A program made the translations under genes and the position numbers. From positions 1 through 64,000 of the forward strand of contig WTXI01000167.1 in the NCBI GenBank assembly GCA_022376515.1: 64,000 nucleotides of DNA, given 5' to 3'. The notes below the pieces were generated by a model. The model made no database searches. It had not been told where the DNA came from and worked only from the letters and a program-made list of their open reading frames with translations. Source of the stretch: Lactifluus volemus (lineage: Eukaryota; Basidiomycota; Agaricomycetes; Russulales; Russulaceae). Positions 1 through 64,000 of this stretch are shown here, piece by piece. How positions within the stretch are numbered: position 1 is the first letter of the stretch; each line of letters starts with the position of its first letter.

Positions 1-318
1 ATGTACTGTACAGAAAGAAATGCAACAGTGTAACGTACAAGGGCTTCGATGAAACGACGCTCCCAAGTTTTTTGTAGATCATTTCTACCCCTTCCCCATC
101 TATACCGACTCACCTAACTATTATAATAATGCGACCACCAATCGCCCAGTGTCCGGAATGATATCTCCCCCCGTCGGATACATCCGTATTTCCCATTTTT
201 CCTACTGAACCTTTCTCGTCTCTCGACAGATACACGTGTGTCTGCGAACCCCCAACCATGATCTCCCCATTTACTCCGAATCATCTCTCGATGCACTGCT
301 TTTAGCGACCTATGTGAC
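1..318. other. No supported gene; short relic at left edge
   Basis: No complete gene is visible. The block around 30-105 resembles 55520-55585: both contain a 'tacaagggc' stretch followed about 25-40 nt later by a near-identical CTACCCCTTCCCCATCTA. On the minus strand both can be read as a short GxDGEGVE-like peptide. This suggests a degraded copy of the same unidentified gene as the minus-strand ORF at 55109-55690. Nothing else is supported. Confidence 0.3.
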
Positions 319-1989
319 GTGGAAAATTCCATTGCTCGCCATGGTGAGACTCTGGTCGAGTTGAAGTTGTTCCTTTGCCCGATGGTGACGTCGACCGAGG
401 CAACTTTAAGACCCCGCATGTTTCAGACGATGGGCTCAGGTTTGGAACCGCCTCAGATCAGAGCTCAGCGTCGGGCCAACCTTGCCAACGAAATCGACCT
501 CGCCGTAGCCTCAGGCACAGCCCTTCCTACTCCAAGTTGCGTCTGGTTCAGAATACAGTACTCAGAAGAGCTCGTGGCCGAACAACTCGCCCGAAACTAT
601 GCCTTCCTCAGTGGGTAGGTCATCGCTCGCATGTGCAAAGCTGACCGTCGTGATCGTTGGCTGCGGAAGCGTCGGCAGTTGCCAGCCGTCATGCTGGTGC
701 CCGCTCCGGCGTCGCCCATCTGCGTCTCATCGACTTTGACTACGTCACTCTTTCCTCCCTCAATCGTCGCTACAGCCGCCCTCCTTGACGCTGCATGCTA
801 TTGTACCATTTGTGCAGGTCGATCCACGCGTAGAGTTGTGAGGGGTGGTGCAGATGGTGTGGAGATGACCCAATCTGCCCCTTGCAGCAGCTCCACAGTG
901 GAGCTTCTTCAGGGTGCAGATTGGGTCGTCGGTACGTGGGGGCTTAACCTTTTTACTCCGCAGAACACGGTAAACTTTGCATTTTTTTTTTCCTTTAATT
1001 CCTGCTGGCCAATATTGTACCAAAGTTGAGCTGCTCGCGGATTGCGTACAGAACAACATCAAGGTCCATGGGTCCTGGCACAAAGTCGGACCCGACCCGC
1101 ATACAAATCGCCGACTTATCCGTGCCGTGTGCCAAAGTCTTCGCGCCGTCCGCTCCCGGTCTGAGCGGTCATCTCCGCCCACGCCGACGATGACCTTCAT
1201 CTGCACCCTCCGCTACCTCCTTCGCGCGCAAATATTCAATCCCGGTGGTATACTCATCCGAGTTACCCAGCAACGACGTGACGCTATTACTGCTGGTCAA
1301 CTCTGAGCTCGCCAAGGGCTCCGTCGATGAGCTGGCGCCTCTGCGCGACTTCCGCGTATGCGTCTTGCCCGTGCTTCTCCCGGCAGCATTCGGTCTGCAC
1401 ATCGCGACCTAAGTGTCGTGTGAACTTGCGGGCCGCCCGATCGAACGATCTTTTCCCGTACGTCATCGCAAGAAGCTCTACGAACGGATGTGGAAGGACC
1501 TGTTGCATGGAGAGTCACATATCGCAGGTAAACAAATCAAGTACGCATACCTTTCTGCTCCATTCGTAGCGCGCGCTCCCCCGCTAATCGAGTCCTATTT
1601 TATAGCTCGCTCCTGCTGACGACAGCGGAAACTGCGTTGCTTTATGGTGATTTTGCGCTGGGCGATGGATCGTGCCGCCGCACCGCGTGCGGCCCGCGCT
1701 AGTGCGCTGGAACCTCCGTGCACTTCAGCCCCGAAACTTGCGTCATGGGGAAGATGAAAGAGGTATCGCACGTCTTTGCTATGCCTGATGAGGGAGCCGT
1801 GTAGAGGAGTTGGGTGTCGCCCCACCACATGACTATGACGATGCGCTTGGAGAGCCGATCGATCCTGCGTGGTTCGACAACGGGATCATTATCAGCAGCT
1901 CCGAGGAGGTGTGGGGCGTCGAGGCTGCTCGTGTCGCGCAGTTTCGTATTGCGCAGGCACGGCGATTTCGCAAGTGGGCATTCCATTAA
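319..1989 (+). pseudogene. Tcd-like tRNA threonylcarbamoyladenosine dehydratase pseudogene, unit A
   Basis: Members of this ThiF/E1-like family cyclise the t6A37 modification of tRNA in an ATP-dependent reaction; yeast Tcd1/Tcd2 sit at the mitochondrial outer membrane. The N-terminal block (about 545-618) reads YSEELVAEQLARNYAFLSG. After a probable intron, the nucleotide-binding glycine motif follows (VVIVGCGSVGS, about 640-672) and then an 'LIDFDYVTLSSLNRRY'-like stretch near 730-775. Middle pieces (ADWVV; DELAPLRDFRV; KLYERMWKDLLHGESHIAG) lie in shifting frames between 920 and 1535. The C-terminus, FDNGIIISSSEEVWGVEAARV through RKWAFH and stop, is intact at about 1870-1989. Several frame changes and in-frame stops make this a pseudogene, although some breaks may be introns. 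It is the longest of three copies (others about 47680-48965 and 51150-52000) and the only one with the N-terminus. It converges on the F-box gene at 2317. Confidence 0.72.
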
Positions 1990-2316
1990 TACGTTACAGG
2001 TCTTGGATGCCTACGATTTTCCACGCATTACAATGCCATCAGCTTATGATAAAACGTAGGGCAGCCAGTATAGTGTCTACGGGTTGTCCTTCGGCCCAAT
2101 CAAATCAGTGCAGTGTCCATGCAGCTATATACATCTTAATCCATTGTTTCTCTTTCGCATTGACTGATACTTTATAAAATCTATTTGGATAATAGAACAC
2201 CACAAAGAGGAGTTAGATATATACAGGGAAAGCATGTGGGACAATAGGAGTAGCATGAATCAACGGGGTGTAACTATGAGTAGAAGGGGTTGTAGACAAT
2301 ATTGAGCCTGAGCTTC
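1990..2316. other. Convergent intergenic gap
   Basis: These 327 bases separate the ends of the convergent Tcd-like and F-box units. The same spacer is recognisable at 48966-49272, so it belongs to the duplicated unit. No gene or structure is seen. Confidence 0.5.
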
Positions 2317-3776
2317 CTACAATGTGCGAACAGCCACAGGGCGATCAGAACATTGATGTGCAATGACGAATGGCCAGTTGCTATACCCAAATGAATGAAA
2401 CAATGGTAGTTTAAGCTCCTCCAATGCGGGTAACACCTGCATGGCCGATCCCCCACTGAGCCCTCGTAGCCCTGACCAGAAGGCATTGTTAAATATAACC
2501 AGGGTCCGAACAGCAGTAAACGGCTGGAAGAGTTCCAGCCATTGTGTGTCGCCTATATTGTCTTGTAAAGTCCATCCCTGCTCGTCGATGCTGAGTTGTT
2601 CAATCCTAGACAGGACGAACGAAAGCTGGTTGCATATTTGCGTTACGGACGAGACTTGCCAATCTACCGCTCCACAACAAAAGATGTTGAATGAAAGGGG
2701 CGCGTGAATGGGAGACGGACTCCTTGGCGAAAAACTAATCGTGACGGAGTTTCTCCGAAAGTGTATGTAAGCACTATAGTATGGCACTGGCATAAGCGCT
2801 GGTGCATGACCGATGAACCGAGTGAGTTGTTGGATGTCAAAGACCAGCTGATCGAAGAATGATATCACCACGCAGTGGAGTAGAGGGGCATCAATTTGGG
2901 TCATGAGGTCCTCCAAGTACTCACTGACACCCCAGAATTCAAATTCAGTGAGAGCGGGGAGGACAGCACGTGTCAGCGGAGGTGGATGTCGGGTTGTTGG
3001 ATCAGGACGAGAAGCCGGGGATTCGAAACCGATGGAAAGGTATCTGAGGCTGGTCAAGGCAGAGACACACGTAGCCATTGCCTCGGGTGAAATGTAACCA
3101 TTCCGCGGTATCCGTGAAAGGGAGAGATTGACAAGGTCATTGGAAGACAAAAGAAGTCGAGGTAATGTCGGAAATGGAATTCCTGTCAAATGGAGTGATC
3201 GTAGACGTGGGGCGGATCCACCTAAGAACGTATTGGGAAGCGCCGGCACAATCCCTACTATATAAAGAGAAAGAGATTCCAGTTCTGGAAATGGCTCCTG
3301 CATCACTGCGACGAAAAGCTCCAGTGGTAGACTCATACTAGTGAGCAAAATCCCGCGCACACGGTTAGGGTGCTCGAGTGCAGCGATTATGTTATCTTCA
3401 ACTTGAGGATCAACAGAGAAGTAATGTATTTCGATAGGCAAGGGGGGCCAGACATCTAGCATCTCCCTCACAGGAGTCCATTTTGTGCAGAGAAGGCGGA
3501 GATCGAGACGAAGTGGGGATGCAAAGATGATATATCGCCATCTTTGGCATACATGTACAAACTTGGGCCATGCCATCGCTCGCGGGTACCAGGGATCATC
3601 AGGCAGGCAGAATTCGAAGATATCCAGGAGGACTTCATCTGGAAGCGAACAGATTGTAACACGGGGTGAAATCCGACCTGCATCGTAGAATGAGACATTG
3701 TTGGGAGTGTAGCCGATATCACGTACATAGTCTTCGAATCCACCTTGATCCCTTGGAACTTCCCATGCGCTTTCTT
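2317..3776 (-). CDS. F-box / LRR-like protein, unit A copy
   Basis: An open frame runs from a stop at 3774-3776 to the stop at 2317, about 485 codons. The F-box begins LPDEVLLDIFEFCLPDD (about 3595-3650) and continues through WPKFVHVCQRWRYIIFASP, DLRLLC and VREMLDVWPPLPI. This is the N-terminal layout of the large Agaricomycete F-box-like family, whose members are expected to bind Skp1 in SCF ubiquitin ligases. The rest is leucine-rich with irregular repeats (about 2500-3300), probably a substrate-binding surface. The first in-frame methionine (3576) lies inside the F-box, so the true start must be in an upstream exon; a splice acceptor near 3750 is plausible but unresolved. The paralogue at 49273-50709 is close in DNA sequence but has a damaged F-box. 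The promoter side is now occupied by the large hAT insertion at 4046. Confidence 0.72.
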
Positions 3777-4037
3777 ATCTTGTGAATTTTAGAAGGAGAA
3801 GTGTTGGAGGGTGAGTAAGGGGGGATATCATTGCTCCTTGATTGGGAGCTCGACAATACATCGCTGATGAGCTTGCGAGTGCGCCTGATCAGAGTATAAA
3901 GTCAGGTACTTTGAAATAGGGCCAGTGAGAGGTCTTTTGACGTACTGGAGAGGGTTCATCGAAAAGTGCGGTGACAATGAGAAGAGACGGACGGAAAGTA
4001 GTCATATAGTTGATAGAGAGTCTGAAGCTCAGGCTGT

Positions 4038-4045
4038 GTTTATAG
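4038..4045 (+). repeat. 8-bp target-site duplication, left copy
   Basis: GTTTATAG directly precedes the TAGTGTTGTCAC terminus. The same eight bases follow the opposite terminus at 47524-47531. The unfilled homologous site at 51015-51022 reads GTTTACAG. Eight base pairs is the standard hAT duplication length. Confidence 0.85.
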
Positions 4046-4195
4046 TAGTGTTGTCACGGCTCGGCTCAGCTCGGTTTCGGCTCGGCTTCAACCATTTTTA
4101 GTAATTCGTGCCAAGCTGAACCGAGCCGAGCCGATTCAACTGTGCGGCTCGGCTCGATTCAGCTTGCAAGCCGCTTGAGCCGTTCTAATTTCCTC
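4046..4195 (+). repeat. hAT left terminus with GGCTCGG subterminal repeats
   Basis: After the terminal TAGTGTTGTCAC, the motif GGCTCGG or its complement CCGAGCC recurs at least seven times up to about 4190. Such clusters in hAT elements are typical transposase binding sites. The mirrored cluster lies at the right terminus. Confidence 0.75.
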
Positions 4196-4444
4196 TTTTG
4201 GGGTGATGACCATTGTTGGAAAAAACCCTTGGCTGCCATCAACAAGGCATCGCTTGGCACTTGCATCATCAGCTTCCCCGACACATCTCTACTCTGGGCA
4301 TGCCTGGGCATCGTTTGCAAGCTCAATTTCATGATCCGGGAATGGGGTTCACAGCCCTAGAGGAGAGTGGTGGTAGGTCCCTCTTGGTTATGATCAATTA
4401 TCAGAGCGAACTAAAGTGGTACCTTCACAGACTACAAAAACACC

Positions 4445-4993
4445 GTCAGGATCATTGATGAGCCTGATTACACAGTTGAGCTCGACCCAAGTGCTCCTGA
4501 AGCCGATGTAAAACGCACTGCTAAGGAAGCCCTCAAAATATATGGGCGAATCGATGTCCTCGTCGATATTTTAAACCCGGTGCTGTGGAAGAGCTCCGGT
4601 TAGTGTTTGATCCTTTCGTTCGGGCCCTCCGAGTGGATTTCGAGCCTGTAATTAATTGCTGCACGATTTAGGCCCGAAGACATCCACGCACAGTACCAGA
4701 CGAATGTATTTGGACCCATCGCGATCATTCAGGCATTGCTGCCTTCATTCCACGCGCAAGGGTACGGCCACATCTTGAACATATCCTCTATGGCGGGCTT
4801 CGTGAGACAGAGTTTTATCGGGGCTTACAACAGCTCCAAGGCGGCACTCGACTCGTTCTCGGAGACGCTCGCGCTAGAAGTCGCACCCTTTGGTGTACTT
4901 CACACCATCGCGGCAAGTGCTCTCCCAACCAACGTTTTGGTGGCGGCGGCCAAGAAGGCTAGTGATGGGCGCGTTGGCCTTTCAGGATCGTAG
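4445..4993 (+). pseudogene. Short-chain dehydrogenase/reductase (SDR) fragment
   Basis: The fragment covers the middle of a classical NAD(P)-dependent SDR. It has the D/E-rich turn and helix (VRIIDEPDYTVELDPSAPE), YGRIDVLV before the NNAG position, then RPEDIHAQYQTNVFGP, HILNISSMAG with the catalytic serine, and YNSSK with the catalytic Tyr and Lys. A clean GT-AG intron (4599-4671) rejoins ELRPEDI. The N-terminal TGxxxGxG nucleotide-binding motif and the C-terminal third are absent. The frame also slips by one base around the NNAG site (about 4570-4580). It is therefore a truncated, non-functional piece, ending at a stop at 4991-4993 just before an unrelated fragment. It lies just inside the left hAT terminus and looks like captured cargo. 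No substrate can be inferred. Confidence 0.7.
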
Positions 4994-5242
4994 ATGTCGA
5001 ATTGCATGGCTCACCACTTTGACCGCCATTGTTGTTCCCTTCGCCCTCTTCTTCCTCACTTTCCCACCACGTTTCTCTCTTCACGGGATGGCTAGATGGC
5101 CCTTCACCCGAAATCCACGAGGCCAGTGTGGCTAACTCGCGTTACCTCTGGTCTGGCGTCATGCCCTTCTGTGCATGTGAGTGTACTTTTGCTTTTCGCT
5201 CTCGCTCAATCTAAGTGACCCTTCAGACCTATCGAAGAAAGT

Positions 5243-6116
5243 ATGTCATTCCCTTCCCAGGACGTTCCCTCGTCCCCACTCAACCCAACCCACCTCTCCT
5301 CTTCCACGACTCTGCCAGAGTTCCTGCGCGGTAACCGTGCCCACGCCCACGTTCACACCCGTACCAAACCTGTCCTCGAACGGTATCGAGCCACCACTAT
5401 CCCCTTCGGCAACCACACACTCTCGCTGGCACTTGCGTCTATTCGCGTGACCTCTCAATATTTTTCCCCCATCCGGGCTCTCTACCGCACAACACGATCA
5501 CCGAGGATGGTGCCCAGGAGATCGAACTTCCCCCCTCGCGCGCGGATGTCCCAATACCCAGTACATCTCCGACGGCCTTTCGGCCACAGCAAAAGCTCGG
5601 AGAAAGTTTCACCTTTGGAGCACGTTCTTCGTCCGATGCCGGTACCAACGGCGACGCCCTCACTGACGACCAACCGCCACTACCTTGTGCGTCCCGCAGA
5701 GGGCACCACCAAAAGTACTCCGCAACTTTTTTTCATTCCTCGATCCGAGCTCAACTGCGTTCGGAGATCACGCCTCGCAGCTCACACCACCAACATCGGC
5801 ATCTCCCCAGTCTGCGGGTTCAAACTTCGTTTCCTTGTAATTCGTTGTCACCCGTCTCACCACTTTCCGACACCAGCGCTTCACCCTTTTCTCACCTAAA
5901 TGACGATTCTTCTCCTGTAGGAGCCGTCGTCGCAGCCGTCGGGCAGCTCACGCTTGGTGGGTGGCTATGGATCATCGGCCAGGGTATCGGCTCGCTCGCA
6001 TGCATCGGTTTGGGATACTGGGTCGTCTTTGACACAATCGGCGTCGTCGTCAACAAGATTCTCCCAGCGTATCTCCATCGGCCCGTGCAAAAGGCCCGGG
6101 TACGACGTCCGTTTGG
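5243..6116 (+). pseudogene. Msc2/Zrg17-like zinc transporter (cation diffusion facilitator) fragment
   Basis: The recognisable part is about 5905-6116: GGWLWIIGQGIGSLACIGLG, then YWVVFDTIGVVV, ending KARVRRPFG. This matches the first transmembrane region and RRP(Y/F)G loop of fungal endomembrane zinc transporters of the Msc2/Zrg17 group. Upstream (5243-5890) are Ser/Pro/Thr-rich frames that could be its cytosolic N-terminus but are frame-scrambled. The protein stops being recognisable directly after RRPFG, where the family should continue with five more membrane segments and the His-rich loop. GPI13-like sequence starts within a few bases instead. That abrupt junction supports a captured fragment. 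The family call is from memory of the motif and is moderately secure. Confidence 0.55.
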
Positions 6117-8856
6117 GTGCACACCACTTTTGTTACTTCGAATCCCCTTGTCCTCAAGTTATACCATTTATCTCAACAGCAGGTTGTCTCTTTCCACCAT
6201 CGCCGACTGCTCTTCCTCTCATTCTCCCCGTACACTACCACCCACTCACAAACGTGCCATCCTTCTCATCATTGATGCCTTTGCTTCGACTTCTCTCTCC
6301 ACATCCCTCAGAACCTCATTCCACTTACCATCACAATGTCTTGACCCTCCCTCGCGAACTCACTGCCAAGCAACCACACAACTCGTTTCTCTTCAATGCT
6401 TACGCTGACCCCCCAACAACGACTCCAGCGTATCAAGGGCCTCGTCACTGGCTCTCTCCCAACGTTCGTAGACATGGGTTACAACTTTGGAGGTGCGTCC
6501 ATCACAGAGGACTCTATCATCCTCCAGCTCTGACAAGCAAATAAGAACGTACGTCCTCCACCACGGTAACAGATCTTCCTGACCCTCTCCGCCGGCCTCC
6601 AGATAGCGTTCATGGGTGACAACACCTGGCTCTCTGTCTTTCCCACCTCTTTCCACCCAGGGATGACCCACGACTTTGATTCCTTCAACGTCGAAGATCT
6701 CCACACCGTCGACAATGGCATCATCGCCAACCTTTTCCCTCTCTTAACAAACTCGACGCACGCTCACACTTGGGATTTCATCATCGGTCACTTTCTCGGC
6801 GTCGACCACGTCGGACATCACGTAGGTCCCAATCACCCAACGATGCTAGCCAAGCTGCAACAGATGAACGACGTCCTGAAACGTGTCGTCGACCTGCTCG
6901 ATCAAGACACTCTCCTTGTCGTTCTCGGAGACCACGGCATGGACCGCAAGGGTGACCACGGTGGCGACAGCGACCTCGAAGTCTCTGCCGGCTTGTGGAT
7001 CTACTCCAAGGGTCCACCCTTATCCTCCAGCAACCACCATCAATCGCCGACCATGCACCTGCCACAGATCACCTTCCCAGGCGAGCGTTCTCCCCATCGT
7101 TCCGTGCAGCAAATCGATCTCGTGCCCACCCTCTCCCTCCTTCTCGGCCTCCCCATCCCTTTTAACAACCTCGGCACGGTTATACCCGAGCTCTTCTGGC
7201 GTGATCGTGCCGCCGGTGAATACGCCAAGGCGCTCGATATCAACGCACGTCAGGTGCGCTCCTATCTCGAGGCGTATCGCAACAGTGCTTCTGGCGCCGA
7301 ACTCGACGGCGTGTGGAGCGTGCTGCAAACTTCTTGGACCAACTTCTTCTCGCACGCCAGTGGCGAGCCAGGTCTAGAAGCAGCGGCGGTCGAGTTCACG
7401 CGTCTGGCGCTCGAGACGTGCCGTTCTCTCTGGGCGCGATTCAACCCCGTGCTCATGGTGGCAGGATTAGTCGTGGTCGCGCTCAGCCTTTGTGTCAGCT
7501 GGACGGTCTATGCGCGTAGTGGACGGTACTCACTGGATGAGTGGGACCGCTATTTGGCCTCTCTCCGTCGAGTGATTGTGACATCTTTGGGCGTGGGCGT
7601 AGCGCTCGGGTGAGTTACACATGCATCCCTTGGGAGCGTTGTTCAGCTGTTTGACGGAGTGACCGCAGTTCAATTTATTCTCTTCGGGGCCTCACTTTGT
7701 TCCACCCTTGACGTTCTTCTCGGCCTATCATCACCTCCGCCGCCCCCTCAAAAACCACCATTCCGTTTCTCTTCCTCTTTCGTCGTTTTACTCCTCCATT
7801 CGATCGCCTTTGTCTCCAACTCGTACACCTTTTGGGAAGACCGCGCGGTAGCCTTCCTGCTCCCCTTTACACTCCTCCCACCGCTTCTCATCGCACTATC
7901 AGCGCCGACTGCAAGTCTGCGGCGTCGCATCCTCGCGTTTTGCGCGTTTTTCGTGGTCTGCGTCAGGTTGATGGCCATCAGTACCGTCTGCCGCGAGGAA
8001 CGACAACCTTGGTGCCATGTGACGTTTTTCTTCTCCGGTGGTACCGACGCAGCCGCTGCGGAACCGCCACCGACAACACAAGAAGGGGCGCTATTCCATT
8101 ATCCGATTTGGACCTGGCGAGCACACGGCGACGCACGACGTAAGGACCCAGCAGCGCGGCCGCGGGAAGTACGAGCGCATGGACGAGCCTTTGTTTCCCC
8201 AACGGCTTTGGTGGCAGGTTCGGCCTGTTGGTTACTCGAATGGCTCGACTCGTCAGGTGCTAGTGGTGCTACAGCTACGTATTTCGTCGATCTTCGCACG
8301 ATACATACGATATTAGCATGGACGAGTTTGATCGCGGCTCTAGGCGGTATCGCGCTCTGGACTCTCGTCCCCGTCACCTTAGACGTTTCCTCAGACACCG
8401 GAACCGGCGCCGCAAAGACAAAAAAGAAGGGAGTTCGAGTGGTGGTGTTGGGGTTTGCCAATGCGTTTGGAGCACCATTTGTGCTCCTGTGGACGCTCGC
8501 GCTCGTACCGGTATGGCTAGCCTCGCAACCGAGCGCACAGATCACTTTGGCACTCGCCACTATCGCTCTGCTTGCGCATTTAGAGCTCGTAGATGCGACG
8601 CGTGACGCGCGCGGTCTACAATCGAGCTTTGCCCTCGATCCTGCCGCCACGTTAGCTCACCTACAACAAGGTAGCAGCACAGCACCAGGAGGGACAACGA
8701 TGATGACGACGACGTCATTTGACGAGATTGCGCCGCTCGTGTTATTAGCCCAACTCCCTTATTTCGCAACTGGACATCAAGCCACATTGTCGAGTTTGCA
8801 ATGGAAAAGCACAGTCATGCTCAGTTCAAAATTATCTTATCCACTCTCTCCCATCC
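6117..8856 (+). pseudogene. GPI13: GPI ethanolamine phosphate transferase 3 (PIG-O/Gpi13), first part, disrupted
   Basis: Gpi13 adds ethanolamine phosphate to the third mannose of the GPI anchor precursor in the ER membrane. Visible landmarks are the N-terminal hydrophobic segment and SRLSLSTIADCSS (about 6180-6215), KRAILLIIDA with the metal-binding aspartate of the alkaline-phosphatase-like fold (6245-6280), GSLPTFVDMGYNFGG (about 6450-6490), IAFMGDNTWLSVFP (about 6605-6650), HFLGVDHVGHHVGPNHP (about 6788-6840) and LGDHGMDRKGDHGGDS (about 6920-6970). A multi-spanning membrane half follows, to ATGHQATLSSLQWKS at about 8815. Breaks: frame change near 6425, in-frame TGA at 6531-6533, and an unresolved frame or intron at about 7611-7650. 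An intron of about 57 bp ending just before 6604 splices cleanly. The gene is then cut by a Plavaka element at 8857 and resumes at 24322. Confidence 0.85.
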
Positions 8857-9037
8857 CATCAGCAAAATGATATTTTACTGGAGCGACTTTTGTCACTAGC
8901 GTCACTAGGTTACTGGCTCTAGTGACATCTAGTCACCTAGTCAATTCTAGTAACCAATTCTAGCCAATTCTAGGAACGACATAAAGTTTCTAGTTACAAC
9001 AGAAACTAATCTAGATCTAGGTAGTACAGAAAGAATA
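8857..9037 (+). repeat. Plavaka left terminus and CTAG subterminal repeats
   Basis: The inverted terminal CATCAGCAAAATGAT is followed by repeated CACTAG, CTAGTGAC and CTAGTCACCTAG words, probably transposase-binding sites. The last codons of the transposase end at 9038. Confidence 0.75.
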
Positions 9038-11494
9038 TCAGAAAGCGATTTCGTGTGCGTGATGGTCAATATACTTATTGACGTAATATGCTTTAAAAGT
9101 ATCGAGTGATACTACTGAATTTATTTGTATTGGTAAGGGATTACGACCATAAATCGGGATAAGATGAGCAGCGCGCAGGATCGCGTCGAGGTGAATAACA
9201 GCCTTGTGGCGTCTGTTGCAGATATAATCGGGATGCACCACCCACATTCCAGTGATGCTGTCCACGCCTACCGTTGTGAACCATTCGACAAACGCACATG
9301 GAAACACTACATCATTGTACACAAATGAAAAAAATGTCCGGATGCGGGCAACGTTGAGTCCACGCATTCCCGGCCTCTCATCGTCCTCGACCACAAACAC
9401 GGTGTCATATCTTGGTCCCCCTCCTCACCACGAAGGCGTTGCTCGTATGCGCTCGCGCCGCATGCCGCAGACGCCACTGGGATCGCTCGGTGCAAAGAAA
9501 GTTGCAATCGCAGAATGGAAGACTTTCACATCGATGGTGTATGGCAGAAAGCCCGCTGGTATTCCATCTATTCCAAGCTGCTCGGAAAGGAATGCCTGTG
9601 TCAGTGTGGGGAGATCAGCTTCATTTATTTTGGCCGCAAGTTCTTGCAGAGCCCCGGGATAGGATCTCACTAGTTCCAGCACAGTATATTAGATTCAAAC
9701 TCATATAAAATGTGTAGCGGTGTTACAGTACTTACCACAAAAACGTGCAAGGACAACGTGCCCAAGCACGTTCATATCTGAGTCCACAGGCCCTTCATCG
9801 TCATCGTCACCATCACTGTCATTGTCGCGTGCAGGTGGGTTATCGATTGGGCGGGGGAGGAACGAGACATTGGGAGGAGGCATATGGCCAGCTGGCAGCA
9901 TCCCGCGGGCAACAAAGTCAGCCTGCATCGCTGCGAGCTTGTCGAGGCGCTGGTTTGTCATGAGCATTTGTCCAAGCGTGTTATTCCGACTAGAGCGCCG
10001 CCATGGTTTCTTGACGGCAGTAATATGACGAGATTCTGTGATGGATGAGCAAAGCCCACCTGGGGCACCGAAGTCTTGGATAAGGGTGTGATAGTGTGTC
10101 AGCATATGCTGACGCGGAAGGAAAAAACCTGTTGGTCGGACACCGGTAGTACGAAATACTTCACGCAATCGCAGGAACTTGGAAAGTGAGTGATCGAAGT
10201 TGTTCAAGGCGTCCTCGTTTATGTCTTGGCGGCGGGAGATGTAGCAGGCGTCGAGGAAGGACGCGATACATGCTACCATGTCATCTGGTACATAGCCAAC
10301 AATCGCAGGAAGATACACCTATCTCAAGTATAAGTCATGGGGAATCGCATCACTAGCAGTGTGAAAATACCTTCATCAAGGCTTTAGAGTCATCCCCTGT
10401 CCACTGCTTGAAGCGGCGACCATGAGGAAAGCGGCGAAGACCTGGGAATGGTGGTACGGCAGCGATTCTTCCTTGGTGTGTGAGCTTGATGCCAGTATGG
10501 AAAGAAATCCGTGACGCACCGACAGTCAATGTCATCAAGGATCTTGTTTGCCTGACTTTCATTCCAAGCGATTCTCAAGTAGTCCACAACCCACGTTACA
10601 AGGTGATCTTTGAACGCGCCTTTGATAGCTTGGTGTAGTAGATCGGGCGAAATCATCTCGTTGATATCTGCACGTGGAAAATCAGCGGTGAATGGCTGTA
10701 ATATCCATCAATAATACATAGATGGGATGAGAATCCAATACTCACAATAATGTCGTCATTGATTCCATATTTTTCCCAAAGCGACTTGGAATCTAGAAGA
10801 CAAATGAGCTCGTCCGTGAGCACGCCCGTTCGCGGCACTGAAATGGCGTCTGGGTTATTTGGCGAGGCGGTACACCTATTCCAGTATTGGGATTCAGTTG
10901 CCCAATTCCGACTCTCCGAGTCCGAGTCAAACTAAACTACTTACTTTGGGCACCAACCCTGGACAATCCCTGTCAACATGACTTGTTCAGGGTAGTCAGC
11001 GATGAAAGCTACCAAGTCGTAGATGACCCGCCGGTAGTGGCCATCGGGGCATTGTCGGACGACTGGCCTTGTCATCCCAGGTCGAAGCGGCTGTAGCACC
11101 GCAGATATCAACGCATGGAATAATTGCCGCTTGAATTTGCGAAACTCCAGATCGTTGTCATATCGCCGGTCACCTAGATCATCGTGTTCATATAAATATA
11201 CCTTAGTCGTTATAAAATATGATGTAACGTACTTTTGGGGATAGCGAGAAACGCTATCGGTATCACGGCATTGCGGTGTGCACGTCGCACTGTATTGTGT
11301 GGATTGCCGATTGATAGGTACAACGGATGATATTCGACATGTCCAGTGGCGACTGAGACTGTGGTCTTGTCACTGCCTAAAATAATCGGGCAGTACATCG
11401 CGCCACGTGTCTCGACATCGCGCAGCGTGGCAATGACATCCTATGATTACGAAGTCAGCCTAATGTATGGACAATGAATACAAACTTACACAAT
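9038..11494 (-). pseudogene. Plavaka transposase, C-terminal part (split by Gypsy-1)
   Basis: The piece reads from the Gypsy-1 target site (11494) down to the stop at 9038. Blocks in order: DVETRGAMYCPIILGSDKT and HPLYLSIGNPHNTVRRAH (about 11210-11430), the plant-CACTA-like catalytic region; HLVTWVVDYLRI (about 10600); YLPAIVGYVPDDMVACIASF through RPTGFFLPRQHMLTHYHTLI (10100-10318); APGGLCSSITESRHITAVK (about 10000-10060); and the conserved tail GMRGLNVARIRTFFSF, TGMWVVHPD, VIHLDAILRAAHLIPIYG and YYVNKYIDHHAHEI. These match the transposase that defines Plavaka elements of Agaricomycetes. Several GT-AG introns separate the blocks. Apart from the retrotransposon it looks largely preserved, but transcription is interrupted. 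Confidence 0.8.
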
Positions 11495-11499
11495 GATAC
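11495..11499 (+). repeat. 5-bp target duplication of Gypsy-1, left
   Basis: GATAC precedes the left LTR. The same bases follow the right LTR at 19244-19248, defining a single 7,744-bp insertion. Confidence 0.9.
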
Positions 11500-12014
11500 T
11501 GTTACGGAATGCAGGACAAGTTGGACCTTATGCTTCCTACACACGCTTACTCATCCTGATGACGTCCCTTCCACAAGGCTCTTATTGTGCTGACTGATTC
11601 TATTGTTCTGACTCCTTATTGTCTGTCCGGTCTTGTCCAGTGTTATTGTCCCGAGCCTCTATTGTTCGCGTTCGTTATTGTTCTTGACCTCATGCCTATT
11701 GTCCACCCTAGTTTGGTAGAACAATTAGCGTAAACTGTATAAGTAGGCCTCTGCTGGTAGCTTGTACCCCAGCTTCGGCTTTAACCCAAATCGACTCGTT
11801 TCACTCTCCAGAAAGACAGATCCTCTCCTCTCCTCCTCCCCCTCTTCTCTTACCCTCCTATACGCCTTAGTAGGGCCATCGAAGCTTGGTGGTTGTGCTA
11901 CAACACCACAGGACTCAGCGTGTCGACACTTGGAGTGTCCCTGAGCCCAGGTCTTAGGAGAGACCAGAACAACCAGAACCCTTGTTGGGACCCAGCCCTA
12001 GTCGAGCCGTAACA
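11500..12014 (+). repeat. Gypsy-1 left LTR
   Basis: 515 bp. A TATAAG box lies at 11738-11743. The sequence AGCTTCGGCTTT at 11771-11782, about 33 nt downstream, is complementary to the bases directly after the LTR, so it is the likely RNA 5' end (R start). Confidence 0.9.
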
Positions 12015-12026
12015 AAAGCCGAAGCT
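12015..12026 (+). promoter_or_regulatory. Gypsy-1 primer-binding site, Tf1-like self-priming
   Basis: AAAGCCGAAGCT abuts the LTR end and is the perfect 12-nt reverse complement of 11771-11782 within the same LTR. No TGG of a tRNA-type site is present. This is the arrangement used by Tf1/sushi elements, which prime minus-strand synthesis with the 5' end of their own RNA. Confidence 0.75.
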
Positions 12027-12038
12027 CTTCTCTAGTAG

Positions 12039-14015
12039 ATGTCCACTTGGGACTATCTACAACAACCGACCTATCTACGGATCAAAGAATTGTTGATCGA
12101 CGCACATTTGAACAAGAACGAGGCAATACAGAAACAGTATAACGCCAAACGAAGATCGGAGCAAAGGTGCTGGAAAGAAGTCAGCATTTCCTGTGTACGC
12201 ACCATTGGACACCTAGAAACAATCTTGGGTGCAGGAACGGAGCTGTTCCAATCTGAGCAAGGAAACACACTGATCCTCTACCTACCGGGGGATCACATTG
12301 CCTTCCATACGCAAGGCTGGACAGGAATAACGACGGGTCTTTAATCGTTGTCTGGGATACGAACGAAGACGACCTCGGAACCAGGGTCATCCCCAGAGAG
12401 GACGACGACCTAACCATCGAACAAAAGGAAGCATCAGATTCCTAGAAGATAGGAGGCAAACGCACCAGCTATACCAGAAACCAACGACCTATTACTCCTA
12501 TCACGAAGAAGAAGGGTCAAGAACCAAGTACAGGTCTCCCTGCGAATTCATCAACAATCGGTGGTACAACATCTACTGGTCGAACAGCGAGTACTGGACC
12601 GACCCCACCATGAAGTTCACTAAATACGATTACATCCTTAACGAGCTAGAACTCCCCCCCTCGATGCAACCATCAGAAGCCAGCGAGACGAGAGTGAGAA
12701 TGAAGATGGAGCAACATCCCCCCAACAGGATTCAGCAGGAGCAAACTCCTCCTCTGAGGACAGCCAAACCAGAGTACCCCCGCCCACACAAGAGAATGAA
12801 GAGCCCAGGATGATTACACCAATCACCCCCATAGACCACGCCATGAGTGCTCTTAGCATCACTTCACCAACCCCCATGTTTACCCGCTCAGCGACTCTGA
12901 CGCAGCCAACCCAAACCACGGCAATGGCTGGACCAAGCCAGGGTGGTGGCGGAGGTGGTGGCAGAGGTGGTGGCGGTGGCGGAGGCGGCGGTGGCGGTGG
13001 TGGTGGTGGCGGAGGGGCGTGGCAGCTGCAGCAGTCGGGGCCCAACCAGTCCCCCACCCCAGAAATGGCCTAAAAGGGATTCCACCGACGCCATTCAAAG
13101 GAGACAAGAGTTGTACGACGTCTTCAAAACGGAATGGAGGATGTACAAAGCTATCAATCGAAACCACGACGACATGCTTGTCCCCTACAACCGTGTCATG
13201 ACAATGTAGGGATGGTCAAAGGGCCTTTGGTGTCAGCATGGGTACAAGACTACCTAGACACAATCGAACAAGAAGTGGTCCAGCATGGGGAAAATGCGGA
13301 AATCCTCTGGGACAATTTCGAAAACGCCCTAGACGACGCCTTCAAAGATACTAACGAAGAAGATGATGCAATCACAAGGCTGGAACACCTAGAAATGAAG
13401 AAAGGAAACCTGGCTCAATACACGGCGAATTTAATCGTCTCAGAAAGAAGGCAGGATGGGACGCCGATAGCAGCGGCACCATCAGAATGTACAAGAGGGG
13501 ACTAGACCTAGGGCTCCTCACCAGCATGCTCAAGCAAGTGGGGGCCAACCCCACCACCATGAAAGATTGGCAGGAGCTGGCCACTCAGCACCACGATGCG
13601 TACCAACAACTAAAGCACGAAATCAGCTTCAGGAAAGACGTCCCTCGGTGGGCCAGCCAAATCATAGCCAAGAAGAAAGAGACCCCCCCTCAGAAAGATC
13701 CCTGGGCTATGGAATCGATGTCACCAGGACCGACTCAGCTAAAGCGGACGAAAACAAAGGCTGAGAAAGGAGGGACGGTGCTTCTTCTGCAAAGAACAAG
13801 GACACCTCTCTAGGGATTGCCCTAAAAAGAAAGGACAAAACAATCCCAAACCGCCACAGCACCCAGAGCTAGAGTCAGCAAGAAGGAGGATGACGAAACC
13901 ACCAAGTCGGTGACGACGAGGATCCCATCCAGATGCTTAGAGCATCAGGGCCAAGATTGGGAAGGGAGCCTTCAACGGCGCCTTGGACGGGCTGGTAGAA
14001 GAAGAGGATTTTTGA
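12039..14015 (+). pseudogene. gag: Gypsy-1 gag, frame-broken
   Basis: The N-terminal 101-codon frame starts MSTWDYLQQPTYL (12039-12344). It continues one frame back as NNDGSLIVVWDTNEDDL, an arrangement shared with Gypsy-2. The middle includes FTKYDYILNELELPPS (12614) and a glycine-rich tract (about 12945-13016). The capsid-like part follows (YDVFKTEWRMYKAINRNHDD, near 13110-13180), then DPWAM and the CCHC knuckle (CFFCKEQGHLSRDCP-like, about 13785-13825), ending EEEDF-stop at 14015. Frame breaks include a stop near 13070 and single-base losses near 12427 and 13715. Gag packages the RNA. This copy cannot make full-length Gag as written. Confidence 0.75.
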
Positions 14016-17000
14016 ATGGCTCGACCCGTGCAGCCTGGGTGCGAGCCCGTCTTACTCAAATATGTCGTATCTCGAGAACCAATACACTGGACATTCCCCT
14101 ATCGTTCACGAGTGCGACCAAGACGGCTGCCGAAAAGGCACTACTTGATAGTGGTGCCACAGAAAACTTCATCGACCCGAGGATGGTGGAAAAACTGGGT
14201 CTGGGATCAATAGACCTCCAGGAGCCACGAACGGTGTTCAATGTGGATGGAACGGAAAACAAGACGGAAAAATCACCAGTACTGTCTCCTCAATATACTG
14301 CAGGGACGAAAGGAAGCAGCACAAGTCTTTTTATCACAATTTGGGCGAGGATCGAATTATCCTGGGATATCCCTGGTTACGCGAGTTCGACCCCCAAATT
14401 AACTGGAAGGATGGGAGATTCGGGGTCCACCAATCAAGCTGCCACCACAGGACGAAGCTGGAAGTTGAAATGGGCAGCACGAAGACGAAAGCGTGCAAGA
14501 CGAGTTTCAGCCAACAATGGGCGCAACGAGAAGGAAAGGGTCAAAGCAGAGTGGCAGTCCCGGAACAGTTCCAAAATATGCCAAAGTTTTCTCGGAAGAA
14601 GAAGCAAAACGCTTCCCCCCTTCACGACCAGAGGACCTTGTTATCACCCTATTGCCAGATGCCCCAAAGACCATCAACTGCAAGACGTACAAATTAACGG
14701 CGGAAGAAACCAAATCCATGCGAACGTTCCTCACCGAACAACAGGCCAAAGGATACGTCACGAGGTCGAAATCAGCATGGTCCAGCCCCTTCTTTTACAT
14801 CAAAAAGCAGGACGGGAAGCTGAGACCGGTCTATGATACCGGAAGGTGAACGAATGGACGGTTAAGGACGTGTACCCCCTTCCCCGTATCGACACAATCT
14901 TCGACCAGATGGGAGACGCTAAGCTCATGTCCAAATTCGACATTAGGGATGGGTACTATAACATCAGAATCCATCCCGATAGCCAGTGGATCACAGCGGT
15001 CAAAACGGATGAAGGCCTATTCGAAGCGAAGGTCATGCCTTTCGGACTATGCAATGCGCCAGCCGCCTTCCAACGGATGGCAGATCGCATCTTTGCCGAT
15101 CTAAAAAAGAAATACCCTCGCTGGGTTCACTGGTACCTGGACGACTTTCTCATCGTGACCCCCGACGACCCAGAACTGCATGACCAGATCACCAAGGAAT
15201 ACTTAGAGATCCTGGAAAAGGAGTCGCTCTTCCTGAAGCCGGAAAAATGTCAGTTCGCTAGAAAAGAGATAGAGTTTCTGGGATATGTCATCGATCAGGG
15301 AACCATTCGTATCGACCCTAGCAAGAAGCATGGGCTAGCAGACTGGCCACGCCAATTGAAATCAGTACGGGAGGTCCGCAGCACGCTGGGAGTCTTAGGC
15401 TACCAACGGCAGTTCATCCCAGGCTTCGCCAACATTGCTAGACCCCTGACGAACCTACTAAAGAAGACAACCAAGTTTGAGTGGACAGGGGAATGTACGC
15501 AAGCAGTAGATCAATTGATCAAAGCAGTCACTAGCGACCCGGTCCTACAGAGACCTAACCTGGCGGAACCATTTGTCTTGGAAGTCGATGCTTCACAATA
15601 CGCTAGTGGGCGATCCTCCACCAACCCGACAAGGATCAGAAGTTGCGCCCTGTGGGTTACTACTCGCGAACGTTCAACCAAGCAGAAAGAAACTATGATA
15701 TCCACGATCGGGAACTATTGGCAATGATCCGAGGCCTGGAACACTGGCGACACCTTCTATTGAGCTCCCCACACGTCATCACCGTCGTCAGTGACCATGC
15801 CAACCTTCAATACTACCGGGAGGCGCACAAAATCAGTCGGCGGGTGGCGCGTTATATCCCTAAAATGGCGGAGTATAACATGAAAATTGTACATCGACCA
15901 GGGAAGACTAACAAGGCCGACCCATTGTCACGACGACCAGGATGTGACCAAGGGGAGAATGACCATGAAGACGTGTTAGTCTTGCCTCCGGAACTCTTCG
16001 TACGCCTCTTCACAGAAGAGCATCACTGGAACAGGAAGTGGAGCGCGCTCAAGAAAAGCACCAGCAACAGTTAGAAGAGTGGACGAAAACGGAAGGGGTG
16101 CGAAGGCACAAACGCGCTTTGGGACCAAGTGGTATCACCACGACCGGCTGGCGGTTCCAGAAGACCCCGCAGTGCATCGAAGCATCCTGCAAATGTACCA
16201 CGATCACAAAACAGCAGGGCACCCAGGGATCATGAGAACTTGGTCCATGATCGCTAAAGACTACTGGTGGCCCACGATGAGAACGTTCGTCACCAGATAC
16301 GTGCAGGGGTGTGCAACTTGCCAAAGCACCAAGAGTGGCACAACCAGGCCTAAGGTCCCCTTGGTGCCCATCCCCCGAACAAAGCTATGCCCCGTACTCG
16401 ACGATCGCCCTAGATCTGATCACAGACCTCCCAGAGTCGCAAGGCTACGATAGCATTCTAACCATCACCGACCACGATTGTAGCAAGGCTGCGTTCTTTA
16501 TCCCCTGTAACAAAACCATTGACAGCGAGGGGATCGCGAGGTGTTATGCCAAAGAGGTGTTCCCCCACTACGGCCCTCCGAGGCGGGTAATTTCGGACCG
16601 CGACCCGCGCTTCGCGTCAAAATGGACAAGGGAACTATGCGAACAATTGGGGATCGACCAGAACATCAGTACGGCATACCACCCCCAGACAGATGGCCAA
16701 TCGGAACGAACGAACCAATGGCTAGAACAATACTGCGCGTCTATGGAAACTTCCAACAGAACGACTGGGTTAGCTGGTTGCCTCTAGCCCAGTTCGTCCA
16801 CAACTCATGGATCAATGAAACAACAAAACAAACCCCGTTCGACTTACTCATGGGACACACGCCCGCGGTATGGCAAACCAAAAAGGAAGGGAAGATGCCA
16901 GCAGTAGAACGGCGCAAAGACTATCTGATGGAGAAACGTAACCAAGCGCGTCAAGCGATCCAAAGAGCGCAAGATCTCCTCCAGAAGCGGAATGTGCGAA

Positions 17001-18691
17001 AGAAGGGCAGACGAGCATATGAACCTTTCAAGGAAGGAGACCAAGTTTGGCTAGACGGGAAGAACCTCAAAACGTCGCATCCCTTCGCCAAGTTAGCTCC
17101 AAAAAGATACGGCCCATTCCCAGTGGTCCAGGTGATCAACCCGGTGGTTTTCAAACTGAAACTCCCGGATCAGTGGCGTCAAAAACGTGTCCACCCGGTC
17201 TTCCATGCGTCCCTTCTATCCCATATAAGGAGACGGAAGAAAATGGGCAGGCCTTCTCGGAACCAGCCCCGGACGTAATAGAAGGTGAGGAAGAATACGA
17301 AGTCGAACAGGTGTTGGACTCCAGGCGAAAAAGGGGTGGCAAGGGGCGCCTCGAGTACTTCCTAAAGTGGGAAGGGTACCCCCACGCTCACAACACCTGG
17401 GAACCAGCTGACCAGGTACACGCGGACGACCTGGTGGAAGAATTTCACAAACAAAACCCAACAAAGACGAGGAAGATTATAATAAGACGGGGAGGATGGA
17501 CAGCAGACAATGCAGCTTCGCTCCCTCTTCCAAGAGCCTAACGAGCCCCCCTTCGTTACCCCTCACTTCCGCGAGTTCTTCCTCAAACGACAGATCCACA
17601 TCACCTACGCCCATCATAGCCAGCACAAACACTTCTGTCGGGAGGCCATCTGCGCTTCCCATTACTAACGCCCCCGTCACCTCGCTCCCTTATACCTGGG
17701 AGGAAATTCAATCCGCAAACCTTGAACTCACCCTCCCGCAAATTTTCCAAGCTTCCCGGGCAGACGCAGACTTCTTCGATCCCAAACGAGAGCATCGCAC
17801 CTCCCCGGCTCCTTCATAGTTGACTACCGTCAAGTCCGCCTGGTGTGTCTGGGGATCCCGTATGACTGGCCAGTGGGGCGTGAAAACAGTTACGAGTGGC
17901 CTTACAATCCCTATAAGTACTACGAGGATACCCGACAGTGTCTTCACTGCCTTTTCGACTTCAAGTGGAGAAGGGATCACCCCGGAGCCCAGAGACGCAC
18001 CCGCATCTTCACTGACGGCCGTAGCACCATGGTTGCCCAAAGGTTGGGTGACTTCGCTAGACCAGAGACCCCTGAAGAAGAATGGTTTGAAGAAGACAAC
18101 GAAGGCAGGCTGCAGATTAACCTCCTTCGTGCTCCCACGACCCCCGCTGTTGTGGCGGCACAGACAGACGGTTGGGTCCCGGATCCGCCCCCTCAGACAT
18201 GTAGCGTTGGCACCCAGACGACCCCAGTTAGCACGCAGGACGAGGCCATTCAAGCGTTCCCCACCTACGGAACCACCGAGTATTGGCTCGACCAGAGGGA
18301 CGGTAATCCCAGGGGTCCTCAGCAGAGAGATCGGGATATGGAACCACGAGCGCGCCTTACTCTTCACCCACACGGACTTGATCGCCTGGGACTCGATTCC
18401 GGAGGTCTTCAGAGATTCGATTTTCCAAATGACTCTACGCCGTGTAGAGAACTAAAGCATTGTCGCTTTCACAACAGGATGATGACTCACAACAGCGACG
18501 GCTGCCCCTTCCCTCACTTCTCCTGCATGCCAGGGCTTGGAGTGTGTCGCGTCCCTGAAGACCACGTGTGGCACGGTGGGGGATGCCTTTTGGACGGCAC
18601 TGCAGAGGAGATCAAGAAGAAGCGCAAGCAGATGGAAGTCTTGGACACCTGTGTACCCGGCCCGTCCCAGTCACGACGTAAAACTGACTAA
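14013..18691 (+). pseudogene. pol: Gypsy-1 pol, frame-broken
   Basis: The usual order is visible: protease (LDSGATENFIDPR, about 14135-14180), reverse transcriptase with WYLDDFLIV (about 15130-15160), RNase H (LEVDASQYASG, about 15580-15610), integrase zinc domain (HDHKTAGHPGI to CATCQ, about 16200-16325), integrase core (LDLITDLPESQGYDS; SDRDPRFASK; YHPQTDGQSERTNQ), chromodomain (EEEYEVEQVLDSRR to HNTWEPADQV, about 17285-17420) and a Cys/His-rich C-terminus ending RRKTD at 18691. At least six frame changes separate these. Pol starts in the -1 frame relative to gag at the GATTTTTGA site (14007-14015). Confidence 0.85.
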
Positions 18692-18727
18692 GGTGGCAGG
18701 TGGGACTGCCTTCTAGAGAGGGGGTAT

Positions 18728-19243
18728 TGTTACGGAATGCAGGACAAGTTGGACCTTATGCTTCCTACACACGCTTACTCATCCTGATGACGTCCCTTCC
18801 ACAAGGCTCTTATTGTGCTGACTGATTCTATTGTTCTGACTCCTTATTGTCTGTCCGGTCTTGTCCAGTGTTATTGTCCCGAGCCTCTATTGTTCGCGTT
18901 CGTTATTGTTCTTGACCTCATGCCTATTGTCCACCCTAGTTTGGTAGAACAATTAGCGTAAACTGTATAAGTAGGCCTCTGCTGGTAGCTTGTACCCCAG
19001 CTTCGGCTTTAACCCAAATCGACTCGTTTCACTCTCCAGAAAGACAGATCCTCTCCTCTCCTCCTCCCCCCTCTTCTCTTACCCTCCTATACGCCTTAGT
19101 AGGGCCATCGAAGCTTGGTGGTTGTGCTACAACACCACAGGACTCAGCGTGTCGACACTTGGAGTGTCCCTGAGCCCAGGTCTTAGGAGAGACCAGAACA
19201 ACCAGAACCCTTGTTGGGACCCGGCCCTAGTCGAGCCGTAACA
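18728..19243 (+). repeat. Gypsy-1 right LTR
   Basis: 516 bp, nearly identical to 11500-12014. It is preceded by the AGAGAGGGGG polypurine tract (18715-18724) and followed by GATAC (19244-19248). Confidence 0.9.
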
Positions 19244-19248
19244 GATAC

Positions 19249-20010
19249 CAGGCGATGTTTGCAGACATTACATTGCTCCAGCAACGCTTACGATCTTTGT
19301 CAAGCTCGACATATGGACAAAAATCAAATTGCCCATTGAAACCCGGATTATCCAACATCGTGCGTACAACCTCATCAGGATCACGATACCACACTTCGTA
19401 GTCCGTCTGTTTCCAGCTAGGAGCGTCCCTTGCAACATCCTCAGAGAATCCAGTGATCAGACATTTCCATGGCACATCACCAAGAGCTGATGAATCAATT
19501 GTTGCGTGCAGGTGTTGGTGATTTTGGAATGGGCTGGACTCATCGGAACCTTCAACAGACAATCCCCACAGCTCCATTAGCAAGTCGATATTGGCGGCAG
19601 ACATCTCGACTCGGCGGTACAGAAGATCGGCAACGAGAAACTGGACTTTGTTCTCAAATGGGGTCCAATCGTCGGGCGATGCGAGTGCGCGGGGTGTTGA
19701 CTGAGCCCCAGGTGGCAGGAAGTTCCCATCAGCATCGCAAGGAAGGGCTGGTTGAAGGAGCATCAGTAATGTTCATAGTACTTGGGATATGTAGAAAATA
19801 CTTACCAGTTAGGTGAGGGTGTTCTATGCGTTCGCTGCGTTGTTGTTGTGGCGCTTGTGGGAGTTCGGGAGTAGATTGTCGTTGTCCTGGATTTGCCTGG
19901 AGGTTGGAATTTGTGTGAAATGTGCGGAAGTGATACGTGCGGCCGTGCTGACTCTTGAATGTAGAGGGACATCCAGAAACCAAGCACGGGAGTCTGTACG
20001 ATGACAACAT
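19249..20010 (-). pseudogene. Plavaka transposase, N-terminal part with C2H2 zinc finger
   Basis: The start methionine at 20010 leads into a C2H2 finger (CLVSGCPSTFKSQHGRTYH to RTFH). After an intron (about 19750-19810) follows the conserved N-terminal domain: ADGNFLPPGAQSTP, DDWTPFENKVQFLVADLLYR, HLHATIDSSALGDVPWKCL, WYRDPDEVVRTMLDNPGF and FCPYVELDKDRKRCWS. These are hallmarks of Plavaka transposases. Residue order then runs into Gypsy-1 at 19248 and resumes at 11494. The finger probably binds the CTAG-rich subterminal repeats. An accessory gene starts about 1.08 kb away on the opposite strand. Confidence 0.8.
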
Positions 20011-20299
20011 GGTGAGTAAGAAAGGCAGGAGAAAGTGGTGCCAGTGAGGAAGGACTTACATGGAGAGCCTGATAATTTACTTAGCCCGCAGGCACGGGCG
20101 TGCTAGGCATTGGTCGTGGGAAGAGGGACACGGGTAGGTGGAAATCGGGGGCGTTCCATGCCAGAAGTCAGAGGCGAAATGAAACTATGGGTAAAAGATT
20201 TCAGTACAATGAATGCAATGGGTCATGAGGCAACAGGAGATACACATACACCGGAGAAAATGGAGAGAATTTGACGTGTGCCAGCAACAGTGAATAACA

Positions 20300-20430
20300 A
20301 ACTAGTACCGGGGAAATTTCTGCACCGGTCGCTACTGAATGTTAAGGAACCGGGAAAGTTTATGCACTGTTGCTGCTAAGCGACAAAGGACCGGAGAAAA
20401 ATGCGCACCGGTTGCTACTGAGAAAAAGTG
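20300..20430 (+). repeat. Short degenerate tandem repeat between the two Plavaka genes
   Basis: Three related copies (about 55-60 bp period) of a motif like ACCGGGGAAATTTCTGCACC followed by GGTCGCTACTGA occur at about 20309, 20348 and 20391. They sit in the divergent intergenic region. Confidence 0.5.
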
Positions 20431-20554
20431 TACACCCGACCTGAGTGAATTGCGGGGAGCGGGAACACGAAGTTACTGATTCAAAGCGCCAGTAGGCATG
20501 AAATTGCCATGAACTCACTCAGGACGTTTGCGAGTGCCAGCAGGTCTGAGACCA

Positions 20555-21088
20555 GGAAATCAACGCAGAAATGTCTGTAAATGAGAGGCGGTGAGGGAGG
20601 TGCAAGGAAGCGGGAGTAGTCAGCGCGACAGATTCTTGACAGGCGAGAATGGACACTAGTAGTTGATGACAGTAAACGCCGTCGGGACTGTGAGCTGGAC
20701 AGAAAGGGAGTGGCAGGAAGGAGGGTTGGCGCAGGGTCTCAGAATTTCGATGCACAAAGACGACTAACCTTCCCACACACCTGCCTAAGATTCTCTCAGT
20801 TATTCCAGAGAAACAATGAAAGTCACACTGGCAGGAAAGACATTGACAGAATGAGACTGAAGGGCAGTGAGGAGGGCGTATTGAAGTGGGAATAGTCAGC
20901 GCAACATATCCTTGACAAGCGAGAATGCACACTAGCAGTCGATGACAGTAAATGCCGTCGGGACTACAGGCTGAACTGAAAGGGAGTGTCGGGAAAGAGG
21001 GTTGGTGCAGGGTCTCAGAAATAGCTCGAATTTTGATGCGCAAAGACAACGAACCTTTCCACACACCTGCCTAAGATTCTCTCAGTTA
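20555..21088 (+). repeat. Two-copy ~280-bp tandem duplication upstream of the accessory gene
   Basis: The block about 20555-20803 is repeated at about 20835-21088 with roughly 80 percent identity by eye. Shared words include GTCAGCGC, TTGACA(A/G)GCGAGAATG, GCCGTCGGGACT, GGTCTCAGAA and CACACACCTGCCTAAGATTC. Both copies end CTCTCAGTTA. The second copy ends at the start codon of the accessory gene, so the first copy is probably a duplicated promoter/5' UTR. Confidence 0.7.
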
Positions 21089-21090
21089 GT

Positions 21091-23704
21091 ATGCCAATCA
21101 TTACGCGGAAAAAGAATGCAGAGGCGCACCCAGGTAAAATTATTCTCGATGCTCAGCAAAAGCGTCGTACTCCTCAGCAGGCCGCAGAGGATAGAATGCT
21201 GGCCGAGGCAGCAGCCGCTTCAACCGCAGAGGATGCTAACGCCAAGCTCAAGGCCGTCGTCAGCCGTATCAATGAGCTGGAAGAAGAACTCCAGCAAGGC
21301 TCGCAGCTGGCACAAGAGCACGCAGCTAGGCCGGATTTGCGTCACAGTGCTAGCGGACAGTCAACGGCGGTTCAGAAGTTCATGACGAGGCACATGAAAC
21401 ACGCCCTAGCTGCTCAACAAGACACAGATGAGCTGATTGATGAGGAAGACGAGTATTTCAAAACTCACCTTTTTGTGATCGTTTTTCTGACCTTGGCAAT
21501 AGAATAGAAACTCCAAGGAGCTATTACGGGGCCAGTGTCACTGCGTCTTACGACGACATATCAACAATATCGCCAGCATCATTCACAGATGCAGAACCGA
21601 TACTCGATGTTCTTAGCAATGAAGACTCGGAGAGAGCGACCAGAGAAGAAAACGATGCCGCGGGATATGAGGATGATGGCGATAATGAAGACGAAGGGAA
21701 CATCGATGGTTGGCTTGATAAGGACGCCCAGCCTGAGAACAAGAACAAAAAAAATTCCAAGGTTTGCCTGCCGCGTGTTTTTTTACTCATTTGATGGGAA
21801 CTGAGGCATACCGAATAGGCAACGCGGCCGTTGAACCCTCACTGGCATGCCGAAGTCGATAATGCCCAAAGTAGAGCCCCTCTGCCTCCATCTCGTCCCA
21901 GGCCCCGGGCAATATACAGATCCACTTCTCAGTAAGTGATGTCGCCTCCAGCTTAGACCCAAGCCCACAGTAATTAGGAGGGATGAACCAAGTGCCCTGA
22001 CACCAGCTGTGACTCGGACTCCGTCACCTCCACCACCAACGCAGCCACGGGAGGTGACCAGGCTAAGTACCAGCACTAAACGAAAATCCCAGCCTCAGTT
22101 TTCAAGGTGAGTTATAGACATTCCCTAGAGCTCGAGACTCACCATGATTAGCAGGCATCAATCTAAGCGTGCAAGGGCAGAACCAGGTGGTCTGCTAACC
22201 GACTGGCAAAAGAGACTCGAAGCCCCAATAGCAGGTAACCGCCCCCGCCCTCTGAGTTAACTACCCATCTTGACAGGTATATACAGGAGCACAGCCCGGG
22301 ATAAGACAGACGAGACACATGCACGAGCCCAGCCATAGGACACCTGGGCCCATGGATCAAGACTCAGAGGTAATCATCAGCATCAGCTCAGGTTCCAGTG
22401 CGACGGTGGGCGAGTTCCACAATGAAGAATCAGAAGACGTACTGAGTCGAGCGAAGCCTAGCAAGTCTACCAGCATGGGTCAAGCTTCCAGTGTGGCTCG
22501 GAGTGGATCAAAAGGTGCGGCATTCAGTGGCAGGGTTGGAGCACGGGAAACGGCGCAGGTGAGCGTGGTGATTTGACATCTGGTTCAAGTAAAACTCCTT
22601 GTCAAAACAGATGGGCATCGTCCTTTCCGGGGGCGCAGAGGGCGATGCCCAAGTGTCTCAGGCTAAGCGTTCCAGGAAGCCAAAATATGTGATGACAGAT
22701 CTTCCTTTCCCAGCGGTGGACAAAGACAACTATATGGAGATGTGGCGCAAGACGTTCATACCTTCCCTCCTGAGCTGGGCCAGACAGCAAGCTGATCCGT
22801 TTGGCACGAACGGCCGGATGAGAGGCCCAGTAAGTGTCATCTGGTCGACCACGTTCCCGGATGTGCTGCTTGAAGAAAGGGGACTTGAAATAGTCTTGAC
22901 TGTGGTACGTACTACGATTCTACGGGCACATATATCCTATTGACGCTTTCAGGCCGAGAATGCGCTTAACAACTGGCGCAGCGAAATTGGGAAGGCTGGG
23001 CATCGAGCAATCGTTGATATGTGGCTTGAGGACCCAGCCTCATTCAACGACGCGGAAGCTCGTGCACAATACATTAAAATGGAATTAGAAGGGCTCAGGT
23101 TCATATATAAATACCCAGATGCAGAGGTAAGTGTATATACAGAGTTTTACACCATCTGACACAATCAACAGGGTGCGCGTGCCGCGTTCTGCTCCAATCT
23201 GATCTCCAAAGTGTTTTCTGTGCACCTTCGGAAGATCCTACCACTGGCAAACATGCAATTTGGGGCACTGGCACTTGCAACCGCTGCGGTAAGGTCTCGT
23301 TGCGTTTTAATCGATGTTGCTACTTATCTAACGCTACAGGTCGAGCGTGGTCTGACCTTGTTCACGACCGGGGAGGATGTTACCGCACGTGAACGTGAAA
23401 AACGGAGGGCCAGGGCGTCAGGCGAACATAAAAAAGCCAAGGTCAATCCTCGGGAGTGGAGTTTCAGTGACAACCCCTGGGGGAAGAAGGCTCGCATGTG
23501 GGCCGGGAGTACCCAACGGCTTGATGAAGACCACTGGCACAAAGTTGTCAACGATGCGTGTGCTTACATCCCAGAAGGTGAGCAGATTGCGGAGGGGGAT
23601 TGTGCCGAAGGTGGAGATGAATACGAAGTTGATCTTCGCTCTTGCGTTGCACTTAACTGGTATGGTTTATTATACACTTACAGCCATTCTTTGCTTAAGC
23701 GTTG
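21091..23704 (+). CDS. Plavaka accessory protein of unknown function (multi-exon)
   Basis: The start codon at 21091 follows the duplicated leader. Exon 1 encodes a basic stretch (MPIITRKKNAE, RRTPQQAAEDRMLAE) and an Ala/Glu coiled-coil helix (KLKAVVSRINELEEELQQ). The next exon is strongly acidic (about 21540-21760: Asp/Glu-rich with NEDEGNIDGWLDKD). Later exons carry KRSRKPKYVMTDLPFPAVDK, WRKTFIPSLLSWARQQADPF, WRSEIGKAGHRAIVDMWL, ARAAFCSNLISKVFSVHL, a basic REREKRRARASGEHKKAK stretch and WHKVVNDACAYIPEGEQ (to about 23580). At least five introns are implied; exact joins were not all resolved and the final exon is uncertain. It is divergent from the transposase and enclosed by the same termini, so it is element-encoded. 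I recognise it as a recurrent companion ORF in Agaricomycete transposons, without known function. Confidence 0.6.
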
Positions 23705-23711
23705 ATCGATT

Positions 23712-23885
23712 GATCCCAGATACTGCCGGTCCTCATGTTACGCCATTGCACATCGATTCCAGATACCCTGCGGCCGATCCCCACGTTCAAGTTAGCGCCA
23801 TTATGTTCCGGTCCCCGTGTTGCGCTGTTACGCGTCGATCTCAGATACCCTGCCGCTGACCCCCACGTTTTCGTCGTTATTTTGT
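23712..23885 (+). repeat. Imperfect tandem repeat near Plavaka right end
   Basis: Three degenerate copies of a roughly 60-70-bp unit containing CAGATACCCTGC, followed by GATCCCCACGTT-like and 'cgcc/gcgctgttacg' words, lie downstream of the accessory gene. They may be subterminal binding repeats. Confidence 0.5.
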
Positions 23886-24059
23886 GAATCCCCGAGTCTG
23901 GACAGTTAATTGAACTTAATTCTGACATTCTGACACTCTCTTGATGTTCCATAGTCGTCGTGATCTTATCTTAGTTATTTCAAATGACAATGCTTGCCTA
24001 ATTCGGACATGAGCGTGTGAAAATAAGTAAAACTGCATTCATAATTTCCCAGTACAAGG

Positions 24060-24319
24060 GAATAGTCCCAGTGCGATGACTGAAGCTAGGTGAAAAACTA
24101 GCCCTAGATAAGACAGTAGTCCTAGGTGAGAAACTAGTCCTAGGTGAAAAACTAGCCCTAGACACGAAACTAGTGCCAGATGCAATACTGGCCCACCTAG
24201 AGCCAGTATCGCGCGTACTGGCCTCGGCAAGTCCGCTGGGTCTAGGTGCCAAACTTGGCAACTAGACGTGACTAGGTGACCTAGTCTAGTAACGCCAGTC
24301 ACAAATCATTTTGCTGATG
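24060..24319 (+). repeat. Plavaka right terminus and CTAG subterminal repeats
   Basis: Multiple copies of CCTAGGTGA(G/A)AAACTAG and related CTAG words run to 24300. The terminus ATCATTTTGCTGATG follows (inverted CATCAGCAAAATGAT), then CC. Confidence 0.75.
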
Positions 24320-24321
24320 CC

Positions 24322-24746
24322 TCGTCGTGCTCAACACGTTGGGCCCCACGGTGCTCATCGCCTCTGCAGCTCCTCTATTGGCCATTTGGAACCGAGCTCC
24401 ACAACAACAACAACAACAAGTCCAAGATCAAGATCGAGAAGAAGAGCGACGCTCGGCGGGGGCGGCAGCGCTATTGGACTCGACTCGAGCCTGCCTCGGA
24501 ATCTCACAATATTTGACCACGTTGTTGTTAGGTACCGCGTTGAGCGCCGCTTGGCTCCGACGTCACCTCATGGTTTGGAAAGTGTTCGCGCCGAGGTACA
24601 TTCTCGCCGCGTTCCAACTCTTGCTCGTCGATCTCGTCTTGATCATCGGGTTGATGGCCGTCGTCGGTTACGTCGTCGGTCGTGTTGGTCGTGTGTTTGG
24701 TCAGTTGCAAATCGAGGTAGTGAGACGGCTGAAGAGAACATTGTAG
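24322..24746 (+). pseudogene. GPI13: GPI13/PIG-O, C-terminal part
   Basis: This resumes the frame interrupted at 8856: LNTLGPTVLIASAAPLLAIW, a Gln/Glu-rich lumenal or cytosolic loop, then SQYLTTLLLGTALSAAWLRR, HLMVWKVFAPRYI and a final hydrophobic segment with a VVRRLKRTL tail and stop at 24744-24746. The HLMVWKVFAPR motif is a signature of the PIG-O C-terminus. Unlike the 5' part, no frame break is seen here. Confidence 0.82.
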
Positions 24747-24943
24747 AACATGAGAGCGTCCTTGACAAACCCGGTTTCACAAGGAGTTGAAGTTAGCGTC
24801 GTCCGTTTGCTGTGCAAGGCACCTGACAACTGCCTACGCTGTGGTGTCCTCCATATCTGTCATTACTCTCAAGTGTCGGGGTGCTTCAAAACTATTTAAC
24901 TCTCCGGTGCAGGCACAGGCTTTGCTAGACAAAGTACATCGAC
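24747..24943. other. Spacer between GPI13 end and hAT transposase end
   Basis: The 3' ends of GPI13 (plus) and the hAT transposase (minus) face each other. No terminal inverted repeat or GGCTCGG cluster occurs here, which supports the transposase belonging to the larger element ending at 4046 and 47523. Confidence 0.4.
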
Positions 24944-27523
24944 TTAATTACGATTTCGCAAACTGTTGAAGTATGACCCCAACTCCTCTGTTGGCTGAGC
25001 TGCCTCCCTTGCCTCTAGCTCTTCAATCTCCTCGTCTCGGTCCAACCCTTTGGTGAAGTTAAGCTGTTGGCCTTGCTTCACAGAAAATTTCAGAAGCTGT
25101 AAGGCCTCGACCAGCTGTGGTTTAAGTTGACTTCGTTTTGCTGTTATGGTCTCCTTGCTTGACGAAAACACCCTTTCACATGGAACTGAAGAAGCCTGAA
25201 TGGGGAGTATATCCATGGCAAGTTTATACAGTGTCGGAAATGCTTTCTGATTGTCCTGTTATAATTTGAGAATGTGAATGTTAATACAACAAGATTTCAT
25301 ACCTGCCAGAAGATAAGACTTTCAATATCTTGAGCAGGGACAGCAAGGTAGGTGCCAACTTCAGCTTCTAGAGCACCATAGCCTTGAGCTTGATGTGAGT
25401 TTGAAGAACCAATCCGAAGCCCAAGAAGTTGTAAAGCTTTTTGATTATTTGTGAGTGCCTGTGAGGAGTGCTGAGGCTCTGAAGGTTGGCTGACTGCTGG
25501 AGAGTAATATGATTTGAGCTATAAAATGTTATTAATAAAGTTTGCCTGGTAAAAGTAAAGACTTACAGCGTTGACAAGTATCATCCTGGCTTCAACTAGA
25601 AAACTTGGTTCATTTATTTTAAACCACTCAAGCTTCACAGATGGGTTGAGAACTAAAAAACACATTAGTGCTTCCTAACACATCAGGAAAACCCATTTTG
25701 CCTTAAACTGTATTAGATGCTCCTTAAAGCTTACTTAAGATGTTGGTAATTAGATCCTCAATGTTGGTAAGTTGAGGATCTAATTACCAACATCTTAAGT
25801 AAGCATTAAGGAGCATCTAATACAGTTTAAGGCAAAATGGGTTTTCCTGATGCACCCCTTGACTATATGAACCACTTACTAATAGCCAAGATATAAGCTG
25901 GAACATTGTTAGTCTCATACACATAGTCCTCAAGCTTTGAGATCCCAGACTGTACAATATCAGATACTGCCCTATTCTTGTTCTTATAATCTTCCAGTCT
26001 TGCTAGTAGAGCCTGGAATGAAGGGATGGTGCCAAAAAGAGTTGGGGTTTTCTCTGCAGATAACAACTGCTGATAAGAATGTGGAATCTAAGCACTAGAT
26101 TAACTTGCTATAGCTTTAAGAGTAGAATATCACAAACCTCAAATATCTCCCTCATAGTGACTAGCATCTTCCAATCAGCTACTGATAGCCGAGTATCTGC
26201 TTGATGATCACGTAAAAAGTGAATAATGGCCTAAATATACTTAAAATTAATAAAAAGAACATTATACATATCTAATACACACCTGCTTTAATTGCAAAGC
26301 CCTGTCAATCATCAGATAGGTTGAGGACCACCTTGTCTCCACATCGCGAATCAGCTTCAATGATTCTAGCTTCAAGGATGTGAGAATGTTGGCAAATGTG
26401 GTACGTCTCAATTCTGAGGCACGAATCTATACAATCATAAAATTAGCTTTAAGAAAAGAAAAGAAAAACACTCACATATTGAATGACACTTTGCAGCTTT
26501 TTGATCGTGTCTTCGTGATCATTTGCTTCAGCCACTTCATTCAACATAGCCTTACAAGCTAGATTGACAATGTGGGGGAAGCACCTGCTTACAAGTTAGT
26601 TGATAAGTTTAAGCAAAAAAAAAATCATACCTGATACGTCGCTCATCTCCAGGGAAGTCAATCCCTTGTGATTGAAGCGTCTCCTCTAGAGCAAGAATGA
26701 AGGTGTCATTATTTGATGCATTGTCCATGGTCACCCAACCAATCTAGAAAATATAAGCTCAAACCTATCCTTTATCTTTAAAGTCTTACCTTTTTAGCAA
26801 TATCCAGACGATTGATGACAAACATGAAAATCTCAGCAAGGCGCTCTCCAGTATGACTGCCAGGAATAGCTATAAAGCCAATAAGATCTGCACGAAGCCT
26901 AAGCATCTCTTGATTCCCGCGAGGTGTTTGAACAAGATATTTCTGAACCCAGTGAGCTGTAACACCCATATAGGACTTCATATCAAGATCTGTCCAAGTG
27001 TCCATTGTAAACGAAATTTTTCCCGTTGACTCATGCTAAAAATAATAATAATTAAAATTTACACATCAAAAGTATAAGCTGGTACATACATGCATTTGAT
27101 GAGATAGCTCTTCAAGTAGTTCATCAAGACGCTCTAAGATTCTAGTCCTCATTGTTGTACGGTGAGGAATATCCCTGTCTTGAAGGCCACTGTGGAGGAG
27201 AAGAAAAACATTACGAAGCCGTGGAGACTCGATAATATTGATGGGCTAATAAAAAGATTAAACCTTTCAAATAAATAAATAAATAAATAACCACTTACCA
27301 GATCATCTGCTGCAATTAAATTGACCAGAGAATCAACCAAAGCCTCAGGGGAGTATTGAGGCCTTGCTTGAGTTTCATGCCTAAGATCTGAGCCCTTAAA
27401 GGCTGCATAAGCTGCCTGAGCCTCCTTGCCTTTGATTTCAATGCCACGTAAGTCACACTGAGTAAACCAATCATCACGATGAGTATAAAGGAGGTGCCTT
27501 CTGAGTGTGCCAACAGCTGTGCC
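24944..27523 (-). pseudogene. hAT transposase (BED finger, RICESLEEPER-like), C-terminal part
   Basis: It reads from the Gypsy-2 target site at 27523 to the stop at 24944 in many short exons. The second half of the BED finger (TLRRHLLYTHRDDW) opens it, then FKGSDLRHETQARPQYS and SPEALVDSLVNLIAADD. The hAT core includes FTMDTWTDLDMKSYMGVTAHW, DNASNNDTFILALEETL and ERRIRCFPHIVNLACKAMLN. The C-terminal dimerisation domain has ILPIQASSVPCERVFSSSKE and TAKRSQLKPQLVEALQLLKF. Motifs look undamaged and introns have normal borders. One intron (about 25655-25878) holds the foldback MITE. The coding sequence before Gypsy-2 insertion was probably functional. The 5' part is at 42962-43649. Confidence 0.85.
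25681..25852. mobile_element. 172-bp foldback MITE with CATCAGG termini
   Basis: A near-perfect palindrome: CATCAGGAAAACCCATTTTG at the left is mirrored at the right, and the arms of about 75 nt pair through ATTAGATGCTCCTTAA and TTACTTAAGATGTTGGTAAT. A 2-bp CA flanks both sides (25679-25680, 25853-25854). It lies inside an intron of the hAT transposase gene. The termini match the class seen at 8857 and 55699. Confidence 0.85.
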
Positions 27524-27528
27524 TTGAC

Positions 27529-28032
27529 TGTTACGGAATGCAGGACACGTTGGACCCTATGCTTCCCGTGACCTGGTTACTCATCCTGATGACGTCCCGT
27601 CCACATTGTCTCTATTGTGCTGACTGTTCTATTGTTCTGATTGTGCTATTGTCTGTCCCAGTGTTATTGTTCTGAGTCTCTATTGTCCTCGCGTTCTATT
27701 GTCTTGACTCCTTGCTTATTGTCCACCCTAGTTTGGTAGAACAATTAGCGTACATTGTATAAGTAGGCCTCAGCTGGTAGCCTGTACCCCAGCTTCGGCT
27801 TTGACTCAAATCGACTTGTTTCCCTCTCCGGAAAGACAGAACTTCTCCTCTCCTCCTTTCCTCTCTTCTCTTACCCTCCTATACGCCCTAGTAGGGTCAT
27901 CGAAGCTTGGTGGTTGTGCTACAACACCACGGGACTCAGCGCGTCGACACTTGGAGTGTCCCTGAGCCCAGGTCTTAGGAGAGACCACAACCAGAACCCT
28001 AGTTGGGACCCGGCCCTAGTCGAGCCGTAACA
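27529..28032 (+). repeat. Gypsy-2 left LTR
   Basis: Starts TGTTACGG, ends CCGTAACA. TATAAG at 27758-27763; AGCTTCGGCTTT at 27791-27802, complementary to the site after the LTR. Confidence 0.92.
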
Positions 28033-28044
28033 AAAGCCGAAGCT
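28033..28044 (+). promoter_or_regulatory. Gypsy-2 self-priming primer-binding site
   Basis: AAAGCCGAAGCT directly follows the LTR and is the exact complement of 27791-27802, as in Gypsy-1. Confidence 0.75.
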
Positions 28045-28055
28045 CCTACCAGTAG

Positions 28056-29477
28056 ATGTCCACTTGGGACCATCTACAACAACCAATCTACCTGCGAATC
28101 AAAGAATTGTTGATTGACGCACACTTGAACAAGAACGAGGCAATACAGAAACAGTATAACGCCAAACGAAGATCGGAGCAAAGGTGCTGGAAAGAAGTCA
28201 GCATTTCCTGCATACGCACCATTGGGCACCTAGAAACGATCTTGGGTGCAGGAACAGAGTTGTTCCAATCTGAACAAGGAAACACGTTGATCCTCTATCT
28301 ACCGGGGGATCATATCGCCTTTCACGCGCAAGGCTGGACAGGAATAACGACGGGTCTTTAATCGTTGTCTGGGATACAAACGAAGACGACCTAGGAACTA
28401 GAGTCATTCCCAGAGAGGACGACGACCTAACCATCGAACAAAAGGGGAGCATCAGGTTCTTAGAGGACAGGAGACAAACGCACCAATTATACCAGAAACC
28501 GACAACCTATCACTCCTATCACGAAGAAGCCGGGTCAAGAACCAAGTACAGATCCCCCTGCGAATTTATCAACAATCGGTGGTACAACATTTACTGGTCA
28601 AACAGCGAGTACTGGACCGATCCCACTATGAAGTTCACCAAATACGACTACATCCTCAATGAACTAGCGCTCCCCCCTTCCCTGCAGCCTTCAGAAGCTA
28701 GCGAAGACGAGAGCGAGGACGGAGACGGGACGACATCCCCCCGACAAGACTCAGCAGGAGCAAGCTCCTCCTCTGACGACAGCCAAACCAGAGAACCCCC
28801 GCCTACGCAAGAAAATGAAGAACCCACGTTGATCACCCCAGTCACCCCCATAGACCGCGCCATGAGTGCCCTTAGTATCACATCGCCAACTCCCATGTTC
28901 ACCCGCTCGGCAACTTTGACACAGCCCACCCAAACCACGGCAATGGCAGGACCAAGCCAGGGTGGTGGAGGCGGAGGTGGTGGCGGAGGCGGTGGTGGCG
29001 GGGGTGGCGGTGGCGGAGGAGGTGGCGGTGGAGGCGGAGGCGCCGCAGCTGCAGCAGTAGGGGCCCAACCAGTTGCTCCTCCGAGGAACGGGCTAAAAGG
29101 AATACCACCTACGCCGTTTAAAGGAGAAAAGGGCCTTTACGACGTCTTCAAAACCGAATGGCGCATGTACAAAGCCATCAACCGAAACCACGATGACATG
29201 CTAATCCCCTACAATCGCGTCATGACAATGTTAGGAATGGTTAAAGGACCACTAGTGTCGGCATGGGTACAAGACTACCTGGACACCATCGAACAGGAAG
29301 TAGTCCAGCACGGAGAGAATGCAGAAATCCTGTGGACCAACTTCGAGGATGCCTTAGATGACGCCTTCAAAGACACCAACGAAGAAGACGACGCGATTAC
29401 GAGACTAGAACACCTGGAAATGAAGAAAGGAAACCTGGCCCAGTATACAGCCGAGTTCAATCGTCTCAGGAAGAAGG
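28056..29477 (+). pseudogene. gag: Gypsy-2 gag, N-terminal part (cut by Gypsy-3)
   Basis: The first frame runs MSTWDHLQQPIYLRIKEL to GITTGL (28056-28361). The following frame, one base back, is open from about 28350 to the Gypsy-3 insertion: NNDGSLIVVWDTNEDDLG, FTKYDYILNELALPP, a long glycine tract encoded by GGT/GGC/GGA codons (about 28962-29041), then GLYDVFKTEWRMYKAINRN and HLEMKKGNLAQYTAEFNRL. The shared frame offset with Gypsy-1 is either ancestral or functional. The remainder of gag is at 37162-37729. Confidence 0.8.
29473..29477 (+). repeat. 5-bp target duplication of Gypsy-3, left
   Basis: GAAGG precedes the left LTR and recurs at 37157-37161. The uninterrupted Gypsy-1 homologue reads AAGAAGGCAGGATGGG here. 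Confidence 0.9.
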
Positions 29478-30083
29478 TGTTAAGGTTCCAAGTGGGACCT
29501 TTGTACGAAGTGTGCGTTCGTTCGTGAAGTCAAGAACTAGACTTGCAAGACGTGCAAGTCAAGATCAAAGATTCGATAGAGACGAGACTTAGTAAACGAC
29601 TAAGTCAAGAGCGTTTCAGAGGTCAAGGGCTTTGGGCTCAGGGTGAGACCAAAGTGTCAAGAAGTCGAAGGTCGTGATGTCAAGAGGGTTCTCTCAGGTC
29701 TGATGCTTCTAGGCAAGACAAGGTTCTAATAGATAGAAGGACTTGGATTGCGAAACAAAACTGAGACTTAAGGTCTCTAGGGCAGAAAGTACAGGGTTTA
29801 TATAGAAAGAAGCGAGGCTATGTGCACAGCCGTAGGGGCTGTGACCTTCGTACAGCTTTCAGGGTTTGAAACATGTTTCAGGAATCAGCAAGTCATCCTG
29901 TGCATGTGGCTGTTGCTTGAGGCTGTACGGTGCTGTGCAAGGCTGTATCGTGAGAGAAATAAGTAAGCGATCTGAAACAAAGCGATCGGCAGTCCATTCA
30001 CATAAGCAAGGGAGTCAGCAGAAATGAGTTATCAGTCCGAAAATGTACGGTATGAGTCAGCAAACACGTGTCAGTCCATAACA
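29478..30083 (-). repeat. Gypsy-3 3' LTR (left in window)
   Basis: 606 bp, identical by eye to 36551-37156. Confidence 0.92.
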
Positions 30084-30117
30084 CCATCCCCCTTCTAAGG
30101 CGCAGTCCCACCTGCGT

Positions 30118-33100
30118 TTACTCACGGTCAGCAGCATAGTCCCAGTCACCCATCTCCGTGTTGATCCAGCCAGACGTGGAGCGGTCAACACCGTGGCCGT
30201 ACCAGAGGTAAGCCTTCTTGTCGTTGGTGTAAGGGCACGTCCAATGCCAGTGAGGGTGTTCTAGGGGGACTCTACAAGAGTCTCCGAACTTGCATTGCTG
30301 GTGGGGTTCATGACACGAAGGGCCTGGATGGCCGTAGTCAGCACACCATTCACACCAGTCGTGGAGGGGGCACTGGACGTAGAGGTGCCCGGGGTTTCGT
30401 CGCTTGCATCGACCACAATAGGGCGTGTGCGTGATCCTGGCTGCGGCACTATCAGCGGCGGTTCCACTGCTACTATTGACGACCCGTTCCATGCAAGTCT
30501 TGCAGTGAAGGGAATGCGTGCCGTCATGAACTGGACTCCTTGTCCACTCGTCGTCGTCAATGTTGCCGTCATTACCAAATGCCCATCCGAGTTCGTCGTC
30601 CTGGATAGGGGAGACAGATGAGGCGGGCGAGTTGCGGACGTTAGAGGCCGGTGAGCTTGGTAAGGAGGATAGTTGGTTGTTTGGCGGGGAGGGGGCGGTG
30701 TCGCTCCGCGGGAGTCCACCAAAATCGGGGAGGTTCTCGTGCCACGTTGGCGATGCGAGGACGGGGAGTGGGGTCCACGGGCGGTCGGAGGTAGGTGTGA
30801 GGTAGTCCCAAAGCGAACTCGTCGGTTTGGGTTGCTGTATGGCCCATGCTGCGAACTCGCAAGCCTGGAAGAGCGATTCTCTAAGGGCGTCGTCGAGCGG
30901 GGTAATTCGCGGGTATAAGGTGGGAGAACGGGGGTCGGGGATCGGTTTCTCTGACGCCGTGTATAGGTCACTGGGATAAACGGTGGAGAGGCCGAACGAT
31001 GATTGGTAGATGAGGGACGACGGATGGACTGGGCGGATGGGACGTGGTGCGGGTAGGTCATATTGGGTTGGGACATGTTGCATGTAGCGAATTGTGAGGG
31101 AGTTTGGTAAAGGTGGTGTGGTGGTGGTAGCTGTAGTAGTGGGGATGAAAGTTGGTGATGTCGTCTCTTGCTGAAGCAAGAGGGTTCTTATAGCTTTTGG
31201 CTGAGCTTTGTAAAAAGCTGTGAGTAGTTCTGGGGCATCAACATTCTCGGCTGGTTCCCATGTGTTGTGTGCGGCGGAATAGCCTTTCCACTTTAGGAGA
31301 TACTGGAGTCTGGTCTTGTTCTTTGGTCCAATACGTCTAGACCCTAGAACAGCTTCTACTTCGTACTCCTCTTCTCCGTTTACAAGTTCCGGTGGAGGCT
31401 GTTCGAAGTTCGGACCATGTTCGGGTGTTTCCGTATAGGGAGCGATCAGTGATGTGTGAAACACATCATGAATCTGCCATCGATCTGGGAGTTTGAGGCG
31501 TATAACTACCGGTGATATAACTTTGGTGATCGTAAAGGGTCCGTAGCGTTTTGGGGCTAGCTTGCTGCTAAGGTGCGTCATTTTGAGATTGGTACCTTCA
31601 AGCCAGACTTTTTCTCCTACGGCGTATTTTCGGTAGTGGCGTTGACCCTTCTTGTGTTCTGTACGTTTGTGAAGGAGGGTCTGTGCGTGTTTCATCGCTG
31701 ATCGGGCTTTTTCTCGGATGTTTTTGAGTTCTTCGGATCTTTTGTTGACATAGGGTAGATGGCTTGTGATCCGAGAGGTCGCGACGAGAGGAGTATATCC
31801 GATGAGAAGCTCATACGGAGTAAATCCGGTTGTGGCGTTTGGCCACGAGTTATGGACGAACTGGGCCATGGGCAGGAGTGTAGACCAGTCATTCATATAA
31901 TCATTGCCGTAGATGCGGAGATATTGTTCTACTCGTTGATTGCTTCTTTCTGATTGACCGTCTGTTTGAGGGTGATAGGCAGTACTGATATTTTGCGATA
32001 TCTTGAGCTTTTGGCAGAGCCCCGTGGCTAGGTGTGATGTGAAGCGGGGATCTCTATCAGAGATGATTCTTCGGGGGATGCCGTAGTTCGGAAAAACGTT
32101 GGAGATGTATAGGTCGATAACTTCTTCCGTGGTGATCTTTTTTGTACACGGTAAGAAGACGGCAGCTTTAGTGCAATCGTGATCGACAATTGTGAGGATG
32201 GAATCATATCCATGTGACTCGGGGAGATCCGTGATAAGGTCCATCGTTACGACTTGGAAAGGAACATTGGACGCTTCCTGTTCTCGTGGTTCGATGGGAG
32301 CGATAGGGGGTTTTGGGCGATGGGTAAGGGGTTTTGTTGACTGGCATGTGGCGCATCCCTTGACGTATTGGGTGACATACTGCTTGAGTCCAGGCCACCA
32401 GAAGTTATGGAAGACTTCTATCATGGTGTTGGCGATGCCTGGATGACCAGCGAGTTGATGGTCATGATATCGCCAGAGTATATCTTTCTTCAGTTGGTCG
32501 TCCTCAGGGACTACTGGAGCGTCCGCTTTCCACCACTGTCCCTTGTGATCTTGCTCTAGCTGATGTTCTTCAGCCCATTGTTTCATGAGGTCGTCATTTT
32601 CTTTTTGTGCTAACCAAACACGTCCTTCAATGGAGTGAAGCTCCATTGCTTGGACAAAGAGCTTGTCAGGTAACACCACGACGTCTTCATTGTCATTATC
32701 GCCTTTGGGAATGGCGGGGTGTCGTGACAGGGCGTCGGCACGATTTGTAGCGCCAGGTTTGTGGATGAGTTCAAAGTTAAACTCTGCTAACTTGCTCAAG
32801 TAGCGCGCCACTCTTCGCGCAATGTTTCGTGGTGATCGGTAAAATCGGAGGTTGTTGTGGTCAGTGTATACTTTGATTGGGAATGGTGAGGATAATAACA
32901 CGTGTTCCCATCGAAGGAGTCCTCTGACGACTGCTAGAAGTTCGCGGTCATAGACTGGGTAATTTCTTTCCGCAGCGTTGAAGGTATGTGAGTCATAACC
33001 GACTGCTCTTGGTTTGTTGTCTTCGTCTCTTTGAAGTAGGACTGCTCCAGTGGCATATTGGGAGGCGTCTACTTCAAGTTCAAAGGGTTTTGAGTAGTTG

Positions 33101-34694
33101 GGTCGGTATAGGACTGGGTCTTCCTGTACGCGTTGAAGTAAAATTTTTAGGGCATTACTGCACTCATTGGTCCAGTCGAACTTCACCCCCTTCTTTAGAA
33201 GTGCAGTAATGGGACGCGCAATGTCGGCAAAACCACGGATGAAGGGTCGTTGAAAGCCGAGGACGCCGAGGGTGCTTCTGACGTCCTCTACTTTTGTGAG
33301 AATGGTGGGCCAATTGGCTAGACCATTCTTTTTGTTGGGTCGATTGTTATTTTTCCATCGCGGACTTCAATACCAAGGTATTTGACTTGTTCTTTCTCGA
33401 AGTGGCATTTTGATGCTTTGAAGAACAAGGAGAGTTCGCGAGCGCGTGTGAGAACTGCGTGGGTGATCTCCCGAAGTTCTTCCAGATTGTCAGAACAAAT
33501 AAGGACGTCATCCATATAGATTAGAATGCGTCCTGGATATTTGTTGACAAGATCAGCAAAGGCGGCATCCATGAATCTTTGGAAGACTGCTGGTGAGTTG
33601 CGTAGTCCAAAGAACATCACTTTAGGCTTAAAAAGACCATAGGGAGTTTTAAAAGCGGCTTTCCACTGGTCTTCGTCTTTAATGCGGATATTGTGATACC
33701 CCCATCGAATGTCAAGGGTAGTAAAATATCGCATGCCATGGAGTTGTTCTAGGAGATTTTCGATGCGGGGGAGAGGGTAGACGTCAGGAATGGTGTGTTC
33801 ATTAACGCGTCGATAATCTTGAACTGGTCTAGAACTTCCATCTGCTTTAGGGATAAGGAACCAGGGTGAAGACCAAGGGGAATCCGTTTGCTCAATATAG
33901 CCTTTTCTTGATGTTCTTTAAGGAATTTCTTTGTAATTTCCTTTCCTTCTTCAGTTAGTGGGTAAACTTTGCAGTTAATGATGTCGGGTGCGTCTGGTTT
34001 CAGCTTTATTTCCATATCGAATTTTCCTCGGCTAGGAGGGAAGCGTTTTGCCGCTTCTTCATCGAAGATGAAGGCATGACGCTGATATTCAAGGGTATTC
34101 CTTGAACGGCAGCGCTGGAAGCCGTGCGTCGTTCAGTATCCGCAATGGCCCACTCTTGGGATTTTCCAGCAGGTTCTAAAGCTCGTGCGAGTAAAACTCG
34201 AGCTTTTTCTTTGAGAGCAACTGCTGCGTGGTAATATTGGGATTCGAGGCAGATTTTTGGATTTTCATCGTCTAAGGTTCGGTCTTTCCAGTTGAGTCGT
34301 GGGTTAAATGTTTCTAGCCATGGATATCCAAGGATGACGCGATCCATGCCTAGATCAGTGATGAAGAAGTTTTGTAATTCTTCTAGTTTTCCCATACGGA
34401 TACGTAAGGTAGAAAACTTCGTGACTCGTCCTAGTTTATTTTCTGTTCCATCGACGTTAAAGATCTGGATTGGTTTTTCTAGATCTTTTGTTCCTAATTG
34501 CCATCTTTCTGCCGTTCGATGATCGATGAAATTACTGGTAGCGCCGCTATCGACTAGCGCTTTGTCTTCCTTCGTTCCGCCATTATAGCTTGAATAAATA
34601 ATAGGGACTTCCATTGATGAAATGGCATTTAAATACAAGCTATTCGGTACTAAGGCTCGGATCCAGGCGGGGAGATCAGAGCCCTTTAAAAAGA
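30118..34694 (-). CDS. pol: Gypsy-3 pol polyprotein
   Basis: The order is protease (ALVDSGATSNFID, about 34525-34565), reverse transcriptase (FTTLDIRWGYHNIRIKDEDQ; LIYMDDVLICS near 33490-33525), RNase H (FELEVDASQYATGAVLLQ, about 33040-33090), integrase zinc domain (YHDHQLAGHPGI to CATCQ, about 32340-32480), core (MDLITDLPESHGYDS, SDRDPRFTSH, YHPQTDGQSERSNQ), chromodomain (EEEYEVEAVLGSRRIG to HNTWEPAENV, about 31240-31390), and a C-terminal extension rich in Cys/His (30118-30510). Pol is in the -1 frame relative to gag, with the junction at 34686-34694. Two breaks, near 33893 and 33335, are each one A short in an A-run. Otherwise the coding sequence is continuous, and the last 1,022 codons form one uninterrupted frame. 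It may be functional if those are sequencing errors. Confidence 0.88.
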
Positions 34695-36503
34695 CGGATC
34701 TTGAGAAAGGAATTCGGCAAGTTTGCCGCGTTCCTCATCTGACATGGCTTTGAGGGCTTTAGCAACTTCCATATTTGAAAGTTCCTTGGAAGAAATAGGG
34801 GTAGGGTTTGTTGTTGCCTCGGATGTTTCAGTAACGCGGGCACGCGTAGTACCGGTGGTATTCGCGTTCCGTTTCTTCTTAACAGGGCATTCTCTCGAGA
34901 GATGGCCTTGTTCTTTGCAATAGAAGCAACGCCCTTCGCGTATGAGGCGTTCGCGGTCGGGGTCGGGGGTACGGTTGCTTTGGGTAGTAGTAACGTCTAC
35001 ATCCATGGCATCAGGATCACGTTGTGGGCGTGGGGTTGGGCGCGGTGGTTGTTGAGGACGGCGTTGTTGTTGCTGTCCTCGCGCGTTGCCAAGTAATTGA
35101 GTAATGTTCCCCAGCGACCCACTGCCGTGTAGTTCTTTGAACAATTTTTGTTCCGTCCATGCAGCTGAATGTTTACGTGCCGCTTCCTGCCAATCTGCAA
35201 GGGTTTCTGGTTTCGGCCATTCACGATTCATAATGGTCATGTGAAGGGCTTCTTTGAGGCCGGCACGATACTGGATGATAGTTCCTTGAGCGTCGGCTTC
35301 AAAGCCTGCTTCTTCAAGGAGGTCATTAAATGAGGCGGTGTAGTCATCCAAATTATCCCCAATCATTCGAAGTTTTGTAAACTTCGTAAGGGCATCTTCT
35401 TTTGCGGCGGCGTCTCGGAAATCTTCAAGGAACCTTTGTTTGAAACCAATCCAAAGGTCTAGGTCATCGGGGTCGCCTCCACGGTCTAGGTATCCTCCCA
35501 GGGAGTTAAGACGTGCTTGGGCCCAGCCTTCGCAACGTGGTCCAGACATAAATGTGGTGAACATGAGGATTCGATTTGCAGGGTTCGACATTCCGGGGTT
35601 TCCTCGGTTTAATCTTCGGTAGTTTTCGAAGATTTCCATGAAACGTTTCGATCGTGATCTATTTCCATCAAAGGGTCTTGGGGGAATCCCCATTAACGCT
35701 CCTCCAGCAGCGGGGATTTGAGCAAAGCCTTGCCCTTGTTGAAGGGGAGCTGCTGCTGCTCCACCTCCTCCACCGCCGCCTCCACCTCCTCCAGGACTAC
35801 CAGGTGCTCCTCCACCTCCTCCTCCAGGACTACCAGGTGCTCCTCCACCTCCTCCACTGCCTCCAGGAGGACCGCCTCCTCCTCCTCCTCCACTACCGCT
35901 GAAGATTGCTCCACTACCACTTGCTGTGGTGGTGGTTTTCTTTCCTTTTCCTTTAGGTTGGGAAAAGAGGGTCGTGGCGGGAGGTGTTACTGTAGCGGTT
36001 GCTGAGGCGATTTGGAAAGGGGGGAGTAGGGCGTAGCCTGCAACTCCTTGTGCAGCTGCATGAAAAGCTCGTGCCGCAAGGGATTGGATAGGTGAGGTGC
36101 TTGTGGAAGCAGGGGCTTTGGATTTGAATATAGTATTCAGGGCGAGGAGTTCTCGAGGGGTAAGTGGGGCATTTGGGTCAGGTTCTGGTTCAGATGTCGG
36201 TTGCTTGGCAAATATTTTTCTCATTTGCTCAAGCTGTTCGTCAGTAGGACTTTCAGGTAAGAGGTCCATGGCTATGTTGTAGTTTGGTTCTTCGCCACTC
36301 CCAGAATCAGAAGGTGTTTCGGGTTGTTTTGGTTCAAGTGAAATCATAGGAGTATCTGAGTGGGCGCGGAATCTGGTCCCTGCGGCCTGCGCAAGGGTTT
36401 CGTCGTCATCGTCGTCGCCTTGTGTAAGGCGATCTTGTTCAGGAGATTCTTCGGCTAACGCGGTGAATCTACCATATGGACTGCCTCTGGAGCTGTCTGA
36501 CAT
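34686..36503 (-). CDS. gag: Gypsy-3 Gag
   Basis: 605 residues from ATG at 36503. The N-terminus is Ser/Glu/Asp-rich and disordered. Residues about 195-260 form a Gly/Pro/Ser-rich tract. The capsid-like region follows (PPRPFDGNRSRSKRFMEIFE, GPRCEGWAQARLNSLGGYLD, LDDYTASFNDLLEEAGF). A CCHC zinc knuckle (CFYCKEQGHLSRECP) lies near residue 535. The frame ends SQDPSF-stop on UCU UUU UAA, the apparent -1 shift site into pol. The frame is intact. Gag would form the particle that packages the element RNA. Confidence 0.88.
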   Translation of the reverse strand: MSDSSRGSPYGRFTALAEESPEQDRLTQGDDDDDETLAQAAGTRFRAHSDTPMISLEPKQPETPSDSGSGEEPNYNIAMDLLPESPTDEQLEQMRKIFAKQPTSEPEPDPNAPLTPRELLALNTIFKSKAPASTSTSPIQSLAARAFHAAAQGVAGYALLPPFQIASATATVTPPATTLFSQPKGKGKKTTTTASGSGAIFSGSGGGGGGGPPGGSGGGGGAPGSPGGGGGGAPGSPGGGGGGGGGGGAAAAPLQQGQGFAQIPAAGGALMGIPPRPFDGNRSRSKRFMEIFENYRRLNRGNPGMSNPANRILMFTTFMSGPRCEGWAQARLNSLGGYLDRGGDPDDLDLWIGFKQRFLEDFRDAAAKEDALTKFTKLRMIGDNLDDYTASFNDLLEEAGFEADAQGTIIQYRAGLKEALHMTIMNREWPKPETLADWQEAARKHSAAWTEQKLFKELHGSGSLGNITQLLGNARGQQQQRRPQQPPRPTPRPQRDPDAMDVDVTTTQSNRTPDPDRERLIREGRCFYCKEQGHLSRECPVKKKRNANTTGTTRARVTETSEATTNPTPISSKELSNMEVAKALKAMSDEERGKLAEFLSQDPSF

Positions 36504-36537
36504 GGTTCGTTCGTTCGTTCACAAATGTGAGAGTAAG

Positions 36538-36549
36538 AAGTCTCAGTTT
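36538..36549 (-). promoter_or_regulatory. Gypsy-3 self-priming primer-binding site
   Basis: On the minus strand, AAACTGAGACTT begins one base after the 5' LTR end. It is complementary to AAGTCTCAGTTT inside that LTR (window 36831-36842), about 30-35 nt downstream of a TATATAA box (36871-36877). This is the same Tf1-like layout as in Gypsy-1/2 but with unrelated sequence. Confidence 0.72.
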
Positions 36550-36550
36550 G

Positions 36551-37156
36551 TGTTAAGGTTCCAAGTGGGACCTTTGTACGAAGTGTGCGTTCGTTCGTGA
36601 AGTCAAGAACTAGACTTGCAAGACGTGCAAGTCAAGATCAAAGATTCGATAGAGACGAGACTTAGTAAACGACTAAGTCAAGAGCGTTTCAGAGGTCAAG
36701 GGCTTTGGGCTCAGGGTGAGACCAAAGTGTCAAGAAGTCGAAGGTCGTGATGTCAAGAGGGTTCTCTCAGGTCTGATGCTTCTAGGCAAGACAAGGTTCT
36801 AATAGATAGAAGGACTTGGATTGCGAAACAAAACTGAGACTTAAGGTCTCTAGGGCAGAAAGTACAGGGTTTATATAGAAAGAAGCGAGGCTATGTGCAC
36901 AGCCGTAGGGGCTGTGACCTTCGTACAGCTTTCAGGGTTTGAAACATGTTTCAGGAATCAGCAAGTCATCCTGTGCATGTGGCTGTTGCTTGAGGCTGTA
37001 CGGTGCTGTGCAAGGCTGTATCGTGAGAGAAATAAGTAAGCGATCTGAAACAAAGCGATCGGCAGTCCATTCACATAAGCAAGGGAGTCAGCAGAAATGA
37101 GTTATCAGTCCGAAAATGTACGGTATGAGTCAGCAAACACGTGTCAGTCCATAACA
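36551..37156 (-). repeat. Gypsy-3 5' LTR (right in window)
   Basis: 606 bp; contains the minus-strand TATATAA box and R-region start described for the primer site. Followed by the GAAGG duplication. Confidence 0.92.
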
Positions 37157-37161
37157 GAAGG

Positions 37162-37729
37162 CAGGATGGGACGCCGACAGCAACGGCACCATCAGAATGT
37201 ACAAGAGAGGACTGGACCTAGGGCTCCTCACCAGTATGCTCAAACAAGTAGGGGCGAACCCAAACACCCTGAGAGGCTGGCAAGAGTTAGCCACTCAGCA
37301 CCACGACGCATACCAGCAATTGAAGCATGAAATCAGCTTCAGAAAGGACGTCCCTCGGTGGGCCAGCCAGCTCATGGCCAAGAAGAAGGAAACCCCCCCC
37401 AGAAAGATCCCTGGGCCATGGACATCGATGTCACCAGAACCGACTCAGCTAAAGCGGACGAAAAACAAAGACTGAGAAGGGAGGGACGGTGCTTCTTCTG
37501 CAAAGAGCAAGGACATCTCTCCAGGGATTGCCCTAAAAAGAAAGGGCAAAGTAATCCCAAACCACCACAGCAGCCCAGGGCTAGAGCTAGCAAGAAGGAG
37601 GACGATGAAACCACGCAAGTCGGTGACGACGAGGACCCCATCCAGATGCTCAGGAGCATCAGAGCCAAAATTGGGAAAGGAGCCTTCAACGGTGCCTTGG
37701 ATGGGCTGGTAGAAGAAGAGGATTTTTGA
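37162..37729 (+). pseudogene. gag: Gypsy-2 gag, C-terminal part
   Basis: Resumes gag after Gypsy-3: MYKRGLDLGLLTSMLKQVGA, ISFRKDVPRWASQLMAKKKE, then a one-base shortfall in a C-run (about 37392-37400) before DPWAMDIDVTRTDSAKADE. The CCHC knuckle (CFFCKEQGHLSRDCP) and Lys/Pro/Arg tail end in EEEDF-stop at 37727-37729. The C-run break is absent at the same place in Gypsy-1, which is broken elsewhere. Confidence 0.8.
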
Positions 37730-40700
37730 ATGGCTCGACCCGTGCAGCCTGGGTGCGAGCCCGTCTTACTCAAATATGTCGTATCTCGAGAACCAATACA
37801 CTGGACATTCCCCTATTGTTCACGAGCGCGACCAAGACGGCTGCCGAAAAAGCACTACTCGACAGTGGCGCTACAGAAAATTTTATCGACCCAAGAATGG
37901 TGGAGAAGCTAGGCCTGGGATCCATAAACCTCCAGGAACCACGAACGGTGTTCAACGTAGACGGAACGGAGAATCAAGACGGTAAAATTACCAGCTACTG
38001 TCTTCTCAACATCCTCAAAGGACGCAAAGAAGCCGCCCAGGTCTTCTATATCACAAACTTAGGCGAAGATCGGATCATCCTGGGATATCCCTGGTTACGG
38101 GAATTTGACCCTCAGATCAATTGGAAGGAGGGAAAGATTCGAGGGCCACCCATCAAGCTATCCACCACCGGACGAAGTTGGAAGCTGAAGTGGGCGGCTC
38201 GAAGGATGAAAATGTGTAAAACGAGTTTCAGTCAACAGTGGGCACAACGAGAGGGAAAAGGGCAAAGCAAGGTAGCCGTGCCGGAGCAGTTCCAGAAGTA
38301 TGCCAAGGTCTTCTCAGAAGAAGAGGCAAAACGCTTTCCCCCTTCACGCCCCGAAGACCTCGTTATCACGCTTCTGCCAGAGGCCCCGAAGACAATCAAC
38401 TGCAAGACATACAAATTAACGGCGGAAGAAACCAAATCGATGAGGACGTTTCTCACAGAGCAGCAAGATAAAGGATACATCACAAGGTCGAAATCCGCAT
38501 GGTCCAGCCCTTTCTTCTACATCAAGAAGCAGGATGGGAAGTTGAGGCCCGTCTATGACTACCGAAAAGTGAACGAATGGACGGTGAAGGATGTGTACCC
38601 CCTCCCCCGCATCGACACCATCTTCGACCAAATGGGAGACGCCAAGCTAATGTCCAAGTTTGACATTAGAGATGGATATTACAACATTCGGATTCACCCG
38701 GACAGCCAGTGGATCACGGCAGTAAAAACAGACGAGGGGCTGTTTGAAGCCAAAGTCATGCCTTTTGGATTGTGTAACGCACCCGCCGCCTTCCAACGAA
38801 TGGCAGACCGCATCTTTGCTAATCTGAAAAAGAAATACCCTCGTTGGGTTCACTGGTACCTGGACGACTTCCTCATCGTAACCCCTGACGACCCAGAACT
38901 GCACGATCAAATCACCAAAGAATACCTAGAAGTTTTGGAGAAGGAGTCACTCTTTCTGAAGCCGGAAAAATGTCAGTTCGCCAGAAGAGAGATCGAGTTT
39001 CTGGGGTACGTCATCGACCAGGGCACCATTCGCATCGACCCGAGCAAGAAGCACGGTCTAGCAGAGTGGCCACGACAACTGAAATCGGTACGGGAGGTCC
39101 GCAGTACGCTCGGAGTCTTGGGCTATCAACGGCAGTTCATCCCAGGATTTGCCAATGTTGCTAGACCTCTGACTAACTTACTGAAGAAGACAACCAAGTT
39201 TGAGTGGACAGAGGAATGTACGCAAGCGGTGGATCGACTAATCAAGGCAGTCACTAGCGACCCGGTCCTACAGAGACCTAACTTGGCTGAACCATTTGTC
39301 TTAGAAGTCGATGCGTCACAATACGCTAGTGGAGCAATTCTCCACCAACCGGACAAGGATCAGAAGTTACGCCCTGTGGGATATTACTCGCGAACGTTCA
39401 ACCAAGCAGAGAGGAACTACGATATCCACGACCGGGAGCTACTGGCAATGATCCGAGGTTTGGAACACTGGCGGCACCTTCTATTGAGCTCCCCGCACGT
39501 CATCACTGTCGTCAGCGACCACGCTAACCTTCAGTATTACCGGGAAGCGCACAAGATCAGTCGACGGGTGGCGCGCTACATCCCTAAGATGGCAGAATAC
39601 AACATGAAGATTGTCCATCGACCGGGGAAGACTAACAAGGCCGACCCACTGTCGCGACGACCAGGATGCGACCAGGGGGAGAATGACCACGAGGATGTGC
39701 TAGTCTTGCCCCCAGAGCTCTTCGTGCGCCTCTTTACGGAAGAACAGTCATTAGAACAAGAAGTAGAGCGCGCTCAAGAGAAACATCAGCAGCAGTTGGA
39801 AGAGTGGACGAAAACAGAAGGAGTGCGAAAGCACCAACACGCTTTGGGACCAAGTGGTATCACCACGACCGATTGGCGGTTCCAGAAGACCCCACGACGC
39901 ATCGAAGCATTCTGCAAATGTACCACGATCACAAGACGGCGGGGCATCCGGGGATCATGAGGACTTGGTCCACGATCGCTAAAGATTACTGGTGGCCCAC
40001 GATGAGAACATTCGTCACCAAATACGTGCAGGGGTGTGCAACTTGTCAAAGCACCAAGAGCGGCACAACCAGACCCAAAGTCCCCTTGGTACCCATTCCC
40101 CCAAAACAAAGCTACGCCCCATATTCGACGATTGCCCTAGACCTGATCACAGACCTCCCGGAGTCGCAAGGCTACGACAGTATTCTACCATCACCGACCA
40201 CGACTGTAGCAAGGCGGCATTCTTTATCCCTTGCAACAAAACCATCGACAGTGAAGGAGTCGCGAGATGCTATGCCAAAGAGGTGTTCCCCCATTACGGC
40301 CCCCGAAGCGGGTGATCTCAGATCGCGATCCACGCTTTGCATCAAAATGGACGAGAGAACTGTGTAGACAATTGGGGATTGATCAGAACATCAGTACGGC
40401 ATACCACCCCCAAACAGATGGCCAATCGGAACGAACGAACCAATGGCTAGAACAATACCTGCGCGTCTATGGAAACTTCCAACAGAATGACTGGGTCAGC
40501 TGGTTGCCTCTAGCCCAGTTCGTCCACAACTCGTGGATCAATGAAACAACAAAACAAACCCCGTTCGACTTACTTATGGGACACACCCCACGGTATGGCA
40601 AACTGATAAGGAAGGGAAGATGCCAGCAGTAGAACGGCGCAAAGACTATTTGATGGAGAAACGTAACCAAGCGCGTCAAGCGATCCAAAGGGCGCAAGAC

Positions 40701-42416
40701 CTCCTCCAAAAGCGGAATGTGCGAAAGAAGGGTAGACGAGCATACGAACCCTTCAAGGAAGGAGACCAAGTTTGGTTAGACGGGAAGAACCTCAAAACGT
40801 CGCACCCCTTCGCCAAGTTAGCCCCAAAAAGATATGGCCCATTCCCAGTGGTCCAGGTGATTAACCCGGTAGTTTTCAAACTGAAACTCCCGGATCAGTG
40901 GCGTCAAAAACGTGTCCACCCTGTCTTCCATGCGTCCCTTCTATCACCATACAAGGAGACGGAAGAAAATGGGCAGGCCTTCACGGAACCAGCCCCAGAT
41001 GTAATAGAAGGTGAGGAAGAATACGAAGTCGAACAGGTGTTGGACTCCCGACGAAAAGGGCGTGGCAAGGGGCGCCTCGAGTACTTCCTGAAGTGGGAAG
41101 GGTACCCCCACGCCCACAACACCTGGGAACCAGCTGACCAGGTACACGCGGATGACTTGGTGGAAGAATTTCACAAACAAAACCCAACAAAGGCAAGGAA
41201 GATTATAATAAGCGGGGGAGGATGGACAGCAACAATGCAGCTTCGCTCCCTCTTCCAAGAGCCTAACGAACCCCCCTTCGTTACCCCTCACTTCCGCGAG
41301 TTCTTCCTCAAACACAGATCCACATCACCTACGCCCATCATAGCCAGCACAAACACTTCTGTCGGGAGGCCATCTGCGCTTCCCATTACTAACGCCCCGG
41401 TTACCTCGCTCCCCTATACTTGGGAGGAGATTCAATCCGCAAACCTTGACCTCTCTCTCCCGCGAATTTTCCAAGCTTCCCGGGCAGACGCAGACTTCTT
41501 CGATCCCAAACGAGAACATCGCACCTCCCCCGGCTCCTTCATAGTTGACTACCGCCAAGTTCGTCTCGTGTGTCTGGGGATCCCGTATGACTGGCCAGTG
41601 GGGCGCGAAAACAACTACGAGTGGCCTTACAATCCCTATAAGTACTACGAGGATACCCGACAGTGTCTTCACTGCCTTTTCGACTTCAAGTGGAGGAGGG
41701 ACCACCCCGGAGCTCAGAGACGCACCCGCATCTTCACTGACGGCCGTAGCACCATGGTTGCCCAAAGGCTGGGTGACTTCGCTAGACCAGAGACCCCTGA
41801 AGAAGAATGGTTTGAGGAAGACGACGAAGGCAGGCTACAGATCAACCTCCTTCGTGCTCCCACGATCCCCGCTGTCGTGGCGGCGCAGACAGACGGCTGG
41901 GTCCCGGATCTGCCCCCTCAGACCCGTAGCGTTGGCACCCAGACGACCCCAGTTAGCACGCAGGACGAAGCCATTCAAGCGTTCCCCACCTACGGGACCA
42001 CCGAATATTGGCTCGACCAGAGGGACGGTAATCCCGGGGGTCCTCAGCAGAGAGATCGGGATATGGAACCACGAGCGCGCCTTACTCTTCACCCACACGG
42101 ACTTGATCGCTTGGGACTTGATTCCGGAGGCCTTCAGAGATTCGATTTTCCAAATGACTCTACGCCGCGTAGAGAACTGAAACACTGCCGTTTCCACAAC
42201 AGGATGATGACCCACAACAGTGACGGCTGCCCCTTCCCTCACTTCTCCTGTATGCCCGGGCTTGGAGTGTGCCGCGTCCCTGAAAACCACACATGGCACG
42301 GTGGGGGATGTCTTTTGGATGGCACTGCAGAGGAGATCAAGAAGAAGCGCAAGCAGATGGAGGTCCTAGACACTTGTGTCGCCGGCCCGTCCCAGTCACG
42401 ACGTAAAACTGACTAA
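37726..42416 (+). pseudogene. pol: Gypsy-2 pol, frame-broken after RNase H
   Basis: One open frame (37726-39960) covers protease (LLDSGATENFIDPRMV), reverse transcriptase (WYLDDFLIVTPDD, about 38860-38890), RNase H (LEVDASQYASGAILHQ) and the start of integrase. Frame changes follow near 39810, 40190, 40310 and 40600. The zinc domain (HDHKTAGHPGI...CATCQ), core residues (ALDLITDLPESQG; SDRDPRFASKW; YHPQTDGQSERTNQ) and chromodomain (EEEYEVEQVLDSRRKGR to HNTWEPADQV) are all recognisable. The final frame (40620-42416) also encodes a Cys/His-rich extension ending RRKTD. Pol begins -1 to gag at 37721-37729. Confidence 0.85.
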
Positions 42417-42452
42417 GGTGGCAGGTGGGACTGCCTTCTAGAGAGGGGGTAT

Positions 42453-42956
42453 TGTTACGGAATGCAGGACACGTTGGACCCTATGCTTCCCGTGACCTGG
42501 TTACTCATCCTGATGACGTCCCGTCCACATTGTCTCTATTGTGCTGACTGTTCTATTGTTCTGATTGTGCTATTGTCTGTCCCAGTGTTATTGTTCTGAG
42601 TCTCTATTGTCCTCGCGTTCTATTGTCTTGACTCCTTGCTTATTGTCCACCCTAGTTTGGTAGAACAATTAGCGTACATTGTATAAGTAGGCCTCAGCTG
42701 GTAGCCTGTACCCCAGCTTCGGCTTTGACTCAAATCGACTTGTTTCCCTCTCCGGAAAGACAGAACTTCTCCTCTCCTCCTTTCCTCTCTTCTCTTACCC
42801 TCCTATACGCCCTAGTAGGGTCATCGAAGCTTGGTGGTTGTGCTACAACACCACGGGACTCAGCGCGTCGACACTTGGAGTGTCCCTGAGCCCAGGTCTT
42901 AGGAGAGACCACAACCAGAACCCTAGTTGGGACCCGGCCCTAGTCGAGCCGTAACA
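42453..42956 (+). repeat. Gypsy-2 right LTR
   Basis: 504 bp, same length as the left LTR and no difference noticed. Preceded by AGAGAGGGGG and followed by TTGAC. Confidence 0.92.
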
Positions 42957-42961
42957 TTGAC

Positions 42962-43649
42962 CATATGCAAATGCATCATGTGTGCTGTTAGCTTCATCAG
43001 TAGTGCTACAATTTATATTAGCTTTATTTTAAAAAATGGAAAAATCTGTCACTCACAGGCAAAATGTACACTTCCTTGAGTTGTTGTCATTATTGTCCTT
43101 GAAAAAGGTGTAGACATCTCTAGCATGGTGACCTTTTCTGTTGCCAGCAGGTCCTGAGGCCCGTTTATTTGCACGCTGCTGCCGGCGACTGGGCGTAACA
43201 GGAACAGGGTCAATTGGAAGATTGGTGGTGGAAGCCTGTCTCTCATCAGGAGCAGAGCCTGAGGCATCATCAGGAGCAGCAATATCAGGCTCAGGTAATG
43301 CTGAAGAGATAGTAGAGAGATTGAAAGTCTCAAGGTGAGGAGAAGACGCTTGCGGAGGTGCAATAAAAGGATCATCTCCCACGTGATGCTGAGGCTCAGG
43401 CTCAGGTTGAGGGACATGAGAAGAGGATCCGGCAGCTGTGGGATCTAACAAGGGAACCTTAGCCAGATAAATGATGATGAAGCTATAGAGATACAGACCA
43501 AGACGGAAGGTTGTCTGGAGAGCCCCGCCCGGAAGAATTACGTCAGCACGAGCACGAGAACCTGAGGCCGCGGTTGTTGCCTTAGATCTCCGAGATGCCC
43601 TCTTCTTGGGGGAAGGGGTGCTTGGATTGCGTCGCTTTCTGCCAGCCAT
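42962..43649 (-). pseudogene. hAT transposase, N-terminal part
   Basis: Begins MAGRKRRNPSTPSPKKRASR, a basic nuclear-localisation-like stretch. A probable intron (about 43450-43540) follows, then Pro/Ser/Asp-rich disordered sequence, RRQQRANKRASGP, and the first half of the BED zinc finger (KGHHARDVYTFFKDN, RKCTFC). Another intron leads to STTDEANSTHDAFAYGQ, which meets the Gypsy-2 target site and continues at 27523 with the second finger half. The start is well supported by the downstream open frame. Confidence 0.78.
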
Positions 43650-44294
43650 AGAAACAACAGTGAGATAGCACTAGAAAAGCACAGGATCGAAAGCTTGGAC
43701 TTGATGGTGGGGGTTGGAAAGAGAGATCGATAACACAACGCAAAAGTGAGGCTGACAGAGTTACGCCCAAAGTCCAGCTCACGTGCTTAGTCGAAAGCTC
43801 CACCACCGCTGATTCTCGGAATGCCCATAGCTGAACCACCCTATGCGCACTTCTCCTCTTGTGTACATCCAGTACCTCCACTTCCTAGTTGCATATTCAG
43901 CCATTCTCGCATAAGTTGAAAGTCGCTTGCCCAGTTCCCCTCTCGTCGATGCTCGGTGTCCAGCGGAAGGAAAAGCAAACAAATGGAACATTTCTGCTCC
44001 CCTCCACTCGGTTCTGGTAGAAATTTCTCACCTTGCTGATGAAAAGCAGAACCCAGAGTCCAAATGGGTAGGGGATCTCAGCAGGGTCAGCTCTTTTCTT
44101 GTTTTTTTCTGGCCACGCTCACCAGTTTCTTACTGTTTGTCTTGCTAGTTGTTGGTGCCGTCAATCCCAGTTGTGTTAGTCAGACATTCAATGATGAAGC
44201 CCTCCGCAAGGTCGTCGATACTATCAACGTTTCTTGAAGGCGTCTATATCCCTAACTTAATCGCATCGCCCTTCACCGTCAACAAAGCCTAGCG
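43650..44294. other. Unassigned fragmentary sequence between transposase and Skt5-like relic
   Basis: Short frames such as VEISHLADEKQNPESKW (about 44020-44065) and PSCVSQTFNDEALRKVVDTI (about 44160-44230) look like exon remnants of other genes, but I do not recognise them. No terminal inverted repeat lies beside the transposase start. Confidence 0.3.
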
Positions 44295-46559
44295 TTGTCC
44301 GTCAAGTACTCTGTGCTTCAAACTTCGCATCGTAAACGACGCTCGTCTGTGAACCGGCCAGATATCGTCGACGACCATGAACCACCCTCGGCAGCGTCTC
44401 CAACGACACCTGTATTGCAAACGCCAGCTTTACCTCTCCCCACCTCCGAAACTGCACGGGATGAGAGCGACGCTCAACCCGACCTTCCAGCGCGAAGTCC
44501 GACGCCGAACGCAAGGAGTCCTAGCGTTGAGCGTAGTCGAAAACATGGTCTGGACATACTCATGGGGGTGTCACCGTCTTCCGCAACATACCGCTACGAG
44601 ACCCCGCTGGAACGGTGAGGTCCGGTAGTTGAAGAGGACGACGCTCCCGATCACGATCACAGTCAGGCACCCCCCGTCCCACGTTCGACGTACAATCGCC
44701 GCTCAGATACACCCCCTCAAGTACCTTCGCCTCATCCACCTCACGTTCCCGTCGCACCTCCAGATATCTCGGCAGAGTCGACTGATGATGGTGGCGTTCC
44801 CGCATATACGCCGAACACGGCTCAAGACTAACCCCATGTGTTCCCAACCTCGCCTTTTGCCACACCATTGCGCGAAAGGCAGGGTTCCGATGAAGAGGAA
44901 GAGGATTTGCATACAGAAAATGATATGCCAAGGCGTCCGCCGTGGAATGACGCATATGACCGTCAGATGAGTTGGGTAGCTGAACCTGGTCAGTTCCTTA
45001 AACATGATGCCTCTTCATTATGACTCATTACAATGTCTATGTTAGTACTAGAGCGGATTCCCGTCCATGACGAAAGCGATAACGATGAAGCAGACGATAT
45101 GGACGAACCAAGGGGCCATCCTTCTGCTCCGCAGCCCTCGGACGATGACGAATCGTCACCGCGGGCGTCCACCTGAACTCTTGTAGAAGATATCGAAACC
45201 TCGCCCGAGGTTTCGAAACAGTAGCGACCGTGGAGGTTCCCCAGCCGGCATACGTTTTTGGCCTCCTACTCCTAGGGGAGTTCTCTCTTGCTACTATACC
45301 TCCACACTTCGTCCTTCCGCTCGTTCCTCCCGGAAGTTTGCGCGACAATGAGGCTCAACGCCATCTGGAGCGCGCAGCGTACCTCAACTTTCAATATAAG
45401 CTCGGACATGCATACGAGTTTGCGCAGCTGCCGTTCCCATTTGATGCGCTGCTCTCCGTTCAGTACTATTCGCTCGCGAGCCAGCAAGGGGAGATCGAAG
45501 CAGACATGGCCCTTAGCAAATGGTTCCTCTGCGATTCGGAGGGTTCTTTCGACAAGGACGAATCTCTGGCATTCACCTTTGCTGAAAAGGCTGCACGCAA
45601 GGCCCTCCCTAGCGCTGAATTCGCCATGGTTCACTATATGGAAGTCGGCGTTGGTGGTCCGAAGGATATTGATGCTGCGCTCAAGTGGTACACTCACGTA
45701 AGTCAGCGGCCTGTTGTCCTGTCAATTCCTTAATTTATGATTTCCTCATTTGTATCCAGGCATCTCAACATGGGAATACAGACGCGACTGATCGGCTCGC
45801 CGCGCTCTCCCAGCCTGCGCCGCAGGCCCTCTCCCGCCAGGAATACGACAACCTAATGGAAACTATCCTCATGCGTAAGCGTACTCAGGCTAAGCAACGT
45901 TCCGATGCTCGTGGAGGACCACGCCACGGCGGCCGACAGAATGGCCAACAAGTCGTCGCTAACATTCGCAAGAATTCGGTCACTCACCGTCACGGCACAG
46001 CACAACCGCTCGATCGTCCTTTCGCGGGCATGCGTCCAATCAATGACGGCGGTTACGGCCATGCGGCTGACGGCAGACGTCGACCGTCTTTGAGCGGTGC
46101 AGGCATCTCAAACCTGAACTCTTCGGAAGGTTATCCTCACCCGCAGCGACTTCCGCAGCAGCAACAGGTGCCGTTAAGCAGCAGTCCTGGCTCGGCCGGC
46201 GATGTCGGGTATCGTTCACGGCAAGCAAGCATAAGCGCTCAGGGTGGATACCCTTCACCACAGCCACAGGTTCGTGCGGGCAGCCCGGCACCCGGTGGGT
46301 ATCCATCACCTCGCATCCCTCCTGCGCAATCCTATGGAATGCCGCCGGGGAGACCACCGTTGCAACAACAACAACCTCTCGTCGGCAGTCTTGGGCGTCG
46401 TCACCAGGGATCAGCAAGCGGATCAACCCCGGTGCCTTCGCCTTCACCGCCTGTAGCGTCTGATCCTCCTCCGGCGCGCCCTCCACCGGCCAAAGGACCA
46501 GCAACGTTCCAGAAAAATGGGGAGACTTCGCAAAGCAGGTGCATCATGTGGCAACTGTG
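44295..46559 (+). pseudogene. Skt5/Chs4-like Sel1-repeat protein (chitin synthase activator) relic
   Basis: Proteins of this family bind and activate chitin synthase III at the plasma membrane. The N-terminal disordered region is present in shifting frames (44295-45030; e.g. WNDAYDRQMSWVAEPGQFL). Sel1-type helical repeats follow at 45340-45690: RDNEAQRHLERAAYLNFQYK, PFDALLSVQYYSLASQQGE, EADMALSKWFLCDSEGSFDK, AFTFAEKAARKALPSAEFA and VGVGGPKDIDAALKWYTH. A clean intron (45698-45759) joins to ASQHGNTDATDRLAAL and ALSRQEYDNLMETILMRKR. A long Pro/Gln/Ser-rich tail ends KGPATFQKNGET. The first several Sel1 repeats expected of the family are missing or scrambled before 45340, and the usual C-terminal prenylation-type end is out of frame. 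This is a decayed copy inside the hAT element. Confidence 0.68.
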
Positions 46560-47364
46560 AGCGCCGAGACACCCCACTGCAGACTTCCAGACCCATCCTC
46601 TCCTCTTTGTCTACGTCCCAGGGTCGTACTTTCACCATCACGTCCAGTAACCCCACCCTTCCACCTGAATTCCTCTCTTCTGTCCGTGATCTGGACTCAA
46701 TCAGCGAGATCCTCCGCGCCAAGCCCGCAAGAACACGCGCGCGGTGGAATTCCATTGCCTCCACACCACCCAGCAGCTGGCACGACCACATGCCAGCGCG
46801 CAGGCAGTCCCCGTTTCCCCGACTCTAGCAGGTGGCCTCACGGCCACACGTCCTTCACTTCCTCCATCAGCATTCGAGGAACATCACCCCGTTCACCACC
46901 ATCGACATCTACACACCAGCATCGTCAGCTCAGATCCAGTCCCAGAATCAGACCGTGGAGAAGATCACCCACCACGCTCAGGTCAACTGTCGCCCGATGG
47001 TTCGCTCGAGGCACGTGAGCGTGAAGATCCAGTCAGTCTGGAGTAGCCTGTCGAGTCACAACATATGTATATCACAGAGTTGGTAAACACCGTTTCAGAG
47101 GCAGAGGATGCTGAGCAGCATGACAAAGATAATCTATGGAATGATATGTAATCCAACATATGGCACGAGAGATGTAGTGAGTAATGTGCACTGTGAAGCG
47201 TGGTTTCATGTGAACACAGCTGATTGGGGAGAAGGAAGGGAGGGGAGGTAAGGTGGATGATCCAGTAGACAAGGGATGCTACGAGAACGGTATGAGACAG
47301 GCGCTGCAGGCACTGCCAGGCAGGCAAGTGCTGAAATACCATATATAGTAGGCATATCCAAATT
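46560..47364. other. Non-coding or unrecognised cargo end
   Basis: Open frames of about 100 codons occur but show no family motif. The stretch ends at the right hAT subterminal repeats. Confidence 0.3.
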
Positions 47365-47523
47365 GGGTAAATGAATCGGCTCGAAACCGCTTGAGCGGCT
47401 CACAAACGGCTTAGTTGCCAAGCTGAGCTGATTCAAGTCTTGAGCCGTTTAGTTCTGTGGCTCGGCTTGAATCGGTTCGGCTCGGCTCGGAAGCCGCTTC
47501 CGAGCCGAGCTGTGACAACACTA
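47365..47523 (-). repeat. hAT right terminus with GGCTCGG subterminal repeats
   Basis: Contains repeated GGCTCGG, GAGCCG and CCGAGCC words and ends ...GAGCTGTGACAACACTA, the inverse of the left end with one mismatch in 22. Confidence 0.78.
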
Positions 47524-47531
47524 GTTTATAG
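47524..47531 (+). repeat. 8-bp target-site duplication, right copy
   Basis: GTTTATAG, identical to 4038-4045, followed by the unit-B sequence ACAACCACATGCGG. Confidence 0.85.
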
Positions 47532-47679
47532 ACAACCACATGCGGATTACCACTGGCACAGCATGTCAGTTTGCCTCGTGCAAGCAGTGCCATCATAAAA
47601 ATACTTGGGCTGGTTGGGCATTTCTTTAATAAATGACAGGACAGAAGGTTTCTATGGGATACTCTACTCCATCGAGGAC

Positions 47680-48965
47680 CATCCTCACGATCACGCTTCC
47701 GTCGCTCAATCCCAACCATCACCACTGCCATCGTCGATGTCGACCATTTCACAGACACAGTAGTGGCGCGTCCTGCACATGCTGCAAGCTATTGCGTCTT
47801 TTGTGCAGGTCAACTCAGACAATCAGTAGGGTGTGGTGTATGGACGGTGAAGGTTCCCTTCAGTTGCAAATTAGGTCGTCGTCGTCATCTGTACGTGGCC
47901 ACCTTTACTCTATATGTTACTTTGCATTTCATCCTCAAGTCAAGCTCGAACAACGTCAAGGCATTTTCCTCCATCGCTAAGACCAATTCGGACCCAATGC
48001 TCATACAAATTGCCGACTTATCCGGGACCCACTACGACCCGCGCGCACCGTGCGCCAACGTCTTCGCGCCCTCCTCTTCTGCTCTCAACGGTCATCTCCG
48101 CCGATGCCGCCATCATCAGGCCCTTCCTCCGCAGATGCTGACGCCGACGATCACTCACCTACACCGTCACCCGCCTCCGCGCGCGATTCCTCAATCCCAA
48201 TGATGTACTCATCCGAGATACCCAGCGACGACGTGACGTTGCTCCCGCTAGCCAACTCTGAGCTCGCCACTAGCGCCGTGGACGAACTGGCACCCCTGCG
48301 CGACTTTCACGTACACATTTTCAACTTGCCCATGCCTGGTTCGCTTCCAGCGCTCCTCGATCTGAACATCGCGACCTACGTGTCGCGTCCGCCCGATCGA
48401 CCGTCCAACCCTTGCCCGTGCACCGTCGTAAGAAGCTCTATGAATGGATGTGGAAGGACCTGTTGCACTGCGAATCATGCATCGCAGACAAATAGAGCAA
48501 GTGCGCATGGCTTTCTCCTCCTTTCGGAGCCCGCGCTCCCCCAGCTAACCCGAGTCCCGTTTTATAGTTCGCTCTCGCTGGCGACGGCCGACATTGCATT
48601 TCTCAATAATGATTTTGCACTCGGCGGTCGATCGTTCTGCCCCACGAAGCATGCGTGTGGCCCGCTCTGATGCGCTGGGACTCCCGTGCGGCTCTCAGCC
48701 TCGAACATTGCGTCATAGGGGAGATGAAGGAGGTAGCACGGTGTCGCGCATCTTTTCCAGGCCTCATGAGGGATACGAAGCGGATCTGGGTCTCACCCCG
48801 CTACAGGGCTATGTCGATATGCTTGGAGAGATGATCGATCCCGCTCTGTTCGACAATGGGATCCTTCTCAGCAGCTCCAAGGAGGTGTGGGGCATCGAGG
48901 CTGCTCGTGTCTCGCAGTTTCGTATTGCGCAGGCACGGCGATTTCGCGAGTGGGCATTCCATTAA
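47680..48965 (+). pseudogene. Tcd-like tRNA dehydratase pseudogene, unit B
   Basis: Lacks the N-terminus and glycine motif seen in unit A. Starts near TLPSLN (about 47696), then RQRLRALLFCSQRSSPPMPP, EIPSDDVTLLPLANSELATS, VDELAPLRDFHVHIFNLPMP and ALLDLNIATYV (48050-48400). Next come a KLYEWMWKDLLH-like stretch (about 48435-48470) in another frame and an intron-like gap. The well-preserved C-terminus (FDNGILLSSSKEVWGIEAAR to REWAFH, stop 48963-48965) closes it. Multiple frame shifts make it non-functional. It is convergent with the F-box copy. Confidence 0.7.
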
Positions 48966-49272
48966 TACGTTACAGGTTTTGGGTGCCTACGATTTTCCAC
49001 GCATTACAATGCTATCAGCTTATTATAAAACGTAGGGTAGCCAGTATAGTATTTACGGGTTGTCCTTCGGCCCAATCAAATCATGCCGTGTCCATGCAGC
49101 TATATACATCTAAATCCGTTGTTCTCATTGATTGATACTCTATCTTGGATAATGGAACACCCACGAAGAGGAGTTAGATATATACAGGGAAAGCATAGCG
49201 GGACAATAGGAGTAGCACGAATCAACGGGATGTAACTATGAGTGGAAGTGGTTGTAGACAACATTGAGCTTC

Positions 49273-50709
49273 CTACCACATCTTCTGATCTCTGAGCTTG
49301 CGGACAACCAAAGGGTGGTCGGAACGTTGACGTGCAACGACGAATGGCAAGTTCTTGAGGTAAGATGCCCGATACCGTGATAGTTGAAGCTCCTCCAATG
49401 CAGGTAACACCTGCGTGGCCGATCCCCCACTGAACCATTGTAGCCCTGACAGTATGGGTGAAGGTATAGTGTTAAATATACGCAGGGTCCGAACAGCAGT
49501 AAACGGCTGGAAGAGTTCCAGCCATTGTGTGTTGCCCATACCGACTAATGAATCCCATCCTTGCTCACTGATGCTGAGCTGATCAATACTAGACAGGACG
49601 AACGAGAGTTGGTTGCATATTTGCGCCACAGATGAGACTTGCCAATCTACACGATCGCATAGTAAGATGTCGAACGAAAGGGACTCGCCAATGAAAGGCC
49701 GTCTCCTTGACGAAAAAGTAACTCCGGGGGAGCCAGCAGAGTGTATGAAGGCACTATAGTATGGCATAAGCGCTGGTGCATAACCGATGAACCGAGGGAC
49801 TTGTTGGATGTCAAAGGCAAAAACCAGCTGATTGAAGAATCTTATTTGCGTGGTGTGGAGTAGAGGGGCATCGATTTGGGCCACGAGGTCCTCCAAGTAC
49901 TCACTGACTCCACGGAAGTAGAACTTGGTGAGAGCGGGGAGGACAGCACGTGTCAGCGGAGGTGGACGTCGGTTGGCTGGATCAGGACGAGAAGCCGGGG
50001 ATTTGAAATCGATGGAGAGGTACGTGAGGCTGGTCAAGGCAGAGACACATGTAGCCATTGCCTCGGGTGAAATGTAACCAGAATGCGGTATCCGATAAAG
50101 GGAGAGATTGACAAGGTAATTGGAAGACAAAAGAAATCGAGGTAATGTCGGAAATGGAATTTCACTCAAATAGAGCGATCGTAGACGTGGGGCGGATCCA
50201 CCTAAGAACGTATTGGGAAGCACCGGCACAGTCCCTCCTTTATGAAGAGAAAGTGATTCCAGTTCCGGAAAGGGTTCCTCCATCACTGCGACCAAATTCT
50301 CCAGTGGAAACGCTTTTCCACGGAGCGAAATGCCGCGTACACGGTTACGGTGCTCGAGGGCAGCCATTACGTTATCTTCAACTTGAGAATCAACAGAGAA
50401 GTAATGTATTTCGATAGGCAAGGGGGGCCAGACATCTAGCATCTCCCTCACAGGAGTCCTGTCTGTGCAGAGAAGGCGGAGATCGAGACGAAGTGAGGAT
50501 GCAAAGATGATATATCGCCATCTTTGGCATACATGTACAAACTTGGGCCATACCATCTCTCGCGGAGGCCAGTCATCAGATAGGCAGGAGGACTTTATCT
50601 GGAAGCGAACAGATTGTAACACGGGGTGACTCGGAAATCCGACCTGCATCGTAGAATGAGACATCGTTGGGAGTGTAGCCGATATCACGTACATAGTCTT
50701 CGAATCCAC
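49273..50709 (-). pseudogene. F-box / LRR-like protein, unit B copy with damaged F-box
   Basis: Close paralogue of 2317-3776. The leucine-rich body is intact (VREMLDVWPPLPIEIHYFSV, NTFLGGSAPRLRSLYLSEIP, FQPFTAVRTLRIF) and the C-terminus is RKLRDQKMW. In the F-box (about 50575-50625) the block corresponding to LLDIFEFCLPD is about 17 nt shorter, with another 3-nt loss. This throws the F-box codons out of frame with the rest. A 478-codon frame exists from 50709, but its first 35 residues read the F-box DNA in the wrong frame, so that start is probably spurious. It is likely unable to bind Skp1, if expressed. Confidence 0.65.
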
Positions 50710-51014
50710 CTTGATCCCTTGGAACTTCCTATGCGCTTTCTTATCTTGTGAATTTTAGAAGGAGAAGTGTTGGAGGGTGAGTAAGGGGGGATATCATTGC
50801 TGCTTGATTGGGAGCTTGACAACACATCGCTGATGAGCTTGCGAGTGCGCCTGATTAGGGTACGAGTATAAAGTCAGGTACTTTGAAATAGGGCCAGTGA
50901 GAGGTCTTTTGACGTACTGGAGAGGGTTCATCGAGTGCGGTGACAATGAGAAGAGACGGACGGAAAGTAGTTATATAGTTGATAGAGAGTCTGAGGCTCA
51001 GGCGCTCAGGCTGT

Positions 51015-51022
51015 GTTTACAG
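51015..51022 (+). other. Empty-site homologue of the hAT target
   Basis: GTTTACAG at the B/C junction matches the GTTTATAG duplication in seven of eight positions, with continuous flanking homology on both sides (CAGGCTGT before, CAACCA.ATGCGGAT after) and no insertion. Confidence 0.8.
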
Positions 51023-51149
51023 GCAACCAAATGCGGATACCACTGGCACAGCATGTCACCCAACAAATTGTTTGCCTCGTGCAAGCAGTGCCAGCATAAA
51101 AAAATTGGGCTGGTTGGGCATTTCTTTAATAAAAGACAGGACAGAAGGT

Positions 51150-52000
51150 TTCTATGGGATACTCTACTCCATCGAGGACCATCCTCACGATCACGCTCAA
51201 TTGCAACCATCACCATTGCCATCGTCGATGTCGACCATTTCACAGGTACGGTCGTGGTGCGTCCTGCATATGCTGCAAGTTATTGCGTCTTTTGTGCAGG
51301 TCAACTTACACAAACAGTAAGGTGTGGTGTACGGACAGTGAAGGTTCCCTTCAGTTGCAAATTAGGTCGTCGTCGTCATCTGTACGTGGTCATTTTTCCT
51401 CCATCGGTGCTAAGACCAAGTCGGACCTAATGCTCATATAAATTGCCGACTTATCACTACGACCCGCTCGCGCGCGCTGTGCGCCAACGTCTTCGCGCCC
51501 TCCTGTCCTTCTCTCAACGGTCATCTCCGCCGATGCCACCATCATCAGACCCTTCCTCCGCAGATACTGACGCCGACGATCACTCATCTGCACCTTCACC
51601 CGCCTCCTCCGCGCGCGATTACTCAATCTCAATGGTGTACCCATCCGAGATACCCAGCGACGACGAGACTTTGCTCCTGCTAGCCAACTCTGAGCTCACC
51701 ACTGGCGAACTGGCACCTTTGCGTGACTTTCGCGTAGACATCTTCACGTTGCCCATGCTTGGTTTGCTTCCAGCGCTCCTCGATCTGAACATCACGACCT
51801 TTGTCGCGTCAGCTCACGGGCTGCCCGGTCGACCGACCCTTGCCTGTGCGCCATCGAAAGAAGCTCTATGAATGGATGTGGAAGGACCTGTTGCACTGCG
51901 AGTCGCGCATCGCGGGCAAACAGATCAAGTATTCTCCTCCTTTCGGAGTGCGCGCTCCCCCCAGCTAACCCAAGTCCCGTTTTATAGTTCGCTCCCCCCG
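51150..52000 (+). pseudogene. Tcd-like tRNA dehydratase pseudogene, unit C (truncated)
   Basis: Very close to unit B up to about 52000: RQRLRALLSFSQRSSPPMPP, EIPSDDETLLLLANSELTTG, ELAPLRDFRVDIFTLPMLG and LYEWMWKDLLHCESRIAGKQ (about 51868-51925). After TTTTATAGTTCGCTC (about 51980) homology stops and unrelated sequence begins, so the C-terminus and the F-box partner are missing. This marks the right edge of the tandem array. Confidence 0.68.
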
Positions 52001-53154
52001 GCGTCCGAATTCACAACGACGCGCACCGAGGCGCCGCGAGTAAAGGTCGCCGAAAATAGCATCAAACCGGGCGACCCTTGTAATCGAATTGGCGGGTCCC
52101 AATGCGTTTGCCATGCCACTGGGAAACCCTCGCTGAGTCAGAGGTTGCCAACGCGCAAAAGCAGATGGCGCCAGTTGCACCCGGGAGCCATCTACGACGC
52201 GGGATGGTGGACCAAAAACACTCTCCGGCGGGGCAGGGGTCCCTACGAGAATGGCTTACTCAACTGAACATGGTGCCCAAGTTACTGTTGTAGACTTGTA
52301 GTGCGATGGGCTGAGCGAACGACCTGGATGCCTGTGTTCGTCTTGGCGTAGTGAAAATGACGACGTGCAAGCCCATTGTGCCGTGGTCTTTCTTCATTCC
52401 ATCTGCTCATGGACGGCGCACACCCTTTCTCGTTCTTTATGGCTCTACCTTACGAACACGGAGAGTGGGTGCAGGCTGTGGCTGAGATGTCGCCTGTAAC
52501 ATCGCATGTTGCTTCCACAGAAAACAGAGCACTCGGTCCTGAGTCATATTCTTTTTTTTTTTGTGAAGCGATCAGACATTCAGTAGCACTCCTTGTGGTG
52601 TACATGTACATATATCACCACTAAATGATATCACGCCTCCAAACGTACAGTATAGTCGGTGAGTCCAAGGAAGCGGTGAACCGCGCGCACGACTGCCGCC
52701 TTTCCAATTTCTGCCGATGCGCGCGGTCCCCACCACGACACCCGAGCTTCATCACCGCCTTTGCCACCACCCACCCCACCTTTCTGCCTCGCACCGCAAC
52801 CGCGCTTCTTCACGAATGTGCTGGAGAGGTGGAACTTGCAGCGCGACGCCGCCCAATAGCTCCAAGTCGGCTGGCTGAGCTGCCCTGGGAGCCCGGACGT
52901 TGATATGGACATCAGATTGTACATACGCGCTTTTTCATACCCTCGTTGCTACACTTTAAACATTTTCTTTTGGACCTATGTTGACTAAGATAAGCTAGTT
53001 GGGCCGCGTTGCTGCGATCTTATCAACGACTAAAATCTAGTGGTCATCATGAACAGGGGAGTAGGTGGGAGTGTGAACGCGAGTAAGATATGGGTAGTTG
53101 TGCCGGGACGTGCTTCGATCCACCAATTAGCTCCATTGCTGCAGCATCCACATG
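52001..53154. other. Unassigned region right of the tandem array
   Basis: A frame through about 52010-52267 (KPGDPCNRIGGSQCVCHATG; HPGAIYDAGWWTKNTLRRG) and a minus-strand frame at 52631-52924 (SWWGPRASAEIGKAAVVRAV then HRFLGLTDYTVRLEA) look protein-like, possibly exon remnants, but I do not recognise either. The rest shows nothing. Confidence 0.3.
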
Positions 53155-54560
53155 CTACAGATCCCAAGGTATATCGAACGTCCAACGGCACACCCGCCGC
53201 AGGCTCACTGGATGGCCCGATACTTGTCGATCGTCGATAAATGTGGTAAATGCGTCCTGAGCATCGCTTCCTCCAGAATATCCAACCTCTTCAACGTTCG
53301 GAAAGAGTGGCTCTCCATCGTCAGATGGTAAGGAAGGGAAAATTTTGCTGATGAGACCATCTTTCAAATGAATGGTCTTCACGTTGGTGAACGGCTTAGA
53401 AAGTTCACGCCACTGTCTTTGGTCGATATTGTTGAGCCAGTTGGATTGATGGAGCTCGTCGTAGCTGAATGCAACTTGCTCGACTGAAGAAAGTACAGGT
53501 GAAAGTGTACCAAAGAGTTGAACTGCAGGTGCAAAGTCGAGAAATCTGCACTCGATCTGCAACATCAAAGGAGTGTCCAACTTCCAAGGGACCGCGTGTA
53601 AGGAAACGGCAGATAGACCGAAAGTTACCTGGACAGCTCTAAATGTGAGGCTCTCGGATGAGTGCATGAACTGACAGAGGCGTGGAACCGTAAGGGGGAA
53701 CTGATTAAAAAGATTGACACGAAGGATGCTGAGGGAAGGGGCGCTGATCCTAGCAACAAGGCCTTCCAAATATGTGGCGGTGCCTCGGAACAAAAACCGG
53801 CGTAGGTTAGGGAGTGTGGTCATATCCGGGGTCTGGTGCAACTGCCTTTCAACATCACGGTTGGGGATAGGGGAATGAAATGTAATGGACAGCCTCTCCA
53901 GTTGGGGCCATAAGCGAAAGCCGAGTAAGTATATAACTCGGAGGGAGATAGACGGGCTCGGATGCCGAGATATTGAGAAGCGAGAGACTGACAAGTCCCG
54001 CGGCAGTTGTGGTAAGTAAGGATGATTGAGTTGGAACGGAAGCCGTCGACAGTTGGAGATGGCGTAGATTGGGGGCTTGAAACGTGGAAGGGAGGTCCAC
54101 TTCGGTCAGAGAATGGATATACATGCGTTCGAGAATTGGGAATTGATGATCCATAGCTGCGACGAACGTCCACATATGTCGGGCCATCGAAAGGTAAATG
54201 TGACGCACGCGATCACGGTGTGAAAGTGCGAGAAGTATACCTGATCTATCTGTTGCTTCCGACTTCCAACCAGGGTAATAGATGGTGAGTGGTAGAGGTG
54301 GTGAATGTGCGAGCATGTCCGCTACAGGCACACCATGGGTGCAGTAGAGATGAAGGTTGAGCCGAGATGGTGATTCAAGAATAAGATTTCGCCACAGTCG
54401 ACAAACATGTGCCAGTTTGTACCACCAGCGTTGATGGTCCCATGTAAAATTCAACATGCCATTCTTATCTTCACATTCGTCTGGATCGGATAGCTGATAA
54501 AGATGAAATATATGGAGAAGCACGTCATCGTTGAGGATGTCGATAGGCGGGTGTCGTCTA
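53155..54560 (-). pseudogene. F-box / LRR-like protein 3, frameshifted
   Basis: The F-box lies at about 54470-54560 (PIDILNDDVLLHIFHLYQLS), followed by the usual WYKLAHVCRLWRNLILESPS, LNLHLYCTHGVPVADML and PPLPLTIYYP blocks and leucine-rich repeats to about 53935. There the frame shifts: the next residues continue as LWPQLERLSITFHSPIPN in another frame and run to the stop at 53155 (ending TFDIPWDL). No good intron explains the shift. It is the same family as the F-box genes in units A and B but clearly diverged. The start is upstream of 54560 and not resolved. Confidence 0.62.
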
Positions 54561-55108
54561 TTGGTGTTAGGCCCTATTAATCGGAACAGATCAGGGACAC
54601 AAAGACCACTGGCATGATTTGGAATTGCTTACATCGGCCGAGCCTTCTAATGAGGGGAGGATAAATTACGGTAGAGCAGCAACCAGGCATTTTCAAGGAG
54701 GTGAGTAATGACGTGGATGCGACTGAAGAGCGTACAGCAGTGTGTAGGCCTTGGGCGACCGATACCTCATTCCGTGGCGGTGGCACTGTCCTTGGCCATG
54801 GTGGGCGCTGACCTATATCCAGAATCGCACGTTGGCGTCCACCTTCCTCGCTATCATCGTTGTCGCCGTCGTTACCTCGTTATGGGCCACGCCTCCTTTT
54901 CCTCACTTGCACATACTCACCTACATTTGTACATTATGCACACGGATACAGCGCAGACAGGCCAATGTCTTACAACCTTCAAACACATCAAGTTACGAAT
55001 ACATACCACACAGAGATGAAACGGAAAATTGAGTGAGGTGGTCTAGGTCAGAGATGGATGGTAGGGGTGGACCGTCGCCTGGAGCAGGTAAGCTGGGCAG
55101 GACAGGGA
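54561..55108. other. No supported gene
   Basis: Probable 5' exon or promoter region of the F-box gene at its left. No recognisable protein otherwise. Confidence 0.35.
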
Positions 55109-55698
55109 CTAGAAGGCTGTCAGGGCTGTTGAGGAATGACGGTTGAAGGATAATGTAAACGTACTCTTCATACGGTGTCCGACCGTAAGATTTGACCCAT
55201 CTGTGCTAAGTGAACTTCGCCAGGTGGCACCACGCAATGGACCGCCTTGAAGTTTAGCTCGAGAAATTGAGGCCTGAGCGACGACATAGCCCTGTCGCCA
55301 GCTTTCACGTGCAAAGTTGAGCCAAGTAGATAGATTGTGAGAAGGATGGACATGCACGGGTAGAGAAATTGGAGCCAACCACGAGCAGTTGTCCGGAGGA
55401 TTTGCGGTGAGAGGAATCTGGAATGGAAAAGTCCTGATAGAAGCTAAATGCGTGAGGGGGTCATCAAGGGAAGTAATGTTGATAGAGGACATCGACATTG
55501 GGAGGCACACCCCAACAATGTCACATACAAGGGCAACATTATTGTAGGTCACTTCTACCCCTTCCCCATCTACACTGCCAGGTGCCAGTGAGAGGTGCAG
55601 AGAGGAATGTAGTGTACAACCAGCAAAAATCACGAAATCACGCCCTGTCACATGCAAAAAGGTGGGCAAAACCTGACTTCTCAACTTAAAAACTTTTT
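55109..55698 (-). CDS. Unrecognised ORF cut at its 5' side by a CATCAG element
   Basis: About 190 codons are open (GRDFVIFAGCTLHSSLHLSL, SVDGEGVEVTYNNVALVCDI, CSWLAPISLPVHVHPSHNLS, NFARESWRQGYVVAQASISR). No ATG opens the frame. The frame is still open at 55698, where a transposon terminus begins, so the gene may have continued beyond the insertion (right flank 58537). A degraded relative of the GEGVEV block lies at the window's left edge. No function is proposed. Confidence 0.4.
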
Positions 55699-58534
55699 CA
55701 TCAGGAAAAACCTCAACTGCTAATCACTGCTAGCGAGGCAATAATTGCGGTAAGCGCATCTAGCGTCGGCTAAGCCATGATAACGCGCAATAAAATGTGA
55801 TAAACACGATAAAATACAATAAATCCCATAAAACGCGACAACTCCACTAGACATTTTTTACCGCTAAAATAGTGCTAACGAGCACTATCCTTTTGTCGAA
55901 TTATAGCACCTTCTACATGTCTTTAACAATAAATCATGTATTCCTCAGCTAAAATTCGGCTAGCAATGTCATTAGTTTGGTAAATTCTCTAATTTGATGT
56001 TAGGGACAAAAAAAAATCTAATGCTAATCAGTGCACTTCTGACTTCTCGATATCGTCACCTTCACCACCATCCCCTGAAGCATGTGATTCCCAATGAAAC
56101 AACACAGCACATCCATTTTGGGCAGGCTCGAACGGGCCTACATCACCAAGTTGGGTCTGAGAGTCCCGGGTAGTCCTAGTCCAAGCATGGTATCAATCAG
56201 TGAATGGACATGCGTGCTCTAAAAACATGCTATACCGCCTGGCGGCCCTGGAGGCCACCCTGGTTCAGGCGCAGGCACGGCTGACAACACGATAGACGCA
56301 GCCAAGATGCAGTGGTGGTAGTAGCGTTGGAGGTAGTAGTGGCAGCGGCACTATAGCTTAGCAAGCTGATATCGAGTGTGAGCTCTGGAAGCGTGTTCTG
56401 CTGTGCGAGCAGTGCGACCTGTTCCACGCTGACATCTTTTTTACCATCAAGATCAATTGGAAATTAGTCAATTTGGAATGAGAAAGAGCTGCTGGTGGTT
56501 GGTTGGACGTACCTTTCCCCGCTTGAGCTAGAGCAGAGCGACAAAAAAAATTGAGTTTCGATACGCGTGGGCGTGTACTGACGAGATTGACGATCTGAAA
56601 TTGATAACCAGTTGGTAATATCAGGTGAAATACGATGATGGGCAAAGGGGGGCAGAGAAGAGGGGATACCTTATCAATCCTCGCGGCCGGCAACAAAGAC
56701 GTCGACAATATGCGTGACAATGAATTTACAGAAGTTTCTAGTCCCGTGAAAGAATTTGTTTATTCAAGTGAGATGGCAGCCCAGATCCCAAATGGATACA
56801 GCAGTCGGGAGCACCACCTTGGCGTGCGCAGGTGGGCATTGTACTTCACCGAGTGCCATAGTACTTGGCAGTACAATAGCATGATGGAGCGGGTTGAGGA
56901 TGTAGCAGGAGCAGGAGTAGAAAAGACACCTCCTCCAGTTTGGTGAGCGGGAACCGGTGCTACAGTGGGTGCAACCACTCCTTGCGGATTTGCCGTTTTC
57001 ATGATGTGTAGAGTCGTGGGAAGCATGAGATCGACGTGCGTGTGCCTTGCCTTTGGTCGGACAAACAGGTGTTTGCGGCACTGGAGGGGAATGGTCAGAA
57101 AAACCTACGGTATGGGTGAAAACCGATATCACTGACTGGGAAGTTTACAGTTCCCAAATTGCGCATGCTTGACTTCGTCTTCTGCCATGTTCAGTTCACA
57201 TCGCGGAGTCATCTGTCAGCCGCAGGCCATCACTGCATCACTTTCTGAGTTTGAAAGCCGTACGAAAAAAAAGGTCGTACGATTTTAATTTCCCACATGA
57301 GTTTGAAAGTTCAACTTAGCCCTCAAAGCCGCTGCTGCCTTCTCTGCCCCACTACTACACCGTCACGGACATCACCCACCAGGGTAATGGATTCGCCGTA
57401 ATGTGCATGACGCCTTTTGGAACCGGTATGGACTGAAATTCTCTTCTGATCTCGTTCTCTCCCTCCCTCCCTCCGCCTCTCCAAAACAAAGCTGATTGAC
57501 GATTCGCTGCTATTTTCCAAGGAGGTACCGTCAATACAAAGACGCGCATGGCGAGGACCCACCCACAGAGTTCCATCTCCTGATGGGACAAGTGGGTGGG
57601 GTGCTCGTCCCCCTCGCGCTCTTCTGGCTCGCATTCTCGACTTACCGCGAAGTGCACTGGATCGTGCTGATGCCTGCGTTGGTCGGTCCCATTCAGCATG
57701 GGCATCTACTTTATCTTCACATCCTCCTTCACGTACAGGTCGATCGCAGCATTCCTGCTTGCATGCAACACCCCGATGTGCACGTCGTCTGCGACGGCGT
57801 CCCCCCTCTTTGCGGGGTGGATGTGCCATATTCTCGGCACGGTCTGTGCAACGCTACTGTTAAGAGGGTTGACAACCGCGAAGGCCCCACTCCTGTACGC
57901 ACATCCCACCTTCTTCTAAGTCGCTTATACCTGACCTTTTGACATACTTCTTTCAGTTTTGTTCTGTGTTATATGGCTCCTTGAACCCATCGTATATGAG
58001 CATGCCAGGTATGTTGGCCGTTTTTGATCACCTGTCACATCTGATATGGTCCAATAGTGGAGCAGTGAACATGGGGCCAGCACTCGACGTTGCAATTGTA
58101 AATGACCCAAATACAAAGATTGTGAGTCTGCCATGTAATTATGTGCTGTAACTACTGAAGCGTCGAGTATCCAGATATACCCAAGGAACAGTTTTTGACA
58201 GGACACTTATAAATACGTAGGTGCGGGTAGCATATTAAATCGCATAGACTTTATTACAGTTTTAGTACTTACTCGTTTTGATAATTTAACAAAGTTTAGT
58301 AATAATTTGAAAACCGGGTTGAAAAATTAGCGTGATTTTAGCATGAATAAGTATCAATTATTGCTAATCAGCTAGAGCTACAAATTAGCAAAATTAACAA
58401 AATTAACGCAATTAATGCTAATTAGTTATAATCGCTAGAGGGGGATAGTTAAAACTGCTAATGGGCGCTTACCACGTAATTAGACTTAATTATGTCAAAT
58501 TATGTCAAATTAGCAAGTGAGGTTTTTCCTGATG
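55699..58534. mobile_element. 2.8-kb non-autonomous CATCAG element with captured MFS fragment
   Basis: The termini are inverted copies of CATCAGGAAAAACCTCA, followed by related CTGCTAAT words. A 2-bp TT flanks each side (55697-55698, 58535-58536). Subterminal regions are AT-rich with many GCTAAT, AATTAGC and GATAAA words (55730-56030 and 58250-58520). No transposase is encoded. The interior contains a piece of an MFS transporter gene and other unassigned DNA. The terminal sequence resembles the Plavaka (8857) and MITE (25681) ends, so it was probably mobilised by a Plavaka-type transposase. Confidence 0.75.
57496..57925 (+). pseudogene. Captured MFS transporter fragment (drug/polyamine antiporter type)
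   Basis: The first part, YRQYKDAHGEDPPTEFHLLM, is followed by VPLALFWLAFSTYREVHWIV. After a frame change near 57690 it continues as MGIYFIFTSSFTYRSIAAFL, SPLFAGWMCHILGTVCATLL and RGLTTAKAPLLYA. This corresponds to the last few transmembrane helices of fungal DHA1-type MFS transporters (usual length about 500 residues); the first two-thirds are absent. With the frame change and truncation it cannot be functional. It sits wholly inside the CATCAG element. Confidence 0.65.
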
Positions 58535-58536
58535 TT

Positions 58537-59207
58537 GCTGTCTACAATTCTACATAAAATAAATTTCTGTCTGCACAAAGTTCTTCTAAAAGGGCAATAT
58601 AAGAAAACTGTGCAGCCAGTTTGATGTAAAATGGCTTTGGGCCGACAGCATAGAAGTTTTACTGTAATTTCGTTGATTTGTCACTCATTTGTCACAAGAT
58701 GTGATGAATTTGCATGACGCATATCTTAGTACCACAGTGGGGGACCATGTGGGAATCCTGGGTGCTGTGGTTCTTCCCTTTTTTAAATTTTACTTTTTTT
58801 ATTTCCCCAATGCCTCAGCTCTACAAGAAGATCAATACTGTGATTTTTCAATAGTTTGGAACTGGCGGAGAATATATTAATTGAATGAGACACACTGACA
58901 TTGGCAGGTAAAGTCATCACTACTAATTTTCTGTGATCAAACGATGGGCACTGGCTTAAAATGAACACATTGGTGACATTCTCCTTCTGAAATTATGAAT
59001 CTAGAACGAATTGAACCCCTTAGAAGTTGTGTGAATGAGGTGGTGGTCGATAGTCATAGCAGGTTAGCAGCCTTCTAGTGGGTGACCCTCAACTTTAACA
59101 TCTTCGTTTTTTATGATATAAAAGGCATTTTCAAGGAGGTAATACCAATACGTAGCATACACGTTTAGAACAATAGACTTGGGAGACACAATAGATATGC
59201 CAACTTT
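58537..59207. other. No supported gene
   Basis: AT-rich intergenic sequence between the CATCAG element and the 3' end of the P450. No motif or repeat stands out. Confidence 0.4.
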
Positions 59208-61379
59208 TCAACTTGCCATACTGTCCGCACGAATAAGTTGTTCTGCACATTTATCTCTGGGGATGATAGAACAAGGGAACGAGTTCGGACGGCTGGTACA
59301 TATGCGATAGTAAGCTGTCTGTCCCCCATTGAAAGGTAAGAATAACATATCGTACCTTACGAGCGAGCCAGTAAAGCTGTAAGTAAAGGGCTCGCCATCT
59401 GCACCTTGTCCCTTCTGGATGTTGAAAACGGAGAACAACGATGCGACAGTGATAAACAAGGTCGCATCGACGAAATGCCTTCCAGGACAAATGCGCCTTC
59501 CAAATCCAAATGCCGATGCTAATATCGGATCCTCACGCGAGCTCCCGTCTGGATTAAGGAAACGCTCCGGTTTAAACACTTCTGGCTCGGGATACATGGA
59601 AGGATCGTTCAAGATTGCCCTGTGCATCGTCGGTGTTGGCGTCCGAACAGAGTGAAGATGACTTACCATATATTTCCAATCACCGCCGCCCCTGACATAG
59701 CATGCGTTAACGGGTATTCAGATAAATTCGTGAGACAAAACTACCCACCTCTTGGTATGAAGTAACCCTTGTAGACGATGTCTTCAATGGCCGCGTGAGG
59801 AATACCTACAAGTGACATAGACTTGAGACATGCCGCGCGACTGACTGGTGATTAGATAGACGCACCTAGGGGTGTAACCGGTCTCCACCTCATGACTTCT
59901 TTGCACATGGCATCGACGAATGGTAACCTCGGTCGATCCTCAAATGTTGGAAGTCGCTCTCGGCCCGTGACGGTATCAAGTTCTTCCTGAGCCCTCTTCT
60001 GTGCGTCAGGGTGGAGTATAACAGCTAAGAGAAGTGACATGAAAGCTGAGACTGTCTAGACAATGAAGACAGAACATAAATAACTGAAATCGTGTTGTAG
60101 ATATCTGAATCACCAACGAACCGTATCAGCCCCGGCTATAGAAAAATCATTTCAATCAATCTTTACTACGTAGCGCACCAATAAACACTGACCAGTATAC
60201 ATAGACCCTAGGGCACCTGCAACCGTTTCTTCAGCCATTTGGCGCTCGGATCCGCTAAGTTTTTCTACATCCTGTAAATTTTGAAGAGCAAGTGAAGGTT
60301 TCGCCGTCCCATTGAACTATGAAAGTTACGGCGACACGGTGAGCTCTTCGGACATGCGCGGACACAAAACAATTGGATACCATGCTTTCTTTCACGAACC
60401 GAATAGGTGCGTGCATGGTCTCCTGTGCTAAATCATAGCCTAAACGAGCAAGTGGCTTATAACTCAGCCAAGGCAGCCACTCGGGGATGTGACGTACTAT
60501 GATCGTGATCATGAGCAAAATTATCCTGACATGAAATGTGAAGTAGCACATACAAAATGGAAGATCATTGACAAGCAAAGCACCAGGTAAAACCGATTGA
60601 GATGCAACGTCAGAAAAATGCCTAGCAAGCTCGACCCTTCTGTCATTTCGTCCTTGCGCTTCATATCCATATGTCATAGCTAGTATCAGCTCGCCTTGAA
60701 AACTGGTCGCAGTGAAAAGTCGGAAATTGTCATGGATCCTTGAGAGTGAGTGCTTACAGTTCGAAATGTGCTTCCCACTCGTCCGGATTTTCCAACAACC
60801 GAGAGAGGAGAATGCGTGCCTTGGACTGTTGCATTGGGCGATATTGTGCAGCGGCCCCCGGGCGAAGGCCACGATCAAGGAGCTTGCGTGCCAAGCGATA
60901 TGATTCCCCATATTTTGCTGTCTGCAGAAGCAGTTGCCATCCTGCTCTATGCCAGGTTAGTCCGCAGGCCTGAGGGCTTAATTAAAAGTGCATACATCTC
61001 AACGATTGGAATGTGAGGGCGATCGGCGCATTTGTCTCCATGCTTCTCCAGGAGATCTTTACTGTCCTCGATAGTGTTCAGTACGACGACCACTTGGCCG
61101 AAAATATGGAAAGACAAGATATTCCCTGTGACACAAATCGTAAAATGTCACGGGTATTCCAGATAACAAAAGAACGGTACCATAAATTTCGGAAAAGCGA
61201 GTATATGCAAGCCAGGAAAAATCCTTTGGAATATGGAGAATATTTCCAATGATGGGTAGAGGTCGTGGACCGGGAGGATAGGGTAGCCCTCCCCTCCTTC
61301 GATAATCTCTGATAGCGCAGAGAGTAGCAAATAACAATAGGGCAGCAAAAAGATCGAGGACAGACAGTGGTGAGACCAT
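59208..61379 (-). CDS. Cytochrome P450 monooxygenase, multi-exon, apparently intact
   Basis: A microsomal haem-thiolate monooxygenase; substrate unknown. Start at 61379 gives an N-terminal membrane anchor (SVLDLFAALLLFATLCAIRD) and the hinge PPGPRPLPIIGN. Exons then encode FHIFGQVVVVLNTIEDSKDL and GDKCADRPHIP (about 61020-61090), SYRLARKLLDRG (about 60870), ELILAMTYGYEAQGRNDRR, YKPLARLGYDLAQETMHAPI and GSERQMAEETVAGALGSMYT. The oxygen-binding AGADTT is split by an intron (about 60034-60135). The K-helix ExxR is in KEVMRWRPVTP (about 59890), FKPERF follows, and the haem loop is FGFGRRICPG (about 59480-59515). Introns have GT-AG borders and frames rejoin, giving about 500 residues, normal for the family. 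Motifs resemble the O-methylsterigmatocystin oxidoreductase-like CYPs common in Agaricomycetes. It is the best candidate for a functional single-copy gene here. Confidence 0.85.
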
Positions 61380-61488
61380 TCAGTTACCGCGCTCGAGATG
61401 AAAGACACTATTGTTGAGTCTAGGTCCCCAAGTAAGCCTGAGGGTCCCCATATTTGTATTCAAACGTTAGCGGAGAATTTAGGCCTGT

Positions 61489-61561
61489 ACAGTTGATTAT
61501 CTCACAACCCATAGTGGTTGGTAGGGGGACCACCACTATGGATTATGAGATCATCAACTGT
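61489..61561. repeat. Foldback hairpin 1
   Basis: ACAGTTGATTATCTCACAAC with CCATAGTGGTT pairs with the inverted AACCAC/CACTATGGATTATGAGATC run. The arms are about 33 nt with about three mismatches and an 8-9-nt loop. It lies in the P450 upstream region and resembles a short MITE or RNA hairpin. Confidence 0.7.
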
Positions 61562-61794
61562 ATCAGCTGTGCCTGAAACCCGCGGATCAATGATTTTTTA
61601 CATACAAGTTGCAATAAGACATGAACGAAAAAGAGGCGTTGGATCTGTTGCTTTCAAACACGCCGTCGGATACGTTGATGCCCACGTCGCCACTAATGAA
61701 GCCACGGAGTTAGTGCAGAAGTAGAAGAGCCATTATCAGAACTTTTGTCAGGAACCGACGTGATGTTGATCGTGTTTCAGCTAAAAGCCCGTTC

Positions 61795-61923
61795 GGGTCC
61801 CCAGTATCGGCTCAGCTCCCGCTCGGCTCCCCTACCAAAAATGCCAAAAATGAAGGCGTACGCCCTAAAAACTGGGCATACACCTTCATTTTTGGCAGGG
61901 GGGCTCAGCCGATACCGGGGCCC
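61795..61923. repeat. Foldback hairpin 2
   Basis: GGGTCCCCAGTATCGGCTCA is mirrored by the right end GCCGATACCGGGGCCC, and CAAAAATGAAGGCGTACGCC by GGGCATACACCTTCATTTTT. The left arm has an internal 20-nt duplication (CGGCTCCC...CCAAAAATG). It is an imperfect palindrome of about 130 bp. Confidence 0.7.
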
Positions 61924-62164
61924 TAAGTTAACTTACCCGTGACGTTACATCGCAAGCCGGGCCGGTCAAATGTAAATCTAAGTAACTTAAAGCATTCAAT
62001 TTTAATCAAAAAACCAACGATGCCCTACCGTTTGAAGTGCTTAGAACTCAAAAACCTTTCAAGAGCACCTAGTCCTCTCAAATCAATCAACGTACGTCTT
62101 CGAAATGAACCATAATAGTTTCTCTTGTAAAACCAAAAAAAAAAATGAAACTTCTAATCTCTTA

Positions 62165-62885
62165 ATTTCTCAAGTTCCGCCACACAACGCCTGGCTCTGG
62201 CTTGGCTCTCGTCACAAACCACAAACCACAATCGACCTCGGAGTTATTCGACCCGACGTACCCTGGCGCCCACCTCCCGCTTGGCAAGCGACGCTCACTC
62301 GCGCCGCGCTGGATTCACCCGACCCTGTCCCTCTTCGCGTTGCCCAAGGCGTACCTCACCAAGCCGGACGTGCCTTATCCAGAGCCTTACAAATCGCGGC
62401 CGTACCCTGAATCCCTACGACGTCCAGAGCAACGCAGCGTGGACATGTCGATGCAGTTTGTCTCGTTCAAATCGCACGTCGTACTCAAGCCCGTCGTGCG
62501 TACCAAGATCAAGCGAAGGCTCAGGGAAGTCGTGAAACTGATCGTCACTCGTGGCGCGGCGGTCGAGGAGTCGCGCACGGGACAGAAGGTTGTCGTCCTT
62601 CGTGAGGAGGACGTCGGCGCAGATAAGTGGATCGTGCCTGGTGCGTTCTTTTGCATTTGTTAAGAAGGATCCTGTTTACGATGTCCCCTGGCAGACTGGA
62701 CATACATTGCGCGGCCCACGACAGAGTTGTTCCGTATGCCCTTCGCGGAGCTGCTTGATCTCATGCGTAAAACGCTCGAGTCTCTTCATCGGCGCATCCC
62801 CAAGGTCGAAAGTATTCTGAGGCGCCATAGGCGTTCAGACGCCACATCACTCGTACGTTCCACCGCCGACAGTGATATAATCTAA
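62165..62885 (+). CDS. Small conserved-looking two-exon protein of unknown function
   Basis: A frame from about 62202 reads TYPGAHLPLGKRRSLAPRWI, FALPKAYLTKPDVPYPEPYK and FVSFKSHVVLKPVVRTKIKR. It continues RLREVVKLIVTRGAAVEE and EEDVGADKWIVP, then splices across a GT-AG intron (about 62641-62691) to DWTYIARPTTELFRMPFAEL, LRKTLESLHRRIPKVESILR and a stop at 62883-62885. The basic, proline-punctuated character and KIKRRLREVVKLIV helix resemble a mitochondrial ribosomal or RNA-associated protein, but I do not recognise a family. No ATG opens the frame after the stop at 62163-62165, so the start is probably in an upstream exon (perhaps near 62105). About 220 residues. Confidence 0.6.
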
Positions 62886-64000
62886 GTTTTCATTTGCTAT
62901 CAGAACAGAAAGAAAAACTCCGCTTGCCGCTCATCGAGTCCATCACTAGAAGCAACGATCTCACGGCATGTGGGACGTGAAACGGCCGCGGTGGAATTCT
63001 CCCAGGAAGTGGACGTATGTACAACTAGCCACAATCTTGTGTGCGGGTCAAGTTGATCACATACAGGATATGGCCATGGAACGCTCCGATGCCACGGAAG
63101 CAGTAATAAACCCGAAGGTAGTATCTAATCCAGTTATCAACGAAAAGAGAAGCCCGAAACGGACTATGAAACGGGCTTCCTATATACAACATACAACACG
63201 AGCTAGAGGTCCTCAAAACGGATCGAAATAGAATACGCCACGCTGAAATTGTGGTGGGAACGGCGGTGAATTGCTTCCATGCCCCATAATACTGGCCTTG
63301 TTTTCTATATCGTGCTTGTCCTGGCCACTCGATGCAGACATGGCGGTGAGATTTCGACTAAAGTGAGACAGAAAACTGAAAATATCAGACCGATTGGTGA
63401 ATGGGCTTAGGATGTGACGTATCTGAATGTTAGTTAAACAGTCCCATCAAGAGTCCCACACATTCCTTTTCACTTTGATGGTGACGGCAATCCAACATGC
63501 TTTCTTGGGTTCACTGTCGCTCGTATATTGGGGCCCCCAAACAGTATGTAAAAAAGGCCTAAAGAGCTGCGTGGCGCAAAGGATCCGTAGAAGCTTTGTC
63601 ACAGGTGCTAGCGGTGCAGATAGGCACAATTGGGATTGGACAATTGGAGATACGGTACCCGTCGCTCGCCGGTCCACTTCGCAGGGGTGGCTCACAGGCT
63701 CCCATATGTATTACTACAATAGTGAGTAAAGTACATGTGTGAGGATGGGCTGCCCGCGTTGCTGGAACATGATTTCTCACAAGAAGTTATCTCACTGTAG
63801 AGCGGAGAAGAGCGGAGAATGAAATTCATGAATCTGGCAAGGCGATTTGAAACTCAGTTGATATAAAAGTGTGAAGATATTCCGGTCAACCATATAGATG
63901 GCCTTCCTCAGCCTAACACCTGTCATACAAGGAGACATGTCGAACAATATGGGAAGAAATTGTATGCTTCTGGCTTTCATTAGCAATGGTCACTGACCTG
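62886..64000. other. No supported gene to the window end
   Basis: Short frames only, none with family motifs or convincing introns. No repeat or terminal inverted repeat was noticed. Confidence 0.4.

Follow-up and report, generated by a model that had tools for sequence, protein, structure and literature searches.

The window analysed here is a 64,000-nt stretch of Lactifluus volemus DNA (GCA_022376515.1, contig WTXI01000167.1, positions 1–64,000 of the forward strand), and it contains a real 43.5-kb insertion at 4046–47523, hereafter C76. An earlier note, made from the window alone, had described matched terminal inverted repeats 43.5 kb apart, a flanking 8-bp duplication and GGCTCGG clusters common to both ends, and all three hold. 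The left repeat (4046–4067, plus strand) is TAGTGTTGTCACGGCTCGGCTC and the right repeat (47502–47523, minus strand) reads TAGTGTTGTCACAGCTCGGCTC on the reverse strand, giving a 22-bp terminal inverted repeat with one mismatch between the ends; GTTTATAG stands, as an unstranded target-site duplication, at both 4038–4045 and 47524–47531. GGCTCGG-type subterminal clusters extend to about 4200 on the left and start at about 47370 on the right, with 6 and 4 heptamers per 400 bp at the ends versus 0.22 per 400 bp inside. The paralogous empty site claimed for the window is present at 51015–51022 (unstranded, one copy), but it reads GTTTACAG, one base off the duplication; the exact empty site, with GTTTATAG once, lies in a 92% identical paralogue on contig C201.

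The transposase gene inside C76 is on the minus strand, in two parts. Its first exon region (43053–43670), which has no significant Pfam match alone, leads into a BED finger, and exons 2 to the end occupy 24953–27528, with the dimerisation-domain region at 24953–25270. The related gene in another element, C146, has 12 GT-AG exons without an internal stop and matches Dimer_Tnp_hAT (E = 4.4e-15) and zf-BED (E = 6e-5). An 8-bp duplication, a short terminal inverted repeat and a transposase with a BED finger and a hAT dimerisation domain are thus all found, as in hAT elements. KDZ elements also make 8-bp duplications, and a KDZ carrier was dropped once the transposase matched hAT. As the earlier note had stated, no closer termini surround this transposase: a scan allowing up to 4 mismatches detected no extra terminus inside C76 or nine other elements.

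Two later insertions swelled C76 from about 12.6 to 43.5 kb. A Plavaka element (8857–24319, minus strand; terminal inverted repeat CATCAGCAAAATGAT, duplication CC) encloses an LTR element (11497–19243), and a second LTR element (27529–42956, plus strand; duplication TTGAC), whose LTRs are identical over 504 bp, splits the transposase gene and itself holds a nested LTR element (29477–37156); from our reading of their frames, the LTR elements appear to be Gypsy-type. The Plavaka and LTR insertions are absent from three sister copies elsewhere in the genome (C79, C589 and C618), which carry much of the same cargo without them, in agreement with the 12.6-kb unit previously proposed. That the inserts are removable therefore stands, while their makeup is corrected here to a Plavaka with an LTR element inside and an LTR element with another inside. 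With its own ends and duplication, and missing from the sister copies, the Plavaka is ruled out as the carrier. Both insertions would have entered C76 late, splitting GPI13 and the transposase, and C76 itself probably makes no transposase any more.

Captured host gene fragments in C76

The cargo lies on the plus strand. Fragments of a short-chain dehydrogenase (SDR) gene (donor C93/C621) and of locus C68 occupy 4480–5137, with limits set by alignment to the C618 and C589 copies; 5243–6160 comes from a cation-efflux-like gene (donor C46:487k), with limits from the C618 copy, and the GPI13 fragment lies next to it. In C589 the cation-efflux-like fragment resumes past the GPI13 fragment, a part that is absent from C76. 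GPI13, whose native gene is at C268 and C24, follows as a first part with its intron retained (6177–8856) and a second part beyond the Plavaka (24320–24709). Near the right end, a fragment of host locus C445:693–695k (44323–45217) is followed by a fragment of an SKT5-like Sel1-repeat gene (45218–46524, right limit taken over from C589; donor C13:427–429k), which lies between pieces of the C445 fragment. The C445 donor and several element frames gave no match in a Pfam search.

Donors of the GPI13, SDR, cation-efflux-like, SKT5-like and other fragments were located elsewhere in the genome, at separate loci and mostly on different contigs. Four captured host genes had been proposed; SDR, GPI13 and SKT5-like fragments are indeed there, but the pieces in C76 come from at least six host loci (partly inferred from the aligned C589 and C618 copies). 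The fragment called a zinc transporter is better described as a captured cation-efflux-like piece, since that name rests solely on a sub-threshold Cation_efflux match of the donor (E = 2.7e-4). Nor is the cargo a normal gene order within this one genome: the donors are dispersed and the sister copies lie elsewhere.

A genome-wide family of elements

The terminus 20-mer matched 61 times in the 62-Mb genome with up to 2 mismatches, compared to 0 times for the reversed control. Thirteen convergent single-contig pairs were formed, with ends 12–24 kb apart (43.5 kb in C76), and 29 of the 61 termini stayed outside pairing and testing. The 8-bp duplications were perfect in 11 pairs and matched at 7/8 and 2/8 positions in one pair each; the idea that each terminus belongs to a separate short element was accordingly not borne out. 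Ten elements were fetched whole, and all 20 ends have 0–1 mismatch to TAGTGTTGYCACRGCTCGGC, the same motif that had found them. The sister copies C79, C589 and C618 lie at other sites and, within the same termini, hold much of the C76 cargo (95.8–99.4% identity among the four over aligned parts), and otherwise the family has different cargoes.

Joined-flank queries returned an uninterrupted full-length match elsewhere for six of the ten elements, in which the 8-bp sequence stands once: unchanged for C607, C76, C501 and C146, with one mismatch for C79 and with two for C1. Among the 40 of 1070 candidates scored, empty sites of C618, C43 and C589 were not found, which are weak misses, and the C619 flank matched a repeat only. 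In C596, none of six terminus pairings tried gave a target-site duplication.

Transposase matches lie inside at least eight of the 13 pairs; the C607, C619, C1 and C501 pairs gave no match to the C146-type transposase, and the C140 pair had none among the matches listed. Because five of the 13 pairs are thus without a match and 20 of 32 transposase clusters do not face any family terminus, the transposase appears linked to the TAGTGTTGYC termini by association.

Nested and abutting captures

Host gene fragments between the family's termini derive from GPI13, an SDR gene, a Sel1-repeat gene, a sulfate permease and a TIG/ankyrin gene, all with donors elsewhere. Fragments from different loci abut in all four elements searched by sequence, and in eight cases, in C589, C501 and C43, one fragment lies inside another; the receiving fragment lost 2–1023 bp in six of these nests, and in the other two it overlaps by 2 or 5 bp. 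Eight single- or two-copy donor loci were identified for C589 (two of them 95 kb apart on one contig), and donor identity among the cases used was 81–98%. Fatty-acid-synthase-like pieces, also in C589, are multi-copy. By contrast with the elements, a 9.5-kb control stretch outside the element (n = 1) was accounted for by three long blocks and paralogues.

At 18 junctions listed from BLAST borders, 9 share 1–11 bp, 4 abut and 5 have 1–11 extra bases. Chance alone often gives 1–2 shared bp, and when the 11-bp overlap is read letter by letter, exact identity shrinks to about 6 bp.

For two nested captures, relatives retain the state before insertion: the C445 fragment is unbroken in C607 where C589 has the SKT5-like insertion, and the SKT5-like piece is unbroken in C618 where C589 has a Ras-like insertion. 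Capture order can therefore be read in part from the DNA of this family. In four of the eight nests the inner fragment is not clearly nearer its donor than the outer fragment, and any conversion between a copy and its donor might obscure ages.

The stretch C501 7682–13235 is probably another mobile element because it is missing from C1 and its first part is multi-copy at 97–100%; TRIP12-like and hAT-like frames inside it were dropped as cargo.

Proposed capture by gap repair and alternative explanations

The earlier interpretation of C76 as a cargo-bearing, gene-capturing hAT is supported and was under-called, since C76 is one of a family whose members differ in cargo, and part of the capture is nested. 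We consider it likely, taking both parts together, that C76 is a hAT superfamily member of a genome-wide family of 12–24 kb elements with the terminus TAGTGTTGYC and that repair accounts for the captures. We infer that a mobile hAT acquired its cargo serially, through error-prone repair of gaps. The element would move by cut-and-paste with BED/hAT transposase supplied in cis or trans, and the excision break, or a break inside the element, would be repaired from a sister copy. Repair synthesis would sometimes be interrupted and the gap filled with DNA templated by unrelated chromosomal loci and joined either directly, end to end, or via short microhomology, usually with loss of some element DNA. 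Once its termini were restored, the mosaic could move and capture again.

An alternative interpretation is that two close, related elements came to act as one through their outer ends and carried the DNA between them, as in the Pack-TYPE model. Such fusion of neighbours is described for Pack-CACTA and extended to maize PIF and hAT elements (PMC8903248, PMC13317346), and the C596 termini, clustered in mirror-image order, would fit it, but we consider it unlikely as the origin of the cargo: with up to 4 mismatches allowed, none of the ten elements has an internal terminus, and to explain several source loci with nesting, each fragment would require its own fusion, with no ends left behind. Insertion of each fragment by other mobile elements, or as retrocopies, rather than by repair strikes us as very improbable. 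Clear later mobile insertions do occur (the Plavaka and LTR elements of C76, the 5.5-kb multi-copy stretch of C501), the 5-bp overlap of the receiving fragment around the TIG/ankyrin-gene piece of C501 might represent a short target duplication, and the histone H3 copy described in a Pseudocercospora hAT is intronless (PMC6710886). However, GPI13, the sole fragment checked, kept its intron, six of eight nests lost rather than duplicated receiving DNA, and nine junction views showed no terminal repeats.

It is scarcely credible that the 43.5-kb element is false, made from two short elements or by a wrong join in the assembly. In its favour, C589, which sits 2.9 kb away from a contig end, lacks a matching duplication, and 29 of the 61 termini fall outside pairing and testing, but the identical duplications in 11 of 13 pairs, the exact paralogous empty site and the colinearity of the three sister copies argue against it; termini from separate short elements are ruled out by the duplications, sister copies and empty sites. 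Gap repair remains our preferred explanation.

Comparison with known systems

Maize Pack-hAT and the gene-carrying Ds2/Ds-l4 elements hold host gene fragments with introns, and repair of excision breaks is the cause suggested for them (PMC3260210, PMC8903248). The Lactifluus elements resemble them in hAT ends and in intron-containing host fragments from other loci. Those accounts describe capture of gene fragments by maize hATs as rare and Ds-l4 elements as most often about 1 kb long, whereas the Lactifluus elements measure 12–24 kb, with eight identified donors in one element, transposase sequence in many and ordered nests. Pack-TYPE elements are non-autonomous and without transposase; because at least eight of 13 pairs contain transposase sequence, one of them open through 12 exons, we do not file the family as strict Pack-TYPE, although it works like one.

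Among fungi, histone H3 is carried by a 5.6-kb hAT in Pyrenophora tritici-repentis (PMC3538342) and, as the intronless copy mentioned above, by one in Pseudocercospora fijiensis (PMC6710886). These fungal hATs likewise took up host sequence that has since been amplified to many copies, but they are described with one captured gene, whereas the Lactifluus family has many fragments, with the intron kept in the one checked. ToxhAT/ToxTA of wheat pathogens, a cargo DNA transposon of about 14 kb first assigned to hAT, was dropped as a precedent since it is now regarded as a likely Tc1/Mariner element that duplicates TA (PMC12506042); the Lactifluus elements duplicate 8 bp, and the transposase of their family is a hAT one. 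Starships, for which there is a report from a basidiomycete as well, Tremella fuciformis (PMC13066641), are large cargo-bearing fungal DNA transposons too, but they have a DUF3435 tyrosine-recombinase captain at one end and accessory genes, compared with a hAT transposase and mostly broken fragments here. Membership is unlikely because of the 8-bp duplication and hAT transposase. No basidiomycete or Russulales hAT of this kind appeared among the matches listed from the open-licence PMC literature; capture of genes by hATs has been described from maize and from ascomycetes, and 12–24 kb multi-gene basidiomycete mosaics with ordered nesting look like a new form of it.

The family bears on the way in which cut-and-paste transposons acquire pieces of unlinked genes, for which a 2026 review allows that an undiscovered mechanism may exist (PMC13317346). 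It supplies many captures in one genome, with extant donors, pre-insertion relatives and order from nesting, which opens the repair-filler model to tests on sequence data. Where hAT capture in ascomycetes involved single genes, the Lactifluus family adds large multi-gene mosaics from a basidiomycete that forms mushrooms. More tentatively, and with somewhat more doubt than confidence, we suggest that this hAT family may act as a self-renewing gene-shuffling machine, in which gap repair imports nested host DNA and makes joined frames, and that its copies may form a time series of capture. One 194-codon joined frame, matching quinolinate phosphoribosyltransferase and chitin synthase, is open in both C501 and C1.

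Termini and target sites

An earlier note, made from the sequence alone, had described the insertion at 4046–47523 as a hAT element with matched termini, and the left end (4046) and right end (47523) indeed differ at 1 of 22 bases, are flanked on both sides by GTTTATAG and carry GGCTCGG-type heptamers at 6 and 4 per 400 bp, as against 0.22 per 400 bp inside. The paralogous empty site that it had placed in the window matches the joined flanks, with GTTTACAG at the site, and a second empty paralogue on another contig (C201:3813–4074) matches them at 92% and has GTTTATAG once. Similar gene copies, presumably F-box-like, lie on either side of the insertion (2317–3774, 49273–50754 and 53155–54628), and one 2.9-kb block of the flank has a duplicate that is 82% identical.

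The 20-mer TAGTGTTGTCACRGCTCGGC has 61 matches at ≤2 mismatches in the assembly holding the window (62.4 Mb, 628 contigs) versus 0 for the reversed control. The search for other copies that the note had proposed yielded 13 convergent pairs (26 ends), each within a single contig and named here after it: C76 (the window element), C79, C589, C607, C618, C619, C1, C43, C501, C146, C11, C140 and C130. A duplication test of these ends and six on C596 revealed perfect 8-bp duplications, each a different sequence, in 11 of the 13 pairs, the exceptions being C11 (7/8) and C589 (2/8), and none in the six pairings tried on C596. There, two 8.9-kb terminus pairs in mirror-image order without matching duplications (C596:1551–27645) look like an inverted duplication. 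Elements span 12.3–24.3 kb, C76 standing apart at 43.5 kb. Six of ten joined-flank queries have an uninterrupted match elsewhere (C607, 98%; C79; C76; C146; C501; C1, 85%), with the 8-bp site single and unchanged in four, and with one mismatch in C79 and two in C1; these matches are mostly paralogues, and that of C607 may be the other haplotype.

C76, C618, C79 and C589 align colinearly at four sites, large insertions and deletions excepted, with mismatch divergences of 0.60% (C79/C589), 1.18% (C76/C618) and 2.5–3.0% between pairs. C76 alone of the four contains a Plavaka element holding an LTR element (8857–24319; PF18759, E 6.6e-25; target duplication CC) and an LTR element holding another (27529–42956; identical LTRs; target duplication TTGAC); removing both leaves about 12.6 kb, the unit size given in the note. 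Cargo differs as well: sulfate-permease and Ras-like pieces are present in C79 and C589 and missing from C76 and C618.

Host-gene cargo and donor loci

The donor search covered C589 over its full 15.2 kb, and C501, C43 and C146 over their initial 9.5 kb. For C589 it identified eight donor loci, each with one or two copies: an SDR gene in a small tandem family (C93/C621, 90–91%), C68 (84%), a cation-efflux-like gene (C46, 87–96%), GPI13 (C268/C24, 93–96%), a sulfate permease (PF00916; C215/C596:642k, 98%), C445 (93%), a Sel1-repeat gene (C13, 95–96%; SKT5 in the note) and a Ras-like gene (C596:737k, 96%; Pfam below cut-off), the last 95 kb from one permease copy. The SDR, cation-efflux-like, GPI13 and Sel1-repeat pieces, which the note had called an SDR fragment, a zinc-transporter fragment, GPI13 and an Skt5-like relic, have donors elsewhere in the genome. 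In the one control stretch, outside the element (54501–64000), three long blocks (1–1077, 1199–4035 and 4226–9500) and paralogues account for the sequence.

Native GPI13 is open at C268 and also at C24, the two loci being 98% alike across 3–4 kb; they look like two haplotypes. Its nearest relatives among named records are from Lactarius, Gloeopeniophorella, Multifurca and Russula (59–71%), the best match among all records standing at 69%, so that the host probably falls in or close to Russulaceae. The captured piece starts within the native gene, retains an intron (GTACGT...CCAG), and ends short of the native end in C76 and C618, both with an in-frame stop, and just at it in C589.

C501 carries a piece (98%) of a gene with TIG and ankyrin parts, which we take to be MGA2, as well as a frame in which chitin synthase and quinolinate phosphoribosyltransferase both occur. 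This single 194-codon open frame (7387–7968 of the C501 sequence L024, minus strand), matching QRPTase_C and Chitin_synth_1 and open in C1 too, appears to be an in-frame fusion of two gene pieces; the donor search returned no separate donor for the QRPTase part. A 5.5-kb stretch of C501 (element 7682–13235; contig 157005–162558) is missing from C1 and is perhaps another gene-carrying mobile element, its first 1.8 kb, with a TRIP12-like frame, being multi-copy at 97–100% (C116, C623, C190). C43 carries elongation factor G and UDPGP pieces, and C146 is likewise a mosaic of fragments. C589 also holds multi-copy fatty-acid-synthase-like pieces. Such sequences occur at a dozen or more loci (C589:44–46k and 76–78k, C599, C612, C390, C207, C146:90k, C625, C233, C20, C26, C79:466k and 518k) and in elements C607, C619 (FAS_I_H, E 6.8e-51) and C589, and are possibly another amplified cargo family.

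Nested fragments and a proposed mechanism

Eight fragments lie inside other fragments: in C589, GPI13 and sulfate permease in the C46 fragment, SKT5-like in the C445 fragment and Ras-like in the SKT5-like fragment; in C501, the TIG/ankyrin gene in a C223 fragment; and in C43, C190:43k in C113/C110, C34 in C190:215k/C52, and that C190:215k piece in C331/C1:211k. Compared with both outer pieces, the inner one is clearly nearer its donor in four cases (GPI13, permease, TIG/ankyrin and C34); three cases are mixed, and in one the pieces are about level. Outer DNA is missing at the insertion in six (82, 4, 2, 201, 1,023 and 32 bp), and outer fragments overlap in two (5 and 2 bp). Two intermediates were found: the C445 fragment is unbroken in C607, with the same left border as in C589 (donor position 163), and the SKT5-like piece is unbroken in C618 at the spot where, in C589, the Ras-like piece sits and 201 bp are missing. 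The C445 and SKT5-like pieces of C618 are some 0.5 kb apart, with different sequence between them. By BLAST borders, nine of 18 junctions share 1–11 bases (chance alone should produce some of the 1–2-base overlaps, and the longest, of 11 bases, has about six exact ones), four abut and five have 1–11 extra bases.

These patterns suggest a repair-capture mechanism, in which interrupted gap repair with ectopic filler would place fragments from unrelated genomic templates inside an element. Kept termini, changed interiors, different templates, loss at joins, short microhomology and self-nesting are as that model predicts, and excision-break repair has been suggested for maize hATs (PMC3260210). 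An alternative interpretation is that the outer ends of two neighbouring elements were used as one and carried the DNA between them (PMC8903248), but we consider this improbable because it predicts internal termini, and none with up to four mismatches occurred in any of the ten elements searched.

The same maize source calls hAT capture of gene fragments rare (PMC3260210). Other reports describe histone H3 in hATs of P. tritici-repentis (PMC3538342) and P. fijiensis (PMC6710886); the authors of PMC12506042 no longer count ToxhAT among the hATs; and, for Russulales, one survey lists only Kyakuja elements among TET-bearing transposons (PMC12730594). Our literature search found, among the matches listed, no report of a comparable basidiomycete hAT family.

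Transposase

The C76 group, C43 and C146 have almost no DNA in common beyond an intron-rich reverse-strand gene, which they share at protein level. Its C146 copy runs through 12 GT-AG exons without an internal stop, gives 864 residues and matches Dimer_Tnp_hAT (E 4.4e-15) as well as zf-BED (E 6e-5); a start codon was sought in its first exon and not found. Its best seven database relatives (7,996 candidates scored) are 46–55% identical, the named ones being Pleurotus, Mycena and Armillaria proteins with BED-finger or hAT dimerisation annotations. Direct search of ten whole elements located it in C76, C79, C589, C618, C43 and C146 and not in C607, C619, C1 or C501; C619 carries a different hAT-like frame (Dimer_Tnp_hAT, E 1.7e-4; DUF659, E 0.0035, below cut-off).

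At least 88 genome matches (52 of 258 candidates scored) form at least 32 clusters, of which at least 12 face a TAGTGTTG end within 45 kb; at least 8 of the 13 terminus pairs enclose a cluster. The 20 clusters facing no such end could be members of hAT families whose ends differ. Two transposase groups with no TAGTGTTG end nearby (C202, C71, C120, C145, C344, C379 and C237; C20, C1:1.9M, C89, C494 and C244) are related to the family transposase at about 40% identity in the middle part. A second, more scattered C146-type copy lies in pieces across 22 kb at C607:344011–366341.
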